Positions 1 through 64,000 of a DNA stretch of 64,000 nt are shown in pieces (positions within the stretch are counted from its first letter, which is position 1; the number at the start of each line of letters is the position of its first letter). The notes below the pieces were generated by a model that worked only from the letters and a program-made list of their open reading frames with translations, was not told where the DNA came from and searched no databases. The position numbers and the translations under genes are program-made. The stretch comes from Winogradskyella sp. PG-2 (lineage in GTDB: Bacteria > Bacteroidota > Bacteroidia > Flavobacteriales > Flavobacteriaceae). The stretch is from positions 2,540,001 through 2,604,000 of the forward strand of contig NZ_AP014583.1 in NCBI RefSeq assembly GCF_000828715.1. The letters run 5' to 3'.

Positions 1-687
1 GTTAATTCATTTATATGTTTTTCAATTAATTCGTCAATAACTTTATTAGAAACAAAGATCATTTCGAAATAACTTTGTTCATTTCCAATCGCTTTTTGTA
101 AAAGAAGAATTCTTTTGAGATATAAAACGGATTCTAAATTATATTCTTTGTAACCATTAGTAGTTTCGCGTAGTAATTCTTCGTAGGTTAATAAAGCATT
201 TTCATAATCTTCAATCAAAAAATAAGTTTCCCCTAATTTTTTTAGATATTGTAATTTGTATTTGTGATTGATCTCTTTTAATATATTATATATCTGAATT
301 GTTTTATCATAATTGCCATTTAGAAAATTCAATTTGGCTAATTCTTCTTTAACATTAATTTCTAATTCAGGGTAAGCATCTCTTTTAATTTCTTTATCAA
401 TCTTAAAAGCAATGTCAAAGGCAGTATTGTAATCTTCTATTTCAGAGTAAATTAATAATAATTCATACTTTCCATTTAATTCACATAATTTTAAATCTTC
501 ATCTTCTAAATCAAGTTTGCATAATTCTATGGCGTTTTTTTTGAGTTTTAATAGCTTCCTCAAACATTCCCCATTCTAAATATCTATGTGCCATATATGA
601 TTCCGAACTATAAGCAGAAGTTACTTGTTCTGTTTCTTGAGAAAATCCAAAAAACGGAATGAATAAAACTATTATTATATTTTTCAT
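1..687 (-). pseudogene. Secreted tetratricopeptide-like protein, frameshifted and cut by the window edge
   Basis: A Met-Lys start at 687 opens a clear signal peptide (hydrophobic stretch ending GFSQ), followed by a helical segment containing YLEWGMFEEAIKT. The frame then breaks in an eight-T run at 535-542 (A8 on the coding strand). One A fewer would join it to a long open frame that continues to base 1. That second frame reads like helical repeats (for example YNTAFDIAFKIDKEI and YENALLTYEELL), typical of tetratricopeptide units. I read one broken gene rather than two. It could be a sequencing error in a homopolymer, true decay, or slippage. The C-terminus is outside the window and the specific function is unknown. 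Confidence 0.6.
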
Positions 688-830
688 CATCATTAATTTC
701 TCAAAATAAAACATATTAGCTCTCCTTTATTTTTTATCTGTTTCAAGCTGTTTTTTGAAATTTAAAAGGATAAATTTTTTTAAAGGGATTAAAACTTATA
801 ATTTAAGAGACCAAGCTGCATTCAAGGTTC

Positions 831-1903
831 TAACGCAACAAAAGTTGCTTTTTTTTTGTTGCTACTAAGCTACCTTTTTTAGTTCAGAATCCATAATTTC
901 TTGGGGTGTTTTAAAGCCTATAATTTTTCTTGGTCTGTTGTTAAGTTTTTCTTGAATTGACATGAGTAATTTTTCATCAATTTGGTTAAAGTCTGTTCCC
1001 TTTGGAAGGTATCTTCTAATGAGTCCGTTTGTGTTTTCATTAGTACCTCTTTCCCATGAAGAATAGGGATGAGCAAAGAAAATTTTCATGCCGGTATTTT
1101 GAGTTATTTTTTCGTGTCTTGCCATTTCTATTCCGTTATCGTATGTCATTGATTTTTTAAATATTTTGTTTAATTGATTAATTTTAAGCGAAAACATTTT
1201 AGCAACTTCATCGGCTTTTTTAGCGTTTAATTTTATAATAATAGTATATCTAGCTTTTCGCTCTACTAGGGTTCCTATAGCACTTTTATGGTTCTTGCCA
1301 ATTATTAAATCTCCTTCCCAATGTCCAATTTCAATTCTGTTTTCAATATGCTTTGGTCTATTGTCTATACTGACTTGGTTGCTAATTTTACTTCCAGTTC
1401 CCCGTCTTTTTTTAGGCGGTCTACGTCTTGTTTTTTACGAACGAGTAGTTTGATAAGCTTTTTGTTTAGACTAGCTTGTGGTTGTGTATAAATGTATCTG
1501 TATATGGATTCATGAGAAATAGACATTATAGGATCGTTCGGATATTCTTCTTTTAGTCTACCCGATATTTGTTCTGGAGTCCAGTCTGATAATAGCCCTC
1601 TGAAAACATAAATTCTAAGTTTTTTATGAACAGATATTTTATCGGTATTTCTTTTGTTTAGGTAGTCGTCTTTAGCATTCCAATTAGCTAATTCAGCGGA
1701 GTATTTATCCTTGTCATTTTGTACCCATTTATTAATTTCCCTAGTGATTGTAGAGCGTGCTCTTTTAAGAGTTTTGGCGATGTAAGCTTTTGACTTATTT
1801 TCATTTAAAAGGGTCTCAATTTGTATTCTTTCTTTGAGGGTAAGTCGTCTGTGTTTTTTTACTTTCATGATAACAAATCTATGATTTTAGATTTGTTGCG
1901 TTA
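831..1903 (-). mobile_element. IS30-family insertion sequence
   Basis: The element is bounded by matching inverted ends, TAACGCAACAAA at 831-842 and TTTGTTGCGTTA at 1892-1903. These enclose an IS30-type transposase on the minus strand. About 1.07 kb is a normal IS30 length. It sits just outside the cassette array, whose first visible cassette end is at 1934-1944. Target duplications are not obvious. Confidence 0.75.
865..1868 (-). pseudogene. IS30-family transposase, single frameshift
   Basis: The N-terminal part (1868 to about 1437) has the IS30 helix-turn-helix (LTLKERIQIETLLNE, AKTLKRARSTITREI). The C-terminal part (about 1436 to 865) holds the DDE catalytic core: Asp in WEGDLIIG, Asp in MTYDNG, and Glu in NENTNGLIRRYLPKG. 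The two frames meet at the A6 run at 1431-1436, where one more A would give a continuous protein passing through KKTRRRPPKKRRGTG. The element is therefore inactive as read, unless translational slippage restores the frame. Close IS30 relatives use one uninterrupted frame, so decay or a homopolymer error is the simplest reading. Confidence 0.8.
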
Positions 1904-1944
1904 AGTTATTGAATAGAGCCAATACAATTTTTAATTATTGCTAA

Positions 1945-2170
1945 CGCCCACTGTGTATGGCGTAGTGAGGCGCGCCTCACGGAAAGCCATTGTTGCGCCT
2001 GATTAGCTATATACGCTGTTGTGTGTAGTATCGTTCGGAGTTCTCGTAGACTCGACTAAATATATATAAAATTGGCGAGGTGCGACAAACAGTGGGCGTT
2101 GGTATGTAATTAGTAGAAGGGCAGCGTTTGGAAAACGCGATTCTACGTGCCGTAGGCAATTACATACCAA
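1945..2170. repeat. R226 unit copy A (extra site plus 72-bp mini-cassette)
   Basis: First of 13 full copies. It begins CGCCCACTGT and ends ACATACCAA, inserted between AA and C of the array junction TTGCTAA|C. It carries the GTGAGGCGCGCCTCAC palindrome. A private change gives GCTATATACG where other copies read GCTATACACG. Confidence 0.9.
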
Positions 2171-2356
2171 CGTTTTTGTGTATGGCTCGTTGCGTGTAAA
2201 TTATAAAATTATTTTCGGATTAAGCACAAGCCAGATTTTTAAATTTTACTATTCATCTTTTTTATTGGAAATCGTCAAAATTTAAAAATTTGGCGACTAT
2301 CCAAATATGCTATAACTTCGATTAAGCAACTGAATAGCTATGAGTTATATACTGTG
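2171..2356 (-). other. attC-like cassette junction S1 (185-bp class)
   Basis: The site lies between R226 copy A and cassette 1. The left arm reads GTGTATGGC and the right arm AGTTATATAC, with internal CGTCAAAATTT facing AAAATTTGGCG. It ends at G|TT before GTTACCCACC. Confidence 0.65.
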
Positions 2357-2551
2357 TTACCCACCGTTTTTTACAGAAGTTTTTTAGTTTTTCGTAATGT
2401 ATAAACTTCAATTATTTCGGTGATTAGTAAATGCAATATATCAATTTTTCTTCTCTCTTTCTCATTGAGAATTTTTAGCCAACTAAAAAAAATGAAATAT
2501 TTTGTGCTTTTTTAAAGTAAGTATATACTAATAGAGTATAGCGAATAATTT

Positions 2552-3037
2552 ATGACACAAGAAAACAAATTTGTAGAAGTAATTCAAGATAATGAAGGAA
2601 TCCTATACAAAATGACAAGTTTATATGCCAATGATAAGGATGACCAAAAGGACTTATATCAAGATATCGTATATCAATTATGGAAATCCTTTAGCACATT
2701 TAAAGGTGATGCAAAACTAAGTACTTGGATATATCGCATCGCACTAAATACATCGCTGTTATTTCTGAAGAATAAGAAAAGAAAAGGATACAAAACATCT
2801 CTGGATGGAATAGTATTGATAAATGAAAATTACGATCCAGTTCTTGAAGAACGCCTTAAAATATTATACGCTCACATTAGAGAACTCGGTGAGGTTGATA
2901 AAGGAATTGTCTTTCTTTATTTAGAGGGAAAAAAGTATGAAGAAATATCGAAAATAACAGGTATATCCACTAGTAATATTGGAACTCGTATGGCAAGGAT
3001 AAAAGAAAAATTGAACAAACAGATAATAAAAAAATAA
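2552..3037 (+). CDS. ECF-type sigma-70 factor
   Basis: This 161-residue protein has sigma region 2 at about residues 12-80 (DLYQDIVYQLWKSF, then STWIYRIALNTS) and region 4 at about 105-155 (YEEISKITGISTSNIGTRMARIKEKL in outline). There is no region 1 or 3, as in extracytoplasmic-function sigma factors. It would direct RNA polymerase to a small regulon. The next gene begins four bases after its stop and encodes a membrane protein, the usual place for an anti-sigma partner. A sigma factor as cassette cargo is unusual because it could rewire expression on arrival. Confidence 0.88.
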   Translation: MTQENKFVEVIQDNEGILYKMTSLYANDKDDQKDLYQDIVYQLWKSFSTFKGDAKLSTWIYRIALNTSLLFLKNKKRKGYKTSLDGIVLINENYDPVLEERLKILYAHIRELGEVDKGIVFLYLEGKKYEEISKITGISTSNIGTRMARIKEKLNKQIIKK

Positions 3038-3041
3038 ACTT

Positions 3042-3650
3042 ATGGAATTCGAAGAAATGCAAGCGACTTGGACTCAAATGAGCAACCAACTGAATAATCA
3101 AAAAAAACTAACGGATAAGTTAATTATGGAAATGACCAAAGAACGTTATAAAAATAAAATAGGTATACTGTCAAAGTATGAAGGTATAGGTGCTGTCATT
3201 TGTTTTATAATGGCTATTCTGCTTATTTCGCGGTTTTCTGAGTTGAATACTTGGTATTTATTGGTCTCTGGTATTTTTACTGTTTGTTATTTGATTGTAC
3301 TTCCATTAATCGTGTTGCGTTCCATTAGAAGTATGAATAGTATAGACTTAACGAATAATAATTATAAGGAAACCCTTATAGCTTATGCTAAAAAGAAAAG
3401 ACAATTCCTGTTAACACAAAAAGTTGGTGTTTACCTTAATTTTATTCTTTTGGTGGTTAGTTTACCAGTTATTATTAAAATATTTAAAGGAAAGGACATA
3501 TTTATTACAAATATCAATTTGGTTTACTGGTACATTCCTGTAATGGCAGTTTTTCTAATTTTATTTTCTATTTGGGGATATGGCAAATATAAAAACGTAA
3601 CGGATTCTGCATCTCAAATCCTGGAAGAGTTTGAAGATACATCTTCTTAA
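3042..3650 (+). CDS. Four-helix membrane protein, possible anti-sigma partner
   Basis: The 202-residue protein starts four bases after the sigma gene. Residues 1-40 are soluble and charged (EEMQATWTQMSNQL), then come membrane segments near 45-65, 68-88, 129-149 and 163-183. The N-terminal layout resembles proteins that follow ECF sigma genes in Bacteroidetes. No zinc-binding HxxxCxxC motif is visible, so it is not a classical ZAS anti-sigma factor. The regulatory role is inferred only from position and topology. Confidence 0.6.
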   Translation: MEFEEMQATWTQMSNQLNNQKKLTDKLIMEMTKERYKNKIGILSKYEGIGAVICFIMAILLISRFSELNTWYLLVSGIFTVCYLIVLPLIVLRSIRSMNSIDLTNNNYKETLIAYAKKKRQFLLTQKVGVYLNFILLVVSLPVIIKIFKGKDIFITNINLVYWYIPVMAVFLILFSIWGYGKYKNVTDSASQILEEFEDTSS

Positions 3651-3748
3651 ATACTAATCAAAGACCAATTTTATTAAAAATTCAATTACAATTTTATGCT
3701 GAAAATTTCAGCAAGCAATACTCTATACTAATTGTAAAAATTAAAACT

Positions 3749-5146
3749 ATGAAAACAAGCATAATCACAATTTGCCTATTTTTTCTAACATTAACGGCAC
3801 TTTCACAGAATATCACAGGTATATGGAATGGTACTATTGAAGTTGATAAAGATACGAAATTCAATTTTATATTTAATATTGAAGAAGATGGAAAAACATA
3901 TCAAACTACAGTCGATATGCCAACACAAAGGGTCAATGGAATTAAAGCATTAAAGACATTAGTCACAGCCGATAGTTTAATAATAGACTTTTCAAATGTG
4001 GGAATGAAATATAGTGGGAAACTTAATGCCAATCGTACTTTAATTAACGGTAAATTAGTTGAAGGCTTAAATTTCTTTTCCCTAAATCTCTCAAGAAATT
4101 TGGTGTTAGAAACACCAAATGTGAATAGACCCCAAGAGCCTATAAGACCCTATTCCTATTTTGAAGAAAATATAAGTTTCACCAATAAGGATGCCAATAT
4201 AACGTTGGCTGGTACATTTACTCGTCCTAATGGGAGTAAAAAATATCCTGTAGCAATATTGATAAGTGGTAGCGGTCCGCAAGACAGAGACGAAACTATA
4301 TCAAAGCACAAACCTTTTTTGGTTTTGGCAGATTACCTTACTAAGCAAGGAATTGCCGTACTGCGCTATGACGATAGAGGATTTGGTGCATCAACGGGCA
4401 ATCATTCTAATGCAACTACTTACGATTTTGCTTTAGATGTTATTCGTGCTATGGATTATTTAAGAACAAGGGACGATGTTGATGCAAATAAAATTGGTTT
4501 GATAGGGCATAGTGAAGGTGGTATCATTGCTCCTTTAGTAGCCAATAAATCCAAAGATGTTGCTTTTATCATTTCTCTTGCTGGAACTGGAATTTCTGGA
4601 ACAGAACTCTCTGTCATTCAGTCCAAAACGATGCGTCCATTCCCTGTTCCTGATGAGGTAGTTTACGAAAAGGCAATTAGAGAAGCAATTGAAATTGCAA
4701 AACAGAATAAGGATGTTTCAGAAATAAAACCTGAATTAAAAGCACACTATAACGAAACTATTGCTCCCATACTCAAAAATCTTGGTGTGCCAGATGGTAA
4801 AATGAATGAAATTATTACGAGCTTGGTAGCGATGCGAACCACAAAATGGGTACGGTATTTTTATGATTATAATCCAGCAAATGAATACGAAAAAGTGAAT
4901 TGTCCTGTCCTTTCATTAAATGGTAGCTTAGACACACAAGTAGAAGCAAAGATTAATCAAGATGGTCTGCGCGAAGCATTAATCAAAGGAAAAAATAAAG
5001 ATTATCAAATCATTGAAATCGAAGGTCTTAATCATTTGTTCCAAAACGCTAAAACTGGTAAAATGGATGAATATTCTGATATTGAAGAGACGTTCTCTCC
5101 AAAAGTTCTCAATTTAATTTCTGATTGGATTTTGAAACGTATATAA
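3749..5146 (+). CDS. Secreted alpha/beta hydrolase (S9/dienelactone-hydrolase-like)
   Basis: A signal peptide (residues 1-20, ending ALSQ) leads into an N-terminal beta-rich domain of about 120 residues and then an alpha/beta hydrolase. The nucleophile elbow GHSEGG lies near residue 252, a candidate acid Asp in NGSLDTQ near 393, and the histidine in GLNHLF near 428. Upstream, GSGPQDRDE and YDDRGFG match the oxyanion and strand motifs of the family. The substrate is unknown; esters or peptides are possible. It is the last gene of the sigma cassette and a likely target of that regulator. Stop and cassette end are about 95 bases apart. Confidence 0.85.
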   Translation: MKTSIITICLFFLTLTALSQNITGIWNGTIEVDKDTKFNFIFNIEEDGKTYQTTVDMPTQRVNGIKALKTLVTADSLIIDFSNVGMKYSGKLNANRTLINGKLVEGLNFFSLNLSRNLVLETPNVNRPQEPIRPYSYFEENISFTNKDANITLAGTFTRPNGSKKYPVAILISGSGPQDRDETISKHKPFLVLADYLTKQGIAVLRYDDRGFGASTGNHSNATTYDFALDVIRAMDYLRTRDDVDANKIGLIGHSEGGIIAPLVANKSKDVAFIISLAGTGISGTELSVIQSKTMRPFPVPDEVVYEKAIREAIEIAKQNKDVSEIKPELKAHYNETIAPILKNLGVPDGKMNEIITSLVAMRTTKWVRYFYDYNPANEYEKVNCPVLSLNGSLDTQVEAKINQDGLREALIKGKNKDYQIIEIEGLNHLFQNAKTGKMDEYSDIEETFSPKVLNLISDWILKRI

Positions 5147-5242
5147 CAGGAAATGAAGTTTTTTGCATTGTATTGGTGCTAATAGTATCCAAAAATCATA
5201 AGATAATTGGTGTGCAGGATGTTTTTTTGAAATGGTGGGTAA

Positions 5243-5465
5243 CCACTGTGTATGGCGTAGTGAGGCGCGCCTCACGGAAAGCCATTGTTGCGCCTGATTA
5301 GCTATACACGCTGTTGTGTGTAGTATCGTTCGGAGTTCTCGTAGACTCGACTAAATATACATAAAATTGGCGAGGTGCGACAAACAGTGGGCGTTGGTAT
5401 GTAATTAGTAGAAGGGCAGCGTTTGTAAAACGCGATTCTACGTGCCGCAGGCAATTACATACCAA
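5243..5465. repeat. R226 unit copy B, short left end
   Basis: This copy lacks three bases at its left boundary: the junction reads GGTAACCACTGTG instead of AACGCCCACTGTG. Otherwise it matches the family, with the GCGTTTGTAAAACGC and GCCGCAGG variants. Confidence 0.9.
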
Positions 5466-5585
5466 CGGTTTGTGTATGGTTAGTTGCGTGTTTAAGCAAC
5501 TAAGTTAACAAACAAATCACAGATAGAAAATTCCAGCGGAATTTTCGTAAGTCCGCAGTGACCTAGCAATTAATTATACACGGTG
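5466..5585 (-). other. attC-like cassette junction S2 (120-bp class)
   Basis: The arms GTGTATGGTTAGTTGC and GCAATTAATTATACAC pair with one G-T step. The apical hairpin is GAAAATTCC facing GGAATTTTC. Confidence 0.7.
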
Positions 5586-5842
5586 TTGGCAATAGTTTTT
5601 ATTATCTCATTACCATTTAAATAAAAGTTCAGATTCTGTCCAGTTTTTTTTTCCAATTATCTATCGTTTGTTCTTTAAAGAGAATATATTTATTAATGAA
5701 CTTACATTTAAAATCGAAAAATATTTACAAATTACATATGTTTTTATACATTCAAGCCATTGAATTGTTACCGTAACATCATCAATTTCTCTATTTATAA
5801 AAACTTATAAGATTTAAATCAAACTAAAAATCACCTTTTATT

Positions 5843-6589
5843 TTAAATTAAATACCCTACAACATTGATCCATCCATGTAAAATTATTGGAAAAACAAGA
5901 CTACCTGTTGCAAGACGTATATACATTAATAATAGACCATAAAAACCAGGTAAGAAATCTCCCCAAATGATAACGGTATTCCAATTAGAATCTACATGGA
6001 TAACATGAGTAAAATAGAACATACCAATCATAATGATAGCTCCCCAACTCCAATTTACTTTAGCAAATTTCCATTTTTGAAGGAAAGCTCTATCTAGTAT
6101 TAAAAGCATAATACCACGATAATAGATTTCTTCTTCAATGCCCGGCATACTTAACTGATAGAGCCAGTCACTTACATCTCCTTTTTTTATTCCGCTAAAA
6201 TAAAACCAAGCCAGACCAACTGCAATTAACGCAGTGAATATGGTTGCAACTATGCCTGCTTTTTTAGCAATCCCGTTTTGTGATAGTCTTAAACCCCATT
6301 CCCCATGCTTTTTTGGAAAAAGTATGTAAGAGCAGAAAATTAAAAATATAATGGCTGCAATTTTGCCTTCCCAATTATACCTACCTGGAATAAGGTCTGG
6401 ATATGTGCCATCCACACCCAAAAAAAGAACAATTTTATGAAGTAGAAATATTCCAACTGCTAAGCCTATCCATTTCCAATTCACTTTGTTTCTGTAAATA
6501 ATAATAGGGATGAGTATAAAAGCTATAAAAATTACCCATTCAACTACAACCTGATTGTAAATTCCAAAATTCATCTTGTCGCTAATCAA
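5843..6589 (-). CDS. CPBP-family intramembrane metalloprotease
   Basis: This 248-residue protein has about seven membrane segments. The CPBP/Abi signature EEEIYYRG is at residues 152-159, with glutamates that act as metal ligand and catalyst and Arg158. A second motif, FTHVIH, is at 193-198 with a candidate ligand histidine. The family includes Rce1-type proteases and bacteriocin-immunity proteins, so it could be processing or self-protection cargo. It shares a cassette with a LytTR regulator located upstream on the same strand, 109 bp away. Confidence 0.82.
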   Translation of the reverse strand: MISDKMNFGIYNQVVVEWVIFIAFILIPIIIYRNKVNWKWIGLAVGIFLLHKIVLFLGVDGTYPDLIPGRYNWEGKIAAIIFLIFCSYILFPKKHGEWGLRLSQNGIAKKAGIVATIFTALIAVGLAWFYFSGIKKGDVSDWLYQLSMPGIEEEIYYRGIMLLILDRAFLQKWKFAKVNWSWGAIIMIGMFYFTHVIHVDSNWNTVIIWGDFLPGFYGLLLMYIRLATGSLVFPIILHGWINVVGYLI

Positions 6590-6698
6590 AAATTATTTGA
6601 TTTTGCAAATAAATTAAGCATATGATTATTGACCAAACAATTGTGATAGAACTGAAATTTTTTATTTGAAAATGAACCAATTGGGCTAAAATTGAAAC

Positions 6699-7511
6699 TC
6701 AGGGACGATTTTGAAGGTATTTTTTGACTGCAAGAAAATGTTTTGGTGAGATTGGTATAGGTTCATTTAATGATATCATAGATATAATTCCTTTTCTAGT
6801 ATTTCCTGAAATAGATTCGATTTTTAATGGATTTACTAAATAGGATCTATGAATATGCTGAGCAGATGGGATATTAATAATTAATTTTGACAATGTCATA
6901 CGAATCATTTTTTTTGTTAAGCTTCCATTATCTATATAATAAATATCTACATAATTAGATTGTGCCCTTGCCATAATAAAATCTTCTTCAAAAAAACTTA
7001 ATTCTTCATCTTGATTATTACCTTTTATATTTACTATTGGTTGATTTTTTAATCTTAAAGGTTTTATTACAATTTTACTAAACCTGAAACGCAAATAAAT
7101 CCAGAGTGGCATAAATATTGGGATGAACGGTGCTCCAAATTCTTTCGTCCATTGCAACATGTAATTAGTGTTTATGCTTAAGTCATTAACAATATAGGTG
7201 TTGTAGAAATACGAAAATATGGAAATGAAAAATAAACCTATTATTAGTATGATTAATTCCTGAAAAAGAAACCATTTTCCGTTACTTTTTTTAAACCAAT
7301 ATTCTTCAAAAAAATGTAGAATTAAAATTGGTATTATAACACACAATCCATAACCAAAAAGTTTTAAATTTTTATATGGGATGTCATTAGAGTAAGAATC
7401 AAAGGGTTCTAAGAAAATTAAAATAAAAACGATAATTATTGCTAAAATACAACTTAAAAAAAAAGTATTTAACCAACTTGCAGTATAAGCAATTGCTCTA
7501 TTCTGTAACAT
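6699..7511 (-). CDS. Membrane-anchored LytTR transcriptional regulator
   Basis: The 270-residue protein has four predicted membrane helices (about 15-33, 50-66, 83-103 and 127-140). A C-terminal LytTR DNA-binding domain spans about residues 165-265, recognisable from FIMARAQSNYVDIYY, HRSYLVNPLKIESI and PISPKHFLAVKKYL. There is no receiver domain, so it may sense a membrane signal directly. It precedes the CPBP gene in the direction of transcription and could control it, although the gap of 109 bp leaves room for a separate promoter. Confidence 0.85.
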   Translation of the reverse strand: MLQNRAIAYTASWLNTFFLSCILAIIIVFILIFLEPFDSYSNDIPYKNLKLFGYGLCVIIPILILHFFEEYWFKKSNGKWFLFQELIILIIGLFFISIFSYFYNTYIVNDLSINTNYMLQWTKEFGAPFIPIFMPLWIYLRFRFSKIVIKPLRLKNQPIVNIKGNNQDEELSFFEEDFIMARAQSNYVDIYYIDNGSLTKKMIRMTLSKLIINIPSAQHIHRSYLVNPLKIESISGNTRKGIISMISLNEPIPISPKHFLAVKKYLQNRP

Positions 7512-7610
7512 AAAGTTTTTATAATTAGAACTAATGCAAATTTAGAGCAAATGTTTTTATGAACACCATAAAATAATTACTTTACAAATTTTGATGAGTT
7601 AACTATGTTC

Positions 7611-8911
7611 GTTAAGGGACATCGTTTACACAAGTTAAAGATTAGGGTTTACCCTAAATTAGTTTCTAACCTTGTTGATTGTTCCTTCTTTCTTAATTGT
7701 TTTTCATTAAAGTACCCTAAAAGTACATTTCTATAAAATACTTTCCAAATTCCATTACCAAGCTCTTCAATTGCTACATATTTACCTTTAAGCGCAGCAG
7801 TTAAATATACCCAATAATATGATTTCCATCTTATGGCTCCATTTTTAGTTACCTTAAGAACTTTATATGTTGCATCGTAATCAAAATGAGGTATTCTTTC
7901 TGTAAAAGCTCTTGTAGAAAAGTCATGTATATCTGCAGGTGTTTTCATGTTTAAAGCTTCATGTGGTCTTACATGATTATATTCTTTTACAAAGTGATTT
8001 AATCTTCTTTGTTGTGCTTTTAAATCATATGCTGAAGGTTTAGCACAAGCGGCTTTTAAATCTCTATGCATACATTCGTATCTTCCGTTTTGTTCTGGGT
8101 GAGCAGGGTCAGAAAATACAGGGCTAATTCCAAGCTCAATAAACCAATAGGAAAGTTGTGTAAAACGTTGGATAGCTCTTACCGAACCAAATGGACTACC
8201 ATTGTCTGTGTGTATTTGTTTAGGGACTCCATATTTCCTAAAAACCTTTGTAAACTCTGCTTTGGCAGACTTTAGATTTTCTTTATAATGTCCTTTAGCA
8301 GTAAATAGAAATCTGCTTTTAGAGTCTGCAATAGTTAGTGGGTGGCAGTATATTTTATTGCCCATTAAAAACTTTCCTTTATAGTCAGCACTCCATACTT
8401 CGTTACAGTTTTTAGGATCAAAAATAGGGTATACTGGTTTGATTCTTCTCATCCTTTTTTTAGCACATACTAAACCGTTTTTCTTAAGAATATTATGGAC
8501 CGTAACCACAGATGGGATTTGTTTTTCTGTAAATTCTTTAAACAATAATATTCTTATTTTTTTTGCTCCCCAACGAGGATATTTTTCTTTTAGCTTTAAG
8601 ATACCTTCTACGATATTTAGAGGTGTTGCATTAGGATGCTTTGAAGGGGCTCTAGAGTGTTCTCTAAGACCTTCATAACCTTGATTTTCGAACCTATTAA
8701 TTAACTTATAAGCAGTAGGACGAGAGATTTCAAAGTTTTTGCATAATTCTGTAATGGTATACTTGCCTGTTCTCCATTCACAGATAAATTCAATTTTTTG
8801 TTCCATAGTTGTCGTTTCTTTCCAAGGCATAATTTCCGATTTTAATCAGAAATTTAGTCTTTAAAAAGTGTAAACGATGTCCCTTTAACTTTGTAAACGA
8901 TGTCTCTTTAC
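7611..8911 (-). mobile_element. IS481-family insertion sequence with doubled right terminus
   Basis: The left end is GTTAAGGGACATCGTTTACAC (7611-7631) and the right end is its near-perfect inverse at 8868-8889. A second, diverged copy of the right end follows immediately at 8890-8911 (TGTAAACGATGTCTCTTTAC). The element sits where the left portion of an R226 unit should be; only the final AATTACATACCAA of that unit survives at 8919-8931. Confidence 0.82.
7649..8830 (-). CDS. IS481-family transposase
   Basis: The 393-residue protein is intact. Residues 1-60 form a helix-turn-helix (YTITELCKNFEISRPTAYKLINRF). A second wHTH follows, then the rve-type catalytic core with Asp in VWSADYKGKF, Asp in IHTDNGSPFG, and Glu in HPEQNGRYECMHRDLK. 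The conserved tail includes EYNHVRPHEALNMKTP. It lies entirely between the inverted repeats and its reading frame is undamaged, so the element may still be active. Confidence 0.92.
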   Translation of the reverse strand: MPWKETTTMEQKIEFICEWRTGKYTITELCKNFEISRPTAYKLINRFENQGYEGLREHSRAPSKHPNATPLNIVEGILKLKEKYPRWGAKKIRILLFKEFTEKQIPSVVTVHNILKKNGLVCAKKRMRRIKPVYPIFDPKNCNEVWSADYKGKFLMGNKIYCHPLTIADSKSRFLFTAKGHYKENLKSAKAEFTKVFRKYGVPKQIHTDNGSPFGSVRAIQRFTQLSYWFIELGISPVFSDPAHPEQNGRYECMHRDLKAACAKPSAYDLKAQQRRLNHFVKEYNHVRPHEALNMKTPADIHDFSTRAFTERIPHFDYDATYKVLKVTKNGAIRWKSYYWVYLTAALKGKYVAIEELGNGIWKVFYRNVLLGYFNEKQLRKKEQSTRLETNLG

Positions 8912-8918
8912 CATACCA

Positions 8919-8931
8919 AATTACATACCAA
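8919..8931. repeat. R226 remnant
   Basis: Thirteen bases, AATTACATACCAA, equal the right end of an R226 unit and sit between IS481 and junction S3. The rest of the unit is gone, presumably by IS-associated deletion. Confidence 0.7.
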
Positions 8932-9054
8932 CGTCTCGGTGTATGGATAGTTGCGTGTTTAAGCAACTAAATTAGTAAACAAATATGAACCTGAGAAAAT
9001 TCCGAAGGAATTTTCCAAATAAGGACTTGCCAAAGCAATTAATTATACACGGTG
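8932..9054 (-). other. attC-like cassette junction S3 (120-bp class)
   Basis: The arms are GTGTATGGATAGTTGC and GCAATTAATTATACAC. The apical hairpin GAAAATTCC-GAA-GGAATTTTC is shared with S13 and S24. It ends at G|TT before GTTATACAC. Confidence 0.7.
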
Positions 9055-9567
9055 TTATACACTGGTGGTTTTTATTATTTCGCTCATAACTTCATTTGGT
9101 AGCTTCCAATTCAATTGTTTAAATGGAGTGATGTTAAGTTTCTTTGTCATTTCTCTAATAACCATTGAGTTGAAAATTTCATAATCGTATTTGAGATAAT
9201 CTATTTTAGATATATAATAATTTATAATTCCGGTTACTTTTTTATCGTTATCAGTTTGACGAAACCTTAATTCTCCGATGTTTTGTTTGAGTAAATCAAA
9301 ATCCAAAGATATTTTCTCAAAATTTAATTGTGCGTGAAAATTTTCAAGGAATAATTCAGAAATTTTATCTAAATCTTTAGTTGAGAATTGTGGAATTATA
9401 ACTGAATAAAAAGTTTTTGCATTCACAAAAATTAGATATTTCTTTTTAGCTATAAATAATACAGAAGCATTCCATTTTCCAAAAATATTTTCAAGTTCAA
9501 TTGTTTGGCTATCAATCTTTTTTTTAATTATTTTCTCCAGTTTTTTTGTCGTAAAAATTTCTGTCAT
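9055..9567 (-). CDS. DUF6933-like small protein
   Basis: The 170-residue soluble protein begins TEIFTTKKLEKII and contains FGKWNASVLFIAKKKYLIFVN in outline. That arrangement is typical of the uncharacterised DUF6933 family (a small alpha/beta protein of unknown role). Its TAA stop is part of the cassette core: the final codon group reads GTA TAA C, so the stop overlaps the recombination end. The function is unknown. I rely on remembered family features, so the family name is tentative. Confidence 0.6.
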   Translation of the reverse strand: MTEIFTTKKLEKIIKKKIDSQTIELENIFGKWNASVLFIAKKKYLIFVNAKTFYSVIIPQFSTKDLDKISELFLENFHAQLNFEKISLDFDLLKQNIGELRFRQTDNDKKVTGIINYYISKIDYLKYDYEIFNSMVIREMTKKLNITPFKQLNWKLPNEVMSEIIKTTSV

Positions 9568-9724
9568 GAACTTTATGTATCGCGTTTATATGATGATTAG
9601 TAGCGGACAATTATACGTTTTATTTTCCGCAACAACAATATATTAAAAAGTGAGTAAAAATTAATATAATGTCGAGCTACAGTTTTTTAATATAGATATT
9701 ACATCACACTGAAATTATTCTTTA

Positions 9725-10063
9725 CTATGAATACTTTCTTGTCCAAATCAGATTAGTTATGATTATTGGTATCAGTCCAAAAATTGCGATATATCCAACA
9801 GGTCCTTTTGGGTTAATTATAAATCCGATTAGTAGTAAAATAGGAATGATTATAAGTTTTATATACTTTAATTTAGTTAGATTCTTTTTGAAAGTGAGTA
9901 CAGTTCCATTTACCATCGATAAAATCAGAGCCGGTATTGAGTAGATAACCAAAGCTATTGTAAAATGAAAGTCAAAGTATATTTGTTGTAGAAATAAAGC
10001 GCTAATTATTATTCCAAAGATTGAAAATAAGAAGCAAATAATTGTAATGTCCCAGAATTTCAT
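9725..10063 (-). CDS. Small four-helix membrane protein, unknown
   Basis: I place the start at the ATG at 10063 (MKFWDITIICFLFSIFG), giving 112 residues with about four hydrophobic segments. The open frame continues upstream through the cassette end into R226, giving an extension MRRASLRHTQWALYT. The same extension appears in front of two unrelated genes, so it is repeat-derived and not part of this protein. No family is recognised. Confidence 0.55.
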   Translation of the reverse strand: MKFWDITIICFLFSIFGIIISALFLQQIYFDFHFTIALVIYSIPALILSMVNGTVLTFKKNLTKLKYIKLIIIPILLLIGFIINPKGPVGYIAIFGLIPIIITNLIWTRKYS

Positions 10064-10078
10064 TGAACTTGTGTATAA

Positions 10079-10304
10079 CGCCCACTGTGTATGGCGTAGT
10101 GAGGCGCGCCTCACGGAAAGCCATTGTTGCGCCTGATTAGCTATACACGCTGTTGTGTGTAGTATCGTTCGGAGTTCTCGTAGACTCGACTAAATATACA
10201 TAAAATTAGCGAGGTGCGACAAACAGTGGGCGTTGGTATGTAATTAGTAGAAGGGCAGCGTTTGGAAAACGCGATTCTACGTGCCGTAGGCAATTACATA
10301 CCAA
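10079..10304. repeat. R226 unit copy D
   Basis: Full-length 226-bp copy inserted at GTGTATAA|C. It shows the TTAGCGAGG variant in the middle and GCCGTAGG near the right end. Confidence 0.9.
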
Positions 10305-10428
10305 CGGTTTCGGCTATGATTTCGTTGCGGGCAGAAAATCAATAGATTTTCAACCGCACTAAATCAGCCATTTTTAAAAATACGATTTTTACTCGAAGTT
10401 CAATCCTAGCAATGAATTATAGCCGTTG
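10305..10428 (-). other. attC-like cassette junction S4 (120-bp class)
   Basis: The arms CGGCTATGATTTCGTTGC and GCAATGAATTATAGCCG pair well. Compared with S2, GTGTAT/ATACAC is replaced by GGCTAT/ATAGCC and TTAG/TTAA by TTCG/TGAA, so paired positions change together. Confidence 0.7.
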
Positions 10429-13400
10429 TTGGCTACAGTTTTAAAATGCAAACTAGTTTTTGTAACACAGTAATAGTCATTATTTCCAAAAGATCATCTT
10501 GAACCCTCAATGAAGTTTATTTCATCTTATTTTACAAAGTACATGTCTAATTCACCTTTACCCTTGGCATGGATTTTTCCTCTACACTCGCATTTGACGG
10601 CATGCTTGACAAGCTGATAAGTGGAATCTGAAATATTTATTCTACCTGGCTCACCTGAAGATTCCATCCTACTAGCCGTATTTATGGTATCGCCAAAAAG
10701 GTCATAGTTGAATTTCTTCTTCCCAACTACTCCAGCCACTATTGGACCAGAGTGTATTCCAACTCTCATATTCCATTTTAGCTTATGGTCCTTATTTCTC
10801 TTCTCTAGATAGGATAACATTTTTTGTGCGGCTATGATACAATTAATAGCATGCTCTGCCGTCTCCTCTTCAAGCCCGTATGCAGCAACATAAGCATCAC
10901 CAATTGTTTCAATTTTTTGAATACCTGTCTCCTCAACGATTTCATCGAATCGTCCAAAAATATCATTGAGTTCATCGACCAGAGTAATTGCCGGGATGGA
11001 TGCTACTAGCTCAGTAAACCCTTTAAAATCAGTCATGAGAATTGTGACATTCTTATGTCTTTTTGGAATTACGCTACCGGTTTCTTTTAGTTCTTGAGCA
11101 ATTTCTTTGGGTAGAATATTGAGTAAAAGATTGTCTGACTTCTTTTTTTCTAGAATTAATTCATTGGTCCGTTCCAGAACGGTTTCTTCCAACTTTTCCT
11201 TTTCAGCAATAAGTTTTCGTTCCCTGTATTTACTAAAGCTCCTGAAGCCAACAAGAAATATAAGTATATAGGATATATAGGCCCTGAGTGTTCTATACCA
11301 AGGCGGTAGCACAGTAAATGAATACGTTAATGGTTCCGACCAAACCCCACCAGTAATTTGAGAACGTACGTAAAATGTGTAATCCCCTTCAAAAATATTT
11401 CCGAAAGTGGCAGAGGTCTGGTTTGACGGAGGGCTCCAAGAGTCGCTGTATCCTTCCAACTTAAATTGATAATTAACAAGTTTTGGGTCGGCAGGCTCGA
11501 TGGCGCAAAATTCTACGGTTAAATTGTTCTGGGAGTGGGGTAAGACCAAGTTTTGCGGAATGGAATTAAAAGGGCTAACAGTATCAAATGCTAAGTCCTT
11601 AAATTTTGACCTCAACTCTAATCTTTCTTCACTACTTAATGGTTTTCCATAAGTGGAAATCTCTTCAGAAATGGATGCATCTACCGTATATGAAGAATCG
11701 ATGGTATTTTCTTGCTTGTCCTTATCCAACGTTAAACTTCGCCAGGAAATGTTTTCGTTATTAATTTTAATGGCTGTAAGTGTATTTTTAGGTGCACCTT
11801 TATTTTTAGATAGTTCTTTGTAATCCATTCGAACTAAACCACTCTTTTCTGAGCCCGTAGCTATCCATAGCATACCTTTTTTATCTAAATAGATGCCACG
11901 TTGTCCTCGGTTAACATCTTTAATCTGATATCCCGTACTGGTGTTGTAAATTTCAAATTTAGGTACGTACTTGGATAATTCACTATTTGAAATTTTGTTA
12001 TTCACATTAACATGAAGACTTTCTGAGTTTTTTTGAAAGTCACTTAACTTCCTTTTTTGATCAAACCCCTTAAGTATAGCAATACCATTATTGGTTCCGA
12101 TTACGATGTCACTTTCCTCTGATAGGGCCACCTGTGTGATGACATCATCAGTTAATCCATCCTGCATTGTAAATTGATGAAAAGAATCTCCATCAAATCG
12201 GTACAAGCCCTTCCCGTAAGTGCCCAACCAGAGATTCCCTTCTTTATCCTCAACGATGGATTTAATATCTACATCATCTGGTACGTTCTCCCCAGAGTAG
12301 TTGACAAAGGATTGACCATTAAACTTGCTAATACCACCTGCCGTACCAAACCAGAAATCTCCATTTTTAGCTTTTGTTATGCAAAATACGTGCTTGTTGA
12401 CTAGTCCATTTCTGTCCGAAAAATTAGTAAACGACTTTCCATCGAATATGCTTATTCCGGCAGACGTGGCAATATATAAGGAGTCATTTTGGTCATGATA
12501 AATGAAATAAACCTGGGGGGAGGCCAATCCTTGATTCTTTGATAATATAGTAAAAGACTCTTTATCAAACTTTATGAGACCACCATAACCAATATTAGTG
12601 GTGCCTAACCAAATATTGCCTTTACGGTCTGTTTCAATTGCCCAAAAAATTTGTGTGGGCAATCCTTGTCTTATGCTAAAGTTCAAAAAATGAACACCAT
12701 CAAATCGACTTATTCCTTCTGAGTTTCCGGCAAACCAGAGATTACCTTCATCATCTTGAACAATACTTCTAATACTCCTGTCAATGATTCCTTGTTCTCG
12801 TTTGATATTAAGAATTGCATCTCCTGCATATTTGATTATGCCTGCATTTGTTCCCATCCAAATATTGCCGCTTGCATCTTCTACAATATTTTCTATTTCA
12901 TTATTTTCTGTTTCTCTCGAGGGATTGATTGAAGTGAAATTTGAACCATCAAAGCGAAGTATTTCTTCTCCCCGAATTACAAGCCAAATATTATCTTTAC
13001 TATCTAAAAATGTATAAGTTTTCGAATATTTATTGAATTTTTTATTGACAGGATAATAACTGATTTTCTCTTTGGTAACTTTTGCAAGGCCAAAGGGTGA
13101 TCCTATCCAGATATTTTGATTATTGTCAATAATAATTTGTCGGATGGGCCTGTACTTGGGATCGATCTCATCGGTTTTATGAGTGAACTTCTGACCATCG
13201 TAAATGCTTATTCCATTTTCATTAGCTATGAATAATTCACCCTGTTCATTCTGGACTACTGTATGTAAGCGATTAGAGGAAAGACCGTTATTTTTTGTAT
13301 AAAGTGTGTTGCCATTAGTAGTGTGATGAACAAGGCCTTTATAAGTGGAAAACCAAAATGTCTCATCCCTGTCTTGAAGAATGTGAGTTACCTTACTTTG

Positions 13401-14116
13401 ATTATATACAGTTGTAAAACCTGCCCCATCGAATTTGGAAACGCCTTTGTCTGTGGCTATCCATATATTTCCTTGATTGTCTTCTGTAATGTTAGAAATT
13501 TCATTACTAATTAATCCTTGTGCTGTTGTATATTTAGTGAAATCTTTTCCATTGTATTTACTCAGGCCTGCAACAAATGTTCCGAACCAAAGGTTGCCTT
13601 TTGAATCTGCAAATGAGCAAGAGATTAGGTCAACAGCCACACCTTCCTCAGTAGAATAATTTTGGAATATCGTTGAGAATTCGGCCTCGACTTCAACAGG
13701 AGGTTTCAGTCGGGCTTTTTTAAAGATTGGGTGAAACTCAGCGCGGCCGGATGAGCCTGTTTTTGGAATTTTAATTTTCAATGGTGTTGGCTTGTTTTCT
13801 AGCCATATGGGTTTGGGCCGTAGACTGTCCGGTAGATCAGCGAGGAGAATGGTGTCTGGCGAGACTATATTAACTTGAATGGATTGTTGTTTACCTACAA
13901 GTTCAAACTCTTCATGGTCTTGCTTACATCCTACAAGAACTATTATGGCGATACAACCAGACAGACGATACCATAGCTTTGATCTAAAAAAGAGCTTATT
14001 CCATAGCATTCTTACCAATATCATTTGTGTTTTAATCGGTATTTATTTGGTTTAAAATCTAAGCAATTTACTAGAAAGTTTTGAATAGACCTAAACTTAA
14101 TTTTGATTGTAGCCAA
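10429..14116 (-). mobile_element. Cassette 4 (large sensor-cyclase gene)
   Basis: The ends GTTGGCTACA and TGTAGCCAAC are a perfect 10-bp pair. At 3.7 kb it is the largest cassette of the array. Confidence 0.7.
10527..14024 (-). CDS. Lipoprotein-anchored beta-propeller sensor with class III adenylyl cyclase domain
   Basis: The 1165-residue protein has a basic N-terminus, a hydrophobic segment and a lipobox-like LVGC near residue 33. About a dozen propeller repeats follow (for example GNLWFGTFVAGLSKYNG and NIWIATDKGVSKFDG), then a Y_Y_Y-type Ig domain (FKLEGYSDSW). A membrane helix (YISYILIFLVGF), a short coiled coil and a class III cyclase domain complete it. The cyclase has both metal aspartates (LMTDFKGF and TIGDAY). 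The purine-selecting Lys (QKIETIGD) and Asp (NYDLFGDTIN) predict ATP rather than GTP as substrate. It probably turns a periplasmic signal into cAMP. A Crp/Fnr-type regulator lies at 47483, but no link between them is shown. Confidence 0.88.
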   Translation of the reverse strand: MILVRMLWNKLFFRSKLWYRLSGCIAIIVLVGCKQDHEEFELVGKQQSIQVNIVSPDTILLADLPDSLRPKPIWLENKPTPLKIKIPKTGSSGRAEFHPIFKKARLKPPVEVEAEFSTIFQNYSTEEGVAVDLISCSFADSKGNLWFGTFVAGLSKYNGKDFTKYTTAQGLISNEISNITEDNQGNIWIATDKGVSKFDGAGFTTVYNQSKVTHILQDRDETFWFSTYKGLVHHTTNGNTLYTKNNGLSSNRLHTVVQNEQGELFIANENGISIYDGQKFTHKTDEIDPKYRPIRQIIIDNNQNIWIGSPFGLAKVTKEKISYYPVNKKFNKYSKTYTFLDSKDNIWLVIRGEEILRFDGSNFTSINPSRETENNEIENIVEDASGNIWMGTNAGIIKYAGDAILNIKREQGIIDRSIRSIVQDDEGNLWFAGNSEGISRFDGVHFLNFSIRQGLPTQIFWAIETDRKGNIWLGTTNIGYGGLIKFDKESFTILSKNQGLASPQVYFIYHDQNDSLYIATSAGISIFDGKSFTNFSDRNGLVNKHVFCITKAKNGDFWFGTAGGISKFNGQSFVNYSGENVPDDVDIKSIVEDKEGNLWLGTYGKGLYRFDGDSFHQFTMQDGLTDDVITQVALSEESDIVIGTNNGIAILKGFDQKRKLSDFQKNSESLHVNVNNKISNSELSKYVPKFEIYNTSTGYQIKDVNRGQRGIYLDKKGMLWIATGSEKSGLVRMDYKELSKNKGAPKNTLTAIKINNENISWRSLTLDKDKQENTIDSSYTVDASISEEISTYGKPLSSEERLELRSKFKDLAFDTVSPFNSIPQNLVLPHSQNNLTVEFCAIEPADPKLVNYQFKLEGYSDSWSPPSNQTSATFGNIFEGDYTFYVRSQITGGVWSEPLTYSFTVLPPWYRTLRAYISYILIFLVGFRSFSKYRERKLIAEKEKLEETVLERTNELILEKKKSDNLLLNILPKEIAQELKETGSVIPKRHKNVTILMTDFKGFTELVASIPAITLVDELNDIFGRFDEIVEETGIQKIETIGDAYVAAYGLEEETAEHAINCIIAAQKMLSYLEKRNKDHKLKWNMRVGIHSGPIVAGVVGKKKFNYDLFGDTINTASRMESSGEPGRINISDSTYQLVKHAVKCECRGKIHAKGKGELDMYFVK

Positions 14117-14299
14117 CGTCTCGGCTATGGTTAGTGCGGGAATTAAAAGTAATTAATTTCCGATTAAGCACTTAGCCAAAACTTTTTATTTTGTTTTATC
14201 TTTTTTGTTTCAAAGCCAAATCAAAAGATTTGGCGGACTTAGATAAAAACCGCTAAACTTTGGGTTAATCACCAAAACCCGTATTAATTATAGCCATTG
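14117..14299 (-). other. attC-like cassette junction S5 (185-bp class)
   Basis: The outer arms are CGGCTATGG and ATTATAGCC. The inner perfect hairpin GCCAAATC-AAAA-GATTTGGC is characteristic of this size class. There is no R226 at this junction. Confidence 0.68.
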
Positions 14300-14839
14300 T
14301 TAGCTATAGTTTTTATTTGCGTTTGCTATAATGTCTTTATCGTCTTCAAAAAGTTTTAATACCCAATCTGGTGCTTTTGTTGTTTCAGTAGCCCCAACTT
14401 CTTCCATAATCTCTGAAAGAGCTGTTGGAATGCTCTTTTTCCAAACTAGCGTGCGAACAATGCCCACAGCCTTTATTTCTTTTTCTTGCTCAAAATAATG
14501 TATATAGTAAACCCATTTATCATCCATTCCAGAAAATTCTAATATAACGTCAAATTTTGTCCAAATTTTTAGAGGTCTGCGATATATCAATTTTTGAGAA
14601 CCTAATGATGGTGCTAATTTTCTTTTAACTATAGCCTTATATAATTTAGATCTAGCGATTAGTTCCCAACGAATGAAGTCCATGTATACTGGATACTTTG
14701 CAGCTGTCATAACTCTTAATCCATCACAGTCAAATGGTCCTACTCTGAAGGTCCTTCTTATTGTTTGATTATAATTCACTTCACTTTGAAAATTCTTGAG
14801 AATCAATATTTTCAAAATAGTATACCAGTAATAAATCAT
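14300..14839 (-). CDS. Acyl-CoA thioesterase-like protein (4HBT hotdog, THEM6-like)
   Basis: The 179-residue protein has an N-terminal hydrophobic segment and a hotdog thioesterase fold. It is recognisable from the block FRVGPFDCDGLRVMTAAKYPVYMDF in outline, and from RPLKIWTKFDVILEFSG and VGIVRTLVWKK. Members of this branch are uncharacterised thioesterases acting on acyl-CoA or acyl-ACP. Its TAA stop coincides with the cassette core GTTA, so the gene fills the cassette to the last base. Confidence 0.75.
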   Translation of the reverse strand: MIYYWYTILKILILKNFQSEVNYNQTIRRTFRVGPFDCDGLRVMTAAKYPVYMDFIRWELIARSKLYKAIVKRKLAPSLGSQKLIYRRPLKIWTKFDVILEFSGMDDKWVYYIHYFEQEKEIKAVGIVRTLVWKKSIPTALSEIMEEVGATETTKAPDWVLKLFEDDKDIIANANKNYS

Positions 14840-14884
14840 ATATTTTTAGATCAATTTTGTTTTGAGTAATCAAATTATAGCCAA
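14300..14884 (-). mobile_element. Cassette 5 (thioesterase)
   Basis: The ends GTTAGCTATA and TATAGCCAAC differ at one paired position, making a G-T rather than a Watson-Crick step. Confidence 0.66.
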
Positions 14885-15110
14885 CGCCCACTGTGTATGG
14901 CGTAGTGAGGCGCGCCTCACGGAAAGCCATTGTTGCGCCTGATTAGCTATACACGCTGTTGTGTGTAGTATCGTTCGGAGTTCTCGTAGACTCGACTAAA
15001 TATACATAAAATTGGCGAGGTGCGACAAACAGTGGGCGTTGGAATGTAATTAGTAGAAGGGCAGCGTTTGGAAAACGCGATTCTACGTGCCGTAGGCAAT
15101 TACATACCAA
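14885..15110. repeat. R226 unit copy E
   Basis: Full-length copy at TATAGCCAA|C. One private change, GTTGGAATG for GTTGGTATG, breaks the otherwise perfect inverted repeat of the mini-cassette. Confidence 0.9.
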
Positions 15111-15294
15111 CGGTTTGTGTATGAAACGTAGCGTCCAAAGAGACACTAACTTTTCGGATTTAGCACTAGCCGAATTTTTATATTTTGTTTTTAACTTATC
15201 AATCTTAAAAGCCAAATTATAAAAATTTGGCAGACTTGGCAAATAAACAATAACCTCTGATTAAGCCTATAATAGCTATGTTTTATACACGGTG
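15111..15294 (-). other. attC-like cassette junction S6 (185-bp class)
   Basis: The arms are GTGTATGAAACGTAGCG and AGCTATGTTTTATACAC. An inner AGCCAAATT faces AATTTGGC. It flanks the first Fic cassette on its gene 3' side. Confidence 0.66.
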
Positions 15295-16341
15295 TTGTGC
15301 CCAGTTATTTTAGTCGATACATCGTTTTATTTTTTTCTCCGATTTTTTCAAATAAACCGATTTCAGCTCCTTTTTTCAAATCTCTACTAGCTGTTGCAGA
15401 AGAAATATCCTTAAAAATATCCATATAATCTTTTCTTGTAAATTCAGTTTTATTCAAGGATATATAATATTCTAACCGGTCTTTTTCACTTAAAGTTCTA
15501 TTATTGAATTCTAATAATTGGCTTATTGAAATGTCAATTACGTTTAGCATATATTGGATAAATTTAGTTGATTTTCCAGATTTATCACTTTCAGCCAAGG
15601 CTTTATAATATTTTTCTTGGTCGTTGCTAATTAAAGTTTCAAATGGTAGAAACTCAAATATTGGATATTTTTCCATTAAAATTAAAGTTTGCCATAATCG
15701 TCCCATTCTGCCATTTCCATCTAAAAAAGGATGTATAAATTCCATTTCGTAATGAAAAACACAACTTTTAATTAACTCAATTTCATCTGACTTTTTTAAA
15801 TATTCAAAAAGGTCTTTCATTAAGTATGGCACATTTTCAAAAGGTGGTGCTAAATGCTCAACTTTAGAGCCTTTAACGATTCCTACACTTTGATTTCTAT
15901 ATTTGCCAGAATTTTCAATTAGATCTTCCATTAAGTTTTGATGTGCCTTTAAAAATGATTTTTCATTAGAAGGATTGTATTCTTCTAAATTTTCATAGAT
16001 TTTAATAGCGTTTAAAACTTCAAGAACATCTTTTTCAGGACCAATAACTCTTTTGTTTTCAAGAAGTGCTGTTATTTGTTCTTCCGTGAGTGTGTTTCCT
16101 TCTATTTTTAATGAAGAATGAATAGTTTTAATCCTATTTTGTTTTCTGAGTTTCGGTGAAGGTTTGTTTAATAAATTAGCATTTACTTCTCCTATTTTCT
16201 CAGAAATAGAAGTTATTAATTTTAAAATCGAAGATGTTATTTCGTAAGGTGGTTTCATTATGATACTATCATTTGATACTATCAAAGATACATTCATTTC
16301 CTTTAATTATATAATAGAACGGATTTTTTAATTGGGCACAA
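15295..16341 (-). mobile_element. Cassette 6 (Fic, copy 1)
   Basis: The ends are GTTGTGCCCA and TGGGCACAAC. The body is almost identical to cassette 24 at 35387-36433, but the sites on both sides differ. Confidence 0.72.
15305..16297 (-). CDS. Fic-domain AMP transferase-like protein, copy 1
   Basis: The protein has 330 residues. The Fic catalytic motif HPFLDGNGRMGR is near residue 193, and a C-terminal winged helix follows. An N-terminal inhibitory helix SLKIEGN fits the class II pattern S/TxxxE(G/N), so the enzyme is probably autoinhibited. Fic proteins transfer AMP or other nucleotidyl groups to target hydroxyls. No separate antitoxin gene shares the cassette. A purine-rich AAAGGA lies close to the ATG at 16297; the alternative ATG at 16258 would drop 13 residues. 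Confidence 0.9.
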   Translation of the reverse strand: MNVSLIVSNDSIIMKPPYEITSSILKLITSISEKIGEVNANLLNKPSPKLRKQNRIKTIHSSLKIEGNTLTEEQITALLENKRVIGPEKDVLEVLNAIKIYENLEEYNPSNEKSFLKAHQNLMEDLIENSGKYRNQSVGIVKGSKVEHLAPPFENVPYLMKDLFEYLKKSDEIELIKSCVFHYEMEFIHPFLDGNGRMGRLWQTLILMEKYPIFEFLPFETLISNDQEKYYKALAESDKSGKSTKFIQYMLNVIDISISQLLEFNNRTLSEKDRLEYYISLNKTEFTRKDYMDIFKDISSATASRDLKKGAEIGLFEKIGEKNKTMYRLK

Positions 16342-16567
16342 CGCCCACTGTGTATGGCGTAGTGAGGCGCGCCTCACGGAAAGCCATTGTTGCGCCTGAT
16401 TAGCTATACACGCTGTTGTGTGTAGTATCGTTCGGAGTTCTCGTAGACTCGACTAAATATACATAAAATTGGCGAGGTGCTACAAACAGTGGGCGTTGGT
16501 ATGTAATTAGTAGAAGGGCAGCGTTTGGAAAACGCGATTCTACGTGCCGTAGGCAATTACATACCAA
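16342..16567. repeat. R226 unit copy F
   Basis: Full-length copy at GGGCACAA|C. It has the private change GGTGCTACAAAC in place of GGTGCGACAAAC. Confidence 0.9.
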
Positions 16568-16687
16568 CGGTCTTGTGTATGATTTCGTTGCGTGTTTAAG
16601 CACTAAAGTTAGCAAATAAATCACAGATAGAAAGTCCGCGAGGACTTTCGTAAGTAGACTATAACTAGCAATGAATTATACATGGTG
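16568..16687 (-). other. attC-like cassette junction S7 (120-bp class)
   Basis: The arms are GTGTATGATTTCGTTGC and GCAATGAATTATACAT. The apical hairpin GAAAGTCC-GCGA-GGACTTTC has a GNRA-type loop. Confidence 0.7.
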
Positions 16688-17241
16688 TTGGCAGTAGTTA
16701 CTTTTTCCAAAATTCATACCATTTATTTGTTTTAATTGATTCGTCAGAAATTAATTGAGCTCCATTATTCATCTGGTTAATGTATTTCTTTTGGCAAGAG
16801 TCATATTTCCAGTAATTGTTAATATCAATACTTGTTTTGTCAAATTCTTCATATCCATTTCCAGAAACTTTTCTATTTATAAAATTAACAGAGTGACTAT
16901 ACGTTTTTATGTCAACTTCCTGATAGTGGTATATTAAAAAATCATTCAGTTTTAGCCGCATAGCGAACTCAACTAACAAGAGAGACTTATAATCAGCAAT
17001 TTCAGCAGACTCTCCAAGTATACCATCATCCCAGAAATCATCAAGATACTTATCAAAAATCTCTTTGAGTGATTTATATGATTTAGATAAGTCTTCTATT
17101 TGGCTAATTTCACTGCCATCATCATCAAAAGGTATAATTAGATATCCGTTCTCATAGAAATGAGGGATTTCTGAATCTATGCTTATTGATTCTTTTGTTA
17201 TTATTAGTGTTATTCGATGTGCCATCTAAAATTACTGCCAA
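16688..17241 (-). mobile_element. Cassette 7 (unknown protein)
   Basis: The ends GTTGGCAGTA and TACTGCCAAC are a perfect pair. One gene occupies nearly all of it. Confidence 0.7.
16698..17225 (-). CDS. Unknown acidic cytoplasmic protein
   Basis: The 175-residue protein has no signal peptide or membrane segment. It is rich in Asp, Glu and Tyr, with a central helix (FDKYLDDFWDDGILGESAEI). Nothing in it matches a family I recognise. Small acidic cassette proteins are often immunity or antitoxin-like, but there is no direct evidence for that here. Confidence 0.6.
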   Translation of the reverse strand: MAHRITLIITKESISIDSEIPHFYENGYLIIPFDDDGSEISQIEDLSKSYKSLKEIFDKYLDDFWDDGILGESAEIADYKSLLLVEFAMRLKLNDFLIYHYQEVDIKTYSHSVNFINRKVSGNGYEEFDKTSIDINNYWKYDSCQKKYINQMNNGAQLISDESIKTNKWYEFWKK

Positions 17242-17467
17242 CGCCCACTGTGTATGGCGTAGTGAGGCGCGCCTCACGGAAAGCCATTGTTGCGCCTGAT
17301 TAGCTATACACGCTGTTGTGTGTAGTATCGTTCGGAGTTCTCGTAGACTCGACTAAATATACATAAAATTGGCGAGGTGCGACAAACAGTGGGCGTTGGT
17401 ATGTAATTAGTAGAAGGGCAGCGTTTGGAAAACGCGATTCTACGTGCCGCAGGCAATTACATACCAA
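17242..17467. repeat. R226 unit copy G
   Basis: Full-length copy at ACTGCCAA|C, with the GCCGCAGG variant at the right hairpin. Confidence 0.9.
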
Positions 17468-17586
17468 CGGTCTCGTATATAAAAAGTAGCGGATTTTAAG
17501 CACTAATTTTTTAGATTATAACAGACCTTTAATTTATTCATTTTGTTTCGATTAAGCGATTAGACCGCTATTTTTTATATACGTTG
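17468..17586 (-). other. attC-like cassette junction S8 (120-bp class)
   Basis: The arms are CGTATATAAAAAGTAGCGG and CCGCTATTTTTTATATACG, an unusually long near-perfect pair. The last codons of the MutS-like gene read into its right arm. S10 is a close relative. Confidence 0.7.
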
Positions 17587-19244
17587 TTGCCAGTAGTGTT
17601 TTTTGTTAAATATGTTTGGTCTAATTCTTTGGCTATTCCAATTGCTTCTTTCACAACTTCTTTCGGATAATCGTTAATTTCAAGTATTCTAATGGCATTT
17701 CTGTTTTTTAGTTTTCCTTCTTTCAGTTTATAATCAAATCCTATAGTCTTCTCGTTTACTGTTTCACTAAAGTGATATAGTTCATATTCATCTGACAGCA
17801 TATCGGTTAATTCTATGTCGTGAGTTGAAACCAATATTTTATTGTTATTCTTTGTTAAAGCAGATAAAACAGATTTTCCAGCAGAAATTCGTTCTACGGT
17901 ATTTGTGCCTTTAAATATTTCATCCAAAAGGAATAAATTTTTGTTTTCGTTTTTACTCTCTTTTAGCATTTCTTTTATGGTTAATACTTCTTCAAAATAA
18001 TAACTTTTATTGTTCATCAAATCATCACTTATTCGGATAGCTGAAAACACTTTTAATAAATGAAAAGTCATAGATTTAGCAAAACAAGTATTAATGGTAA
18101 GACCTGTGATTACATTTAGTCCAATTGCACGAATAAAAGTGGTTTTTCCAGACATGTTTGAGCCTGTAAGAAGTATCGATTTTTCCGCTATTTCAATGGT
18201 GTTAATTGTGCAATTAAAAATTAAAGGATGACTTATATCTTGAGCAATGATTTTATCTTCATCATTAATAATTGGCAAACAAAATGTTTTAAGTCCTTTT
18301 CTTAAAGATGCTATGGAAATTAGCATATCAATATGACCAACAAATTTAAAAACGTTTTCTATTTCATCTCTTTTCGTATTGAGCCTTTTTAAAACACCAA
18401 ATAATAATAAAGGCTCAAGTAAAAACATTGTTTTAAAAATCTCAAATATAAGCCAAGCTATGATTTCAAATTCTCCTTGAAGCTGAGCTTCGAGTGAGAA
18501 AAAAGACATTCTGTTTTTAACCTCATTTATTAGTTTAATTGACTTTGGTAATTCAGGATTTAATTTTTTAAATAATGAGCTGGTAAATAAATGAGAAGCG
18601 ACATTATTAAGCTTTAAAAGCGGTGGAATTGAACCTACATATTGTACTAAATTATTTTTATTCCAATAATGAAGCACAAAATTCACGCAAAAAACTCCTA
18701 GTAGAACAATGAAAAATATAGGGTTGAAAAAGCCTAAAATAAGAGAAACTAAACTTGCAAACGACAATAGTTTTATTACAATAAACCATTTTGGTGGATT
18801 AAGATGCTCTTCTTGAAATAAAGAAGATATATAATAAGCATCTTTATGTTTTAGCTTTTCAAGTTTTTTTTGAACCGAAATTCTCAATTCGGGATTTTCC
18901 GATAATTGAGTTATTATTTCTTCGTTTAGCTTGGTTTTCTTTTCATTTACTTTTATAGTACGAAGATGATTGTACAGGTATTGTTGCCCAACTTTTGAAT
19001 GAGTTCGGTCAAGTAGCATAAACAAATCGTCAAAATCCAAGTCGTTATAGGTTTTGTCTGATAATATTTGATAAGCTCTTGAGTTGTCTTTCTTTCTGAA
19101 GTATTTTTCAATACTGTCAAAGTCAAAGGAATCATCTTTCAGTTTTCCGAATGATTCTTTCAGCCTTTGATTTAACTCTTTTTTTCGGTTGAATTTTATT
19201 TGAGAGAAGGTGTATTTTATTTGAAATATTATGTCTTTAATCAT
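17568..19244 (-). CDS. Membrane-associated MutS-family ATPase
   Basis: The 558-residue protein has a MutS core-like helical region and two hydrophobic segments near residues 160-200. Its C-terminal MutS/SMC-type ATPase has a Walker A GSNMSGKTT, a Walker B FLLDEIFKGTN and an H-loop STHDIEL. The mismatch-recognition domain I is absent, so it is not a canonical MutS. Membrane-bound relatives are common in Bacteroidetes and their role is unknown. The last residues, TGNNVYKK, and the stop are encoded by the cassette end and junction S8. The C-terminus therefore depends on which site lies downstream. Confidence 0.85.
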   Translation of the reverse strand: MIKDIIFQIKYTFSQIKFNRKKELNQRLKESFGKLKDDSFDFDSIEKYFRKKDNSRAYQILSDKTYNDLDFDDLFMLLDRTHSKVGQQYLYNHLRTIKVNEKKTKLNEEIITQLSENPELRISVQKKLEKLKHKDAYYISSLFQEEHLNPPKWFIVIKLLSFASLVSLILGFFNPIFFIVLLGVFCVNFVLHYWNKNNLVQYVGSIPPLLKLNNVASHLFTSSLFKKLNPELPKSIKLINEVKNRMSFFSLEAQLQGEFEIIAWLIFEIFKTMFLLEPLLLFGVLKRLNTKRDEIENVFKFVGHIDMLISIASLRKGLKTFCLPIINDEDKIIAQDISHPLIFNCTINTIEIAEKSILLTGSNMSGKTTFIRAIGLNVITGLTINTCFAKSMTFHLLKVFSAIRISDDLMNNKSYYFEEVLTIKEMLKESKNENKNLFLLDEIFKGTNTVERISAGKSVLSALTKNNNKILVSTHDIELTDMLSDEYELYHFSETVNEKTIGFDYKLKEGKLKNRNAIRILEINDYPKEVVKEAIGIAKELDQTYLTKNTTGNNVYKK

Positions 19245-19354
19245 TAAACAATTGGTGTTGAAATACTCACAAATGTTACATTAAACTTTTGTTTGAATTT
19301 TGGTTTTTTTAATTAAAAGGATTAACATTATTGGATTTCAGACATTACTGGCAA
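17587..19354 (-). mobile_element. Cassette 8 (MutS-like ATPase)
   Basis: The ends GTTGCCAGTA and TACTGGCAAC are a perfect pair. The gene's 3' end extends 19 bp beyond the cassette into S8. Confidence 0.7.
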
Positions 19355-19580
19355 CGCCCACTGTGTATGGCGTAGTGAGGCGCGCCTCACGGAAAGCCAT
19401 TGTTGCGCCTGATTAGCTATACACGCTGTTGTGTGTAGTATCGTTCGGAGTTCTCGTAGACTCGACTAAATATACATAAAATTGGCGAGGTGCGACAAAC
19501 AGTGGGCGTTGGTATGTAATTAGTAGAAGGGCAGCGTTTGTAAAACGCGATTCTACGTGCCGCAGGCAATTACATACCAA
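19355..19580. repeat. R226 unit copy H
   Basis: Full-length copy at ACTGGCAA|C, with the GCGTTTGTAAAACGC and GCCGCAGG variants. Confidence 0.9.
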
Positions 19581-19726
19581 CGGTCTTGTGTATGATTTCG
19601 TTGCGTATTTCAACAACTAATTTAGCAAATAAATCACAGATAGAAAGTCCGCGAGGACTTTCGCAAGTAAGCTCTACCTAGCAATGACCCGAGCGCAGCG
19701 AACAGGCGAAGCAATTATACACCGTG
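19581..19726 (-). other. attC-like cassette junction S9 (120-bp class with 26-bp insertion)
   Basis: It matches S7 (GTGTATGATTTCGTTGC, GAAAGTCCGCGAGGACTTTC), except that GCAATGA and ATTATACAC are separated by an extra GC-rich segment, about 19686-19711. Confidence 0.68.
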
Positions 19727-20479
19727 TTGTACACAGTGCTTTCCTCAATGATATTCAATTTCGTATTCATAAATATCAGTTGAATTCAGCTTATAATCTA
19801 TATTTTTTCTATCAATTTTCTGTTGTAGTTTGGTGTATTCAAAACTTAGAATTGTGTCTCTTGCAGTTCCAATTATTTGATAAGTATATTTGTCTTTTGA
19901 ATAAACATATTTCTCAATATATGGTTCTTTAGCTCGATTGTTATAACTCACCCGTTTTGTTAATCTGTTCTTTTTGTCAAAATATGAAGTATCAGTCAAA
20001 ACCAATGCTTTTTCAAAATCTGGTTCTTTGATAGGAATAAACTCCCAAGAATTAGTTTTAGAAACACGTATTCTTTTTTGTTGTTTAACTTCTCGAATAA
20101 ATCTTATTAAACTGTCCGTTTCGTATTTCGTTTGTTTTTCAATTTTTGTTTTAGGGTCAAATTCGTAAGTCGAAAATGAACGAATAATACAAGTATCTTT
20201 CGCGACAAATTCCTCACAATTATATTCTGAAGTTTTATTTCCGTTGTGATACTTTATAATTCGGTTTTTATTTCTAAATGTTTTTGAAATTCCGTCATAA
20301 CCTCCAAATCTTACTTCTTTAGTTAAATTTCCTGTCTTGTCAAATTCAGTTTTTCGTGTTTTGACTAGACTATCACTTTCTTTTTTATATTCAGTTATTG
20401 TCTTGATTTTTTGACCAAAACTTACTGAACTTATCAGGAATATTAATATGTACGTAATTTTTTTTTGCATTGTGTACAA
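19727..20479 (-). mobile_element. Cassette 9 (secreted unknown protein)
   Basis: The ends GTTGTACACA and TGTGTACAAC are a perfect pair around one gene. Confidence 0.7.
19745..20470 (-). CDS. Secreted protein of unknown function, repeat-like
   Basis: The start is placed at the ATG at 20470 because a signal peptide follows directly (QKKITYILIFLISSVSFGQ). That gives 241 residues. The body has repeated beta-hairpin-like units such as EFDKTGNLTKEVRFGG, YFDKKNRLTKRVSY and TYEFDPKTKIEKQTKY, reminiscent of YwqK/RHS-like secreted repeats. It is probably periplasmic or surface-exposed. The upstream in-frame extension MRRASLRHTQWALYT comes from R226 and is discounted. Confidence 0.7.
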   Translation of the reverse strand: MQKKITYILIFLISSVSFGQKIKTITEYKKESDSLVKTRKTEFDKTGNLTKEVRFGGYDGISKTFRNKNRIIKYHNGNKTSEYNCEEFVAKDTCIIRSFSTYEFDPKTKIEKQTKYETDSLIRFIREVKQQKRIRVSKTNSWEFIPIKEPDFEKALVLTDTSYFDKKNRLTKRVSYNNRAKEPYIEKYVYSKDKYTYQIIGTARDTILSFEYTKLQQKIDRKNIDYKLNSTDIYEYEIEYH

Positions 20480-20705
20480 CGCCCACTGTGTATGGCGTAG
20501 TGAGGCGCGCCTCACGGAAAGCCATTGTTGCGCCTGATTAGCTATACACGCTGTTGTGTGTAGTATCGTTCGGAGTTCTCGTAGACTCGACTAAATATAC
20601 ATAAAATTGGCGAGGTGCGACAAACAGTGGGCGTTGGTATGTAATTAGTAGAAGGGCAGCGTTTGGAAAACGCGATTCTACGTGCCGCAGGCAATTACAT
20701 ACCAA
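20480..20705. repeat. R226 unit copy I
   Basis: Full-length copy at TGTGTACAA|C. The junction on its right reads AACGCCGGTCTTG, with an extra GCC compared with other junctions. Copy B lacks a GCC on its left side. Confidence 0.9.
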
Positions 20706-20827
20706 CGCCGGTCTTGTATATGAAAAGTAGCGGATTTTATGCACTAACTTTTCGGATTATAACTGACCTTTAATTTATTCAATTTGTTTCGATTAAGCGA
20801 TTAAACCGCTATTTTTTATATACGGTG
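20706..20827 (-). other. attC-like cassette junction S10 (120-bp class)
   Basis: The arms TGTATATGAAAAGTAGCGG and CCGCTATTTTTTATATACGG resemble S8. Three extra bases, GCC, at the left account for its 122-bp length. Confidence 0.7.
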
Positions 20828-22165
20828 TTGTAACACGTTTTTTATATCCTTTTCTTTTCACCTAATCCATTAACTCTGTACTCAATACCATTTTCTATCA
20901 GTAACCCTTCTGTTTTTATACTGTTTTTCTTCAATCCGTGCTTTACATCAATTTTAATAACTTTTCCATTATAATCAGCTGATACGTTATCCACCACAGA
21001 GTGACCAATTACTATTTTATTAGTTTTATAAAAATTTAATATTGAATCTAATTCTGTTTGAGAAGTCTTTTTTAACGAAGCCCCATTAAAGAAAAATACT
21101 GTTTTATTGAAAATATTAGTAGCCAAACTTCTGTCCCAATACGGACTGCTTTGGGATTGAACTACTAATTTTTCTTTCAAATTATGAGTATTGTTTTCAA
21201 ACTTTTTCCCATAATAAGCTTTTGCAATTTTATTTATATCGTTTATTCTTAAATCTGCATCTATAATTTTTTTATTTAACCCACCGTGAACGAATATATA
21301 TTGTCCTATTTTCTCAATTACGTTTTTTGTCCTCAACCATTTTCCTAATTCTGATTTTTCTGAATAGAGGAATTTTGAAGCTTCGTCCCAATGTGTTTCC
21401 TTACTAATTCGTTTTGCAACTTCTACATAACGATGTAATGAATGTGACATATCTCCATTTAGGTTCATTATTTCGTGATTTCCATTTATAAAATGAACTT
21501 TGCCGTTTTGTTCTTCTGCTTTTTTTTCCAATGAGTATATTAACCACAAAGTTTGGGTTACACTTTGTCCTCGGTCAAAAAAGTCTCCGTTAAGAACCAA
21601 ATGACCTTCTCCGAAAATCCAATTGTAACTTTTATCAATTACTTTATTATTTATTAAAAAACTATGTAATGCATTAAAATTTCCTTCGATATCAGAAATA
21701 GCAATTAACTTGGGTGGAAAATCATAAAATTCTGGTTCGTTTTGATGAGAGTTTTTAAGTGTGATTTCAAATTTATCGTTGACTTCATTGTTTACAGTAA
21801 CTTCAATTGGTTTTTGTCTATCGAATTTCTTCTTTTTTAATTTATCTTCATCGTTGACCCAATATTTAATATTGTCAAAAATATATGGGCCATCTGCTCC
21901 GTCTAAATTAGTTTTGTATGGTTCGTCTATAAAAAAACCAAACTCTTGCTCTGAAAATAATGCATCTAGACCTGACCATCCAAAACTTTGAATGCCCGTT
22001 TTAGTATTCAATTCCGTATGTCCAAAAATTAAAGTTGTTAAGAACCAATATCCGAATATTAATTTAGCACCCCATTTGAGAATTTTCAATAATTTGTTTT
22101 TGTATTTTTTCATTTATTCTATAATGATTATTCAATTCTGATTGTTTGTTGCAAATGTGTTACAA
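20828..22165 (-). mobile_element. Cassette 10 (metallophosphatase)
   Basis: The ends GTTGTAACAC and GTGTTACAAC are a perfect pair. The next junction, S11, has no R226. Confidence 0.7.
20842..22113 (-). CDS. Membrane-anchored calcineurin-like metallophosphoesterase
   Basis: The 423-residue protein has an N-terminal membrane helix (residues 13-30, LKWGAKLIFGYWFLTTLIFG) and a phosphoprotein-phosphatase-type metallophosphatase domain. Its metal-site motifs are LNGDFFDRG and INGNHEIM. The first motif, normally DxHG, reads SDIEGN here, so a usual ligand histidine is replaced by glutamate. Later motifs include VHGGLNKK and IGHS. It probably removes phosphate from protein or small substrates. The Glu substitution may change metal preference or reflect a subfamily. 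Confidence 0.85.
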   Translation of the reverse strand: MKKYKNKLLKILKWGAKLIFGYWFLTTLIFGHTELNTKTGIQSFGWSGLDALFSEQEFGFFIDEPYKTNLDGADGPYIFDNIKYWVNDEDKLKKKKFDRQKPIEVTVNNEVNDKFEITLKNSHQNEPEFYDFPPKLIAISDIEGNFNALHSFLINNKVIDKSYNWIFGEGHLVLNGDFFDRGQSVTQTLWLIYSLEKKAEEQNGKVHFINGNHEIMNLNGDMSHSLHRYVEVAKRISKETHWDEASKFLYSEKSELGKWLRTKNVIEKIGQYIFVHGGLNKKIIDADLRINDINKIAKAYYGKKFENNTHNLKEKLVVQSQSSPYWDRSLATNIFNKTVFFFNGASLKKTSQTELDSILNFYKTNKIVIGHSVVDNVSADYNGKVIKIDVKHGLKKNSIKTEGLLIENGIEYRVNGLGEKKRI

Positions 22166-22284
22166 CGTGTTTGTGTATGATTAGTGGCGTGTTTAAGCAC
22201 CTAATTTAGCAAATAAAAACCGAATAGAAAATCCGCGAGGATTTTCGTAAGTAGAGTAGAACTAGCAATTAATTATACACATTG
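22166..22284 (-). other. attC-like cassette junction S11 (120-bp class)
   Basis: The arms are GTGTATGATTAGTGGC and GCAATTAATTATACAC. The apical hairpin is GAAAATCC-GCGA-GGATTTTC. Confidence 0.7.
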
Positions 22285-23000
22285 TTGGCAATAGTTTTTA
22301 TTCTCAAACTTAATTATTCGAAGTTAAAGATTGTATGCACGTATACTTAAAATTCTCGTATTTATCTAAATCACTTTTTCCATTTACCACCTCCAATATA
22401 AAAACCAATACTAGCTCCGAAATAACTATTTTTCATAGACTTTCCTATTGCTAAATCTGATTTGGGTATGATATTATACTCAAGAGCAATTCTGAATTTA
22501 CTTAATTCAATCCCACCTCTAACCATTCCACCAATTTGAGGTCCAAATCCCTGTTCATCAATATTATCACTACCACTACCTATTACATAAACACCTAATC
22601 CACCACCTAAAAACGGTGTATAAGTCTTATTTTTATTGAAATAATAATCATAGGTTCCTAATATATTAGCATTAAAATCTGCATCAAGAGAGTCTTCAAG
22701 ATCACCTACGCTAGCGGCCACACCAATACGTATTCCAACATTTGAATTATCTGTAATATTCAACTTTGGCTCTACGTCAAATAGCAGTCCACCTCCACCA
22801 GTTGCGAAAACATAGCCTAGGTCTATACCAAATCTAAATTTATCTTTTTCTTGTGCATTTAAAGTAAAACCAAATGTTGCAATAGTAATAACTAGTAATA
22901 ATTTTTTCATTTTGTAATTAATTTTAAGATTAGTCAGGTAATTATCAAATAATGTGCCATGATATATTTTAAAAACTGTGTATTTGTAGATTATTGCCAA
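22285..23000 (-). mobile_element. Cassette 11 (outer-membrane barrel)
   Basis: The ends GTTGGCAATA and TATTGCCAAC are a perfect pair. Confidence 0.7.
22371..22910 (-). CDS. Small outer-membrane beta-barrel protein
   Basis: The start at 22910 gives a clean signal peptide (KKLLLVITIATFGFTLNAQ), then 160 residues of alternating beta strands rich in Gly and aromatics (FRFGIDLGYVFATGGGG, TPFLGGGLGVYVIG). It ends in a C-terminal strand (YFGASIGFYIGGG) followed by KWKK. It resembles OmpA-like or porin-family small barrels with an outer-membrane location. No specific substrate can be assigned. An upstream ATG at 23000 would remove the signal peptide from the N-terminus, so it is less likely. Confidence 0.78.
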   Translation of the reverse strand: MKKLLLVITIATFGFTLNAQEKDKFRFGIDLGYVFATGGGGLLFDVEPKLNITDNSNVGIRIGVAASVGDLEDSLDADFNANILGTYDYYFNKNKTYTPFLGGGLGVYVIGSGSDNIDEQGFGPQIGGMVRGGIELSKFRIALEYNIIPKSDLAIGKSMKNSYFGASIGFYIGGGKWKK

Positions 23001-23041
23001 CGGTTTGTGTAAAATGCGTTTTAATGCATTTTTACACCTTG
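23001..23041 (-). other. attC-like cassette junction S12 (41-bp class)
   Basis: Minimal site. TTTGTGTAAAATGC and GCATTTTTACACC form one hairpin around GTTTTAAT. It is almost identical to S26, which flanks the sister cassette 26. Confidence 0.65.
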
Positions 23042-23698
23042 TTAGAGTTCGTTATTATTCACAATTTATATTTTTTATTAGTCAATAAGTGTGCTGCTCT
23101 TTTTTGCACTTTAAGAAAAGGACTTTCTTCTTTAAATCGCAAGATGATATTCCTATTCAAATCAGGATGTAGAAGCGCTATATTTTGTACTTTTTTATTT
23201 CCATTTAACAATATATTATTCATTAACTTTTCATTGAATCCGTTTTCTTCCAAATCAATCCTGTATGATTCTGAGGGCTGGTCAACAAGCCCAGGACCTT
23301 TTAAAATCCTAGGATCTTCGTAGTGAGGTAGTTTCCACATTAGGTCTTCTTCAAGCTTTTCCACAATTTCTAACCTGTCTCGACTTTCAAAAACAGTATG
23401 GATTTTTTCAAATTTCAAGTCCATACTTTTGGTTTTAGAACAATACACTTCCAGTGCGGGGCGTACTTCGATATGATAGTATCCGTTTACATCAAGCGTG
23501 GGTGTCCACCACATAGCTATAAATTGATTCCGTAATTTACTATATAGTTTTAGTTGAAAATCAGTGTCCACCCATTCAATGTTTTCTTGGGTTATTTCAT
23601 CTATTTCGTAAAATTGATTGTACAATACTTGCCAATCAGGATATACTCTTAAAGGTTGGTGTTTATACATGAAATAGTTTATTTAGAATGAACTCTAA
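23042..23698 (-). mobile_element. Cassette 12 (203-residue unknown, copy 1)
   Basis: The ends GTTAGAGTTC and GAACTCTAAC are perfect and identical to those of cassette 26. Confidence 0.72.
23059..23670 (-). CDS. Unknown 203-residue protein, copy 1
   Basis: A soluble alpha/beta protein with no signal peptide or membrane segment and many aromatic residues (YPDWQVLYNQFYEID, NQFIAMWWTPTLDVNGYYHIEV in outline). I recognise no family. A second copy at 37312-37923 differs at nine residues by my count, so both appear to be under constraint or recently duplicated. Both are followed on the gene 3' side by the same 41-bp site, as expected if gene and site move together. Confidence 0.72.
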   Translation of the reverse strand: MYKHQPLRVYPDWQVLYNQFYEIDEITQENIEWVDTDFQLKLYSKLRNQFIAMWWTPTLDVNGYYHIEVRPALEVYCSKTKSMDLKFEKIHTVFESRDRLEIVEKLEEDLMWKLPHYEDPRILKGPGLVDQPSESYRIDLEENGFNEKLMNNILLNGNKKVQNIALLHPDLNRNIILRFKEESPFLKVQKRAAHLLTNKKYKL

Positions 23699-23820
23699 CG
23701 TTAACTGTATGGTTAGTTGCGTGGTTAAGCAACTAAATTAGTAAACAAATACGAACCTGAGAAAATTCCGAAGGAATTTTCCAAATAATCACTTGCCAAA
23801 GCAATTAATTATACACGGTG
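23699..23820 (-). other. attC-like cassette junction S13 (120-bp class)
   Basis: The arms are TGTATGGTTAGTTGC and GCAATTAATTATACAC, with apical GAAAATTCCGAAGGAATTTTC split by a short loop. It belongs to the S3/S24 subfamily. The left outer arm is shortened (CGTTAACTGTATGG). Confidence 0.68.
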
Positions 23821-24412
23821 TTACCAACTGGCTTTTACTATTTTTATAATCCGATTATCCATTTTTCACTAATCGTGTCATTTTCGTTAACGTTGTTTCT
23901 AATTCTTGAATAGAATTTAAATTTTCTTTACTCGTATCAATTTTTTTAGAAAAAGTATATTTTGAGAAATCAATCTTATCTACTATACCTGAAGGCTTAT
24001 AAATAATAAATTCCGCAATTTTAGGATTCGAAATATTAATATCAAAAGTAATCTGATAACCATTTATTTCCCCAAATAGAATGTAATCGCTTAAGCCATT
24101 ATAATTTGGTTTAATCGCTTTTTTGTTAAATCCGATTTTTTCTAATTCATTATATGGTTTTTTATTCAAGATTCGTTTTCTATGCTTTCTTATATTCATT
24201 GCATTAGAAATCCAGCCAAAGAGAACTAGTAAAGGTGCAAAAAAGAAAGTTATAGAATAAACTATCAAAATCCATTTTATAGAAACCTCTGAAAAAAAGA
24301 AAAACAGATAGATAGAAAATCCACAAGTCAGAATTCCACTTATCCACAAATATCCTTTAATTAGAAAACCTTTATTTAATTCTAACAGTTCGTTCATTCA
24401 GCTTGTTGGTAA
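23821..24412 (-). mobile_element. Cassette 13 (membrane protein)
   Basis: The ends are GTTACCAAC and GTTGGTAAC, where each end itself contains both core motifs. Confidence 0.68.
23855..24397 (-). CDS. Two-helix membrane protein, unknown
   Basis: The 180-residue protein has two strongly hydrophobic segments at about residues 15-32 and 38-62. A basic linker (MNIRKHRKRILNKK) and a soluble C-terminal half follow, with a beta-rich segment (YILFGEINGYQITFDINI). No family is recognised. The cytoplasmic domain may fold as a small sensor or binding module, but this is speculation. Confidence 0.62.
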   Translation of the reverse strand: MNELLELNKGFLIKGYLWISGILTCGFSIYLFFFFSEVSIKWILIVYSITFFFAPLLVLFGWISNAMNIRKHRKRILNKKPYNELEKIGFNKKAIKPNYNGLSDYILFGEINGYQITFDINISNPKIAEFIIYKPSGIVDKIDFSKYTFSKKIDTSKENLNSIQELETTLTKMTRLVKNG

Positions 24413-24598
24413 CGGTTTGTGTATGGACAGTAGGGCAGATTCGAAGCACTTCACTTTCGGTTTACCACAAAGCCAAAACAAACGTTTTTACTTTTAATTT
24501 TCTTTTTTGTTAAACGTCAAAACTTTGTTTTGGCGTTGCCTGCTCAAAGAACAGGACTTTCAATTTATCTCTAAATGCCCTATTGGCTATACACTTTG
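24413..24598 (-). other. attC-like cassette junction S14 (185-bp class)
   Basis: The arms are GTGTATGGACAGTAGGGC and GCCCTATTGGCTATACAC. The inner hairpin is CGTCAAAAC-TTT-GTTTTGGCG. There is no R226 here. Confidence 0.7.
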
Positions 24599-25174
24599 TT
24601 ACCACACGTTATTTTTCAATTTCATAGAGTACACATTTTTCCAATTCCTTATATTCTGAAAGTAAGGGATGATTAAAACTTTTAGTCTTTTTCATTCCGA
24701 TTTTTTTCATCACTTTTTTAGATTTATCATTTGTTTCTGGACAAATCGATTTAATATTCTCTAATCCAATTTCGTTAAATGCAAATTCAAGGCATTTCTT
24801 CGCACCCTCTGTTGCAAAACCTTTTCCCCATTCTGTTTTAGCTAATCTCCACCCAATATCCACACAAGGTGTAAAGTCAGATTCAAAGTTCTGTTCGGCA
24901 ATTCCTATGAAACCAATAAACTCTTTATTGTCAAGTTTGTCAACAGCAAAATAACAGAATCCATTTTTAGAAAACTGAGTTTGCATTCTCTCAATGAATT
25001 CATCAGTCTGTTTCTGTGTTGGAATAGCAGGAAAATGCTCCATAACTTTAGGGTCAGAATTTATTTCCCCCATTTTAAGTTTGTCATTTTCATTCCAATT
25101 TCTAAACCCCAATCTTTCGGATTTGAAAATATAGTTATTCATTCGGTTTTGAGTTTTTTTCTAATGTGTGGTAA
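24599..25174 (-). mobile_element. Cassette 14 (GNAT acetyltransferase)
   Basis: The ends GTTACCACAC and GTGTGGTAAC are a perfect 10-bp pair. Confidence 0.72.
24609..25142 (-). CDS. GNAT-family N-acetyltransferase (RimJ/RimL-like)
   Basis: The protein has 177 residues, a standard length for the family. The acetyl-CoA-binding motif A is WRLAKTEWGKGFATEGAKKC near residue 90, followed by the beta-bulge and motif B (IKSICPETNDKSKKVMKKIGM). The N-terminal SERLGFRNWNENDKL fits RimJ/RimL-type enzymes, which acetylate protein N-termini or small amines. GNATs are among the most common integron cassette products, including some that modify antibiotics, but no drug substrate can be inferred here. Confidence 0.9.
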   Translation of the reverse strand: MNNYIFKSERLGFRNWNENDKLKMGEINSDPKVMEHFPAIPTQKQTDEFIERMQTQFSKNGFCYFAVDKLDNKEFIGFIGIAEQNFESDFTPCVDIGWRLAKTEWGKGFATEGAKKCLEFAFNEIGLENIKSICPETNDKSKKVMKKIGMKKTKSFNHPLLSEYKELEKCVLYEIEK

Positions 25175-25295
25175 CGGTTTTGTATAAGATTAGTTGCGTG
25201 GTTTAAGCACTAAAGTTAGCAAATAAATCACAGATAGAAAGTCCGCGAGGACTTTCGTAAGCAAGCTAGAAACTAGCAATTAATTTTATACTGTG
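25175..25295 (-). other. attC-like cassette junction S15 (120-bp class)
   Basis: The arms are TTGTATAAGATTAGTTGC and GCAATTAATTTTATAC. The apical hairpin is GAAAGTCC-GCGA-GGACTTTC. Confidence 0.7.
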
Positions 25296-26284
25296 TTGTG
25301 CGTAGTTATTTTTTTTCAACTGTTTTTAATTTCCGATTGACATAAATAACATTTTTATTATTTAATTCTTTATCTCCGTATTTTAATGTGATTTCATCTT
25401 GTATGTTATAAATTATATTTTCATATTTTTCATCAAATAGTCCGTTTGTTCCTTTTGGATAAGAAGCATATAGGTCTTTGTTTTCTAATAAGTTATTTTT
25501 TGATTTCGAAAAGAAATTAATGTATGCTTTTTCGGCATCGTAGTAAATAGATTCTTCGTTTGGTAATTTAAGTAGATTACTATTATTTTCAGAACCATAA
25601 TCATTTGGACTAATAGTTTTAGCCTCAAGTATATCATTAATTTCAAGTAAGCAGATACAAAGTTCTTTTGAAATTTGCATTCCTTTTTGGATAGGTAATG
25701 ACGTCGTTAAAATTCTTTGGATATTGCTATGGTTTTCAATCCTTTTCGCTATAAATTGTTTTACAGAATGACCAATATATTTTACATCAAATTCTAAGAG
25801 CTTTTTTGTTTCTCCTTTTATATTAACTATCCAATTCTTATTGTAATGGCTTCTTAGTATTCTGTCAGGCGTGATTAATTTAGTGAAATCCTTTTCTTCT
25901 GGAATTTTTATTATAATAACATCAATGAAATCATTTAGATTTTCTTCGTTCTTTAAGCTTTTATTGTAACACAATTGAAGCTCAATATTCGATATGTTTT
26001 CAGTTTCAATTACGTCTTTCTGATATAATGGTAATTGAAATTTTATATTAATTCCAGTTAAAGGTTGTGAGATTTCTCCAGTAAGAAACTTTGTAGAACA
26101 TTTTATATTTCTAAATATCAGACAAGGACGTTGAAGAATAAAATATAAAGAAGAATCTTCAGCGATTCTTTTTAGTTCTTTATCATTATATAAATAGCTA
26201 AAATCATCAAGATTAAATATTCCTAAAGGATTTTTAAATTCTACTTGAATGGTTTTTCGCATAGTTTGGGTTAATTACGCACAA
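25296..26284 (-). mobile_element. Cassette 15 (unknown 318-residue protein)
   Basis: The ends GTTGTGCGTA and TACGCACAAC are a perfect pair. Confidence 0.7.
25306..26262 (-). CDS. Unknown soluble protein with a GIY-YIG-like stretch
   Basis: The 318-residue protein has no signal or membrane segment. The middle reads FDVKYIGHSVKQFIAKRIENHSNIQRILT in outline. Its YIG, Arg and His-X-N spacing is loosely reminiscent of GIY-YIG nuclease modules, but the leading GIY is absent. I would not call a nuclease on this alone. The N-terminal half looks like a beta-sandwich. The C-terminus is basic and rich in Asn and Lys. Function is unknown. Confidence 0.6.
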   Translation of the reverse strand: MRKTIQVEFKNPLGIFNLDDFSYLYNDKELKRIAEDSSLYFILQRPCLIFRNIKCSTKFLTGEISQPLTGINIKFQLPLYQKDVIETENISNIELQLCYNKSLKNEENLNDFIDVIIIKIPEEKDFTKLITPDRILRSHYNKNWIVNIKGETKKLLEFDVKYIGHSVKQFIAKRIENHSNIQRILTTSLPIQKGMQISKELCICLLEINDILEAKTISPNDYGSENNSNLLKLPNEESIYYDAEKAYINFFSKSKNNLLENKDLYASYPKGTNGLFDEKYENIIYNIQDEITLKYGDKELNNKNVIYVNRKLKTVEKK

Positions 26285-26403
26285 CGGTCCAGGCTATGAG
26301 TAGTTGCTTGGTTTAGCACTTAACTTTGCAAGTACACACCAAGCTGAAAATCCGCGAGGATTTTCAGAAGTAGGCGAGAACAAGCAATTACTTATAACCA
26401 TTG
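26285..26403 (-). other. attC-like cassette junction S16 (120-bp class)
   Basis: The arms GTAGTTGCTTG and CAAGCAATTAC pair, with outer GGCTAT facing ATAACC. The apical hairpin is GAAAATCC-GCGA-GGATTTTC. S29 is its close relative. Confidence 0.7.
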
Positions 26404-27057
26404 TTGTAAAACGTATTTATTTATTCATTATTTGAGTTGCTTCCCAAACATATTCTTTTCCAAATTCTCCAAAGTAACTCATATAATCACCATTTTTAGA
26501 AATTACAACAAAACTGCTACATGGATAATGATGTTCAAAAAATAGTCTTTCAATAGTCCCTTCTGGGTCTTTGTACCAAGTCAAAACTCCATCATATTTT
26601 TTCAATCCATCATTCTCTTTGTAAATATAAATAGGTTTAGTTTGAGCAACTTGATTGATACCATCTTCTAACTGTCCAAACCAAATCTTTCTTGATTCTT
26701 TTGTAGCTGAACCGCTAGAATTACAAGGGTCTTTTCCAGGGTAATATATTATAACTATTGGCTTAGTAGAATCCAATTCAAGATTTGTAGCTTTCTCAAG
26801 TAATAATTCAAGACTTTTTCTATCATTTATTTTCCCCCGTTTTTCTCTTAAAGTCAATTTTCTATGATTAATTGAATCTCCTTGAACGTTTAACAATTTA
26901 TTCGTTGAGCGAATTCGGTTAAATTTAGATTTACTTATTTCTACATTATTTTTATCGAAATATCTTGTTTTGTCCTTTCCAATTTTAGTCGCTGAACAAG
27001 AGCAAATTAAAATTCCGATTATAAATGTTAGCAGGATTTTTTTCATATGTTTTACAA
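26404..27057 (-). mobile_element. Cassette 16 (lipoprotein)
   Basis: The ends GTTGTAAAAC and GTTTTACAAC are a perfect pair and the same as in cassette 21. Confidence 0.7.
26417..27046 (-). CDS. Lipoprotein with thioredoxin-like features, unknown
   Basis: The 209-residue protein has a lipoprotein signal peptide with lipobox ICSCS near residue 17. The mature part contains PIVIIYYPGKDPCNSSG and a later LTWYKDPEGTIERLFFEHHYPCSSFVVI in outline. This suggests a small alpha/beta fold with two cysteines, but there is no CxxC motif. It is probably anchored to the inner or outer membrane. No family is assigned with confidence. Confidence 0.62.
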   Translation of the reverse strand: MKKILLTFIIGILICSCSATKIGKDKTRYFDKNNVEISKSKFNRIRSTNKLLNVQGDSINHRKLTLREKRGKINDRKSLELLLEKATNLELDSTKPIVIIYYPGKDPCNSSGSATKESRKIWFGQLEDGINQVAQTKPIYIYKENDGLKKYDGVLTWYKDPEGTIERLFFEHHYPCSSFVVISKNGDYMSYFGEFGKEYVWEATQIMNK

Positions 27058-27178
27058 CGTGTTTGTGTATGATTTGTTTGCGTTGATTAAGCGACTAATT
27101 TAGTAAATACAAACTGAATAGAAAATCCGCGAGGATTTTCGTAAGTAAGCTAGAACTAGCAATTAATTATACACGTTG
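27058..27178 (-). other. attC-like cassette junction S17 (120-bp class)
   Basis: The arms are GTGTATGATTTGTTTGC and AGCAATTAATTATACACG. The apical hairpin is GAAAATCC-GCGA-GGATTTTC. Confidence 0.68.
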
Positions 27179-27942
27179 TTGTGCTTTCGTTATTCTGTTC
27201 TAATGTTAATATCTTCAATTATTTTAAGGGCATCCTTTTTGTAGTTTACTAATTGGTTTAAATAAATTTTATAATGAAGTATATAAGCTGCGGATACTCT
27301 ATTTCTATAATCCCAAGAATTCAGCATATAGGATATGAGGTCATCGTTTTTTACTCGATTATAAAAATCAGAGAACCATGGTTTATTATTTTTCCAATAA
27401 AACCAATTATCTTGAAAATCCGTTGACATTTCTTTTTTTGAAACACCAATTTCAGTATTGTAATAAGAATAAAAACTATTGATATCAATAAAAAGGCTGT
27501 CTTTTTTGGCATCAAAGAGATCACCATTATCCGTCAATAATTTGAAACCACGCTCTTCCACCTCAATATCTTGATAGCCATCGAGTAAGTACACGCAATC
27601 CGGACAATTCTGATAATCTTCCAAGGTCATCTTTTTTTGAATAATTTTTTTAAAAACCGTATCCAACGAAGTCATGCTATTAATTATTTTATCAAACTTT
27701 TCTATATCATTTGTTAAATCACTTTTAATAATTGAATAGACGCTTTTTATTTTATTCTCTTGTCTTCGTTTTTCATTCCAATTATTGATTTGTAAAGCAA
27801 TCAAAATTCCAATTACGACAAGTACAATTTCTCCTAGGGCGTATTTAAAATATTTTCCAGTTTTGTTTTCCATTAATAAGTTTTGTCTAATTTTTCTAAA
27901 GAATTTTATCATCGGTTAGCGGTCGGTTATAATGAAGCACAA
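27179..27942 (-). mobile_element. Cassette 17 (DUF6090, copy 1)
   Basis: The ends are GTTGTGCTT and AAGCACAAC. Confidence 0.68.
27190..27912 (-). CDS. DUF6090-family membrane protein, copy 1
   Basis: The 240-residue protein has the hallmark DUF6090 N-terminus: basic IKFFRKIRQNLLMENKTG, then one membrane helix (GEIVLVVIGILIALQINNWNE). A periplasmic helical domain with two nearby cysteines (NCPDCVYLL) follows. The function of the family is unknown. The gene two cassettes away (28734-29453) has almost the same first 45 residues but an unrelated-looking C-terminal domain. Confidence 0.82.
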   Translation of the reverse strand: MIKFFRKIRQNLLMENKTGKYFKYALGEIVLVVIGILIALQINNWNEKRRQENKIKSVYSIIKSDLTNDIEKFDKIINSMTSLDTVFKKIIQKKMTLEDYQNCPDCVYLLDGYQDIEVEERGFKLLTDNGDLFDAKKDSLFIDINSFYSYYNTEIGVSKKEMSTDFQDNWFYWKNNKPWFSDFYNRVKNDDLISYMLNSWDYRNRVSAAYILHYKIYLNQLVNYKKDALKIIEDINIRTE

Positions 27943-28062
27943 CGGTCTTTTGTAAGATTAGTTGCGTAAGCATCTAAGATAACAAAAAGGTGAGTGGTAA
28001 GGAAATCCGTTAGGATTGCCGAGAGTTTGATTAAACAACGTAGCAATTAACTATACACGTTG
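27943..28062 (-). other. attC-like cassette junction S18 (120-bp class, divergent)
   Basis: The arms TTAGTTGCG and AGCAATTAAC pair and the outer right arm is TATACACG. The apical part is degenerate (AAATCC-GTTA-GGATT). Confidence 0.62.
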
Positions 28063-28586
28063 TTAGGGCATAGTCCTTTAATTTTCTGATAGAGTTACAA
28101 AAAGTTGAGATTTAATTTTCCAGACACCAGATTCTTTAGTCCACATCGCTGAATAATTCCCATTGATAATAGAATCATCACTTTTTTCTGGGTCGTATCC
28201 ATTCCAAATTCCATTTTCCCAAGCTAAACCTCTTTTTTCATTAACTTTAATTTCTTTGGTCTGGCGAATCCAATACATCTTACTTTTTCCACCATCAGAT
28301 ATGTATTTTTCTAATTCTTCTTTTCCACATAATAAAGTTCCATTTCCAGTAGTAATTAAAACATCATCCGTTAAAAATGAAAGTACTTTTTCATTCTGAT
28401 AAGACTTGAGTGCCGTATTTGATTCATTTCTAATGGCAGATATTTGTTCTTTATCAGTTTGAGAGTATAATTCCGATGTAACAAATAGAGTACATAGAAT
28501 TCCAAAAAAAATGTATTTAGTTTTTTTCATTTGTTATCTGAATTTATTCCTGCAATCATAATTTTGATTTATGGCATTTGCCCTAA
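28063..28586 (-). mobile_element. Cassette 18 (SnoaL/DUF4440-like)
   Basis: The ends are GTTAGGGCA and TGCCCTAAC. Confidence 0.68.
28078..28530 (-). CDS. Secreted SnoaL/DUF4440-type NTF2-fold protein
   Basis: The 150-residue protein has a signal peptide (KYIFFGILCTLFVTSELYSQ) and then an NTF2-like cone fold. It is recognisable from ISAIRNESNTALKSYQNEKVLSFLTDDVLIT and MWTKESGVWKIKSQLFV in outline. Members act as small-molecule isomerases, hydrolases or simple binding proteins. Nothing here fixes an enzyme activity. The protein is predicted to be periplasmic. Confidence 0.78.
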   Translation of the reverse strand: MKKTKYIFFGILCTLFVTSELYSQTDKEQISAIRNESNTALKSYQNEKVLSFLTDDVLITTGNGTLLCGKEELEKYISDGGKSKMYWIRQTKEIKVNEKRGLAWENGIWNGYDPEKSDDSIINGNYSAMWTKESGVWKIKSQLFVTLSEN

Positions 28587-28706
28587 CGTGTTTGTGCATG
28601 ATTTCGTTGCGTGTTTCAGCAACTAATTTAGCAAATACAAACCGAATAGAAAATCCGCGAGGATTTTCGTAAGTAGGCGAGTGCTAGCAATGAATTATAC
28701 ACGTTG
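28587..28706 (-). other. attC-like cassette junction S19 (120-bp class)
   Basis: The arms are GTGCATGATTTCGTTGC and GCAATGAATTATACACG. The apical hairpin is GAAAATCC-GCGA-GGATTTTC. Confidence 0.7.
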
Positions 28707-29483
28707 TTGTGCATTCGTTATTTTAGCATTAGATTACTTATTTAATAAAACAATAGCCTCACGCGATAAGGCATTGATACCTTGGCCACGTGATTCTATA
28801 TAATCATACAAATTTTTTAATGCTTTTAAATGTAGATGCCTATGAAGTAAACCTTGAGTTTTCCGTTCAATATTTGTTTCTATTTTTAATTTACTATAAA
28901 AATTTGATGGAATTCCAAGTAACTGTTCACTAGCTTTTCGTTCATCTATTGCTCTATCTAAAAACTCACGATTTATAATTTCAAATTCATCTTGTTTCGA
29001 GAGTAATTCTATAAGAAAATCACGTTGTACCTCATTAAGTAAACTTCCGTTTTCTGAAAATTCCATATTCTTGAATGCTTGATTTACAGGGTGATATTTC
29101 AGATACATAGCTAGAACATCTGAACTATCGATTAGTTCATCAATTGAAGATTGAGAAATGTCATTTGAATCAAAATAGTCAAAGTAATTATCAATATTCT
29201 GTTTATAATCGGTGGTTTTAATAATGAGTTTGTTAATGTTTAAAGTATCGACGGTAAGATCATTTATTATTTTATCAATATAACTTTGAGATTTAAACTT
29301 TATTTTTCTTCGCTCATTCCAATTATTAATTTGTAGGGCAATCAAAATTCCGATAACCACAAGAACTATTTCACCAAAAGCATATTTAAAATATTTTCCA
29401 GTTTTGTTTTCCATAAGCAAGTTTTGGCGAATTTTTCTAAAGAATTTTATCATTGGTTATTGGTTGGTTATAATGAAGCACAA
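28707..29483 (-). mobile_element. Cassette 19 (DUF6090, copy 2)
   Basis: The ends are GTTGTGC and GCACAAC; pairing is shorter than in most cassettes. Confidence 0.65.
28734..29453 (-). CDS. DUF6090-family membrane protein, copy 2
   Basis: The 239-residue protein shares the same basic N-terminus and membrane helix with the protein at 27190-27912 (ALQINNWNE region). It then has a different helical periplasmic domain (NDLTVDTLNINKLIIKTTDYKQ in outline). The shared N-terminus may be a membrane-targeting or assembly module combined with variable sensor domains. Family function is unknown. Confidence 0.82.
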   Translation of the reverse strand: MIKFFRKIRQNLLMENKTGKYFKYAFGEIVLVVIGILIALQINNWNERRKIKFKSQSYIDKIINDLTVDTLNINKLIIKTTDYKQNIDNYFDYFDSNDISQSSIDELIDSSDVLAMYLKYHPVNQAFKNMEFSENGSLLNEVQRDFLIELLSKQDEFEIINREFLDRAIDERKASEQLLGIPSNFYSKLKIETNIERKTQGLLHRHLHLKALKNLYDYIESRGQGINALSREAIVLLNK

Positions 29484-29603
29484 CGGTCTAGTGTATGATT
29501 TCGTTGCGTGTTTAAGCACTAAATTTAGCAAATAATTCACAGATAGAAAGTCCGTGAGGACTTTAGTAAGTAGGCTCTAACTAGCAATGAATTATACATA
29601 TTG
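29484..29603 (-). other. attC-like cassette junction S20 (120-bp class)
   Basis: The arms are GTGTATGATTTCGTTGC and GCAATGAATTATACAT. The apical hairpin is GAAAGTCC-GTGA-GGACTTTA. Confidence 0.7.
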
Positions 29604-29618
29604 TTAGGCATAGTTTTT

Positions 29619-30077
29619 TTAATCCTCAATTTCGACTATCATATAAACCGAAGCTGCAATATTATGAGGAACACTTACTCCAACTGCTGTTCGAGTATGC
29701 TTGCCAATTTCGCCAAATACTTCAACGATAAAATCGGAAGCACCATTCATAGCATCAGCTTGTTCAGTATTTTCAGAGGTCGAATTCACTAATCCGTGTA
29801 CCGCAACAATACTAGTTACTTTATCAAGTGGACAAATTGTTTTTATTGCGGCTAAACATCCAATGGCACATAATTTTGTGGCATTCTTGCTTTCATTTAA
29901 TGTAATATCTTTTCCAAGTTTACCTTTCTGAACAATTCCATTTTGAATGGGAATTTGTCCTGCGATATAAATAAGGTTATTGGTTCGCTTTGCTGGAATG
30001 TAATTTGCAACAGGTTTTGGTACTTCTGGTAATTTAATACCCAATTCAATTAATTTTGATTCAATTTTACTCATCAA
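29619..30077 (-). CDS. RidA/YjgF-family protein
   Basis: The 152-residue protein has the RidA signature around IYIAGQIPIQNG and the C-terminal HTRTAVGVSVPHNIAASVYM with the conserved arginine. RidA enzymes hydrolyse reactive enamine/imine intermediates, and some relatives of this length have other roles. Its start overlaps the stop of the upstream MddA-like gene by four bases (ATGA), so translation is probably coupled. It is the last gene of the cassette-20 operon. Confidence 0.88.
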   Translation of the reverse strand: MMSKIESKLIELGIKLPEVPKPVANYIPAKRTNNLIYIAGQIPIQNGIVQKGKLGKDITLNESKNATKLCAIGCLAAIKTICPLDKVTSIVAVHGLVNSTSENTEQADAMNGASDFIVEVFGEIGKHTRTAVGVSVPHNIAASVYMIVEIED

Positions 30078-30817
30078 CCTTTGATTTTAATTTTTGTAAA
30101 AGGTACAATCATAGGTACTTCTTTCTGGTACGTTTCATATTTTTCTCCAATAAATTTACGCAGGTCTTTTTCCTCTAAATATTTTACAGCTATAAAAATG
30201 TACATAGTAGTTACTAAAGAAAATAGTAAATGCCCAACTGTCATAGTTGGTGTTGCCCAAAAGGCAATTATAAAACCTAGCATTATAGGATGTCTAACAA
30301 TTTTATATAAATAGTTGGTTTGAAATTTCGGGTTGGCAGTTTGTTTGTTTGTTAGATTATCGAAAATTTGGGCTAATCCAAAAAGCTCAAAATGATTAAT
30401 CATAAACGTAGAAAGTAAAACAATAAGCCAACCTAGAAAAAATATTCCAGTTATAATACCTGAAAGAACTGTGTTTTCAGTTTCCCAAATTATAGTTGTT
30501 ATTGGTTGCCATTGCCAATAGATTAAAATTAGAGCTAAACTAGAAAGTAAAATATATGTGCTACGTTCCATAGCTTGACTAAAAATGGAATTAAACCATT
30601 CTTTAAATTTTGGTCTCGCCATTATACTATGTTGTAGAGCAAAAACACTTAATAAGATTACATTGATAAATATAGAATAAAGCAATGTGGTCTCCGAACC
30701 AGAATCTATTGATTTTGGAACGATAATATTACTTACAAAACCAATGGCGTATAAAAATGCAATTAGAAATACCAAATAGGCAACAATTCCATAAAATAGG
30801 ATGATATATTTTTTCAT
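30074..30817 (-). CDS. mddA: MddA-like methanethiol S-methyltransferase (NnrU/ICMT fold)
   Basis: The 247-residue integral membrane protein has about six helices. It shows the family blocks ALQHSIMARPKFKEWF, ERSTYILLSSLALIL, IYWQWQPI and RHPIMLGFIIAFWATP. The last is the S-adenosylmethionine-binding region shared with isoprenylcysteine methyltransferases. MddA methylates methanethiol to dimethyl sulfide. The neighbouring OsmC peroxidase also deals with thiol or peroxide chemistry, so the operon may handle sulfur or oxidative stress. The substrate is inferred from family resemblance only. Confidence 0.75.
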   Translation of the reverse strand: MKKYIILFYGIVAYLVFLIAFLYAIGFVSNIIVPKSIDSGSETTLLYSIFINVILLSVFALQHSIMARPKFKEWFNSIFSQAMERSTYILLSSLALILIYWQWQPITTIIWETENTVLSGIITGIFFLGWLIVLLSTFMINHFELFGLAQIFDNLTNKQTANPKFQTNYLYKIVRHPIMLGFIIAFWATPTMTVGHLLFSLVTTMYIFIAVKYLEEKDLRKFIGEKYETYQKEVPMIVPFTKIKIKG

Positions 30818-30828
30818 AATTTATGTTT

Positions 30829-31410
30829 TTAGTTTTTGATTTTATCTTCGGTATTTAAAGTAATTGGGATTCCTTTTTTTATAGTTTGATAAACAATGCA
30901 ACTATGTTTTGCTCCGTTTATTAATGTGTGTAATAGCTTTTCATTTGTGTTTTTGGCAATAATTAATGCATCAATATGCATAGATTGAAATTCAACGGGA
31001 ACAGATGTATCAATCATTAATGTTCCTCTTACATCAACTTGAGCCGTTGTGTATATTTTTGTTTCAATAAGTTCTATTTTCAATTTATTAGCAATGAGTC
31101 TAATCGTACTTTCGAAACAAGAAGCTAATGAAGCACAGAGTAAATCTCCAGGATTTGGAAAATCGTGGTCGCCTCCAACTGCTTTATGAACTCCAATTTT
31201 AAATGGAATCTTCATTTTACCATTTATGGAAACCGATGTTCTAAATGGGTCGTGTAAATTCATTCCAACAACCTCCGCTGAATCAGTAATCCAAGCAGAT
31301 GTGGAATCATTTTGATATTTTTCATAAAGAACTAAATGTCTTTGATGAACAATGGAATAGTCTTTAATGGATTTTGTACTCTTGGATGAAAAATCTTGAT
31401 TAGGCATCAC
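30829..31410 (-). CDS. OsmC-family peroxiredoxin-like protein
   Basis: The protein has 193 residues. The two redox cysteines are in LLCASLASCFESTI (second Cys) and AKHSCIVYQTI, as in OsmC/Ohr thiol peroxidases that reduce organic hydroperoxides. The glycine-rich loop GGDHDFPNPGDL precedes the first. The start lies 103 bp downstream of the AraC-like gene's stop. The MddA-like gene begins 11 bp after its stop, consistent with an operon. Confidence 0.86.
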   Translation of the reverse strand: MMPNQDFSSKSTKSIKDYSIVHQRHLVLYEKYQNDSTSAWITDSAEVVGMNLHDPFRTSVSINGKMKIPFKIGVHKAVGGDHDFPNPGDLLCASLASCFESTIRLIANKLKIELIETKIYTTAQVDVRGTLMIDTSVPVEFQSMHIDALIIAKNTNEKLLHTLINGAKHSCIVYQTIKKGIPITLNTEDKIKN

Positions 31411-31512
31411 ATCATTTTTTTAATTTAATAATGATGTAAAGGTTGTATTTATATTTCCAATCAGGATTTCTTAAAAGTCCAAATAATGTTCTTAAAAGCC
31501 CAATAAATATAG

Positions 31513-32379
31513 TTACGTTTCTTTTTTAAGTATTCTAAATCTACGTGGCGTTACTTTTGCTTTCTTTTTAAAAGCTTGAATGAAATGGGAATTATTTTTA
31601 AATCCACATTCACAACCTACCTCACTTACGGTTAAATTTGTCCCTAATAATAGTGTTTTAGAGTAGTCTAATCTTTTGTTGATTAACCACCTACTTGGTG
31701 TTTTGTTAAATTTACTTTTAAATTCACGCTTAAAAGAAGATAGGCTTTTTCCACAAAGTTTTGCAAAATCAGCTATTTTTAAATCGTATTGAAAATTTTC
31801 CATCATTATATTTTCAATAGTTGATTTAGTGTTTTGTGTTATTGAATTAAAGAAAACTAGCAGTTCGTTATTATTTGAATTAAGTACGATATTGAAGAGT
31901 AATTCTTTAAATTTAATTTCCACTAATTCTTTAGGCATTTCCACTTCTTGGTTTAAATATTGGAATATACTTTTTATTAAAGTTTTAAACACGTCATTAG
32001 TAGTAATGTCGAAAATTTGATTATGCTCTTTCTTATGATTGAAGTCTTTTTTAAAAGTTGGATTCTCTGAAATAAACTTTTTTATAAAATCATCATTAAT
32101 AAAAAATAGCATTACGCAATACTCGCTTTCTAAATATTGTTTTGTAGTATAAACACCTTTTCTAACAAAAAGAGTATCTCCCGCAGTAAGTTTATGGGTG
32201 TTTTTTGAAGTAATCCAATCCTTTTTTCCGCTAATGACATAAGTGATTAAATGATTCTCAATCCATAACTGATACTCTTCAATATTGAGAGGGCATTTAT
32301 ATTCTACGAATAAGAAATCATTGCCAACAAGTTTGTTGAATTTTGGATGATTTTTAAAGTATTCGTATGCATTAATCAC
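31513..32379 (-). CDS. AraC-family transcriptional regulator
   Basis: The 288-residue protein has an N-terminal sensing domain (about 1-170, partly cupin-like with TAGDTLFVRKGVY). The C-terminal AraC double helix-turn-helix is at about 190-285, from LKIADFAKLCGKSLSSFKREFK and GFKNNSHFIQAFKKKAKVTPRRFR in outline. As the first gene of cassette 20, it is the probable local activator of the osmC, mddA and ridA genes that follow. Confidence 0.9.
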   Translation of the reverse strand: MINAYEYFKNHPKFNKLVGNDFLFVEYKCPLNIEEYQLWIENHLITYVISGKKDWITSKNTHKLTAGDTLFVRKGVYTTKQYLESEYCVMLFFINDDFIKKFISENPTFKKDFNHKKEHNQIFDITTNDVFKTLIKSIFQYLNQEVEMPKELVEIKFKELLFNIVLNSNNNELLVFFNSITQNTKSTIENIMMENFQYDLKIADFAKLCGKSLSSFKREFKSKFNKTPSRWLINKRLDYSKTLLLGTNLTVSEVGCECGFKNNSHFIQAFKKKAKVTPRRFRILKKET

Positions 32380-32412
32380 TATGTTGTTTTCAGTTTTTTA
32401 AATTATGCCTAA

Positions 32413-32638
32413 CGCCCACTGTGTATGGCGTAGTGAGGCGCGCCTCACGGAAAGCTATTGTTGCGCCTGATTAGCTATACACGCTGTTGTGTGTAGTATC
32501 GTTCGGAGTTCTCGTAGACTCGACTAAATATACATAAAATTAGCGAGGTGCGACAAACAGTGGGCGTTGGTATGTAATTAGTAGAAGGGCAGCGTTTGGA
32601 AAACGCGATTCTACGTGCCGTAGGCAATTACATACCAA
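32413..32638. repeat. R226 unit copy J
   Basis: Full-length copy at TATGCCTAA|C, with the AAAGCTATTG and TTAGCGAGG variants it shares with copy K. Confidence 0.9.
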
Positions 32639-32758
32639 CGATTAGGCTATGGGTATTTGCTTAAATCACTAAGATAGCAAAAAGGCACAAAGTGAGGAAT
32701 ATTCGAAGAATATTCCGATTGGTACTTACTAATCTCAAGCAATTACCTATAGCTATTG
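32639..32758 (-). other. attC-like cassette junction S21 (120-bp class, divergent arms)
   Basis: The outer arms are GGCTATGGGTA and TTACCTATAGCTA. The apical hairpin is GGAATATTCGAAGAATATTCC, entirely different in sequence from its siblings but fully paired. Confidence 0.66.
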
Positions 32759-33852
32759 TTGTAAAACGTTTTAATTCTCCGTTTCTGGTGGTGTTGAAAT
32801 TGAGTAAATTTTAAGTCTTCTGTTAAAAAATATTTAAGATTATTAAATTATTTAATTTTCATTAATTTTATTGTACTCTAATTATTCTAAAACTTATTTA
32901 TGTCTAAAGTGTAGTTTAAAAATGGATAATAACCTTTTAATAAATCTATTAACAAGGTCAATTTTATTCTCTTTTTTTAGAATAACAAAAATTTCATCTG
33001 AAGTTATAAACCAATTTTTTTTTGTTTTTTAAAAATTTTAGTTTCAACTTTAAATTTAGTTGCTCTAACATAATTTTTGCTAATCATTATTTTTAATGAA
33101 CCAAATGAATCCATTCTATGCTGCAATTCATCTAATGTATGATTTGATGGGTTCTTAATTGTAGTTATATCAATTAAATCCTTTCTACTAAAATAATTTT
33201 GTTTGCCTTGTTGAGGACTTCCTTGAACCTTATTAATAAAATCAATTATAACTTTATTTAAATTTAATGAGGCTAGTTTCGCCTTTTCAAATTTAATTTT
33301 CCTTAAGTTTTTGTTGTCAATTTGAATTGATTCTGACAATAAAATAGGTCCATGATCTATTTTTTCTGTCATATAATGATAAGAATAGCCTGTTTCTTTT
33401 TCTCTATTATAGAGTGTCCAAGGTGTTACTAGCCAACCTCTATAAGAAGGTAATATACCATTATGATTATTTAAACCAGATTTAAAAACATTGAGTAATT
33501 CGATACTAAATATTTGATCACAGCCAAAAGAAAATGCATAATCTGGTTGAATTTTGTTTTTTAAAAATTTAATAAATTTCGGATGATTAATATTGTTGTT
33601 TTCCGGAATAATTATTTTTACTCCCCTTAGACTACAAAACGTTTGAATATTCCAAAATATTTTTCGGGTTAATTTGGACTTATTAGAGCTTGTATCGCAA
33701 ATTAGTAAAACTTTTATTTTATTTATTTTTGATGCTATGCGAATTGCTTCATTAGTTAAGATGATACTTTTTATACTAGCATAATTGCCAAAAATTACTA
33801 CGGAATTTTTTTTTGAATTTAATATCATTAACTAGAGTCAAATGTTTTACAA
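32759..33852 (-). mobile_element. Cassette 21 (formyltransferase-like)
   Basis: The ends are GTTGTAAAAC and GTTTTACAAC. The 245 bp between the left end and the gene stop (32759-33003) are very AT-rich and show no gene. Confidence 0.68.
33004..33828 (-). CDS. Formyltransferase-fold protein (methionyl-tRNA formyltransferase-like)
   Basis: The protein has 274 residues. The hydrolase/formyltransferase signature NNHNGILPSYRG is near residue 140, and the later catalytic stretch EKIDHGPILLS carries the conserved Asp-His region. The N-terminal Rossmann-like half begins NSVVIFGNYASIKS. The C-terminal OB domain typical of Fmt is missing. It is more likely a sugar-nucleotide or amine formyltransferase, or a hydrolase, than a housekeeping enzyme. 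It uses 10-formyl-tetrahydrofolate by family analogy. Confidence 0.78.
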   Translation of the reverse strand: MILNSKKNSVVIFGNYASIKSIILTNEAIRIASKINKIKVLLICDTSSNKSKLTRKIFWNIQTFCSLRGVKIIIPENNNINHPKFIKFLKNKIQPDYAFSFGCDQIFSIELLNVFKSGLNNHNGILPSYRGWLVTPWTLYNREKETGYSYHYMTEKIDHGPILLSESIQIDNKNLRKIKFEKAKLASLNLNKVIIDFINKVQGSPQQGKQNYFSRKDLIDITTIKNPSNHTLDELQHRMDSFGSLKIMISKNYVRATKFKVETKIFKKQKKIGL

Positions 33853-33970
33853 CGGTTGTGTATAAAAATAGTGGCGGTTTAGGACCACAAACTTTTCAAT
33901 TTAGATCATAGTTAATTATTGTTTCTGTCTTTTGTATTGGTAGATTCTTCGCCATTATTTTTATACGTTG
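33853..33970 (-). other. attC-like cassette junction S22 (120-bp class), partly coding
   Basis: The outer arms TTGTGTATAAAAATAGTGGCG and CGCCATTATTTTTATACG pair closely. The next gene reads about 60 bp into the right arm. Confidence 0.68.
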
Positions 33971-34610
33971 TTGGGCGCAGTAATTCTCTTTCTACACCAC
34001 TAATACCGGTTCTTGCCCATACCGCATCATCCTCATTCATGGCTTTGTCGGGTCTGAAATAGAATTCCAAAAATTCTTTGCTTTCAGTAGGGAATTGACG
34101 ATAATCCCAAGCCCCGTCAGTTGATGAAAGAATTCCCGATGTTAATTCCGCAATTGAAGCACTGATGATTCCATACCCAATATTTATAATTCCAGGTTGA
34201 CCTGCTGAGCGTCTAAAAGACCACATTCGGTCTAGTTTTTTAGACTTTTCTAACTTTAGGTCAATATTACCGATTGTTTTGTGACCCTCTAGAAAGTCAG
34301 TTAGTTTCCACCAAGGGTCGTCAGAGTCGTCAGGGTCTACCACTGATTCACAGTAAGCATCAGTACCACCCGCAATTCCTTTTATTGTAAACCAAGCGTA
34401 TTCATTCTCTTTCCATTGAAATGTGTCCGATAATTCAATATCAAACATATATTTCTCATCTTTATCACGAATAGTAACATTTAATTCAATCTCTTTTTCA
34501 ATTCCAACTGATTTTAGAAAAGAATGAATATGCTTTTGAGATAGACTTATTACTTGCCCAAAAGTTATTTCAGTCGATTCAACTGGTAATATGTCTATTG
34601 TAGTACTCAT
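33912..34610 (-). CDS. Unknown acidic protein whose C-terminus is encoded by the junction site
   Basis: The 232-residue soluble protein is acidic, with Trp-rich blocks (YAWFTIKGIAGGTDAY, SDDPWWKLTDFLEGH) resembling small immunity-type or DUF-type proteins. No family is assigned. The last 19 or so residues, from TYKNNGEEST onward, and the stop are encoded by S22, outside the cassette's own ends. A different downstream site would change the protein's tail. Confidence 0.66.
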   Translation of the reverse strand: MSTTIDILPVESTEITFGQVISLSQKHIHSFLKSVGIEKEIELNVTIRDKDEKYMFDIELSDTFQWKENEYAWFTIKGIAGGTDAYCESVVDPDDSDDPWWKLTDFLEGHKTIGNIDLKLEKSKKLDRMWSFRRSAGQPGIINIGYGIISASIAELTSGILSSTDGAWDYRQFPTESKEFLEFYFRPDKAMNEDDAVWARTGISGVERELLRPTTYKNNGEESTNTKDRNNN

Positions 34611-34630
34611 TTTTTACTTATTGCGCCCAA
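33971..34630 (-). mobile_element. Cassette 22 (unknown, immunity-like)
   Basis: The ends GTTGGGCGCA and TGCGCCCAAC are a perfect pair. The gene's 3' end runs into S22. Confidence 0.7.
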
Positions 34631-34856
34631 CGCCCACTGTGTATGGCGTAGTGAGGCGCGCCTCACGGAAAGCTATTGTTGCGCCTGATTAGCTATACAC
34701 GCTGTTGTGTGTAGTATCGTTCGGAGTTCTCGTAGACTCGACTAAATATACATAAAATTAGCGAGGTGCGACAAACAGTGGGCGTTGGTATGTAATTAGT
34801 AGAAGGGCAGCGTTTGGAAAACGCGATTCTACGTGCCGCAGGCAATTACATACCAA
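34631..34856. repeat. R226 unit copy K
   Basis: Full-length copy at GCGCCCAA|C. It shares AAAGCTATTG and TTAGCGAGG with copy J, suggesting a common recent source. Confidence 0.9.
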
Positions 34857-35041
34857 CGGTCTTGTGTATGAAACGTAGCGTTGCTTAAAAGTAGTATATT
34901 CTGGTTAAACAATGAGCCGAGTTTTTATATTTTGTGCTAATTTATCATTTTTAAAGCTTAAAAATCTAAAAAATTGGCGGAAACAGCAAGAAAACACAGA
35001 CATTTTGATAAGCCAAAACTAGCGATGTTTTATACATTGTG
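34857..35041 (-). other. attC-like cassette junction S23 (185-bp class)
   Basis: The arms are GTGTATGAAACGTAGCG and AGCGATGTTTTATACAT, close to S6 at the outside but divergent within. Confidence 0.66.
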
Positions 35042-35263
35042 TTGTGCGGTCGTTGTTTCTTATCCAGTATAATTTATCCGTTAGTTTTTATCCGTTAGTT
35101 TTTATCCGTGGACCTGATCCGTTTCGCCTCAAACCGGAACATAATCTTTGCGAAAATTCGTACGCTCTGTACCAGATTTATCCATCAAAAAAATACGATC
35201 TGTTTTAGCGATTAGTACCTTTTTTATTTTGAGTGATCACGAGTGCATTTTAATGACGCACAA
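35042..35263 (-). mobile_element. Cassette 23 (no gene)
   Basis: A 222-bp cassette with ends GTTGTGC and GCACAAC and no plausible reading frame. A short tandem of ATCCGTTAGTTTTT lies near 35076-35108. It may be a decayed cassette or may encode a small RNA. Confidence 0.58.
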
Positions 35264-35386
35264 CGGAATTGTGTATGGTTAGTTGCGTGGCTAAGCAACT
35301 AAATTAGTAAACAAATATGAACCTGAGAAAATTCCGAAGGAATTTTCCAAATAAGCACTTGCCAAAGCAATTAATTATACACGGTG
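35264..35386 (-). other. attC-like cassette junction S24 (120-bp class)
   Basis: The arms are GTGTATGGTTAGTTGC and GCAATTAATTATACAC. The apical hairpin GAAAATTCC-GAA-GGAATTTTC places it in the S3/S13 subfamily. Confidence 0.7.
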
Positions 35387-36433
35387 TTGTGCCCAGTTAT
35401 TTTAGTCGATACATCGTTTTATTTTTTTCTCCGATTTTTTCAAATAAACCGATTTCAGCTCCTTTTTTCAAATCTCTACTAGCTGTTGCAGAAGAAATAT
35501 CCTTAAAAATATCCATATAATCTTTTCTTGTAAATTCAGTTTTATTCAAGGAAATATAATATTCTAACCGGTCTTTTTCACTTAAAGTTCTATTATTGAA
35601 TTCTAATAATTGGCTTATTGAAATGTCAATTACGTTTAGCATATATTGGATAAATTTAGTTGATTTTCCAGATTTATCACTTTCAGCCAAGGCTTTATAA
35701 TATTTTTCTTGGTCGTTGCTAATTAAAGTTTCAAATGGTAGAAACTCAAATATTGGATATTTTTCCATTAAAATTAAAGTTTGCCATAATCGTCCCATTC
35801 TGCCATTTCCATCTAAAAAAGGATGTATGAATTCCATTTCGTAATGAAAAACACAACTTTTAATTAACTCAATTTCATCTGAATTTTTTAAATATTCAAA
35901 AAGGTCTTTCATTAAGTATGGCACATTTTCAAAAGGTGGTGCTAAATGCTCAACTTTAGAGCCTTTAACGATTCCTACACTTTGATTTCTATATTTGCCA
36001 GAATTTTCAATTAGATCTTCCATTAAGTTTTGATGTGCCTTTAAAAATGATTTTTCATTAGAAGGATTGTATTCTTCTAAATTTTCATAGATTTTAATAG
36101 CATTTAAAACTTCAAGAACATCTTTTTCAGGACCAATAACTCTTTTGTTTTCAAGAAGTGCTGTTATTTGTTCTTCCGTGAGTGTGTTTCCTTCTATTTT
36201 TAATGAAGAATGAATAGTTTTAATCCTATTTTGTTTTCTGAGTTTCGGTGAAGGTTTGTTTAATAAATTAGCATTTACTTCTCCTATTTTTTCAGAAATA
36301 GAAGTTATTAATTTTAAAATCGAAGATGTTATTTCGTAAGGTGGTTTCATTATGATACTATCATTTGATACTATCAAATATACATTCATTTCCTTTAATT
36401 ATGTAATAGAACGGATTTTTTAATTGGGCACAA
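35387..36433 (-). mobile_element. Cassette 24 (Fic, copy 2)
   Basis: Same ends as cassette 6 (GTTGTGCCCA/TGGGCACAAC), with about eight base changes that I could spot across 1047 bp. It is flanked by S24 and S25 rather than S6 and R226. Confidence 0.74.
35397..36389 (-). CDS. Fic-domain AMP transferase-like protein, copy 2
   Basis: The 330-residue protein differs from the copy at 15305-16297 at only two residues: Ser4 is Tyr here, and a Lys in EYLKKSDE is Asn. It keeps the intact HPFLDGNGRMGR catalytic motif, the SLKIEGN inhibitory motif and the C-terminal winged helix. The near identity of two copies 20 kb apart, with different flanking sites, argues for recent movement of this cassette. Both look functional. 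Confidence 0.9.
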   Translation of the reverse strand: MNVYLIVSNDSIIMKPPYEITSSILKLITSISEKIGEVNANLLNKPSPKLRKQNRIKTIHSSLKIEGNTLTEEQITALLENKRVIGPEKDVLEVLNAIKIYENLEEYNPSNEKSFLKAHQNLMEDLIENSGKYRNQSVGIVKGSKVEHLAPPFENVPYLMKDLFEYLKNSDEIELIKSCVFHYEMEFIHPFLDGNGRMGRLWQTLILMEKYPIFEFLPFETLISNDQEKYYKALAESDKSGKSTKFIQYMLNVIDISISQLLEFNNRTLSEKDRLEYYISLNKTEFTRKDYMDIFKDISSATASRDLKKGAEIGLFEKIGEKNKTMYRLK

Positions 36434-36554
36434 CGGTCTCGTATAGCCGTCAGTTACGGGTTTAAAGTTACTGTTTTTCGGTTAAGCACTGACGTTAGTA
36501 ATTCCGAGTGGATTCGGACGTAGTCGAATCCGCCGTAATTGCGGTTATACATTG
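36434..36554 (-). other. attC-like cassette junction S25 (120-bp class, GC-richer arms)
   Basis: The arms CGTATAGCCGTCAGTTACGG and CCGTAATTGCGGTTATAC pair. TTAC/GTAA replaces the common TTGC/GCAA. The apical region has GGATTCGGAC and GTCGAATCC. S27 is nearly the same. Confidence 0.7.
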
Positions 36555-37027
36555 TTGTGCTTAGTGTTTTATTCATCGTGATTGTCCAATTTCTAGTTTT
36601 TATTCGGTCTGATTTTTTTCCAGTCCCAATATTTAGAATACAATTCATCGTGCAGCATTTCAGTATTTTCAGCTAACTCACTTGTTTTATCTACAAAACT
36701 AATTTCAGTCCATTTCCCAAGATTTTCATCTGGGTCCGAAGTTCCGTCAATAATATTTAGCAGTTCAAATAAAACTCCGGCAGAGTTATCTGCTAAAACT
36801 TTTCTCAATGCACCTTTTAAAATAGGGTCATTTTTTAATTTTTCCAGAGAAGATTTTTCCATTTCGGTTAAACCTCCATTTGGTGGATAAGTCAAAAAAT
36901 CAGTCGAGTTTCCTTTTTCCAATTCGTCAGCTGCGTATTCTGCATTTTCCTCAATTTTTTGTTGAAGAAAAAGCATTAAAGTATTGATATTATATTCTGA
37001 TAGTTTCATTTTTTCCATTAAGCACAA
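36555..37027 (-). mobile_element. Cassette 25 (small unknown protein)
   Basis: The ends GTTGTGCTTA and TAAGCACAAC are a perfect pair. Confidence 0.7.
36593..37018 (-). CDS. Unknown acidic helical protein
   Basis: The start at 37018 gives 141 residues (EKMKLSEYNINTLMLFLQQK...). The protein is acidic and mostly helical, without a signal peptide or membrane segment, and contains YAADELEKGN and WDWKKIRPNKN. Such compact acidic proteins in cassettes may be immunity or antitoxin proteins, but no family is recognised. The longer frame from 37063 adds the R226-encoded MRRASLRHTQWAL peptide and is not credible. Confidence 0.6.
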   Translation of the reverse strand: MEKMKLSEYNINTLMLFLQQKIEENAEYAADELEKGNSTDFLTYPPNGGLTEMEKSSLEKLKNDPILKGALRKVLADNSAGVLFELLNIIDGTSDPDENLGKWTEISFVDKTSELAENTEMLHDELYSKYWDWKKIRPNKN

Positions 37028-37253
37028 CGCCCACTGTGTATGGCGTAGTGAGGCGCGCCTCACGGAAAGCCATTGTTGCGCCTGATTAGCTATACACGCT
37101 GTTGTGTGTAGTATCGTTCGGAGTTCTCGTAGACTCGACTAAATATACATAAAATTGGCGAGGTGCAACAAACAGTGGGCGTTGGTATGTAATTAGTAGA
37201 AGGGCAGCGTTTGGAAAACGCGATTCTACGTGCCGTAGGCAATTACATACCAA
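37028..37253. repeat. R226 unit copy L
   Basis: Full-length copy at AGCACAA|C, with the private change GGTGCAACAAAC. Confidence 0.9.
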
Positions 37254-37294
37254 CGGTTTGTGTAAAATGCGTTTTAATGCATTTTTACACATTG
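37254..37294 (-). other. attC-like cassette junction S26 (41-bp class)
   Basis: A minimal hairpin differing from S12 by one base (ACACATTG against ACACCTTG). Confidence 0.66.
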
Positions 37295-37951
37295 TTAGAG
37301 TTCGTTATTGTTTACAATTTATATTTTTTATTAGTCAATAAGTGTGCTGCCCTTTTTTGTATTTTAAGAAAAGTACTTTCTTCTTTAAAACGCAAGATGA
37401 TATTCCTAGTCAAATCAGGATGTAGAAGCGCTATATTTTGTGCTTTTTTATTTCCATTTAACAAAATATTATCTATTAACTTTTCATTGAACCCGTTTTC
37501 TTCCAGATCAATCCGGTATGACTCTGAGGGCTGGTCAACAAGCCCAGGACCTTTTAAAATCCTAGGATCTTCGTAGTGAGGTAGTTTCCACATTAGGTCT
37601 TCTTCAAGCTTTTCCACAATTTCTAACCTGTCTCGACTTTCAAAAACAGTATGGATTTTTTCAAATTTCAAGTCCATACTTTTGGTTTTAGAACAATACA
37701 CTTCCAGTGCGTGGCGTACTTCGATATGATAGTATCCGTTTACATCAAGCGTGGGTGTCCACCACATAGCTATAAATTGATTCCGTAATTTACTATATAG
37801 TTTTAGTTGAAAATCAGTGTCCACCCATTCAATGTTTTCTTGGGTTATTTCATCTATTTCGCAAAATTCATTGTACAATACTTGCCAATCAGGATATACT
37901 CTTAAAGGTTGGTGTTTATACATTAAATAGTTTATTTAGAATGAACTCTAA
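37295..37951 (-). mobile_element. Cassette 26 (203-residue unknown, copy 2)
   Basis: Same perfect ends as cassette 12, GTTAGAGTTC and GAACTCTAAC. Confidence 0.72.
37312..37923 (-). CDS. Unknown 203-residue protein, copy 2
   Basis: Homologue of 23059-23670 with nine substitutions, for example VRHALE for VRPALE and KLIDN for KLMNN. It keeps the same length and no family is recognised. Because substitutions outnumber those between the two Fic copies, this pair probably separated earlier or arrived independently. Confidence 0.72.
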   Translation of the reverse strand: MYKHQPLRVYPDWQVLYNEFCEIDEITQENIEWVDTDFQLKLYSKLRNQFIAMWWTPTLDVNGYYHIEVRHALEVYCSKTKSMDLKFEKIHTVFESRDRLEIVEKLEEDLMWKLPHYEDPRILKGPGLVDQPSESYRIDLEENGFNEKLIDNILLNGNKKAQNIALLHPDLTRNIILRFKEESTFLKIQKRAAHLLTNKKYKL

Positions 37952-38072
37952 CGGACTCGTATAACCGTCAGTTACGGGTTTAAAGTTACTGTTTTTCGGT
38001 TGATCACTGACGCTCGCAATTCCGAGTGGATTCGGACGTAGTCGAATCCGCCGTAATTGCGGTTATACATTG
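37952..38072 (-). other. attC-like cassette junction S27 (120-bp class)
   Basis: Sister of S25. The arms are CGTATAACCGTCAGTTACGG and CCGTAATTGCGGTTATAC. It is found beside a duplicated cassette, as is S25. Confidence 0.7.
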
Positions 38073-38684
38073 TTGGCAAATCGTTTTTTAATTCATTCAT
38101 GGCATTAATAAACTTAATCCGTAAAAATATAGTCCGCCAATTATTAAAATTCCGACAAAATTTATTTTCAATTTCGTGTTTTTTAAATCAGTCCAAATCG
38201 ATTTAAATTTTTCTTTTTCCGACACAATAACTTTCGTGTTTGCAAGAAAGTCGCCAATTCGTCTTTCAGGATTTATTAGTCCAACAATAACTTCTAATGG
38301 CCAAGCAACACAAATGGTTAAATTCCGTACAAAGCATTGTAATTCATTCGCTGGTTTATTCGTTTTTCGGTCAATAACTTGAAAACCTAAAATCCGTTTT
38401 GCTGGACTTTTTGCATTGAAAAAGTCTTTATTTAAATAAATAAAAAAAGGAATAAAAACTAAAACTATTCCAATTCCGTTATTCAGACTGTCTTTCATTA
38501 ATGCTCCTAATCCAAAAATTAGAAATCCCAATGGAACAATTAAAAGACACATAATACAATGGTCTAAAAACATACTTAAAATTCGGTTAATTCTTGGGTT
38601 ATTATTCGCAACTTTAGAAATTTCTCCGACTATTATTCCATCGCTATTGTTATTTGTTTCTGTCATTTATCAAATGTTTGCCAA
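38073..38684 (-). mobile_element. Cassette 27 (RDD protein)
   Basis: The ends are GTTGGCAAA and TTTGCCAAC, the same as cassette 29. Confidence 0.68.
38097..38666 (-). CDS. RDD-family membrane protein
   Basis: The 189-residue protein has the RDD pattern Arg (NRILSMFLDH) and Asp in the first membrane helix. Three or four membrane segments follow (about 27-47, 58-78 and a C-terminal helix). The motif SPAKRILGFQVIDRKTNKPAN sits between helices. RDD proteins are thought to be transporters, some exchanging Na+/H+, but most are uncharacterised. Confidence 0.84.
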   Translation of the reverse strand: MTETNNNSDGIIVGEISKVANNNPRINRILSMFLDHCIMCLLIVPLGFLIFGLGALMKDSLNNGIGIVLVFIPFFIYLNKDFFNAKSPAKRILGFQVIDRKTNKPANELQCFVRNLTICVAWPLEVIVGLINPERRIGDFLANTKVIVSEKEKFKSIWTDLKNTKLKINFVGILIIGGLYFYGLSLLMP

Positions 38685-38910
38685 CGCCCACTGTGTATGG
38701 CGTAGTGAGGCGCGCCTCACGGAAAGCCATTGTTGCGCCTGATTAGCTATACACGCTGTTGTGTGTAGTATCGTTCGGAGTTCTCGTAGACTCTACTAAA
38801 TATACATAAAATTGGCGAGGTGCGACAAACAGTGGGCGTTGGTATGTAATTAGTAGAAGGGCAGCGTTTGTAAAACGCGATTCTACGTGCCGCAGGCAAT
38901 TACATACCAA
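38685..38910. repeat. R226 unit copy M
   Basis: Full-length copy at TTTGCCAA|C. It has the private change GACTCTACTAAA for GACTCGACTAAA, and the GCGTTTGTAAAACGC and GCCGCAGG variants. Confidence 0.9.
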
Positions 38911-39031
38911 CGTTTAAGCTATGGTTTCGTTACGGAATGACACGCAGTGTTATTCCGGTTAAGCACTAAAGATAGCAAAAGTGCAGGAATTTTCCAGCGG
39001 AAAATTCCCCCGTAATGAATTATAGCTGTTG
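38911..39031 (-). other. attC-like cassette junction S28 (120-bp class)
   Basis: The outer arms are AGCTATGGTTTCGTTACGG and CCGTAATGAATTATAGCT. The apical hairpin is GGAATTTTCC-AGC-GGAAAATTCC, a different sequence that is still paired. Confidence 0.7.
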
Positions 39032-39269
39032 TTAGCGACAGTGATTTATATTATTTATACACCATTAGCCGCTCCGCTATTCAGTCCAGCGTAGTTAAGC
39101 TGAAGAGCGACGCAGATACCAACGGCACAAATAGGGCAGACGCGGAACAAGTCCAAAGTCAAACGTAGTTTTTATAATTCCAGTTTTGCAGTTTTATCTT
39201 GCTTAAAAATCAAAAAAAAATCGCTGCGCGAGAAGGTTGGGAAAGTGTGCGAAAGTACATTGTCGCTAA
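39032..39269 (-). mobile_element. Cassette 28 (no gene)
   Basis: A 238-bp cassette with perfect ends GTTAGCGACA and TGTCGCTAAC and no credible gene. Internal ACCAACGGCACAAATAGGGC resembles the start of a junction arm, so two junctions may have fused with loss of the gene between them. Confidence 0.58.
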
Positions 39270-39495
39270 CGCCCACTGTGTATGGCGTAGTGAGGCGCGC
39301 CTCACGGAAAGCCATTGTTGCGCCTGATTAGCTATACACGCTGTTGTGTGTAGTATCGTTCGGAGTTCTCGTAGACTCGACTAAATATACATAAAATTAG
39401 CGAGGTGCGACAAACAGTGGGCGTTGGTATGTAATTAGTAGAAGGGCAGCGTTTGGAAAACGCGATTCTACGTGCCGCAGGCAATTACATACCAA
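39270..39495. repeat. R226 unit copy N
   Basis: Last full-length copy, at TCGCTAA|C, with the TTAGCGAGG and GCCGCAGG variants. Confidence 0.9.
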
Positions 39496-39614
39496 CGGAC
39501 TTGGCTATGAGTAGTTGCGTGGGTTAGCACTTAACTTAGCAAGTACGTACCAAACTGAAAATCCTCGTGGATTTTCAGAAGTAGGCGAGAACAAGCAATT
39601 ACTTATAGCCATTG
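39496..39614 (-). other. attC-like cassette junction S29 (120-bp class)
   Basis: The arms GGCTATGAGTAGTTGCG and AGCAATTACTTATAGCC pair fully. The apical hairpin is GAAAATCC-TCGT-GGATTTTC. Confidence 0.7.
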
Positions 39615-40225
39615 TTGGCAAATCGTTTTTATATTATAATAGTTTGTTCATTTTCCGTTCAATTTTTTTAATAAGATTTAAGCTTAATACATCATTCACG
39701 TATTCAACTTTTCCTTTTTTATCAATTATTATATTGTACGGATAATAAGGGATTTTGAATTTGTCAATCAATTTACCATCTGGCACTACTGTAAAATCAA
39801 GCTTGGTTGTTTCTAAAAACTTAATTAATGAATTTTTATCGTTCCAAGTGACAGCAAAAAACTCTACCGATTTATCTTTGAATTTCATCTTTAACGCATT
39901 TAAATCAGGAAATTCTTTAACACAAGGTTTGCATTGAATAAACCAAAAATTCATTACAATAATTTTCCTTTTAAAGATTCTAAAGTATGCTTATTACCAT
40001 TGATGTCCTCAAAGCTTAATTCATTCAATATAGAACCATCTATTTGCTTTCTTAATTCTTTTTTTTCTTTTTCAATGGCTTTATATTTCTCATTTAATTC
40101 CTTTTGTGATATTGATTTTTTCTCTTGACTAAAAGTTTTCAGTGAGACTAAAGCCAATATTATAAGAATTGAGGTTTTAAACTTCATATTTTAATTTTAT
40201 TTAGAGATTCTCAAATGTTTGCCAA
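39615..40225 (-). mobile_element. Cassette 29 (broken TlpA-like gene), right-hand limit of the array
   Basis: The ends are GTTGGCAAA and TTTGCCAAC. The sequence to its right (CCGCACTATATACATCTG) looks like the start of a further junction arm that has no partner, so the array ends here. Confidence 0.66.
39634..40187 (-). pseudogene. Secreted TlpA/ResA-like thioredoxin, split by a frameshift
   Basis: The upstream part (40187-39954) has a signal peptide (SILIILALVSLKTFSQ), a charged helix, and the start of a thioredoxin fold (FEDINGNKHTLESLKGK). The downstream part (39954-39634) continues the same fold with NFWFIQCKPC, carrying the redox CxxC, then VTWNDKNSLIKF. One more A in the run at 39963-39966 would fuse them. 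As read, the stop and the next ATG overlap in TAATG, so re-initiation could make a second fragment. It would belong to the periplasmic thiol reductases if intact. Confidence 0.78.
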
Positions 40226-40354
40226 CCGCACTATATACATCTGTAAATTTATATAATTTTAGTAAAATTCAAACTTTAGATCGTTTTATGTTTTGATGGC
40301 AACTAGCACTATGTTAATATAGGAAGAGTAATTAATATCAACTTTTTTATCAAC

Positions 40355-40396
40355 CAAAAAATAAAACCCTTGTATTTAAAATACATACAAGGGTTT
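40355..40396 (-). terminator. Rho-independent terminator, minus direction
   Basis: Stem AAACCCTTGTAT (40364-40375) pairs with ATACAAGGGTTT (40385-40396) around a nine-base loop, followed on the minus strand by TTTATTTTTTGG. It directly follows the tRNA-like remnant. Confidence 0.7.
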
Positions 40397-40397
40397 A

Positions 40398-40426
40398 TGG
40401 TGGAGCCAAGAGGAGTGAAGTCGAAC
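40398..40426 (-). pseudogene. tRNA 3'-end remnant at the array edge
   Basis: On the minus strand the segment ends CTCCTCTTGGCTCCACCA, which has the layout of a T-stem, acceptor strand and encoded CCA. A TTCGAC T-loop precedes it but is displaced by about five extra bases. No 5' half of a tRNA is present. The remnant plus terminator is what a partial tRNA left by an integrative element would look like. Confidence 0.5.
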
Positions 40427-40480
40427 TTTTTTGGGGAGGATTTAGCTATTTTTTAAATCAGTTATTTTATAATAGTACAA

Positions 40481-40627
40481 TTATTTACTATTTATAAAGT
40501 TGTTGAATTCCGTCTTTGCAGTTAGACTTTCAAAAAGAGAGACATGTCCACCACCAGTAATTTCAACAAACTGTCTGTTTTGACAGGTTGAGCAACTTAA
40601 TACGTCTTGTTTAAAAGTTGGCCACAT
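40481..40627 (-). pseudogene. C-terminal fragment of an alpha/beta hydrolase
   Basis: A 48-codon minus-strand frame from ATG at 40627 to TAA at 40481 reads QFVEITGGGHVSLFESLTAK and ends FNNFINSK. The GGGHVS block is the catalytic-histidine region and C-terminal helix of alpha/beta hydrolases. The rest of the gene is absent. The 186 bp from 40628 to 40813 hold no gene and presumably the promoter of the next operon. Confidence 0.5.
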
Positions 40628-40813
40628 GTTAAATATTCTATTTTTTTAACATGGGGTAAATTTTTTTTGGTACATTAACTGTAATTTTGATTTTAATCGT
40701 TATGATATCTTGTAAAATTTATTAAAAGTAAGATGAACATTTCATTAAATATCTATTAGCTCATTTCAAATTCTCAAGAGTTTCCCTAAACGTTAAATTT
40801 AATAAATACAAAT

Positions 40814-41824
40814 ATGAAAATTGCATTAAAAATTTCGTTTTTACTTTTCTTTTTTATCAGTTATTTGACTTATGCTCAAGGAGATGGGCCAGAAAGTCAT
40901 TTTCTAAAACCACAAAAAATGTGGGGTTTAAACATAAAATATCTAAACCTAAATCAGAACATGTCTGTAAACGGGGATTTACTGACACCGAATCTAAACC
41001 TAGAGATTAATTCCTTTCCCATAACACTTTTTCATGTCTTCTCAATTAAAGGGCAACATGCCGAAATTGTAGCTATGATGAATCCTACATCTATATCGTC
41101 AACCTTAGATTTACCAAATCCACTTGAGGACAGAGTTTTTGATAAAACAGCTTTCTCCGACGGATTTATTGGGTTAAAAGTTGGAATGGTTAATGGTAAA
41201 GCAATAAGCCTAGAAGATTATATGAAAGGTAAGATAAACTTTACAATGATGAGTTATTTTAGAATATGGTATTCTGGATCTTATGACAAGGATGAATTGG
41301 TAAATATAGGTACAAATAGAACTACTTTTGAATATGGGATCCCCACAACAATGTCTCTTTGGTCTAAAGGTAATTCCTCAACAAACCTCGAACTATTTCC
41401 AAGCATACGATTTTTTACAAAAAATAAAGATGTGTTAGTTAATCCTGTTTCAAATGCAAGTGTAGAAAGAACTCAAGCTCCTTTATTTGTTTTTGAGAAT
41501 CACATTATACATAACTTTAATAAAAAGTTACGTGCCACTTTAAATGGAAGATATCAGGTTGGTGGACAAACCACAACTGATGGGAGTAAAGATGGCAATT
41601 CTTTCAATAATTATGGAGCAACAATTGGTTTAGGTTATCAATTACATCCACTTATTTATTTACATGCAGATTATGGTGGCATTGTATTCGGAGGTGGTGA
41701 AGCAGAGTCTAACATGTTTAGATTTAACTTACAACTAAATTATTTAAAAATTAAAAAAATAAATAGTCATGAACAAGCTAAAATTTATAACCATTTTATT
41801 ATTAATCTTTTTCGTTTCATGTAA
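40814..41824 (+). CDS. Outer-membrane beta-barrel, MetA-pathway/transporter-like
   Basis: The 336-residue protein has a signal peptide ending LTYAQ and a long beta-rich body typical of the phenol_MetA_deg-type outer-membrane transporters (MWGLNIKYLNLNQNMSV, YGATIGLGYQLHPLIYLHADYGG in outline). A natural barrel end would be FRFNLQLNYLK. The last 20 or so residues read beyond this and overlap the next gene's start by 56 bp. It is the first gene of a plus-strand secretome operon and may supply small hydrophobic molecules. Confidence 0.72.
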   Translation: MKIALKISFLLFFFISYLTYAQGDGPESHFLKPQKMWGLNIKYLNLNQNMSVNGDLLTPNLNLEINSFPITLFHVFSIKGQHAEIVAMMNPTSISSTLDLPNPLEDRVFDKTAFSDGFIGLKVGMVNGKAISLEDYMKGKINFTMMSYFRIWYSGSYDKDELVNIGTNRTTFEYGIPTTMSLWSKGNSSTNLELFPSIRFFTKNKDVLVNPVSNASVERTQAPLFVFENHIIHNFNKKLRATLNGRYQVGGQTTTDGSKDGNSFNNYGATIGLGYQLHPLIYLHADYGGIVFGGGEAESNMFRFNLQLNYLKIKKINSHEQAKIYNHFIINLFRFM

Positions 41825-43202
41825 TAATGAAAAAAATAACAATTCAAGTACAAAGGAAATTTCAATTTCAAAAGCAGATTCAACAAAAGTAGCTTTAGTT
41901 ACTCAAGCATACATTTATGGTTATCCTATGATGACGATGGATTATACCCATAAAATATCATCAAATGTAGCGTCAGATAACGGTATGGGAAAAGGCCCTA
42001 TGAATCAATGGGGGAATATGCATAAATTCCCGAAAGCAGGCTTTACAGAAGTGGTTCGTCCTAATCTTGATACCTATTACAGTGTTATATATGCAGATTT
42101 AGGTGAAAGCCCTTTATACTTGCATATACCAGCTACAGAACGGTATTATCTCATGCCAATATTAAATGCTCATGGTGATGTAATTAAGTCTGTAGGATCA
42201 AGAACAACAGGGCAAGGTGCTGTAGATATCGCTTTGGTAGGTCCAACATATGATGGTGAAATTGATGATGATTTAACAGTAATTAGATCTACAACAAATC
42301 TTAATTGGATGTTAGGAAGAGTAGCTGTAAAAAATAATGAAGATGGTAAAGTTGAAATAGCAAATTTTCAATCTAAATTAATTGCTCGTCCTCTTTCTGA
42401 ACGTAACAACAAAAATTATGTAAATCCTAAAGGAATAATTAACCCTGATTATTTAAATAAAGTTCCTATGGATGAAGTAGATAATAAAGATATTACCACC
42501 TATTTAAATGAAGTCATGCAATTAATGATAGATAACCCCGGTTATGCTACTGATAAACCTTTACTAGAAAAATTAAAAACCATTGGATTTGAGCCTGGAG
42601 GTGATTTTAAATTGGATCAATTTAATTCCCAAACACAAGAAATGGTAAAGAAAGTACCTTCAATAGTCCAAGGACTATTTTCAAAAATGACTGCAAATCC
42701 ACCCTCAGAAAACCTTCAAAATGGATGGAATGTAATTACATCTGGTTTAGGAGAATATGGTACAGAATATTTTTTAAGAGCTTATGTTACAAAAATTGGT
42801 TATGGTGCAAATCAGTCTGTAGATGCTATATATCCAAACTCTGCAGTAGATTCTGAGGGGAATAATTATAATGGATCCAATAAATATGTATTACATTTTA
42901 ATGCTGACCATATGCCTCCTGTAAACGGGTTTTGGTCTTTAACCATGTATGATAAAAAAGGATTTTTAGTTGACAATGCTATTGATAGATACAACTTAGG
43001 GGGTATGAAAGACCTTACGTATAACAAAGATGGTTCTCTAGATATATTTATTCAAGCGGAAGAACCTGAAAAATTAAAAACAAACTGGTTGCCTAGTCCA
43101 CAAGCCGGTGAAGCATTTGAATTAACGTTTAGAATGTATTACCCAAAAGAAAATGTTATAGACAGATCCTATAAAATGCCTGGAGTTAAAAAAGTTAAAT
43201 AG
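41769..43202 (+). CDS. DUF1254/DUF1214 lipoprotein 1
   Basis: The 477-residue protein has lipobox FFVSCNN near residue 18. The N-terminal DUF1254 domain begins TQAYIYGYPMMTMDYTHK and has a typical QWGNMHKFPKAGFTEVVRPNLDTYYS stretch. The C-terminal DUF1214 domain includes VLHFNADHMPPVNGFWSLTMYDKKGF. The family has no proven enzyme activity. Pairs of these proteins commonly sit beside outer-membrane barrels. It starts inside the end of the preceding barrel gene, so the two are translationally linked. Confidence 0.88.
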   Translation: MNKLKFITILLLIFFVSCNNEKNNNSSTKEISISKADSTKVALVTQAYIYGYPMMTMDYTHKISSNVASDNGMGKGPMNQWGNMHKFPKAGFTEVVRPNLDTYYSVIYADLGESPLYLHIPATERYYLMPILNAHGDVIKSVGSRTTGQGAVDIALVGPTYDGEIDDDLTVIRSTTNLNWMLGRVAVKNNEDGKVEIANFQSKLIARPLSERNNKNYVNPKGIINPDYLNKVPMDEVDNKDITTYLNEVMQLMIDNPGYATDKPLLEKLKTIGFEPGGDFKLDQFNSQTQEMVKKVPSIVQGLFSKMTANPPSENLQNGWNVITSGLGEYGTEYFLRAYVTKIGYGANQSVDAIYPNSAVDSEGNNYNGSNKYVLHFNADHMPPVNGFWSLTMYDKKGFLVDNAIDRYNLGGMKDLTYNKDGSLDIFIQAEEPEKLKTNWLPSPQAGEAFELTFRMYYPKENVIDRSYKMPGVKKVK

Positions 43203-43221
43203 GATATTAAAGTAAATAATC

Positions 43222-44301
43222 ATGAAAAAACTGCACATTATTATGATTGCTGCAATGACAGTAACAATATTTTCTTGTAAGAATGACAAAGCTACAGAGA
43301 CAAATACAGATGAAGTAAATGAAACAGTAAAAGAAGTTGTTTCTGAAAAATCAACAACCATTCTGACAGATGAAAACTTTGGTCTAGCAGAATCACAAAT
43401 GATTTTTGCAAAATATGTAAAAGACATTGCTGCAGTCACTAAAACAAAAGGTGTAGGAGTTTTTATGCACAATAAAAAGGCTGCAGATCCAAAAGACAAA
43501 ACGGTTGTAAGAATCAATTTTGATACACAATACTCAATTGCAATTTTAGATTTAACAGAAGAAGCTACCTTAACCATGCCCGAGACCAATGGAAGATACC
43601 AGAGTGCTTGGCTTATCACTGAAGAGCATTATAATCCAATGGCAATTAATAAACCTGGAACCTATAAAATAACCCAAGAAGATATGGGTTCTAGGTATAT
43701 TATGCTGGTGATTAGGACTCAGGTGAATATGACTGATCCAGAAGATCTTGCAAAAGTATCTGCATTACAAAATCAGTTACAATTAAGTCAAAAAGATAGA
43801 GGATCTTTTGTAATTACTAATAATTGGGACAGACCGGAAGTTTTAAAAATGCGAAAGAAATACCAAAAAATAGCAAAAGAAAAAGGTATTGTTTCAAGTG
43901 TTATGTTTGGTAAAAAAGGAGAAACAACTTTAGAAAATCACAATGCTGGTGTATCCACAGGTTGGGGAGGTATGACCTCTAAACAAGCGGTTTATCCTAA
44001 TTATCAACCTAAAAATTCAAATCCTGCAACGTTAACTTTAAAAGATGTTCCTGTCGATGCTTTTTGGTCTATTACCGTTTATGATCAAGGAGGATGGGTT
44101 ATTGGAGAACATTTTAATGTGAATAGTTCTTTTGCAAAAACGAACGAAAATGGGGAATATATCATACATTTTGGAGGTGATAAAAATGCTGACAACTATC
44201 TTGATACTTTTGAAGGATGGAACTTTATTTTACGCATGTATCAACCTACAGAAAAATATTTTGATGGTTCTTGGAAAGTCCCAGAGTTAGTGCAATTTTA
44301 A
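43222..44301 (+). CDS. DUF1254/DUF1214 lipoprotein 2
   Basis: The 359-residue protein has lipobox IFSCKN near residue 19 and starts 19 bp after the previous stop. It has a shorter DUF1254-like part (SAWLITEEHYNPMAINKPG) and a clear DUF1214 C-terminus (LKDVPVDAFWSITVYDQGGW). It looks like a diverged partner of the preceding gene, and the two may act as a pair at the outer membrane. Confidence 0.84.
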   Translation: MKKLHIIMIAAMTVTIFSCKNDKATETNTDEVNETVKEVVSEKSTTILTDENFGLAESQMIFAKYVKDIAAVTKTKGVGVFMHNKKAADPKDKTVVRINFDTQYSIAILDLTEEATLTMPETNGRYQSAWLITEEHYNPMAINKPGTYKITQEDMGSRYIMLVIRTQVNMTDPEDLAKVSALQNQLQLSQKDRGSFVITNNWDRPEVLKMRKKYQKIAKEKGIVSSVMFGKKGETTLENHNAGVSTGWGGMTSKQAVYPNYQPKNSNPATLTLKDVPVDAFWSITVYDQGGWVIGEHFNVNSSFAKTNENGEYIIHFGGDKNADNYLDTFEGWNFILRMYQPTEKYFDGSWKVPELVQF

Positions 44302-44320
44302 AATTTAAAAACAGATAATT

Positions 44321-44863
44321 ATGAAAGCTTCAATAAAAATTTACGCAACACTACTACTATTTTTTCTAACCTTTACGCTTGCTTCTCAAGAAACAATAAC
44401 AATCACAGAGGAGAAAAAAACGACACTTAAGCTACCAAAAGATTACTCCAAAACACTTGGCTTGTTTATTTTTCCTTCAAAAAATCAAGACAGTTTACAA
44501 CAGCAAAAAGATTTGAAAGAATGTTATTCTTGGGCATACAATCAAACTAAATTTGACCCAATGAATCCCACAAAAGTTACAGTTAAAGAAGCTGAAAAGG
44601 TAAAAGGCGGAGCCGTTGCAGGAGCCGCAAGAGGGGCTGTTGCAGGAGTGGCTATAGGCGCAGTTGCAGGAGATACTGGAGATGGCGCTGCAATAGGGGC
44701 AGTAACAGGCGCAATTAGAGGAAGAAGAGCCACTAGAAGAGCGCAGAGTATTCAAAATGCTCAGAATACTCAAAAAGCTAAAAGTATTGAAAGCGAAATA
44801 AAAACGAGTTTCGTAAAAGCTTTTTCAGCTTGTATAAAAGCAAAAGGATATAGTATAAACTAA
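44321..44863 (+). CDS. Secreted glycine-zipper protein
   Basis: The 180-residue protein has a signal peptide (ATLLLFFLTFTLASQ). A glycine/alanine-zipper hairpin spans about residues 92-130 (GGAVAGAARGAVAGVAIGAVAGDTGDG in outline, then AAIGAVTGAIRG), and a basic Gln-rich tail follows. Glycine-zipper motifs of this kind insert into or bridge the outer membrane. The codons for the zipper are GC-richer than the surroundings, as expected from Gly/Ala content. Confidence 0.8.
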   Translation: MKASIKIYATLLLFFLTFTLASQETITITEEKKTTLKLPKDYSKTLGLFIFPSKNQDSLQQQKDLKECYSWAYNQTKFDPMNPTKVTVKEAEKVKGGAVAGAARGAVAGVAIGAVAGDTGDGAAIGAVTGAIRGRRATRRAQSIQNAQNTQKAKSIESEIKTSFVKAFSACIKAKGYSIN

Positions 44864-44888
44864 GTATATTCAATTAAAAAACTAAGAA

Positions 44889-45941
44889 ATGAGAGTTGTT
44901 CTAACATGTTTGGTGTTTTTAAGTTTTTTAAATTTTTCTTACGGTCAAGAAAAGGAAGAAACAGAAACCAAGAAGGATAAAAAATTAAAAGTTGTCCCTT
45001 ATATAAGTTACAACAGAACATACGAGTTTATGTTTGGTGCTGTTCCTATGTTGATGTATAAAGTTAACAAAAAAGACACCATATCTCCAGAATCCATTTC
45101 GGGTCTTATGGGCATATATACCACTAATAAAACTTGGTTTGCCATAGCTTTTTCCAAATTATATTTAATGGAAGATCATTGGAGAATAACAATAGGAGCT
45201 GGTTTAGGAAATGCAAATTCACAGTTTCTTAGCGGTGGTACTAGTTCAAGTTTTATAGATTATCAAACAGGAGCAGATTTTTTTAAATTAGAAGTACAAC
45301 GTAAAATAGGAGAAGATTTATATTTTGGAGCCAACTATATGTACACTAAATTTAATAATGAGTTTAATTTTGATACACCGGTAAATGAAGAAGTAAGACT
45401 TAATGGTTTAGGATTTGTATTTCTTAGAGATAAAAGAGATAATGTTTACTATCCAACAAAAGGATCCGAATTAAATATAGATTATACAGGATATCTTGGT
45501 TTTATGGGTAATGATGATGAATCAAGCAAAATTGAATTGCAGTACAATCATTTTTTTAAAGCTAAAAGAGGCAAAGATGTAATTGCTATTCGAGGTTATG
45601 GAGGTTTTGGTTTAGGAAACATACCATTTAATAATTTACTTGTTGTTGAGGGGACAGACTTAAGAGGGTATTCTATGGGTGAATATAGAGGTAAACAATT
45701 AGTAGCTTTACAAGGTGAATATAGATATAACTTTAAAGGAAACATGGGTGTTGTAGGTTTTGCTGGTTTAGGTTCGGTTTATGGCTCAGAAGTTGAAGCC
45801 AATAACGGTAAAATATTACCAAGTATAGGTATGGGATATCGTTATACTGTATTTCCAAAAAATAAAATGAATATTGGTATAGATGTTGCCGCAGGAAGAG
45901 ACGATTGGGGAATTTATTTTAGGATTGGTGAGGCTTTTTAA
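44889..45941 (+). CDS. D15/Omp85-type outer-membrane barrel
   Basis: The 350-residue protein has a signal peptide ending FSYGQ and a surface-antigen (BamA/TamA) barrel. Indicators are the RDKRDNVYYPTKGSELNIDYTGY block and the characteristic LVVEGTDLRGY strand-loop near residue 250. There are no POTRA domains, so it is a barrel-only member. It may translocate or insert products of the same operon, but there is no direct evidence for that. Confidence 0.82.
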   Translation: MRVVLTCLVFLSFLNFSYGQEKEETETKKDKKLKVVPYISYNRTYEFMFGAVPMLMYKVNKKDTISPESISGLMGIYTTNKTWFAIAFSKLYLMEDHWRITIGAGLGNANSQFLSGGTSSSFIDYQTGADFFKLEVQRKIGEDLYFGANYMYTKFNNEFNFDTPVNEEVRLNGLGFVFLRDKRDNVYYPTKGSELNIDYTGYLGFMGNDDESSKIELQYNHFFKAKRGKDVIAIRGYGGFGLGNIPFNNLLVVEGTDLRGYSMGEYRGKQLVALQGEYRYNFKGNMGVVGFAGLGSVYGSEVEANNGKILPSIGMGYRYTVFPKNKMNIGIDVAAGRDDWGIYFRIGEAF

Positions 45942-46057
45942 ATTATTTTTATTGCTTTAAAACAATATGATGATAACCAGACACAAACATTTTATAATAA
46001 ACAATACCTTTGATTTTAGAATGAAAATTAACCATTTAATTTTATAAAGTATAGCCT

Positions 46058-46705
46058 ATGAAAACAATTACTAAAAGCTTATTTCTTCTATTTTTTTGTT
46101 AATTGGTTTCGGTGTCGTCTTATACTCAGATTGAAATTACACCTCAAGCAGGTTACCAGGTAGGTTCTAAATATAATTATTATGACGGTTATATGAAACT
46201 AAAGTCTTCCGGGCACTTTGGTGTAACTGTCGATTTTGATGTAAACCCTATTGGCGCTCAAGTTGAGTTAATTTATGCTTTTCAAAATACAGATTTAAAT
46301 TTCAAAGATTATTATTTTTTTCCGTACGAAACCTATATCACCCAGTTTAATGTGCATCATATTCAAGCAGGATTTATTCAAAATTTTAATTATGACGAAT
46401 CATTTCGCCCTTTTGCTGGGATATCCGCAGGGGTCGTAGTTTTTGATCCTCAGTACAATAAAAATAACGGAGGAATCCCGGATTATGATCCTGGCAACAG
46501 AACAAAATTTGAGTTTGGATTTACCGGTGGTGCGAAGTATTTTTTTACAGATATAATTGGTGTGAGGCTTCAAGCTCAACTATTAGTCCCGTTGGAATGG
46601 GGAGGAATTTATTATGGCTCAGGTGGTGGAGGTATCTATACCTCTGGAGGTTCTCTTTTACAACTTAACTTTACAAGGGGGCTAATATTTAGATTGGGGG
46701 ATTAA
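46058..46705 (+). pseudogene. Outer-membrane beta-barrel with in-frame stop in the signal peptide
   Basis: An ATG at 46058 begins a good signal peptide (KTITKSLFLLFFC), but a TAA at 46100-46102 interrupts it. The frame resumes immediately, LVSVSSYTQIEITPQAGYQ, and continues as a 200-residue barrel with periodic aromatic strands (FRPFAGISAGVVVFDPQ, LLQLNFTRGLIFRLGD). Without readthrough the barrel would lack export. The TTG at 46103 could start a leaderless form. Either recent inactivation or a sequencing error is possible. Confidence 0.75.
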
Positions 46706-46723
46706 TTATTTAAAAAACTTATT

Positions 46724-47401
46724 ATGAAAAAAACTTTGTATTCTTTTTTATTGTTAGGATTTGTATTATTAAGCAGTTGTTCAAGTGTAAAAGTGTTAGA
46801 TTCTTGGAAAGGAGAAAACCTTGCAACCATGTCAGACAAAAACATCCTTGTAATTGCCAGGACTGATAATCAACAGGCTAGAATAGCTATTGAAGAGGCT
46901 ATGGCAAATGACTTAAGAAAAGCAGGTCTGAAGGCCACTGAAAGTTATTTAAAGTTTAACAGCATGAATCCTAACAAAAAAGTTGATCCAGGAACAGTCC
47001 AAGCGTTGATAGAAAAAGCAGGCTTTAAAGGTATTGTTATGAATGTATTAAAAGACTATAACGAGTCTATGGTTACGGAAGAATCTGGAGGTTATTATGC
47101 AGGAGGAACCAGATATTATGGTGGATATCCTGGGTATTATGGAGGGTTTTATGGATATTATCACAATCCATATTCTTATTCAACTTACGGAAATTATGTG
47201 CCAAGTACTAGTAACACAAGAATTTCTAAATCTTATATCTTAGAAACCCTGATTTACAATTTAGACGAATCCGAGGGGAAACAACTCGTTAGTGTTGTAA
47301 CTACCCAGATTATCGATCCTGGCAGTGTCACTAAGACTGCAAAAGATTATTCCAAGCTAGTATTTAATAGTCTTAAGAAAAAAATAAAACAGGAAAAATA
47401 A
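46724..47401 (+). CDS. Lipoprotein with Gly/Tyr-rich segment, DUF4136-like
   Basis: The 225-residue protein has lipobox LLSSCSS near residue 17. The N-terminal mature domain (VLDSWKGENLATMSDKNILVIARTDNQQAR in outline) resembles small DUF4136-type lipoprotein domains. A low-complexity Gly-Tyr stretch follows (GGYPGYYGGFYGYY), then a second globular part. It is probably anchored to the outer membrane. It begins 18 bp after the interrupted barrel gene, consistent with the same operon. Confidence 0.7.
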   Translation: MKKTLYSFLLLGFVLLSSCSSVKVLDSWKGENLATMSDKNILVIARTDNQQARIAIEEAMANDLRKAGLKATESYLKFNSMNPNKKVDPGTVQALIEKAGFKGIVMNVLKDYNESMVTEESGGYYAGGTRYYGGYPGYYGGFYGYYHNPYSYSTYGNYVPSTSNTRISKSYILETLIYNLDESEGKQLVSVVTTQIIDPGSVTKTAKDYSKLVFNSLKKKIKQEK

Positions 47402-47482
47402 ATTTACTTAAAGCTTTTTTGTGGGATTAATATCAAATTGAACTTGAAGAGAAAAACTGAAAACTTGAAATAATTTTTTAAC

Positions 47483-48037
47483 ATGATAAAATTTAACCCC
47501 GTAATTTTAGAGTCAAAACCTTTTGCAGAATTAATAGAACAATCAGAATATTTTACTTTTGAAAAAAAGGAAATTATTGTTCAGGCAAATCATGTATGTA
47601 ACTATTTATATTTGATAGAATCAGGACTTTTAAGAAGTTATTATCTTGATTTAAAAGGAAACGAAATTACACATTGGTTTGCATCTGAAAGTATGTTTAT
47701 GACCATTCCTCCAAGTTTTTTTAACCGAGAAGAAAGTCAATTTAATATAGAAGCTGTGGAAAAAACAACCGTTAGAGCTTTTTCTATAGATCTACTAGAA
47801 AATGCCTTTGAAAAAAATAGAGTTATTGAAACATTTTGCAGGGTAATTGTAACACAAGTAATGATTTCTTTGGGTAAAAAAGTAATTGACTTGAAAACAA
47901 AAACTGCGGAAGAGAGGTATAAAGAGTTAAAAGTTATTTATCCTAACATTTTCAAAAGAGCCAGTTTAGGACAAATTGCATCCTATTTAGGAATTACGCA
48001 ACAAAGCCTTAGTAGAATCAGATCAAAAAAGAAATGA
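47483..48037 (+). CDS. Crp/Fnr-family transcriptional regulator
   Basis: The 184-residue protein has a cyclic-nucleotide-binding-like beta barrel at about residues 10-115 (LIESGLLRSYYLDLKGNEITHWFASES in outline). The C-terminal winged helix (ASLGQIASYLGITQQSLSRIR) completes it. The canonical cAMP-contacting RxS signature is not evident, as in many Bacteroidetes Crp-like proteins that may use no nucleotide. It follows the secretome operon and may regulate it or the DUF481 gene next to it. Confidence 0.88.
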   Translation: MIKFNPVILESKPFAELIEQSEYFTFEKKEIIVQANHVCNYLYLIESGLLRSYYLDLKGNEITHWFASESMFMTIPPSFFNREESQFNIEAVEKTTVRAFSIDLLENAFEKNRVIETFCRVIVTQVMISLGKKVIDLKTKTAEERYKELKVIYPNIFKRASLGQIASYLGITQQSLSRIRSKKK

Positions 48038-48086
48038 GTCCTATATTTGTGATAATCAAATTAATATTTAATCCTGCAAAAAGGAT

Positions 48087-49100
48087 ATGAGATTTCATTT
48101 ACTTTTTTTATTGTGCGCTATCAGCTTTTCATTGTATTCTCAAAACGATACAATTGCCCTAAAAAACGGTAAAAAAATATATGGTGAAATAAAAAACATT
48201 CAATCAAATGTACTTACCCTAGAAACTTCATACAGCGATAGTGATTTTAAAATAAATTTTAAAGAAGTTATAGGAATTAAAATACAAAAGATTTGTTTTG
48301 TATTACTTACAAAAGGGATAAGAAGAACAGGCTATGTCAAGTCAAATAAACCCAATTACTTTACAATTACAACAAAAGATAAAGTTAAGGAAACTTTTAA
48401 GCTAACAGATTTAATTTCTTTGGATGAATTATCAGAAGAGTATTGGGATCGGTTTAAATTTAATATTGATTTAAACTATACTTTAACAAAAGCAAATAAG
48501 GCAAGTCAGTTTGTAATTGAAGGAAATTTAAGCTACCGAGATTTAAAATGGATTTCAAATTCATCATTTAGTGCTTTAAATGCTAATCAAGATAATACAG
48601 AAGACATTCAAAGAACTGAGGTGAAAGCAGATATAAAACATATTCTCCCAAAAAAATGGTACTTACTAAGTAATTTGGGGTTCTTATCTAATACAGAGCA
48701 AGCAATAGAATCTAGATATACCATAATTACCGGAATTGGTAGGTATTTGCTGTTTACTCAGCAACTTTCTTTAGGTTTTAATTTTGGTCTAAATTTTAAT
48801 ATTGAAAAATTCAATGATGCTACAAGCAAAAATTCATCATCAGAACTTTATTTTGGTTCTGAGTTTGATATGTTTGATTTCAATGATTTTAAACTAATAA
48901 CCAATTTTAATTTATTTCTTAGCAAAGGAGAATTAAGAAGAGTTAGAGCAGACTATACTATTAATATTCAATACGATTTACCTTTAGACCTTTATATCAA
49001 AACCGGGTTTAAATTTAATTATGACAATCAATCAGCAATTACAGGAAGTAATTCTGATTATCTGTTTACTTCAGGTATTGGTTGGTCTTTTAATAAGTAA
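48087..49100 (+). CDS. DUF481-family outer-membrane barrel
   Basis: The 337-residue protein has a signal peptide ending LYSQN. An N-terminal LSm/SH3-like module has DTIALKNGKKIYGEIKNIQSNVLTLETSYSD in outline. A DUF481 barrel then ends TSGIGWSFNK. DUF481 proteins are predicted outer-membrane proteins, sometimes linked to salt or acid stress. It begins 49 bp downstream of the Crp/Fnr gene on the same strand. Confidence 0.82.
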   Translation: MRFHLLFLLCAISFSLYSQNDTIALKNGKKIYGEIKNIQSNVLTLETSYSDSDFKINFKEVIGIKIQKICFVLLTKGIRRTGYVKSNKPNYFTITTKDKVKETFKLTDLISLDELSEEYWDRFKFNIDLNYTLTKANKASQFVIEGNLSYRDLKWISNSSFSALNANQDNTEDIQRTEVKADIKHILPKKWYLLSNLGFLSNTEQAIESRYTIITGIGRYLLFTQQLSLGFNFGLNFNIEKFNDATSKNSSSELYFGSEFDMFDFNDFKLITNFNLFLSKGELRRVRADYTINIQYDLPLDLYIKTGFKFNYDNQSAITGSNSDYLFTSGIGWSFNK

Positions 49101-49195
49101 TGAAAAATTTAACTCAAGCATCAATGAATTTAAATTTAATTTGCTTTCATATTGCCTTTTATCCATATTATATTAAAAAAGGATTGATTTTTGAA

Positions 49196-50110
49196 TTAAA
49201 TATTTAGGTTAATACTTAGCAAAGGTCCTTGAAATATTAGACTAAATTTACCATCCCAATTGGACTTGTCAATAGTTGCTGTAAAATCAAAATAACGATA
49301 GTTAATTGCTACTCCTACGTTTTTATGAAACTGGTAATTTAAACCAGCTCCTAAGCCCCATAAACCACCAGAATATTCGCCAATGGTTAAGGCAAACCAA
49401 TCAACTCTTGTTGTAAGCATCCATTTTGGATGTGGTGCATAAAAATACCAAGCACCTATATTGGGTAGGGGAGCAACTACACTCACCGAATTTCGTTTAA
49501 ACTCAGTAGTTGCATTTTCTCCTGTATCATTATTGTTTAAGTATGCATATCCTTCAATATAGGTTTTTACATCTAAAACATGTGCGCCAAGCCCCATGCC
49601 TAATTCGTGCTTTTGCCCCTTTGAAATTGTTCTTCCAAACAAAAGACGAAACATTGTTAAATTTAATCCTAGTTCGAGTCCAGCGCCACCATCGTATAGT
49701 TGATCGTTCCATTCAATTTGATCGTCAATGGTTCTTTTAATTCCGTTTCCATCAGCAAAATAGTCAGCACTTAAAGACCACTTTCGAGAAAATCTCCAAT
49801 TGAAATTTAAAAAAAGTGTCAATTCATTTTCGTTAAAATTAGCCTTTTCGCTAAAGTCAATAATTTCATTCTCAGAAGAACCATTCACCAAAACTTTAAT
49901 TCCTTTATTAGAACTATATAAACCAGCTTGAACACTAAAACGATCTTTTAGTAGGGAGTGTTTATCTTGAGTATGGGTATTTGTTAGGGTATCTAAGTTT
50001 TTTTTAGGAGTATTTTCTTGAGCGTGGACGAAGTCATTAAAATTTAAAAAAATAAATAATATTAAAGTCCAATTCCAAAATTGTTTCATTAGTAAAGATT
50101 TATGGTGCAA
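49196..50110 (-). CDS. Outer-membrane beta-barrel protein, unknown
   Basis: The 304-residue protein has a signal peptide (FWNWTLILFIFLNFNDFVHAQ). The strand-rich body has YGRTISKGQ-like and GAGLNYQFHKNVGVAINYRYFDF blocks typical of flavobacterial barrels. It ends LSINLNI. It is convergent with the DUF481 gene across 95 bp that show no obvious terminator. The substrate is unknown. Confidence 0.72.
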   Translation of the reverse strand: MHHKSLLMKQFWNWTLILFIFLNFNDFVHAQENTPKKNLDTLTNTHTQDKHSLLKDRFSVQAGLYSSNKGIKVLVNGSSENEIIDFSEKANFNENELTLFLNFNWRFSRKWSLSADYFADGNGIKRTIDDQIEWNDQLYDGGAGLELGLNLTMFRLLFGRTISKGQKHELGMGLGAHVLDVKTYIEGYAYLNNNDTGENATTEFKRNSVSVVAPLPNIGAWYFYAPHPKWMLTTRVDWFALTIGEYSGGLWGLGAGLNYQFHKNVGVAINYRYFDFTATIDKSNWDGKFSLIFQGPLLSINLNI

Positions 50111-50210
50111 TCTAAGTTAATATTAATTTATGAAAATTATAAAAAAATTACAGGATTATTAAAACTCAACTCAAAATAAAATACTCATTAAAAATTACAT
50201 AAAAATCAAA

Positions 50211-51031
50211 TTATGATAAGTAGCTTTTTATTATAAATTGTGATTTAATGAGTATTTTTTTTGACTTACGCACTTCTTTTCTTTCCATTTTCTTTTCCCT
50301 GTTAGCATCTTTGATCGTATCAATTGCGGCTTTTTTGTCTTCTGAAACTCCAATAGGAATATTAACTTTTAAGAATAACGAACTGTTTTTAGCACTGAAA
50401 TTATTTTTGTAAACATTGGTAAATCCATAATGATATCTTACCCCAATAGTCCATCCTAGACCTTTTAATAATCGATAGCCCATACCTGCTACGGCTCCGA
50501 CTTCCATACGATTTATAAAATCTTTGTTGTCCTCTCTAATTCGTGCTGAATTTCCATCAATATCATAATTGTATTCAATAAATGCTTTATACATGACCCC
50601 AAATTGAGGCCCTCCTTCAACATAAAACTGATTTTTAAATCGGTATTTTGCTAAAGTTGGAACCAAAAAATAACTAATTTTTTGAGTAAAATCACCGCTG
50701 TCAGCATTTACCAGATTTGAAAAATCTCCCCCTAACTGCGCTACATCTGCAGTGGTTAATTGATCAACACCAAGGGACGATTTCACTAACACTCCAGTAT
50801 TAAAATACCAATGGTCTTTTAATTTGATATCAAATTAAAAACCTAGATTAAAATCACGTTTAAAATTATCGGTTTCTAAACTCGAAATAGAGGAATAATT
50901 TAAACCACCATCCAATCCAAATTCAATTTTTCCACTATTTAGTTTATCGCCTAGTAGCAATGCAATAAGAACTTGAGATTGAAGATTGTAGGTAAATAAA
51001 ATAAAAAAAGCGCAAAAATATAGTTTTTCAA
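50211..51031 (-). pseudogene. Degraded outer-membrane barrel gene
   Basis: The 3' 193 codons (GTG at 50792 onward) are an intact barrel half (GTGVRYHYGFTNVYKNNF type). Upstream the same frame continues as DFNLGF, then TAA at 50835-50837, then FDIKLKDHWYFNTG. That is a clear nonsense break in a barrel strand. Further upstream the signal peptide (KNYIFALFLFYL from a TTG at 51031) lies in a different frame from the mature part (QSQVLIALLLGDK). At least two lesions make this a pseudogene. Confidence 0.7.
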
Positions 51032-51190
51032 GTCAAGCGAATGAATTCTGTTTTTTAAGTTAATAGGCTGGGATAAACTTGACATTATTACTTGTATTTA
51101 TATTTATTTTAGTTGTTATTTTAATCAACATCAATTAATGTTATATTAATTTTGACTTAGGTCTGCAAATGACGAATATAAATAAAAATT

Positions 51191-51221
51191 ATTACCTAAA
51201 ATAAATTTTATTTTAGGTAAT
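51191..51221 (-). terminator. Terminator of tmRNA
   Basis: A perfect inverted repeat TTACCTAAAATAAA / TTTATTTTAGGTAA lies directly after the tmRNA 3' end. On the minus strand it is followed by AATTTTTATTTATATTC. Confidence 0.72.
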
Positions 51222-51228
51222 AATGCCG

Positions 51229-51620
51229 TGGAGTCGGAGAGAATCGAACTCTCGTCCAAACAAGTAACTAAAGAGCTTTCTACACGCTTAGTCTATTCTT
51301 AGATTTTAGATCGTAAACTAGTTAAAGACAACCTACTTACAACTTAGCTTCTTAATCTCGAAAAGGCATCAAAGCGCTACCTAATCTTAGTTAATATTTA
51401 CGATGTCTCAAAAAAGAACGCCATTAACCAAGGCTTTCTGGAGACATAAAGCTTGCTCACCTAGTGAGCCGAGGCTTAATCTTACTATAATTCAGATTAT
51501 GCAGCTAAAGCGTAGTTATTCTCGCCGTTTAAAATTTAGTCTAGCCTTTTACGTGTTTCAATACCATTACACGACGTGCTTACTATTTAATTAATCTCGC
51601 TGTCAAAACCAGTCGACCCC
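51229..51620 (-). ncRNA. ssrA: tmRNA (transfer-messenger RNA)
   Basis: Reading the minus strand, the 5' end GGGGTCGACTGGTTTTGACAG pairs its first seven bases with CGACTCC near the 3' end, forming the acceptor stem. The 3' part has the TTCGATTCTC T-arm. The tag reading frame encodes GENNYALAA and then TAA, a typical flavobacterial proteolysis tag ending in ALAA. CCA is not encoded. A strong terminator follows. About 40 bp upstream, TAACTTCG resembles a Bacteroidetes -7 box, weakly. Confidence 0.95.
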
Positions 51621-51747
51621 AAAATTTAATTAAAAGGACGACGAAGTTACAAAAAAAGTTGTGCAACCTCTTAAATCCAGTTATTTTAGTGCAATAATTA
51701 TTCCATATTAAAACTGGCACTTTTGTCAGTTTCTAAAACATATTAGC

Positions 51748-52953
51748 ATGAAATTCGCCATTATAAAAGAACGTAAAAATCCGCCAGATAGACGTGTGGT
51801 GTTTTCGCCAGAAACTTTAGCAGAAGCCAGAACTCAATTTCCTGATGCGGAATTTGTAGTTGAATCTTCGGATATTCGTGTATTTTCTGATGATACATAT
51901 GCTGCTTTAGGTTTTGAAGTTACTGATGATGTTTCTGATGCAGATGTAATGATTGGAGTGAAGGAAGTACCAATTGAACATTTAATACCTAATAAAAAAT
52001 ATTTTTATTTCTCGCATACCATAAAAAAGCAGCCATATAATAGAAAGTTGCTCATTGCCATGTTGGAGAGAAATATAGAGATGTACGATCACGAGACTAT
52101 AGTTAGAGAAAATAATTTACGCTTAATAGGTTTTGGTCGTTATGCAGGTTTAGTTGGTGCATATAATGGGTTTAGAGCTTTAGGTTTAAGAGATCATCTA
52201 TTTAATCTGCCAAAGGTAGAAACCTTAGCAGACTTAGATGAAGTAAAATCTGAATTGGATAAAATAACAATCCCTAACATTAAAATTTTACTATCAGGTA
52301 CTGGTAAAGTCGCTCTGGGAGCAAAGGAAATATTAGATCACTTAGGTGTAAAAGAAGTCAGTGATGCTTTGTATTTAACATCAGCGTTTACTGAACCCGT
52401 TTATTGTATGGTAGATGTTATGGAATACGCAAAGCGTAGCGATGGAAAAGTAGGAGATAAGTGGGAGTTTTACAAAGATCCAATTGGTTATGAAAGTAAC
52501 TTTATGCCCTACGCTAAAGAAACCGATTATTTTATTACAGGTCACTTTTATGGTAATAATGCTCCTTATTTATTTACACGAGAAGATGCAAAGAAACTAG
52601 ATTTTAGAATCAATTTAGTCGCGGATATTTCTTGTGATATTGATGGTCCTGTGGCAAGTACTATAAGACCTTCTACAATAGCTGATCCATTTTATGGTTA
52701 TAATAGTATAACAGAACAAGAAGTTGCCTTTGATGATAAAGATGCAATTACTGTTATGGCAGTAGATAATTTGCCTTGTGAATTACCTAAAGACGCTAGT
52801 GAAGGATTTGGATCTACTTTCTTAGAGCACGTGATTCCAGCATTTTTTAGTAACGATAAAGAAGGTGTTTTACACAGAGCGAAGATTACTGAAAAAGGTA
52901 AACTAACAAAACGATTTAGTTACCTTCAGGATTATGTCGATGGACAAACATAA
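51748..52953 (+). CDS. Saccharopine dehydrogenase-like NAD(P) oxidoreductase (alanine-dehydrogenase/PNT fold)
   Basis: The 401-residue protein begins KFAIIKERKNPPDRRVVFSP, the start typical of the alanine dehydrogenase/transhydrogenase N-domain. A Rossmann part has the nucleotide-binding LLSGTGKVALGAKEIL. Later blocks (YFITGHFYGNNAPYLFTREDA, NLVADISCDIDGPVASTIRPSTIADPFYGY in outline) match LYS1-type saccharopine dehydrogenases common in flavobacteria. It may act in lysine metabolism or as a related amino-acid dehydrogenase. The SDR gene overlaps its last 20 bp. Confidence 0.85.
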   Translation: MKFAIIKERKNPPDRRVVFSPETLAEARTQFPDAEFVVESSDIRVFSDDTYAALGFEVTDDVSDADVMIGVKEVPIEHLIPNKKYFYFSHTIKKQPYNRKLLIAMLERNIEMYDHETIVRENNLRLIGFGRYAGLVGAYNGFRALGLRDHLFNLPKVETLADLDEVKSELDKITIPNIKILLSGTGKVALGAKEILDHLGVKEVSDALYLTSAFTEPVYCMVDVMEYAKRSDGKVGDKWEFYKDPIGYESNFMPYAKETDYFITGHFYGNNAPYLFTREDAKKLDFRINLVADISCDIDGPVASTIRPSTIADPFYGYNSITEQEVAFDDKDAITVMAVDNLPCELPKDASEGFGSTFLEHVIPAFFSNDKEGVLHRAKITEKGKLTKRFSYLQDYVDGQT

Positions 52954-53734
52954 CACGAAAACTGCTTTAGTAACTGGATCAGCATCTGGACTTGGATACG
53001 AGTTAGCACTTCTGCTAGCTAAAGATAACTATAATTTAATTTTAATAGATATAGATTCTGTAAAATTAGAGCAAGCCAAAATAAATATTAATAAAACTTA
53101 TCAAACTAAAATTGAGATATTAGCTAGAGATTTATATGTGGTAAATATTGCACAAGAGATTTATAATCATGTCACTAATACTGAAATTGATGTGATTATA
53201 AATAATGCTGGTTTTGGTTTGTTTGGTACGTTTCACGATACAGATTGGGAGCGAGAATCAGAAATGTTGCACTTACATATTATAACAACAACGCACCTCA
53301 TAAAGTTATTTTTACCAGATATGGTAAAACGTGGATCTGGAAGAATTTTAAATTTATCTTCTTTGGCAGCCTTTCAGTCAGGTCCATTAATGGCATTGTA
53401 TTATGCGTCTAAGTCTTATTTATTATCTTTCTCACAAGCCATAGCTAACGAATTAAAAGGAACTGGAGTTACCGTTACGGTGTTGTGTCCTGGTCCGACG
53501 AGAACAGCATTTCAAGACCTTGTTTCCGAAGGTTGTAATAAAAATAAAATTGCCTTTAATATGGCATGTCCAAAAGAGGTTGCAACATATGGCTATAAAG
53601 CCATGCATAATGGTAGAGTAGTAGCAATTCCTGGACTTTTTAATAAGTTTTTGTCCATATTACCAAGAATGCTGACTCGAAATAGAACCACAAAAATTGT
53701 TCGTCAAATTCAAGATAAAAATAGAGATTCTTAA
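52934..53734 (+). CDS. Short-chain dehydrogenase/reductase
   Basis: The protein has 266 residues. The cofactor motif TGSASGLGYE is at residues 14-23, NNAG near 90, the catalytic Ser in LNLSSLAAF and the YxxxK in YYASKSY. The tail (RNRTTKIVRQIQDKN) is basic. The family is NAD(P)-dependent and the likely substrate is unknown. It overlaps the preceding dehydrogenase by 20 bp, so the two are probably co-translated. Confidence 0.9.
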   Translation: MSMDKHNTKTALVTGSASGLGYELALLLAKDNYNLILIDIDSVKLEQAKININKTYQTKIEILARDLYVVNIAQEIYNHVTNTEIDVIINNAGFGLFGTFHDTDWERESEMLHLHIITTTHLIKLFLPDMVKRGSGRILNLSSLAAFQSGPLMALYYASKSYLLSFSQAIANELKGTGVTVTVLCPGPTRTAFQDLVSEGCNKNKIAFNMACPKEVATYGYKAMHNGRVVAIPGLFNKFLSILPRMLTRNRTTKIVRQIQDKNRDS

Positions 53735-53738
53735 TCTT

Positions 53739-56486
53739 TTAAAACACAGTTCGTTTTCTTTTATAGAGTAAAAACACTCCAAATAGAATAAGTAAAATAA
53801 ACAACTCTGGCTCAGACATACGTTGCGTGTCTTCGTTTAAATCTAGTGATTTTTTACCCGAAAGTACCTCTTCTTGTTTCTTCTTTAATATTGCTTTTTG
53901 CGCTTCATTTTCTACTGCAATATATAATGTTAAAGGAGTCATTATTTTTGACATAAAGCTGTATTTAACTTGGTTATTCCATTCGTTTTCCGAATACTCG
54001 GGATGTAATATGTTAGACATCCATTTGCCTTGTAATAAAAGTCCGCTATTCCAGTTTTTAGATTTGATGTCAGCTTCATCAATTTCGAAAATTGAAGATT
54101 TTAAAACAATGTCAGCTTTGTTGTTATTTGGTAAATATGCCAGTGGTTGTGATGAGTTTGGCCATGGTAAAACAGAATGATTAGTTTTAAGTTTAATACT
54201 ATCATTTACAAATTGTTTTGGTTTGTTTGTTAGGTCATGAGATGCTATATAGCCAATAGTATTTAGGTGGTAAAATAAGTTACTTTCAGGGAAAGTCATT
54301 TTAAAATCTTTAAAGTCTTTAGAAATTATAGAGCTGTACATATTGTCCGTAACGACAACAATTATAGGATACGTATTAGTTTTAATGTTATGGTTTTCAA
54401 ATAATACTTTTTTGATTGCACGTTCTAAGTAAAAGCCTCCATCAAAGTATTCTCTATTGATGCTTGCTTTTAAATCGTTAAAATCTATAGTACGCGAATA
54501 GGTATTTGAAAAACTAACCTTGTGATTAGATTGTAATGGATTATCTTTTAGAAAATTATCAATAACCTTTTCATAAGTCGCTTTTAAGCTATCCTTTTCA
54601 GCCGATGCATCAATAATAAAATGATAATATGGTGTTCGCTCAACTTGAGTTAAAGTTTTCTTTTCGGCTACAGAAACATAAGCTATATGTTCGTTTTGGA
54701 CTGAACTTTGAGTCGCTTGTGTAGATGATTTACCTAAAGTTAGTTTATGTTCATCAATAGTTATTGAAATTGGTTCTTTATGAATGAACTGAATACCTGT
54801 TTTTCTTACTTCATCTTTTGCAAAAGGAAATATTCTAAAGGATACTTTATTACCTGTTAAATAATGTAATAATCCAGGATCTCTATTTTCATTTCGTATT
54901 TCATTAAAAACCCACATTGCAGATTTCTTTTCGGCTAAAATCCCCATTTCTTTTTTAACGCCAACATAGAGATAGTAGTCATTAATCCAACAACCGTCTG
55001 GTAAGTCTATAGTAGTTGCATATTCTGATCTAAAGGCATTGTCATTGGCATTTGTAATTTCTATATCTATCCAACTCGTCCATTGCTTTTCGTTACTATC
55101 GTATTTACTTGTGGAATTAATATCGTTAATTTTTACATTACTATTTCTAACATTTTCTGATCTTAGATTAAATGACTCAGCCTTGAAGAAGATGCGTTCT
55201 ATAGCGTTAATTTTTGCATGAGACAATGTGAGGTTGTCTAAAACCATCCATTTAAAAAACCGAGATAAGTAAGGGGTTTGATTTCCTAAGAAAAAATCTC
55301 CACGACTTTCTTTATTTCCTACGACTACATCTAGAGTTTTCTTTAATGATACCTTGTCAATAGTGTAGTCTTTTGAGTAATCTGGGTTATAGATATAGTC
55401 TAAGGTTTCGTGTAACACAATTTTATCTTTATGATAAGAAAGTGTTATGCCAATTGGTATTATAAGAAAACCGATTAGAGCAATGGTTAGAAGTAATTGC
55501 TTTGAAAAAAACGACTTTAAAAACGCATAATCCGATATTAATTCTTGAATATGAATTACAAAAAGTACTAAAGGTGCGAGCATTAAAAACCCAACACCAA
55601 TAGCAATAATTGCAATCACAGAAAGGGGTAAAAAGGGCAAAAAGACAATAAAAAAGTAAAATGTATAAGCTAAAGTAATACTACGACCTGCATATAATAA
55701 TAATCTAAGTTTCTTATTTTCAGTATTTGGTAAACAGATTAAAATACCATTGATTATAGCAATAATAAAAAACCAATGCGAACTAAAATCACCAAATACT
55801 CCTGTGTCTTGTCCTGTAAAACCATTTATTAAGAATCCGGAATTGACTAAAAGTCCAAGAAGCGGAAATAGTATAGCGATGGGTACTTTCCAGAAGAGTT
55901 GATATTTTTTCCATTGTTTTCCTTTTTTTATTGATAGAATATAAACAGTTCTAATTAGAAAAAACAGAAAAATTATAACACCAACTACCCAAAAAATGAT
56001 TAAAGCATGCTCACCATACTTTGTGCCTACGAGTCTCCAAAACGGTGTTATAACCTGAAATAAAAGATACCATGTTAATGGCACTGAGAGTGATATTAAA
56101 AAATTTTGCCAAGCTTTGTAATTTTTATCTTTAGAAGTGAGTTTAATGACTATTATAAACAGTGAATGAATTAATGTTGGCATTAAAAATGTGCCAATAT
56201 ACATTAGCAAATCACCTGATAACATCCATCTAGGAATGCTCCAGGGCAAAATATAGCTCGAATCTATATTGTATTTGTAAATGAAGAGTATATAAAGAAA
56301 TAAACTAAAAAATGCATAGTAAATAGAAAGGTCTTTTTTCTTAAAAATACAATATAATGTGTAAATTAAATTTAAGACAGCTAGCATAAATAGAGTAAAT
56401 CCATAACTTTTCCAATAACTCAAATTTTCTTCTGTCAATAAGGTCTTGATAATATTATTGGTAGTGTGTTTATGACTAAAAGCCAT
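53739..56486 (-). CDS. MSEP-CTERM protein (exosortase K substrate) with VIT-like domain
   Basis: The 915-residue protein has an N-terminal membrane region of about eleven helices (to about residue 345). A large extracytoplasmic part includes a VIT-like block (GCWINDYYLYVGVKKEMGILAEKKSAMWVFNEI in outline) and a vWA-like segment (HFIIDASAEKDSLK, VVTDNMYSS). The C-terminus is a sorting signal: MSEPELFILLILF, then a hydrophobic helix, then KRKR. The MSEP motif is the known recognition mark for exosortase K, encoded directly upstream at 56506-57014. One substrate per exosortase is the usual arrangement. Confidence 0.88.
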   Translation of the reverse strand: MAFSHKHTTNNIIKTLLTEENLSYWKSYGFTLFMLAVLNLIYTLYCIFKKKDLSIYYAFFSLFLYILFIYKYNIDSSYILPWSIPRWMLSGDLLMYIGTFLMPTLIHSLFIIVIKLTSKDKNYKAWQNFLISLSVPLTWYLLFQVITPFWRLVGTKYGEHALIIFWVVGVIIFLFFLIRTVYILSIKKGKQWKKYQLFWKVPIAILFPLLGLLVNSGFLINGFTGQDTGVFGDFSSHWFFIIAIINGILICLPNTENKKLRLLLYAGRSITLAYTFYFFIVFLPFLPLSVIAIIAIGVGFLMLAPLVLFVIHIQELISDYAFLKSFFSKQLLLTIALIGFLIIPIGITLSYHKDKIVLHETLDYIYNPDYSKDYTIDKVSLKKTLDVVVGNKESRGDFFLGNQTPYLSRFFKWMVLDNLTLSHAKINAIERIFFKAESFNLRSENVRNSNVKINDINSTSKYDSNEKQWTSWIDIEITNANDNAFRSEYATTIDLPDGCWINDYYLYVGVKKEMGILAEKKSAMWVFNEIRNENRDPGLLHYLTGNKVSFRIFPFAKDEVRKTGIQFIHKEPISITIDEHKLTLGKSSTQATQSSVQNEHIAYVSVAEKKTLTQVERTPYYHFIIDASAEKDSLKATYEKVIDNFLKDNPLQSNHKVSFSNTYSRTIDFNDLKASINREYFDGGFYLERAIKKVLFENHNIKTNTYPIIVVVTDNMYSSIISKDFKDFKMTFPESNLFYHLNTIGYIASHDLTNKPKQFVNDSIKLKTNHSVLPWPNSSQPLAYLPNNNKADIVLKSSIFEIDEADIKSKNWNSGLLLQGKWMSNILHPEYSENEWNNQVKYSFMSKIMTPLTLYIAVENEAQKAILKKKQEEVLSGKKSLDLNEDTQRMSEPELFILLILFGVFLLYKRKRTVF

Positions 56487-56505
56487 CTTGGATTAAGTAA
56501 ATTTT

Positions 56506-57014
56506 TCATACGTAACTATTGAATTTAGATAGTGAACGATTAACTATAGTATAAACCAGCATTAAAAGCGATAAATAAATAAAGACACCTTCTGCCTGGT
56601 GTAACCAAGGATATTCGAAAGCTGTTTGTTTTGCTATAAACATGGACGTTAAAATCCGAGAAGTATTTGCGATAAGAGTTAGTACAAAAGTTGCAACTAG
56701 CACTAGTGGAATAGATATTGTTTTTTGAAAATGAGATTTGCATACTTTCAAAATTAAAAGTGAAAAGGCTGCAAAGCTGATAATCCAAAAGTTAATACCA
56801 GAACAAGACTTGTCTATAGTGATATTTAGGTTTTCAAAATAGAAACCTGAGTCATTAGAATAGCTAAAGCCAGAGTCGACAACTAAAGAAATTATTCCGC
56901 TTAAAGGCTTCAGAATAAATGTTAAGCTATCATTTGTAGCATTTACATATAGTATTTTGCTAGGATAATACTGCTAAAAATGATGATATAATAAACTGTG
57001 TTTTTAATATTCAT
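56506..57014 (-). pseudogene. xrtK: Exosortase K (XrtK), apparent single-base frameshift
   Basis: The start ATG at 57014 overlaps the DUF1361 gene's end by 11 bp. The first 23 codons (KNTVYYIIIFSSIILAKYYM) end in TAA. One more A in the run at 56955-56958 would continue into the main frame, KILYVNATNDSLTFILK and onward. That frame holds the complete exosortase triad: Cys in DKSCSGINF, Arg in NTSRILTSM and His in YPWLHQAEGV. It should cleave and transfer MSEP-CTERM proteins such as the next gene. As read it is disrupted; slippage or a read error could explain this. Confidence 0.82.
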
Positions 57015-57675
57015 GCGGTGATAATTGATTTAAATTCTTGAACATAAAATAACCAACCACTAAGAATCCACCAAAGCCTAATGTAAATAACCAAGCTTCT
57101 GAATGCTGGAATGGAGAAATTAAGATGTTAATAACATCAGAAATTAAAATATGAGGATTGCTTATTATTTCCCAAGAATTGTAGCGAAGAAACCTTCCGA
57201 GATAGACACCAAATCCACATAAAAATAAAATGACTAATGTCAATGATGTCGTAGGGATTTTTCTAAATCTTGATGCTAATAATCGTTGCATATCATGTAT
57301 AGACAAATAAAATAGAAATAAACCACTAAGCGCAAATGATAGAACAACTAAAACATCTAACCACAACATATTATCATTACTTATTCTAAAATGAATTAGA
57401 TCTGTAACTATATATGGCGCATTTGGTAAAAAGACTAACCAAGCAAAAAACCAAAGCCCTAATTTGAGTCTGCTAAGATTTTGTTTAGAATTTAGGTACA
57501 TGGTTATTACAAAAGGAATAATTGCTAGAAAGACATTCCAGATTAAGAATAAGTAGAAAAAAGACTTATTCAATTTAATACGTACCATAAGAACAATAAC
57601 ACTAAATGTTATAGCAATAGAAACTAATAAGAGGGTTTTAAACCTTGATTGTATGAGTGTTTTTAATCTTTCCAT
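57004..57675 (-). CDS. DUF1361 membrane protein
   Basis: The 223-residue protein has about six membrane helices and the DUF1361 signature in WFFAWLVFLPNAPYIVTDLIHF. Family function is unknown, and it often sits beside exosortase-like or sugar-handling genes. Its stop overlaps the xrtK start and its own start overlaps the DUF2809 gene's end, so it is part of a tightly packed operon. Confidence 0.86.
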   Translation of the reverse strand: MERLKTLIQSRFKTLLLVSIAITFSVIVLMVRIKLNKSFFYLFLIWNVFLAIIPFVITMYLNSKQNLSRLKLGLWFFAWLVFLPNAPYIVTDLIHFRISNDNMLWLDVLVVLSFALSGLFLFYLSIHDMQRLLASRFRKIPTTSLTLVILFLCGFGVYLGRFLRYNSWEIISNPHILISDVINILISPFQHSEAWLFTLGFGGFLVVGYFMFKNLNQLSPHEY

Positions 57676-58036
57676 AATGTTGTTCTATTATTAATACGGT
57701 TATTATTCCTAATGTGTAAGCAATTAAATCTCCTATTTGGAACGTGTTTCCAAAAATGAGTGAAGCTGTAAAGCTATCTTCTAAATTAAAGTAAGTTAGG
57801 AATGGAGTGAGTTGAAGTATTTCAATGCTATAAGCAATAAAGAGGACGACAATAGCTGAGGCCCTCACACTCAAGTTAGAGCACCCTCTTAAAATTGCGT
57901 ATAGTAAAATAACACAGAGATAATCGCCTACTGTATAGCGTATAAATCCTGTTTTTATAATAAAAGCGATTGCTAATTCTATGAGAAACAGAGAATGGGC
58001 AAGTACTAAATAATTTTTATTGAATTGTAATATCAT
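57638..58036 (-). CDS. DUF2809 membrane protein (VanZ-like fold)
   Basis: The 132-residue protein has four membrane helices and the block YTVGDYLCVILLYAILRG characteristic of DUF2809, plus QIGDLIAYTLGI near the end. It overlaps the genes on both sides (38 bp with DUF1361, 4 bp with the SanA-like gene). Function is unknown. Confidence 0.84.
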   Translation of the reverse strand: MILQFNKNYLVLAHSLFLIELAIAFIIKTGFIRYTVGDYLCVILLYAILRGCSNLSVRASAIVVLFIAYSIEILQLTPFLTYFNLEDSFTASLIFGNTFQIGDLIAYTLGIITVLIIEQHYGKIKNTHTIKV

Positions 58037-58656
58037 TGTATTGTTATTTTTTCTCCTAAGAATTTGGGTTGTACATTAAATATTAAATCTATGAAAGCTT
58101 TAGAGCGGGCTAAATATTCTCTCAGGATAACAACATTTCTATCTTTAACAGGTTTTGCATTGAAGGCTATGGCTTTAATATTGAAATGATCTGCTATATA
58201 AATAGCACGTTGGTTATGAAATTTTTGAGATATAACTGTAATTTCATTCTGACCGAAAACTTCTTTAGCTCTAATCACTGAATCTAGTGTTCTAAATCCT
58301 GCAAAGTCTAGGAAGATTTTATCAGAAGGAATGCCTCTAGCAATTAAATCATTTTTAAAGTTTGTAGGTTCGTCATAGTTTTCTCTACTATTATCTCCAC
58401 TAACTAAAATATACTCAATCTTACCTGCTTTGAAAAGGGCAACCGCTGCATCCAATCGATATTTATAAAAAAGGTTGACATTGCCATGGTAAGTAAATTT
58501 ATTTACGCCAAGTAATAGACCAACTTTGTTTTTAGGAATTTTGGTCACGTTTTCATACAAGTTGTGTTTGGCTTTATAACTTACCCAATGATATATTGTA
58601 AAAACAGTTAAAGCTGCAAGCGCTAAAAGTGATAATAAGATTTTAAGTTTTTTCAT
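58033..58656 (-). CDS. SanA/YdcF-type DUF218 protein
   Basis: The 207-residue protein has an N-terminal membrane anchor (LLSLLALAALTVFTIYHW) and the DUF218 domain. Key blocks are YRLDAAVALFKAGKIEYILVSGDN in outline, IFLDFAGFRTLDSVIRAKEVFG, and ITVISQKFHNQRAIYIA. The family includes SanA and ElyC, which contribute to envelope barrier function in Escherichia coli. It is in the same minus-strand operon, with 4-bp overlaps at both ends. Confidence 0.86.
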   Translation of the reverse strand: MKKLKILLSLLALAALTVFTIYHWVSYKAKHNLYENVTKIPKNKVGLLLGVNKFTYHGNVNLFYKYRLDAAVALFKAGKIEYILVSGDNSRENYDEPTNFKNDLIARGIPSDKIFLDFAGFRTLDSVIRAKEVFGQNEITVISQKFHNQRAIYIADHFNIKAIAFNAKPVKDRNVVILREYLARSKAFIDLIFNVQPKFLGEKITIQ

Positions 58657-59174
58657 TTTGAAACAACTAGATAATATTTAGATAACTCAGTTGATGTAAA
58701 AATAATGCCTCTTAGCTCATTAATAGATACGTTTAAAAATCTTTTGTAGTCGAAATGATGAAAAGGATTTGCACGTTTTCCTATTTTATATGATTTATAG
58801 TAATAATTGTAATAATCTGGAAGAATTGCAACTCCGAGAATAATTGCACCATACAAATATGGACTACGTTTTCCGTTACCATAGCAAAGACATTGTAAAG
58901 CAATTTCATCTTCAACTTTAGTGCTGTAATTGCATAGTACATGGTAACAATCGTGACGTTCAACTTTTGGTATTAATTCAAAATTGTTTTTATCTAAGAA
59001 TTCGCCTAAGTGTCTTCCAAAACTAGGTTGTGGAAGTTTTAGTAAATCCGTTTTTGAAATATTCCAAGACTGATGTCCTTTAAATAATTTTGTATACATA
59101 CCTTGCGAATGCTCAAACAACCATATTATAAGTTGTTTTCTTAAGTGTTTTATTATATGAAATAGGTTTTTCAT
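58653..59174 (-). CDS. Coq4-family protein
   Basis: The 173-residue protein has the Coq4 metal-binding signature HDxxHx11E as HDCYHVLCNYSTKVEDE near residue 73. The conserved GAIILGVAILPDYYNYY and FKIGKRANPF-type region follow. Coq4 proteins organise or act in quinone biosynthesis, but flavobacteria use menaquinone, so the role here is unclear. Confidence 0.82.
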   Translation of the reverse strand: MKNLFHIIKHLRKQLIIWLFEHSQGMYTKLFKGHQSWNISKTDLLKLPQPSFGRHLGEFLDKNNFELIPKVERHDCYHVLCNYSTKVEDEIALQCLCYGNGKRSPYLYGAIILGVAILPDYYNYYYKSYKIGKRANPFHHFDYKRFLNVSINELRGIIFTSTELSKYYLVVSK

Positions 59175-59503
59175 GGTAGATTGGGATGATTTGGTTCAAC
59201 GGCAAAATTGTTATTATGCATTTTTCTTCTACTAGATTTAATTTCACTTCTCCAAATGAATAGTGCTACTAAATAAACCGCAGCGAAGTAATAAATGGCT
59301 AATAAGCTTTTATCAAACTCAATAATGAATGCTATGCATAATGTAAATAAGATGATAATGTAATACGGGAAGTAAACTTTAAATACATACGGTTTATCTT
59401 TAGGATTTTTAGAAGCCCAAAACAAACAGGATATACTTAGTTTAATGATTATAAATGTTATTAACCCTATAAAAAAGAATCCAAATAGTATTAAGGCTAT
59501 CAT
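59171..59503 (-). CDS. Small membrane protein, unknown
   Basis: The 110-residue protein has three predicted membrane helices and a basic tail. It overlaps the Coq4-like gene by 4 bp and starts one base before the stop of the upstream DUF4173 gene. No family is recognised. Its place in the operon suggests a membrane function linked to its neighbours. Confidence 0.65.
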   Translation of the reverse strand: MIALILFGFFFIGLITFIIIKLSISCLFWASKNPKDKPYVFKVYFPYYIIILFTLCIAFIIEFDKSLLAIYYFAAVYLVALFIWRSEIKSSRRKMHNNNFAVEPNHPNLP

Positions 59504-59504
59504 C

Positions 59505-60890
59505 CTATTTTATTTCAAGTTTTAAATTATCATACTGTAATTCTTGCCATGAGTTAGTTCTTAATTCATAGACGTATTTATTATACTTTTTATTTATTTC
59601 TCTTATTGAATCTTTACCTAAGTCTTTTTTTATGACTTGCTCTTTTAATAAAAATGTATTGTTATTAGATAAATTAATGAGATACTTAAAGTCCATAGAC
59701 TTAGCATAATTGAAATTGTAATTGGTAATATGATAATCCCAATTCACAGTGCTTGATATAATAAGCACTATAAAAGCAGCTTTAGTATTGAGTCTTATTA
59801 AATACCAGATGTTTTTTACCTGATCAATCTTTAGAAGTGTAGTGATAAGACCAGTAATGGCTAGAGTAAGGTAGACTAGAACTCCAATACGCTTGTATGT
59901 AAGCCCAAAGTAATATATGTATTGACCATTTTTAGTTGCAATGCTAAGAATTAAAATGATATTTAAAATGATCCAAGTAAAGGCTAATCGTTTTAATGTT
60001 TTGTTCTCTTTGTAAAAATTAATATCTCCTCTAAATACATAAAGTAGAATTATAATGGCTATTACTATAGAAGCAATTAATGCATCAATACCACTGTGTA
60101 CTTGCTCTGAAAAAACAGAGCCTCGAATTTCTTCATTAGTTACAATAAACGTAATATCTGTAATTAAGAATAGTATGATTAAAGCATTTAATAGCGAAAT
60201 AAGTATAACACCTAACTGGTTCTCTTTTTTTAGGTTAGGGATTGAAAAGCTATCAGTTTTACTTAATGAATTTCCTGTTTTTAGATCAATAGAAGTTGCT
60301 GGTTCAACTTCGACAGGTTTATGAATGTTAGAAAATAAATAATAGCCTAAGCCAGCAAATAATAACCACTGAATATTAATAAAACCTAAATCGATCTTAT
60401 CAATGATATTGCTAAATAATGGATTTCCATTTTGATACAAAGCAATAAATATGATAACGATTATTGCAGGAATGAAAATGATTTTAAACAAATGAAGATA
60501 ATCTACATCTTTTTTTGGCTCTACTTTTTGGGTAGTTTCATTGATTGAAAAGTTACGATGAAATAAACCTGCTATAGTGGTATATAATCCATTAAGCCAA
60601 TTGATGAAAATTGATGATTTGTGTTCAGATAACAAGCCTATCAATGTAAAGAAAGCTACAAAATTGGCAATAACCGCAACTAAAGAATCATGAAAGAAAA
60701 CTGACAAACCTGTAATAAGGTATAAACTAGAATAGAGTATGGTTTGTTTGTTCTTAAAATGATCTCTGTTGTTAGCAACAAGAACAACTAGTGTGATGAT
60801 ACTAAATAGAAATAGATTTAGCCCAATACTTTTGCCATAAAACAATGTGCTAAATAAAAATGCTCCGATAAATAATAATAGTTTTTTCAT
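59505..60890 (-). CDS. DUF4153/DUF4173-like polytopic membrane protein
   Basis: The 461-residue protein has about eleven membrane helices and a soluble C-terminal tail (ELRTNSWQELQYDNLKLEIK). The middle contains the family-like segment INFYKENKTLKRLAFTWIILN. It is the first gene of the operon running to the MSEP-CTERM gene. A 19-bp palindrome 17 bp ahead of its ATG is identical to one before 61282-61893, so the small winged-helix regulator next door probably controls it. Confidence 0.72.
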   Translation of the reverse strand: MKKLLLFIGAFLFSTLFYGKSIGLNLFLFSIITLVVLVANNRDHFKNKQTILYSSLYLITGLSVFFHDSLVAVIANFVAFFTLIGLLSEHKSSIFINWLNGLYTTIAGLFHRNFSINETTQKVEPKKDVDYLHLFKIIFIPAIIVIIFIALYQNGNPLFSNIIDKIDLGFINIQWLLFAGLGYYLFSNIHKPVEVEPATSIDLKTGNSLSKTDSFSIPNLKKENQLGVILISLLNALIILFLITDITFIVTNEEIRGSVFSEQVHSGIDALIASIVIAIIILLYVFRGDINFYKENKTLKRLAFTWIILNIILILSIATKNGQYIYYFGLTYKRIGVLVYLTLAITGLITTLLKIDQVKNIWYLIRLNTKAAFIVLIISSTVNWDYHITNYNFNYAKSMDFKYLINLSNNNTFLLKEQVIKKDLGKDSIREINKKYNKYVYELRTNSWQELQYDNLKLEIK

Positions 60891-60907
60891 AATGTGTATA
60901 TTAAAAG

Positions 60908-60926
60908 TACTTTGTATTTCAAAGTA
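60908..60926. promoter_or_regulatory. Probable operator 1 for the adjacent winged-helix regulator
   Basis: Perfect 7-bp inverted repeat TACTTTG-TATTT-CAAAGTA, centred about 27 bp before the DUF4173 start and just after the regulator gene's stop. The same sequence in minus orientation recurs at 61903-61921. Confidence 0.65.
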
Positions 60927-60944
60927 AAAGATTAAAAAAAATGT

Positions 60945-61238
60945 TTACGTTTTCTTAATTAATTTTTCAAGGGCTTCGATATGTTTTCTAAATTCTGCTT
61001 TTCCAAGTTTTGTGACACTGTATCTAGTGTTTGGTTTTCGTCCTATAAATTGTTTTTCTACTAGTATGTATTCTGATTTTTCTAATGCCTTTGTATGGCT
61101 TGCTAGGTTTCCATCAGTAGCTCCTAAAAGCTCTTTTAGCATATTAAAATCCGCATATTCGTTTACCATAAGAATGGACATAATGCCTAGTCTAATTCTG
61201 TGATCAAATAGTTTATTTATGTTAGTAATTATACTCAA
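60945..61238 (-). CDS. Small winged-helix regulator (HTH_27/MarR-like)
   Basis: The 97-residue protein is almost entirely a winged helix: MSILMVNEYADFNMLKELLG, then the recognition helix DGNLASHTKALEKSEYI, then the wing KPNTRYSVTKLGKAEF. This fits PF13601-type regulators. It sits between two membrane-protein genes, each preceded by the same 19-bp palindrome, the simplest reading of which is that it represses both. No ligand domain is present. Confidence 0.86.
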   Translation of the reverse strand: MSIITNINKLFDHRIRLGIMSILMVNEYADFNMLKELLGATDGNLASHTKALEKSEYILVEKQFIGRKPNTRYSVTKLGKAEFRKHIEALEKLIKKT

Positions 61239-61281
61239 ATCAAAATTTTAATTCAAAGTTACTGAAAACTGTTACTGTCAA

Positions 61282-61893
61282 CTATTTCGTATCATATTTA
61301 AAATGCATCCAAGCACCATAAACAATATGCATAATTCCAAAACCTATCACCCAAAGCCAAAAACCATAGCCAGGATAATAGCTTGCTATTAAACCTAAAA
61401 CAATTTGAATATATCCTAAATATTTTATGTCTCCTAAACTGTATTTTGAAGCGCTAACTAATGCTAAACCATAAAAAATTAACATTAAACCACCAGTTTG
61501 GCCATATCTTCCATGACTTAAAATGATTGTGCAATAAATACCACCAACAGTTAAAGGCACTAAAAAGTTAAATAAGAGTCGTTTTGATGAATTATCCCAA
61601 ATCTTTTCGCCATTCTTTTTTGCTTTTTGTGTTGTAAGTAACATGCCAGTGACGGCACTTAACAATGCTATCATTAGAAGAATAGCCATACAAGTCCAAA
61701 ATACCCAACCATGAAAAATATATAGCTTACCATCACTATGTGTATCAACCAACCAGAATGCAATAGCAGCACCAATTAAAGCATAGATACCTGCTAGTAC
61801 ACCAGATAAACCACTCAATGAAATAAAACGAGATGATTTATTCATTAAATTTTTGATCTCGCTGATGTCTTTTAAATAATCTTCGTTGCTCAT
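61282..61893 (-). CDS. Polytopic membrane protein, unknown
   Basis: The start at 61893 (SNEDYLKDISEIKNLM) gives 203 residues. A short soluble N-terminus precedes about six membrane helices (for example LSGVLAGIYALIGAAIAFW and YGFWLWVIGFGIMHIVYG). An ATG at 61917 would overlap the operator and is less likely. It is transcribed ahead of the winged-helix regulator and is likely its target and operon partner. Confidence 0.7.
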   Translation of the reverse strand: MSNEDYLKDISEIKNLMNKSSRFISLSGLSGVLAGIYALIGAAIAFWLVDTHSDGKLYIFHGWVFWTCMAILLMIALLSAVTGMLLTTQKAKKNGEKIWDNSSKRLLFNFLVPLTVGGIYCTIILSHGRYGQTGGLMLIFYGLALVSASKYSLGDIKYLGYIQIVLGLIASYYPGYGFWLWVIGFGIMHIVYGAWMHFKYDTK

Positions 61894-61902
61894 AATAAAA
61901 AG

Positions 61903-61921
61903 TACTTTGAAATACAAAGTA
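61903..61921. promoter_or_regulatory. Probable operator 2 for the winged-helix regulator
   Basis: TACTTTGAAATACAAAGTA is the exact reverse complement of operator 1. It ends ten bases before the ATG at 61893, so a bound protein would block the start region. Confidence 0.65.
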
Positions 61922-62001
61922 AATGAATTTATTTCAATACAGCAAAACTATTTTAGAAGATAATAACTAAATTTATCACTTAAGAACAAAAAAATTAAAT
62001 T

Positions 62002-62364
62002 ATGATAGTATTACTTTTAACAATTGCGAATTTAGCAGGTGGTTTGTTACTAGGATTAGCAACACTAGATAAATGGGATGGTGAACGCAATTTCTTTAAT
62101 AAAATTGCTGGTATTTTAACTCCTTTTCAAACTGTGATTGGTGGAGCATTGGTTATACTAAGTTTAATTAGAATTATAGGAGGGCATAATTGGTCATTTA
62201 ACTTTACAAGTCTTGTTGGAGGTATTTTATTATTAACACATGTATTTGGTAAAGTACCTGCGTTAGAAAGTAGTTTACGAAAATTGTCAGATAAATTGAT
62301 GCCTTTTAAAGCTATAATCGGAATTGCATTATTGGTTATTGGCATACTAAATCTTATTAATTAA
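62002..62364 (+). CDS. Small membrane protein, unknown
   Basis: The 120-residue protein has about four membrane helices and a Gly-rich first helix (LLTIANLAGGLLLGLATL). There is internal similarity between the segments FFNKIAGILTPFQTVIGGALV and LSDKLMPFKAIIGIALLV, suggesting an internal duplication. The gene starts at ATG 62002, divergent from operator 2, and is followed six bases later by a DUF1801-like frame. Confidence 0.65.
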   Translation: MIVLLLTIANLAGGLLLGLATLDKWDGERNFFNKIAGILTPFQTVIGGALVILSLIRIIGGHNWSFNFTSLVGGILLLTHVFGKVPALESSLRKLSDKLMPFKAIIGIALLVIGILNLIN

Positions 62365-62369
62365 AAGAG

Positions 62370-62756
62370 TTGAACCCTGCCGAAGCCTATATACTAAAAC
62401 AGCCAGAACCTTATAAATCTATTTTACTTCAACTTCAGGCAATTGTAGAAGCCGTTGCTCCAGATTCTGAATTATTATACAAATGGCGAATTCCGTTTTA
62501 TTACTGTAATGGTATTCCGTTATGCTTTCTAAATCAATCAAAAGATTATGTCGACTTGGCATTTTGGCATTTTGATAAAATGGATCAGTTTACTGAACAT
62601 TTTACTGATGCTAAAAGAAAATCAATACGATCACTACGTTATAAATCTGTAGAGGATATAAAGGACGAGGTTGTAGTATATGTTTTAGAAAAACAATTAG
62701 AAATAAATACTAATCCCTTTAAGCTGATTTTAAAACCTAAAAAGCCTAGAACTTAG
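62370..62756 (+). CDS. DUF1801-like protein
   Basis: The 128-residue protein begins with a TTG at 62370 (NPAEAYILKQPEPYKSI), six bases after the preceding stop; no in-frame ATG fits. The core PDSELLYKWRIPFYYCNGIPLCFL and VDLAFWHFDKMD match small YdhG/DUF1801-type proteins with an iron-sulfur-free, NTF2-like fold of unknown role. The 3' end overlaps kdsA convergently by 11 bp. Confidence 0.72.
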   Translation: MNPAEAYILKQPEPYKSILLQLQAIVEAVAPDSELLYKWRIPFYYCNGIPLCFLNQSKDYVDLAFWHFDKMDQFTEHFTDAKRKSIRSLRYKSVEDIKDEVVVYVLEKQLEINTNPFKLILKPKKPRT

Positions 62757-63558
62757 AAACTAACGATCTAATCGCCACTAAATTAGTCAACAAACCCTCC
62801 AGTTTATCTAAATGTAGCATATTAGCACCATCACTTTTTGCGTTGGCAGGATCAAAGTGGGTTTCAATAAATAAACCATCTACATTATTTACAACACCAG
62901 CTCTTGCAATAGTTTCGATCATATCTGGTCGTCCACCTGTAACACCAGCACTTTGGTTAGGTTGTTGTAAAGAATGTGTAACATCTAAAACCGTAGGAGC
63001 ATATGCTCTCATCGTAGGAATACCTCTAAAATCTACAATCATATCTTGGTACCCAAACATAGTGCCTCTATCAGTAATCCAAGCATTTTCATTACCTGCA
63101 TCTTTAACTTTTTGTACAGCATGTTTCATTGCTTCAGGACTCATAAATTGTCCCTTCTTAAGATTTACTACTTTTCCTGTTTTGGCAGCAGCAACAACTA
63201 AATCGGTTTGGCGAACTAGAAATGCTGGAATCTGTAATACATCTACATATTCTGCAGCCATTGCAGCATCAGAAGCTTCGTGTATGTCAGTAACTGTTGG
63301 AACGTCAAAAGTTTCAGAAACTTTTCTTAGAATTTTTAAGGCTTTTTCATTTCCAATTCCTGTAAAACTATCAATTCTACTGCGATTAGCTTTTTTAAAA
63401 CTACCTTTAAAAACGTAAGGAATATTTAGTTTATCAGTTATTGTAACTACGCTTTCAGCAATTCGCATTGCCATATCTTCACCTTCAATGGCACAAGGAC
63501 CACAAAGTAAAAAGAAATTATCAGAATCGGTGTGTTTTAATTTTGGTATGCTATTCAT
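62746..63558 (-). CDS. kdsA: 3-deoxy-8-phosphooctulonate synthase
   Basis: The 270-residue protein condenses phosphoenolpyruvate and arabinose 5-phosphate to KDO 8-phosphate in lipopolysaccharide inner-core synthesis. Family landmarks are LLCGPCAIEGED, YVFKGSFKKANRSR, the LKKGQFMSPEAM segment, ITDRGTMFGYQDMIVDFRG and FIETHFDPANAKSDGANML in outline. The CGPC and DFRGIP arrangement suggests the metal-dependent or mixed form, but I did not decide which. Length and order are complete. Confidence 0.96.
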   Translation of the reverse strand: MNSIPKLKHTDSDNFFLLCGPCAIEGEDMAMRIAESVVTITDKLNIPYVFKGSFKKANRSRIDSFTGIGNEKALKILRKVSETFDVPTVTDIHEASDAAMAAEYVDVLQIPAFLVRQTDLVVAAAKTGKVVNLKKGQFMSPEAMKHAVQKVKDAGNENAWITDRGTMFGYQDMIVDFRGIPTMRAYAPTVLDVTHSLQQPNQSAGVTGGRPDMIETIARAGVVNNVDGLFIETHFDPANAKSDGANMLHLDKLEGLLTNLVAIRSLVSKF

Positions 63559-63652
63559 AACTTAATAATTCTTTACAGTTAACAATCATACTTAAAATTA
63601 TGATGCTATGTGCTAGTTTAAATCTTCTTTTTAAAAATATTTAGAAACTATT

Positions 63653-64000
63653 TTAATTTGTTAAAATATATTCAACATTTATTATTTCAAAAACATCAGA
63701 TGCAATGCCAACATCTAAAGAGCTTTCTTGGTCATAAGTTAAGATACAACTAGAATTCGCTAGAATTTCATAACAAGGGATACTTGCATTATCTGAATAA
63801 ACAGCAGAAAATTGAAGACCTTCAGTCATTACTGTTAATCTAGGAACACCGTTTACATCAAAATTACTGTGATTATTTAGTTGAATTTCAAACTGAAGTC
63901 TTGTTGTATTATTACCTGTATCAGATTGATAATTAAAACTTAATATTTGATAAGTAAAATTTTCTAGAATAGGAGCTTCGATAATTTCTGGTTCTGATGG
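63653..64000 (-). CDS. Secreted or surface protein, C-terminal part only
   Basis: An open minus-strand frame of 116 codons runs from the window edge to TAA at 63653. The sequence is beta-rich and low in charge (NFTYQILSFNYQSDTGNNTTRLQF, FDVNGVPRLTV), with two cysteines, typical of flavobacterial surface or extracellular proteins. No sorting domain is visible at the C-terminus. The N-terminus lies outside the window, so the family cannot be assigned. The 94 bp up to kdsA hold no gene. Confidence 0.65.
   Translation of the reverse strand, partial: PSEPEIIEAPILENFTYQILSFNYQSDTGNNTTRLQFEIQLNNHSNFDVNGVPRLTVMTEGLQFSAVYSDNASIPCYEILANSSCILTYDQESSLDVGIASDVFEIINVEYILTN

Follow-up and report, generated by a model that had tools for sequence, protein, structure and literature searches.

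The window, by which we mean the whole stretch of 64,000 nucleotides from Winogradskyella sp. PG-2 that was analysed, is tiled from about 2.1 to 40.2 kb by segments that begin with GTTR, end with YAAC and carry inverted ends private to each segment, as the first-pass annotation had described. Our recount gives 28 such segments in place of the 29 counted there, including one (35041–35264) entered by eye and from site matches; one more is disrupted by an insertion sequence, and beyond these a 226-bp non-coding cassette with two hairpins recurs in 13 near-full copies. The right end proposed for the array, 40226, holds and the left start, 1934, does not; sites and segments extend leftwards beyond the window edge, past an insertion sequence. 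As had also been proposed, the cargo lies mostly in one orientation: 25 of 27 segments have their longest ORF on the minus strand, so that the array reads leftwards and the own site of each segment is the left one.

All cassettes of the window are assigned to the minus strand and are given here as whole units, with the site and then the segment in brackets. At the right end of the array, the minus-strand stretch before the first GTT (40227–40260) by eye resembles the attI of divergent heads and has no adjacent recombinase. The array's first cassette, thioredoxin-like, occupies 39497–40226 (39497–39613, 39614–40226). Leftwards of it follow one without a clear gene at 38912–39270 (38912–39030, 39031–39270), an RDD cassette at 37953–38685 (37953–38071, 38072–38685), copy 2 of a cassette with a short site at 37255–37952 (37255–37293, 37294–37952), a cassette at 36435–37028 (36435–36553, 36554–37028), copy 2 of a Fic cassette at 35265–36434 (35265–35385, 35386–36434) and a small cassette without a clear gene at 34858–35264 (34858–35040, 35041–35264). 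The series continues with 33854–34631 (33854–33969, 33970–34631), a formyltransferase-like cassette at 32640–33853 (32640–32757, 32758–33853), one with four ORFs at 29485–32413 (29485–29602, 29603–32413), and cassettes at 28588–29484 (28588–28705, 28706–29484), 27944–28587 (27944–28061, 28062–28587), 27059–27943 (DUF6090; 27059–27177, 27178–27943) and 26286–27058 (26286–26402, 26403–27058), the last with copies in another array and in one other species. Exactly the unit at 25176–26285 (25176–25294, 25295–26285) is missing from the other array, in which its two neighbours adjoin directly, and the GNAT cassette at 24414–25175 (24414–24597, 24598–25175) has an identical copy in another array. Cassettes at 23700–24413 (23700–23819, 23820–24413), 23002–23699 (copy 1 of the short-site cassette, with a site of about 40 bp; 23002–23040, 23041–23699) and 22167–23001 (22167–22283, 22284–23001) lead on to a metallophosphoesterase cassette at 20707–22166 (20707–20826, 20827–22166), one at 19582–20480 (19582–19725, a partial model match; 19726–20480), a MutS domain V cassette at 17469–19355 (17469–17585, 17586–19355), one at 16569–17242 (16569–16686, 16687–17242) and Fic copy 1 at 15112–16342 (15112–15293, 15294–16342). 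Towards the left edge lie a thioesterase-like cassette at 14118–14885 (181-bp site, segment 14299–14885), one encoding 1165 aa with propeller and cyclase at 10306–14117 (10306–10427, 10428–14117) and a DUF6933 cassette at 8933–10079 (8933–9053, 9054–10079). The disrupted cassette at 5467–8932 (site 5467–5584, segment from 5585) holds a transposase at 7649–8830 and an Rce1-like ORF at 5843–6589; in the cassette at 2172–5243 (2172–2355, 2356–5243), the genes are on the plus strand and include a sigma factor-like and a membrane protein (by eye) and a hydrolase (Pfam). The 226-bp cassette first appears at 1946–2171 and again, near-full, at 5244–5466, 10080–10305, 14886–15111, 16343–16568, 17243–17468, 19356–19581, 20481–20706, 32414–32639, 34632–34857, 37029–37254, 38686–38911 and 39271–39496; the stretches of this genome that were examined hold 51 near-full copies, 97–100% identical and in one orientation.

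Across the 27 gene segments of the window, counted with one segment offset by one base, the two ends of a segment match at positions 1–9 in 25–27 segments, at position 10 in 19 and at position 11 in just 1; matching resumes at positions 12–14 (22, 24 and 18 of 27). Neighbours across a site agree at positions 8–10 in only 2 of 36 cases. The private R stem is 9–10 bp long and closed by the mismatch at position 11, and the first bases of a cassette do pair with R'' of its own attC, as had been proposed; the exceptions are segment 28706–29484 (7 bases only), segment 14299–14885 (one mismatch) and the 226-bp cassette, which does not follow the rule. The longest chain with identical 9-mer ends comprises 20 segments (15294–40226), two of its links each spanning two cassettes; 20 Markov-simulated sequences gave chains of 1–3, and the window's non-array 23 kb one of 2. 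At 28 of 34 site-bearing loci from other genera, 153 chained segments fell on the array side and 19 on the other; in chains of at least three, grown from seeds of 9 that fix the lower length, the maximum length was 10 and A stood at position 11 in 145/145. With seeds of 7, 113 of 118 ends at such loci were 9–10 long and none was longer.

The sites between segments are predicted to form a covarying single-strand stem. For the 21 long sites analysed, out of 27, pairing held in 91.8% of stem cells as against 74.5% in shuffles, and double changes numbered 39 as against 9.8; none of 500 shuffles reached the observed value on either measure, and slid versions gave 23–42%. RNAalifold, unaided, returned the same stem, with double changes in 8/12 pairs, and judged by this covariation the sites would be attC-like hairpins with R and L boxes. 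The core is indeed looser than GTTRRRY, as first suspected: among 57 sites (4 of 61, without clean AAC/GTT edges, were left out), GTTR occurs in all 57 and GTTRRRY in 2/57 R'' boxes and 0/57 R' boxes, while in other genera GTTRRRY occurs in 7/145, so the R box core of classical integrons is lacking. A site model built from the same 21 long sites, six of odd length being excluded, has at least 109 matches in this genome at E 0.01 (150 of 4727 candidates scored); the large searches likewise scored a limited number of candidates per genome, and their site counts are lower bounds. The model found 0 sites at 15 canonical IntI loci, and an Rfam scan of the window returned tmRNA only.

Evidence of movement comes from within the genome. 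Two of its arrays differ by exactly one cassette (25176–26285) between identical neighbours, with flanks identical over 578 and 656 bp. The junction falls exactly at AAC, between two sites unlike in sequence, and the moved unit has a site on one side only. The first-pass annotation had made the mobile-cassette reading depend on gain or loss as opposed to a fixed order, and this exact difference answers once, for mobility. In three comparisons covering two cassettes, the left site travels with its segment (1.00, 0.98 and 0.93) and the right site does not (0.75, 0.71 and 0.60; chance median 0.68). Apart from the Fic copies, whose sites are swapped, these comparisons and the 25/27 orientation count make the cassette a gene with its 3' site, in one orientation.

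Two other arrays of this genome have a tyrosine recombinase at the head, L002 and L004, which directly adjoin them; next to the window's array no recombinase was found. We took 40 recombinase loci from 35 genomes of other genera, for the most part those with ample sequence on both sides of the gene. Sites occur within 10 kb at 34 of these loci, 198 of the 199 sites being located and oriented away from the recombinase; at the six site-less loci, the contig stops 164–1026 bp past the gene. Of 80 named recombinase loci, 13 had sites, and all 49 of these sites point away. The best family model for the head recombinases is XerA/NF040815 (“site-specific tyrosine recombinase/integron integrase”), which scores L002 at 242.8 bits, above its cut-off of 220, and L004 at 199.2, below it. 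The IntI model reaches at best 199.5 against a cut-off of 265, and no protein of this genome exceeds that cut-off; the best Foldseek match of the head recombinase is XerA 5hxy. The IntI-specific insert spans 44 to 48 alignment columns, which 19/19 canonical IntI fill; the 40 other-genus head recombinases fill 3 of 44 and those of a separate recombinase alignment 7 of 48, so the additional domain of integron integrases is missing. In that alignment 11 of 133 rows, including L180 of the IntI set, were without a usable ORF, and the tree holds 78 of 122 rows, 25 of its 29 “head” rows standing beside sites (L015, L034, L036 and L038 were not seen so). By its sequence, the head recombinase classifies as XerA/IntI-like without the IntI-specific domain; it may share ancestry with IntI or have arisen apart from it. 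XerA is listed among dimer-resolution recombinases (PMC8138268), whereas the recombinases here are placed at cassette arrays and most are extended by at least 70 residues at the N terminus. This N-terminal domain appears to resemble UvsW/XPB DNA-binding domains (HARP/UvsW/XPB), and L154 and L157 are examples of natural short forms. Heads also tend to bear a palindrome, a candidate attI: in 23 of 27 same-orientation heads, taken with a first-segment rule that includes A at position 11, the palindrome score has a median of 10 versus 4 in 460 controls, 14/23 exceed the controls' 95% point, and in 19/23 the best palindrome stops 3–7 bp before the first GTT.

Of 120 genomes drawn from across the genera of Flavobacteriaceae, 107 contain sites, with the recombinase in 84/107 site-bearing genomes versus 1/13 site-less ones. 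Across 395 genomes of the phylum, sites occur in 59/116 with a head-type recombinase versus 26/279 without (odds ratio 10, p 2e-18), and in 23/106 with canonical IntI versus 62/289 without (odds ratio 1.0); the sites go with the head recombinase, not with canonical IntI. Canonical IntI was found in 105 of these wider-GTDB-phylum genomes, of which one belongs to the same class as the window and none to the same family. IntI-based surveys found few integrons in Bacteroidetes, and IntegronFinder 2.0 named one complete Bacteroidetes integron, that of Salinibacter, besides those of Chlorobi and Ignavibacteriae (PMC9024848).

We consider it very probable that what the window contains is a section of a large array of gene cassettes on the chromosome, belonging to an integron-like system of Bacteroidota, which bears out the integron-like reading made at the outset. 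The array could instead be a CALIN, a cluster of classical attC sites derived from an ordinary integron and mobilised by a canonical IntI that is encoded elsewhere or lost. Its polarity would fit, as would the order of elements in its sites (R'', spacer, L'', loop, L', spacer, R') and the lack of an integrase nearby, the array resembling a CALIN in having sites without an adjoining recombinase. Canonical IntI is moreover present in 23 of the 85 site-bearing phylum genomes, seven of them without the other recombinase, and the site model matches several places in the Polaribacter phage P12002L, between methyltransferase and other genes, where all seven examined sites ending in GTT have A at position 11. 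An attC-like site of this phage, which may not be a model-matched one, was reportedly recombined by IntI1 in E. coli (PMC9892861); the phage differs in its mostly short loops, weaker private ends (4–8 bases) and a record without an annotated recombinase. We nevertheless regard a CALIN as unlikely: the site class differs, GTTRRRY is as rare as noted above, IntI exceeds its cut-off neither in this genome nor in members of its family among the 395, sites and IntI are unassociated and do not coincide at the 15 canonical IntI loci, and a different recombinase heads the related arrays, including those of the same genome.

Passive islands of repeat-flanked genes, in which similar sites recombine homologously and rearrangement needs no dedicated enzyme, would explain the swapped sites of the Fic copies and the 51 copies of one 226-bp element; they are very improbable given that the indel joins exactly at AAC between sites differing in sequence, that every cassette has compensated ends of its own, and that the sites at 34 loci run away from one recombinase. 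We doubt strongly that the segments are small transposons, with a transposase specific for hairpins or for ends binding the inverted ends of each: perfect inverted repeats do end the segments, but they vary between segments, which would leave them unreadable for an end-binding transposase, and the moved unit of the indel has its site on one side only.

For the integron-like system, anatomy, covariation, the linkage and polarity of recombinase and arrays and one exact natural one-cassette indel are directly observed. Its cassette would consist of a gene segment and the hairpin site at its 3' end. The XerA/IntI-like tyrosine recombinase encoded at the heads of other arrays in the genome would recognise the folded single-strand site and cut at GTT, releasing a circular cassette whose R stem, about 10 bp long, becomes fully paired; the circle would then insert either at another site or at attI, which in many heads of the same orientation would be a palindrome. 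We infer the strand used, the circle and the catalytic role of the recombinase, and the N-terminal domain, where present, might grip folded DNA. The window's array, without its own recombinase, may be served in trans or may be a remnant.

Integrons are defined by IntI. The present system would work like an integron and fails two of the defining features, the IntI insert and the GTTRRRY core. With sedentary chromosomal integrons (IntI, attI, attC; e.g., the Vibrio superintegron) it shares a head recombinase, a candidate attI-like site and hairpin sites, as well as tens of cassettes of mixed cargo, most of them a single gene with its 3' site, oriented alike. Unlike in those, the recombinase has no IntI-specific insert and in most cases an additional N-terminal domain, the GTTR core with its private 9–10 bp R stem and mismatches at fixed places stands in place of GTTRRRY, and the putative attI is often a palindrome of about 18–28 bp. 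Private mirror-image ends, together with a non-IntI recombinase at the head of most readable starts, point to a gene-swapping system of Bacteroidota that has apparently been overlooked. On balance we favour its being a second lineage of integrons, either older than the IntI one or running alongside it, that does without the IntI insert, whose UvsW/XPB-like domain (in most copies) may read folded single-stranded sites, whose self-complementary ends are fully paired only in the excised circle, and which forms a main gene-stockpiling platform of Flavobacteriaceae, reaching other Bacteroidota orders. Such a platform is missed by IntI-seeking tools and probably also by GTTRRRY-seeking ones, and counts of gene-capture systems for these bacteria would change with it. 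It would also provide a natural test of the purpose of the IntI domain, as well as candidate cases of integron recombination having arisen earlier or independently.

The window's array is tiled from about 2.1 kb to 40226 by gene segments that start with GTTR and end with YAAC, and the tiling continues leftwards beyond the window edge. Of 27 segments, 25 have their longest ORF on the minus strand; hence the array reads leftwards, and a segment's own hairpin site is the one at its left. Most of the cargo ORFs scanned (16 of 20) have a Pfam match, including Fic, MutS domain V, GNAT, RidA-like, OsmC, cyclase, hydrolase and DUF families, among others. The array also holds an insertion sequence at 865-1868, presumably IS30-like by its look, whose transposase spans two reading frames; a further one sits inside a cassette at 7605-8946 (transposase 7649-8830) and has 99.7% identical copies at genome positions 2340394 and 3269588, in or beside arrays. 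Adjoining the right end of the array, 40400-40440 resembles by eye the 3' end of a tRNA gene; ARAGORN called no tRNA there, and the stretch is possibly the scar of an island. A tmRNA gene (tag GENNYALAA) lies at 51228-51620.

The two ends of each segment in the window are inverted repeats private to that segment. Among the 27 gene segments compared, 25-27 have matching ends at positions 1-9, 19 at position 10, a single one at position 11, and 22, 24 and 18 at positions 12-14. From 15294 to 40226 they form a chain of 20 private-end segments, against 1-3 in 20 Markov sequences, and at 28 loci from other genera chained segments numbered 153 on the array side versus 19 on the opposite side. Each of the 145 measured segments has a repeat of 9 or 10 bases (seed of 9), and none a longer one; with seeds of 7, 113 of 118 repeats at other-genus loci fall in that range. 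Position 11 from the cassette start is A in 145/145 other-genus segments, opposed by C in 128. Private ends are a general rule across loci. Across a site within the array the R stem is almost unpaired past the core, so that a full stem is expected only where a cassette's own two ends meet; read from the sequence, it would be present only in the excised circle. The classical R box follows the same logic, although the private ends are longer and stricter.

Between the segments, an alignment of 21 of the window's 27 long sites reveals a common minus-strand layout of AAC, three bases, one stem arm (e.g., GTGTAT-A-ATTA-A-TTGC), an extended variable stretch, the second arm, some five bases and GTT. 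RNAalifold recovered the same stem on its own, and 8 of its 12 pairs show two-sided changes in at least one site; paired cells reach 91.8% in this stem, as opposed to 74.5% in shuffles and 23-42% when it is slid, and double changes number 39 versus 9.8 in shuffles. A.C mismatches at fixed places, together with one extra base in some sites, make the folded strand asymmetric, as is likewise the case for classical attC. The core is GTTR in 57/57 sites, with GTTRRRY in 2/57 R'' and 0/57 R' boxes.

Several observations bear on cassette movement. Two window cassettes (24598-25175 and 26403-27058) recur in a second array of this genome, headed by recombinase L002, with identity along 578 and 656 bp. 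In that array they abut, the junction falling exactly at AAC; in the window, by contrast, a complete unit of site and segment (25176-26285) separates them. Their left sites are alike at 1.00 and 0.98 and their right sites at 0.75 and 0.71 (median for chance site pairs, 0.68), and the other-species counterpart of the second cassette gives 0.93 and 0.60. Two very short sites of about 40 bp (22999-23043 and 37252-37296), which keep the stem with almost no loop, belong to copies of one cassette (23041/37294) and match near letter for letter. Two Fic copies are 99.3% alike yet differ in their sites, which counts against strict site-segment linkage, and Fic cassettes of other species showed no clear sharing of sites. 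Fic homologues at 78-87% (L242, L243, L244) lack GTT/AAC ends, placing the gene outside cassettes, possibly a trace of cassette formation.

A 226-bp non-coding cassette breaks the private-end rule. Two strong hairpins make it up (folding as RNA at -75.9 kcal/mol), and it occurs at 10080-10305 and in 12 further near-full copies in the window; the stretches of this genome that were read hold 51 near-full copies, 97-100% identical, in all three large arrays, in one orientation throughout and scattered between gene cassettes. A second genome of the genus, G551, has 90-92% matches to it.

Our covariance model of the sites, R1, matches at least 109 sites in the 3.8-Mb genome, mostly in three large arrays of ~98 kb, ~60 kb (the window's) and ~16 kb. 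The first and last end at the tyrosine recombinases L002 and L004, respectively. L004 is divergent from its cassettes (locus L008), as intI is in classical integrons, while L002 is oriented the same way as its cassettes (locus L009). The stretches read around the window's array contain no recombinase and no relic of such a gene; by eye, the sequence ahead of the first cassette resembles the attI of divergent heads. As a candidate attI, the best palindrome within the 45 bases ahead of the first cassette's GTT was scored in 23 same-orientation heads: its median is 10, versus 4 in 460 control stretches (95% point 7, maximum 10), 14 heads exceed the 95% point, and in 19 the arm stops 3-7 bases short of GTT. 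Three array-head recombinases (L148, L154, L157; 272-305 residues) lack the N-terminal domain.

Of 120 Flavobacteriaceae genomes drawn from across the genera, 107 have sites, and 10 of the 13 site-less ones measure at most 1.9 Mb. Species of one large genus, g121, often lack sites: a phylum sample had them in 25 of 41 family genomes, all 16 others being g121. An order-level sample had them in 39 of 119. An L002/L004-like recombinase (E 1e-50) was found in 85 of the 120 family genomes, namely in 84 of the 107 that have sites and in 1 of the 13 that lack them (Fisher p 8e-7). Among 40 recombinase loci from 35 genomes (flanks up to 10 kb each side), 34 have sites, 198 of 199 lying on one side and pointing away from the gene; at the other six the contig ends 164-1026 bp past it. 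Thirteen of the 80 named loci that hold recombinase relatives carry sites, all pointing away, in genomes including Winogradskyella, Seonamhaeicola, Aequorivita, Algibacter, Flavobacterium, Algoriphagus, one Sphingobacteriales and one Bacteroidales. A model-free private-end search added Rufibacter, and at 14 relatives from outside Bacteroidota such a search gave chains of 1 at most.

Across 395 phylum genomes, sites are associated with the non-IntI recombinase (59/116 with it versus 26/279 without; odds ratio 10, p 2e-18) and not with canonical IntI (23/106 versus 62/289; odds ratio 1.0), and the site model found 0 sites at 15 canonical IntI loci. Seven of these genomes, including G208 and G269 (four site matches), have sites and canonical IntI with the recombinase absent at E 1e-60; G156, with one site match, is the sole genome among the 395 that belongs to the window's class and has a canonical IntI scoring above the cut-off. 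The virulent Polaribacter phage P12002L (L265 30009-39244) also bears several such sites among its modification genes (DNA methyltransferase, Mom-like), the genes running against the sites; PMC9892861 describes one attC of that phage, which may or may not be among these sites, as recombined by IntI1 in E. coli.

In its anatomy, and probably in its working, the system is integron-like, but tests showed that it departs from two integron-defining features, the IntI domain and GTTRRRY. We found no description of it in the open literature searched. We file it as a variant of the integron: a new integron-like platform whose recombinase is not IntI and which is widespread among Flavobacteriaceae.
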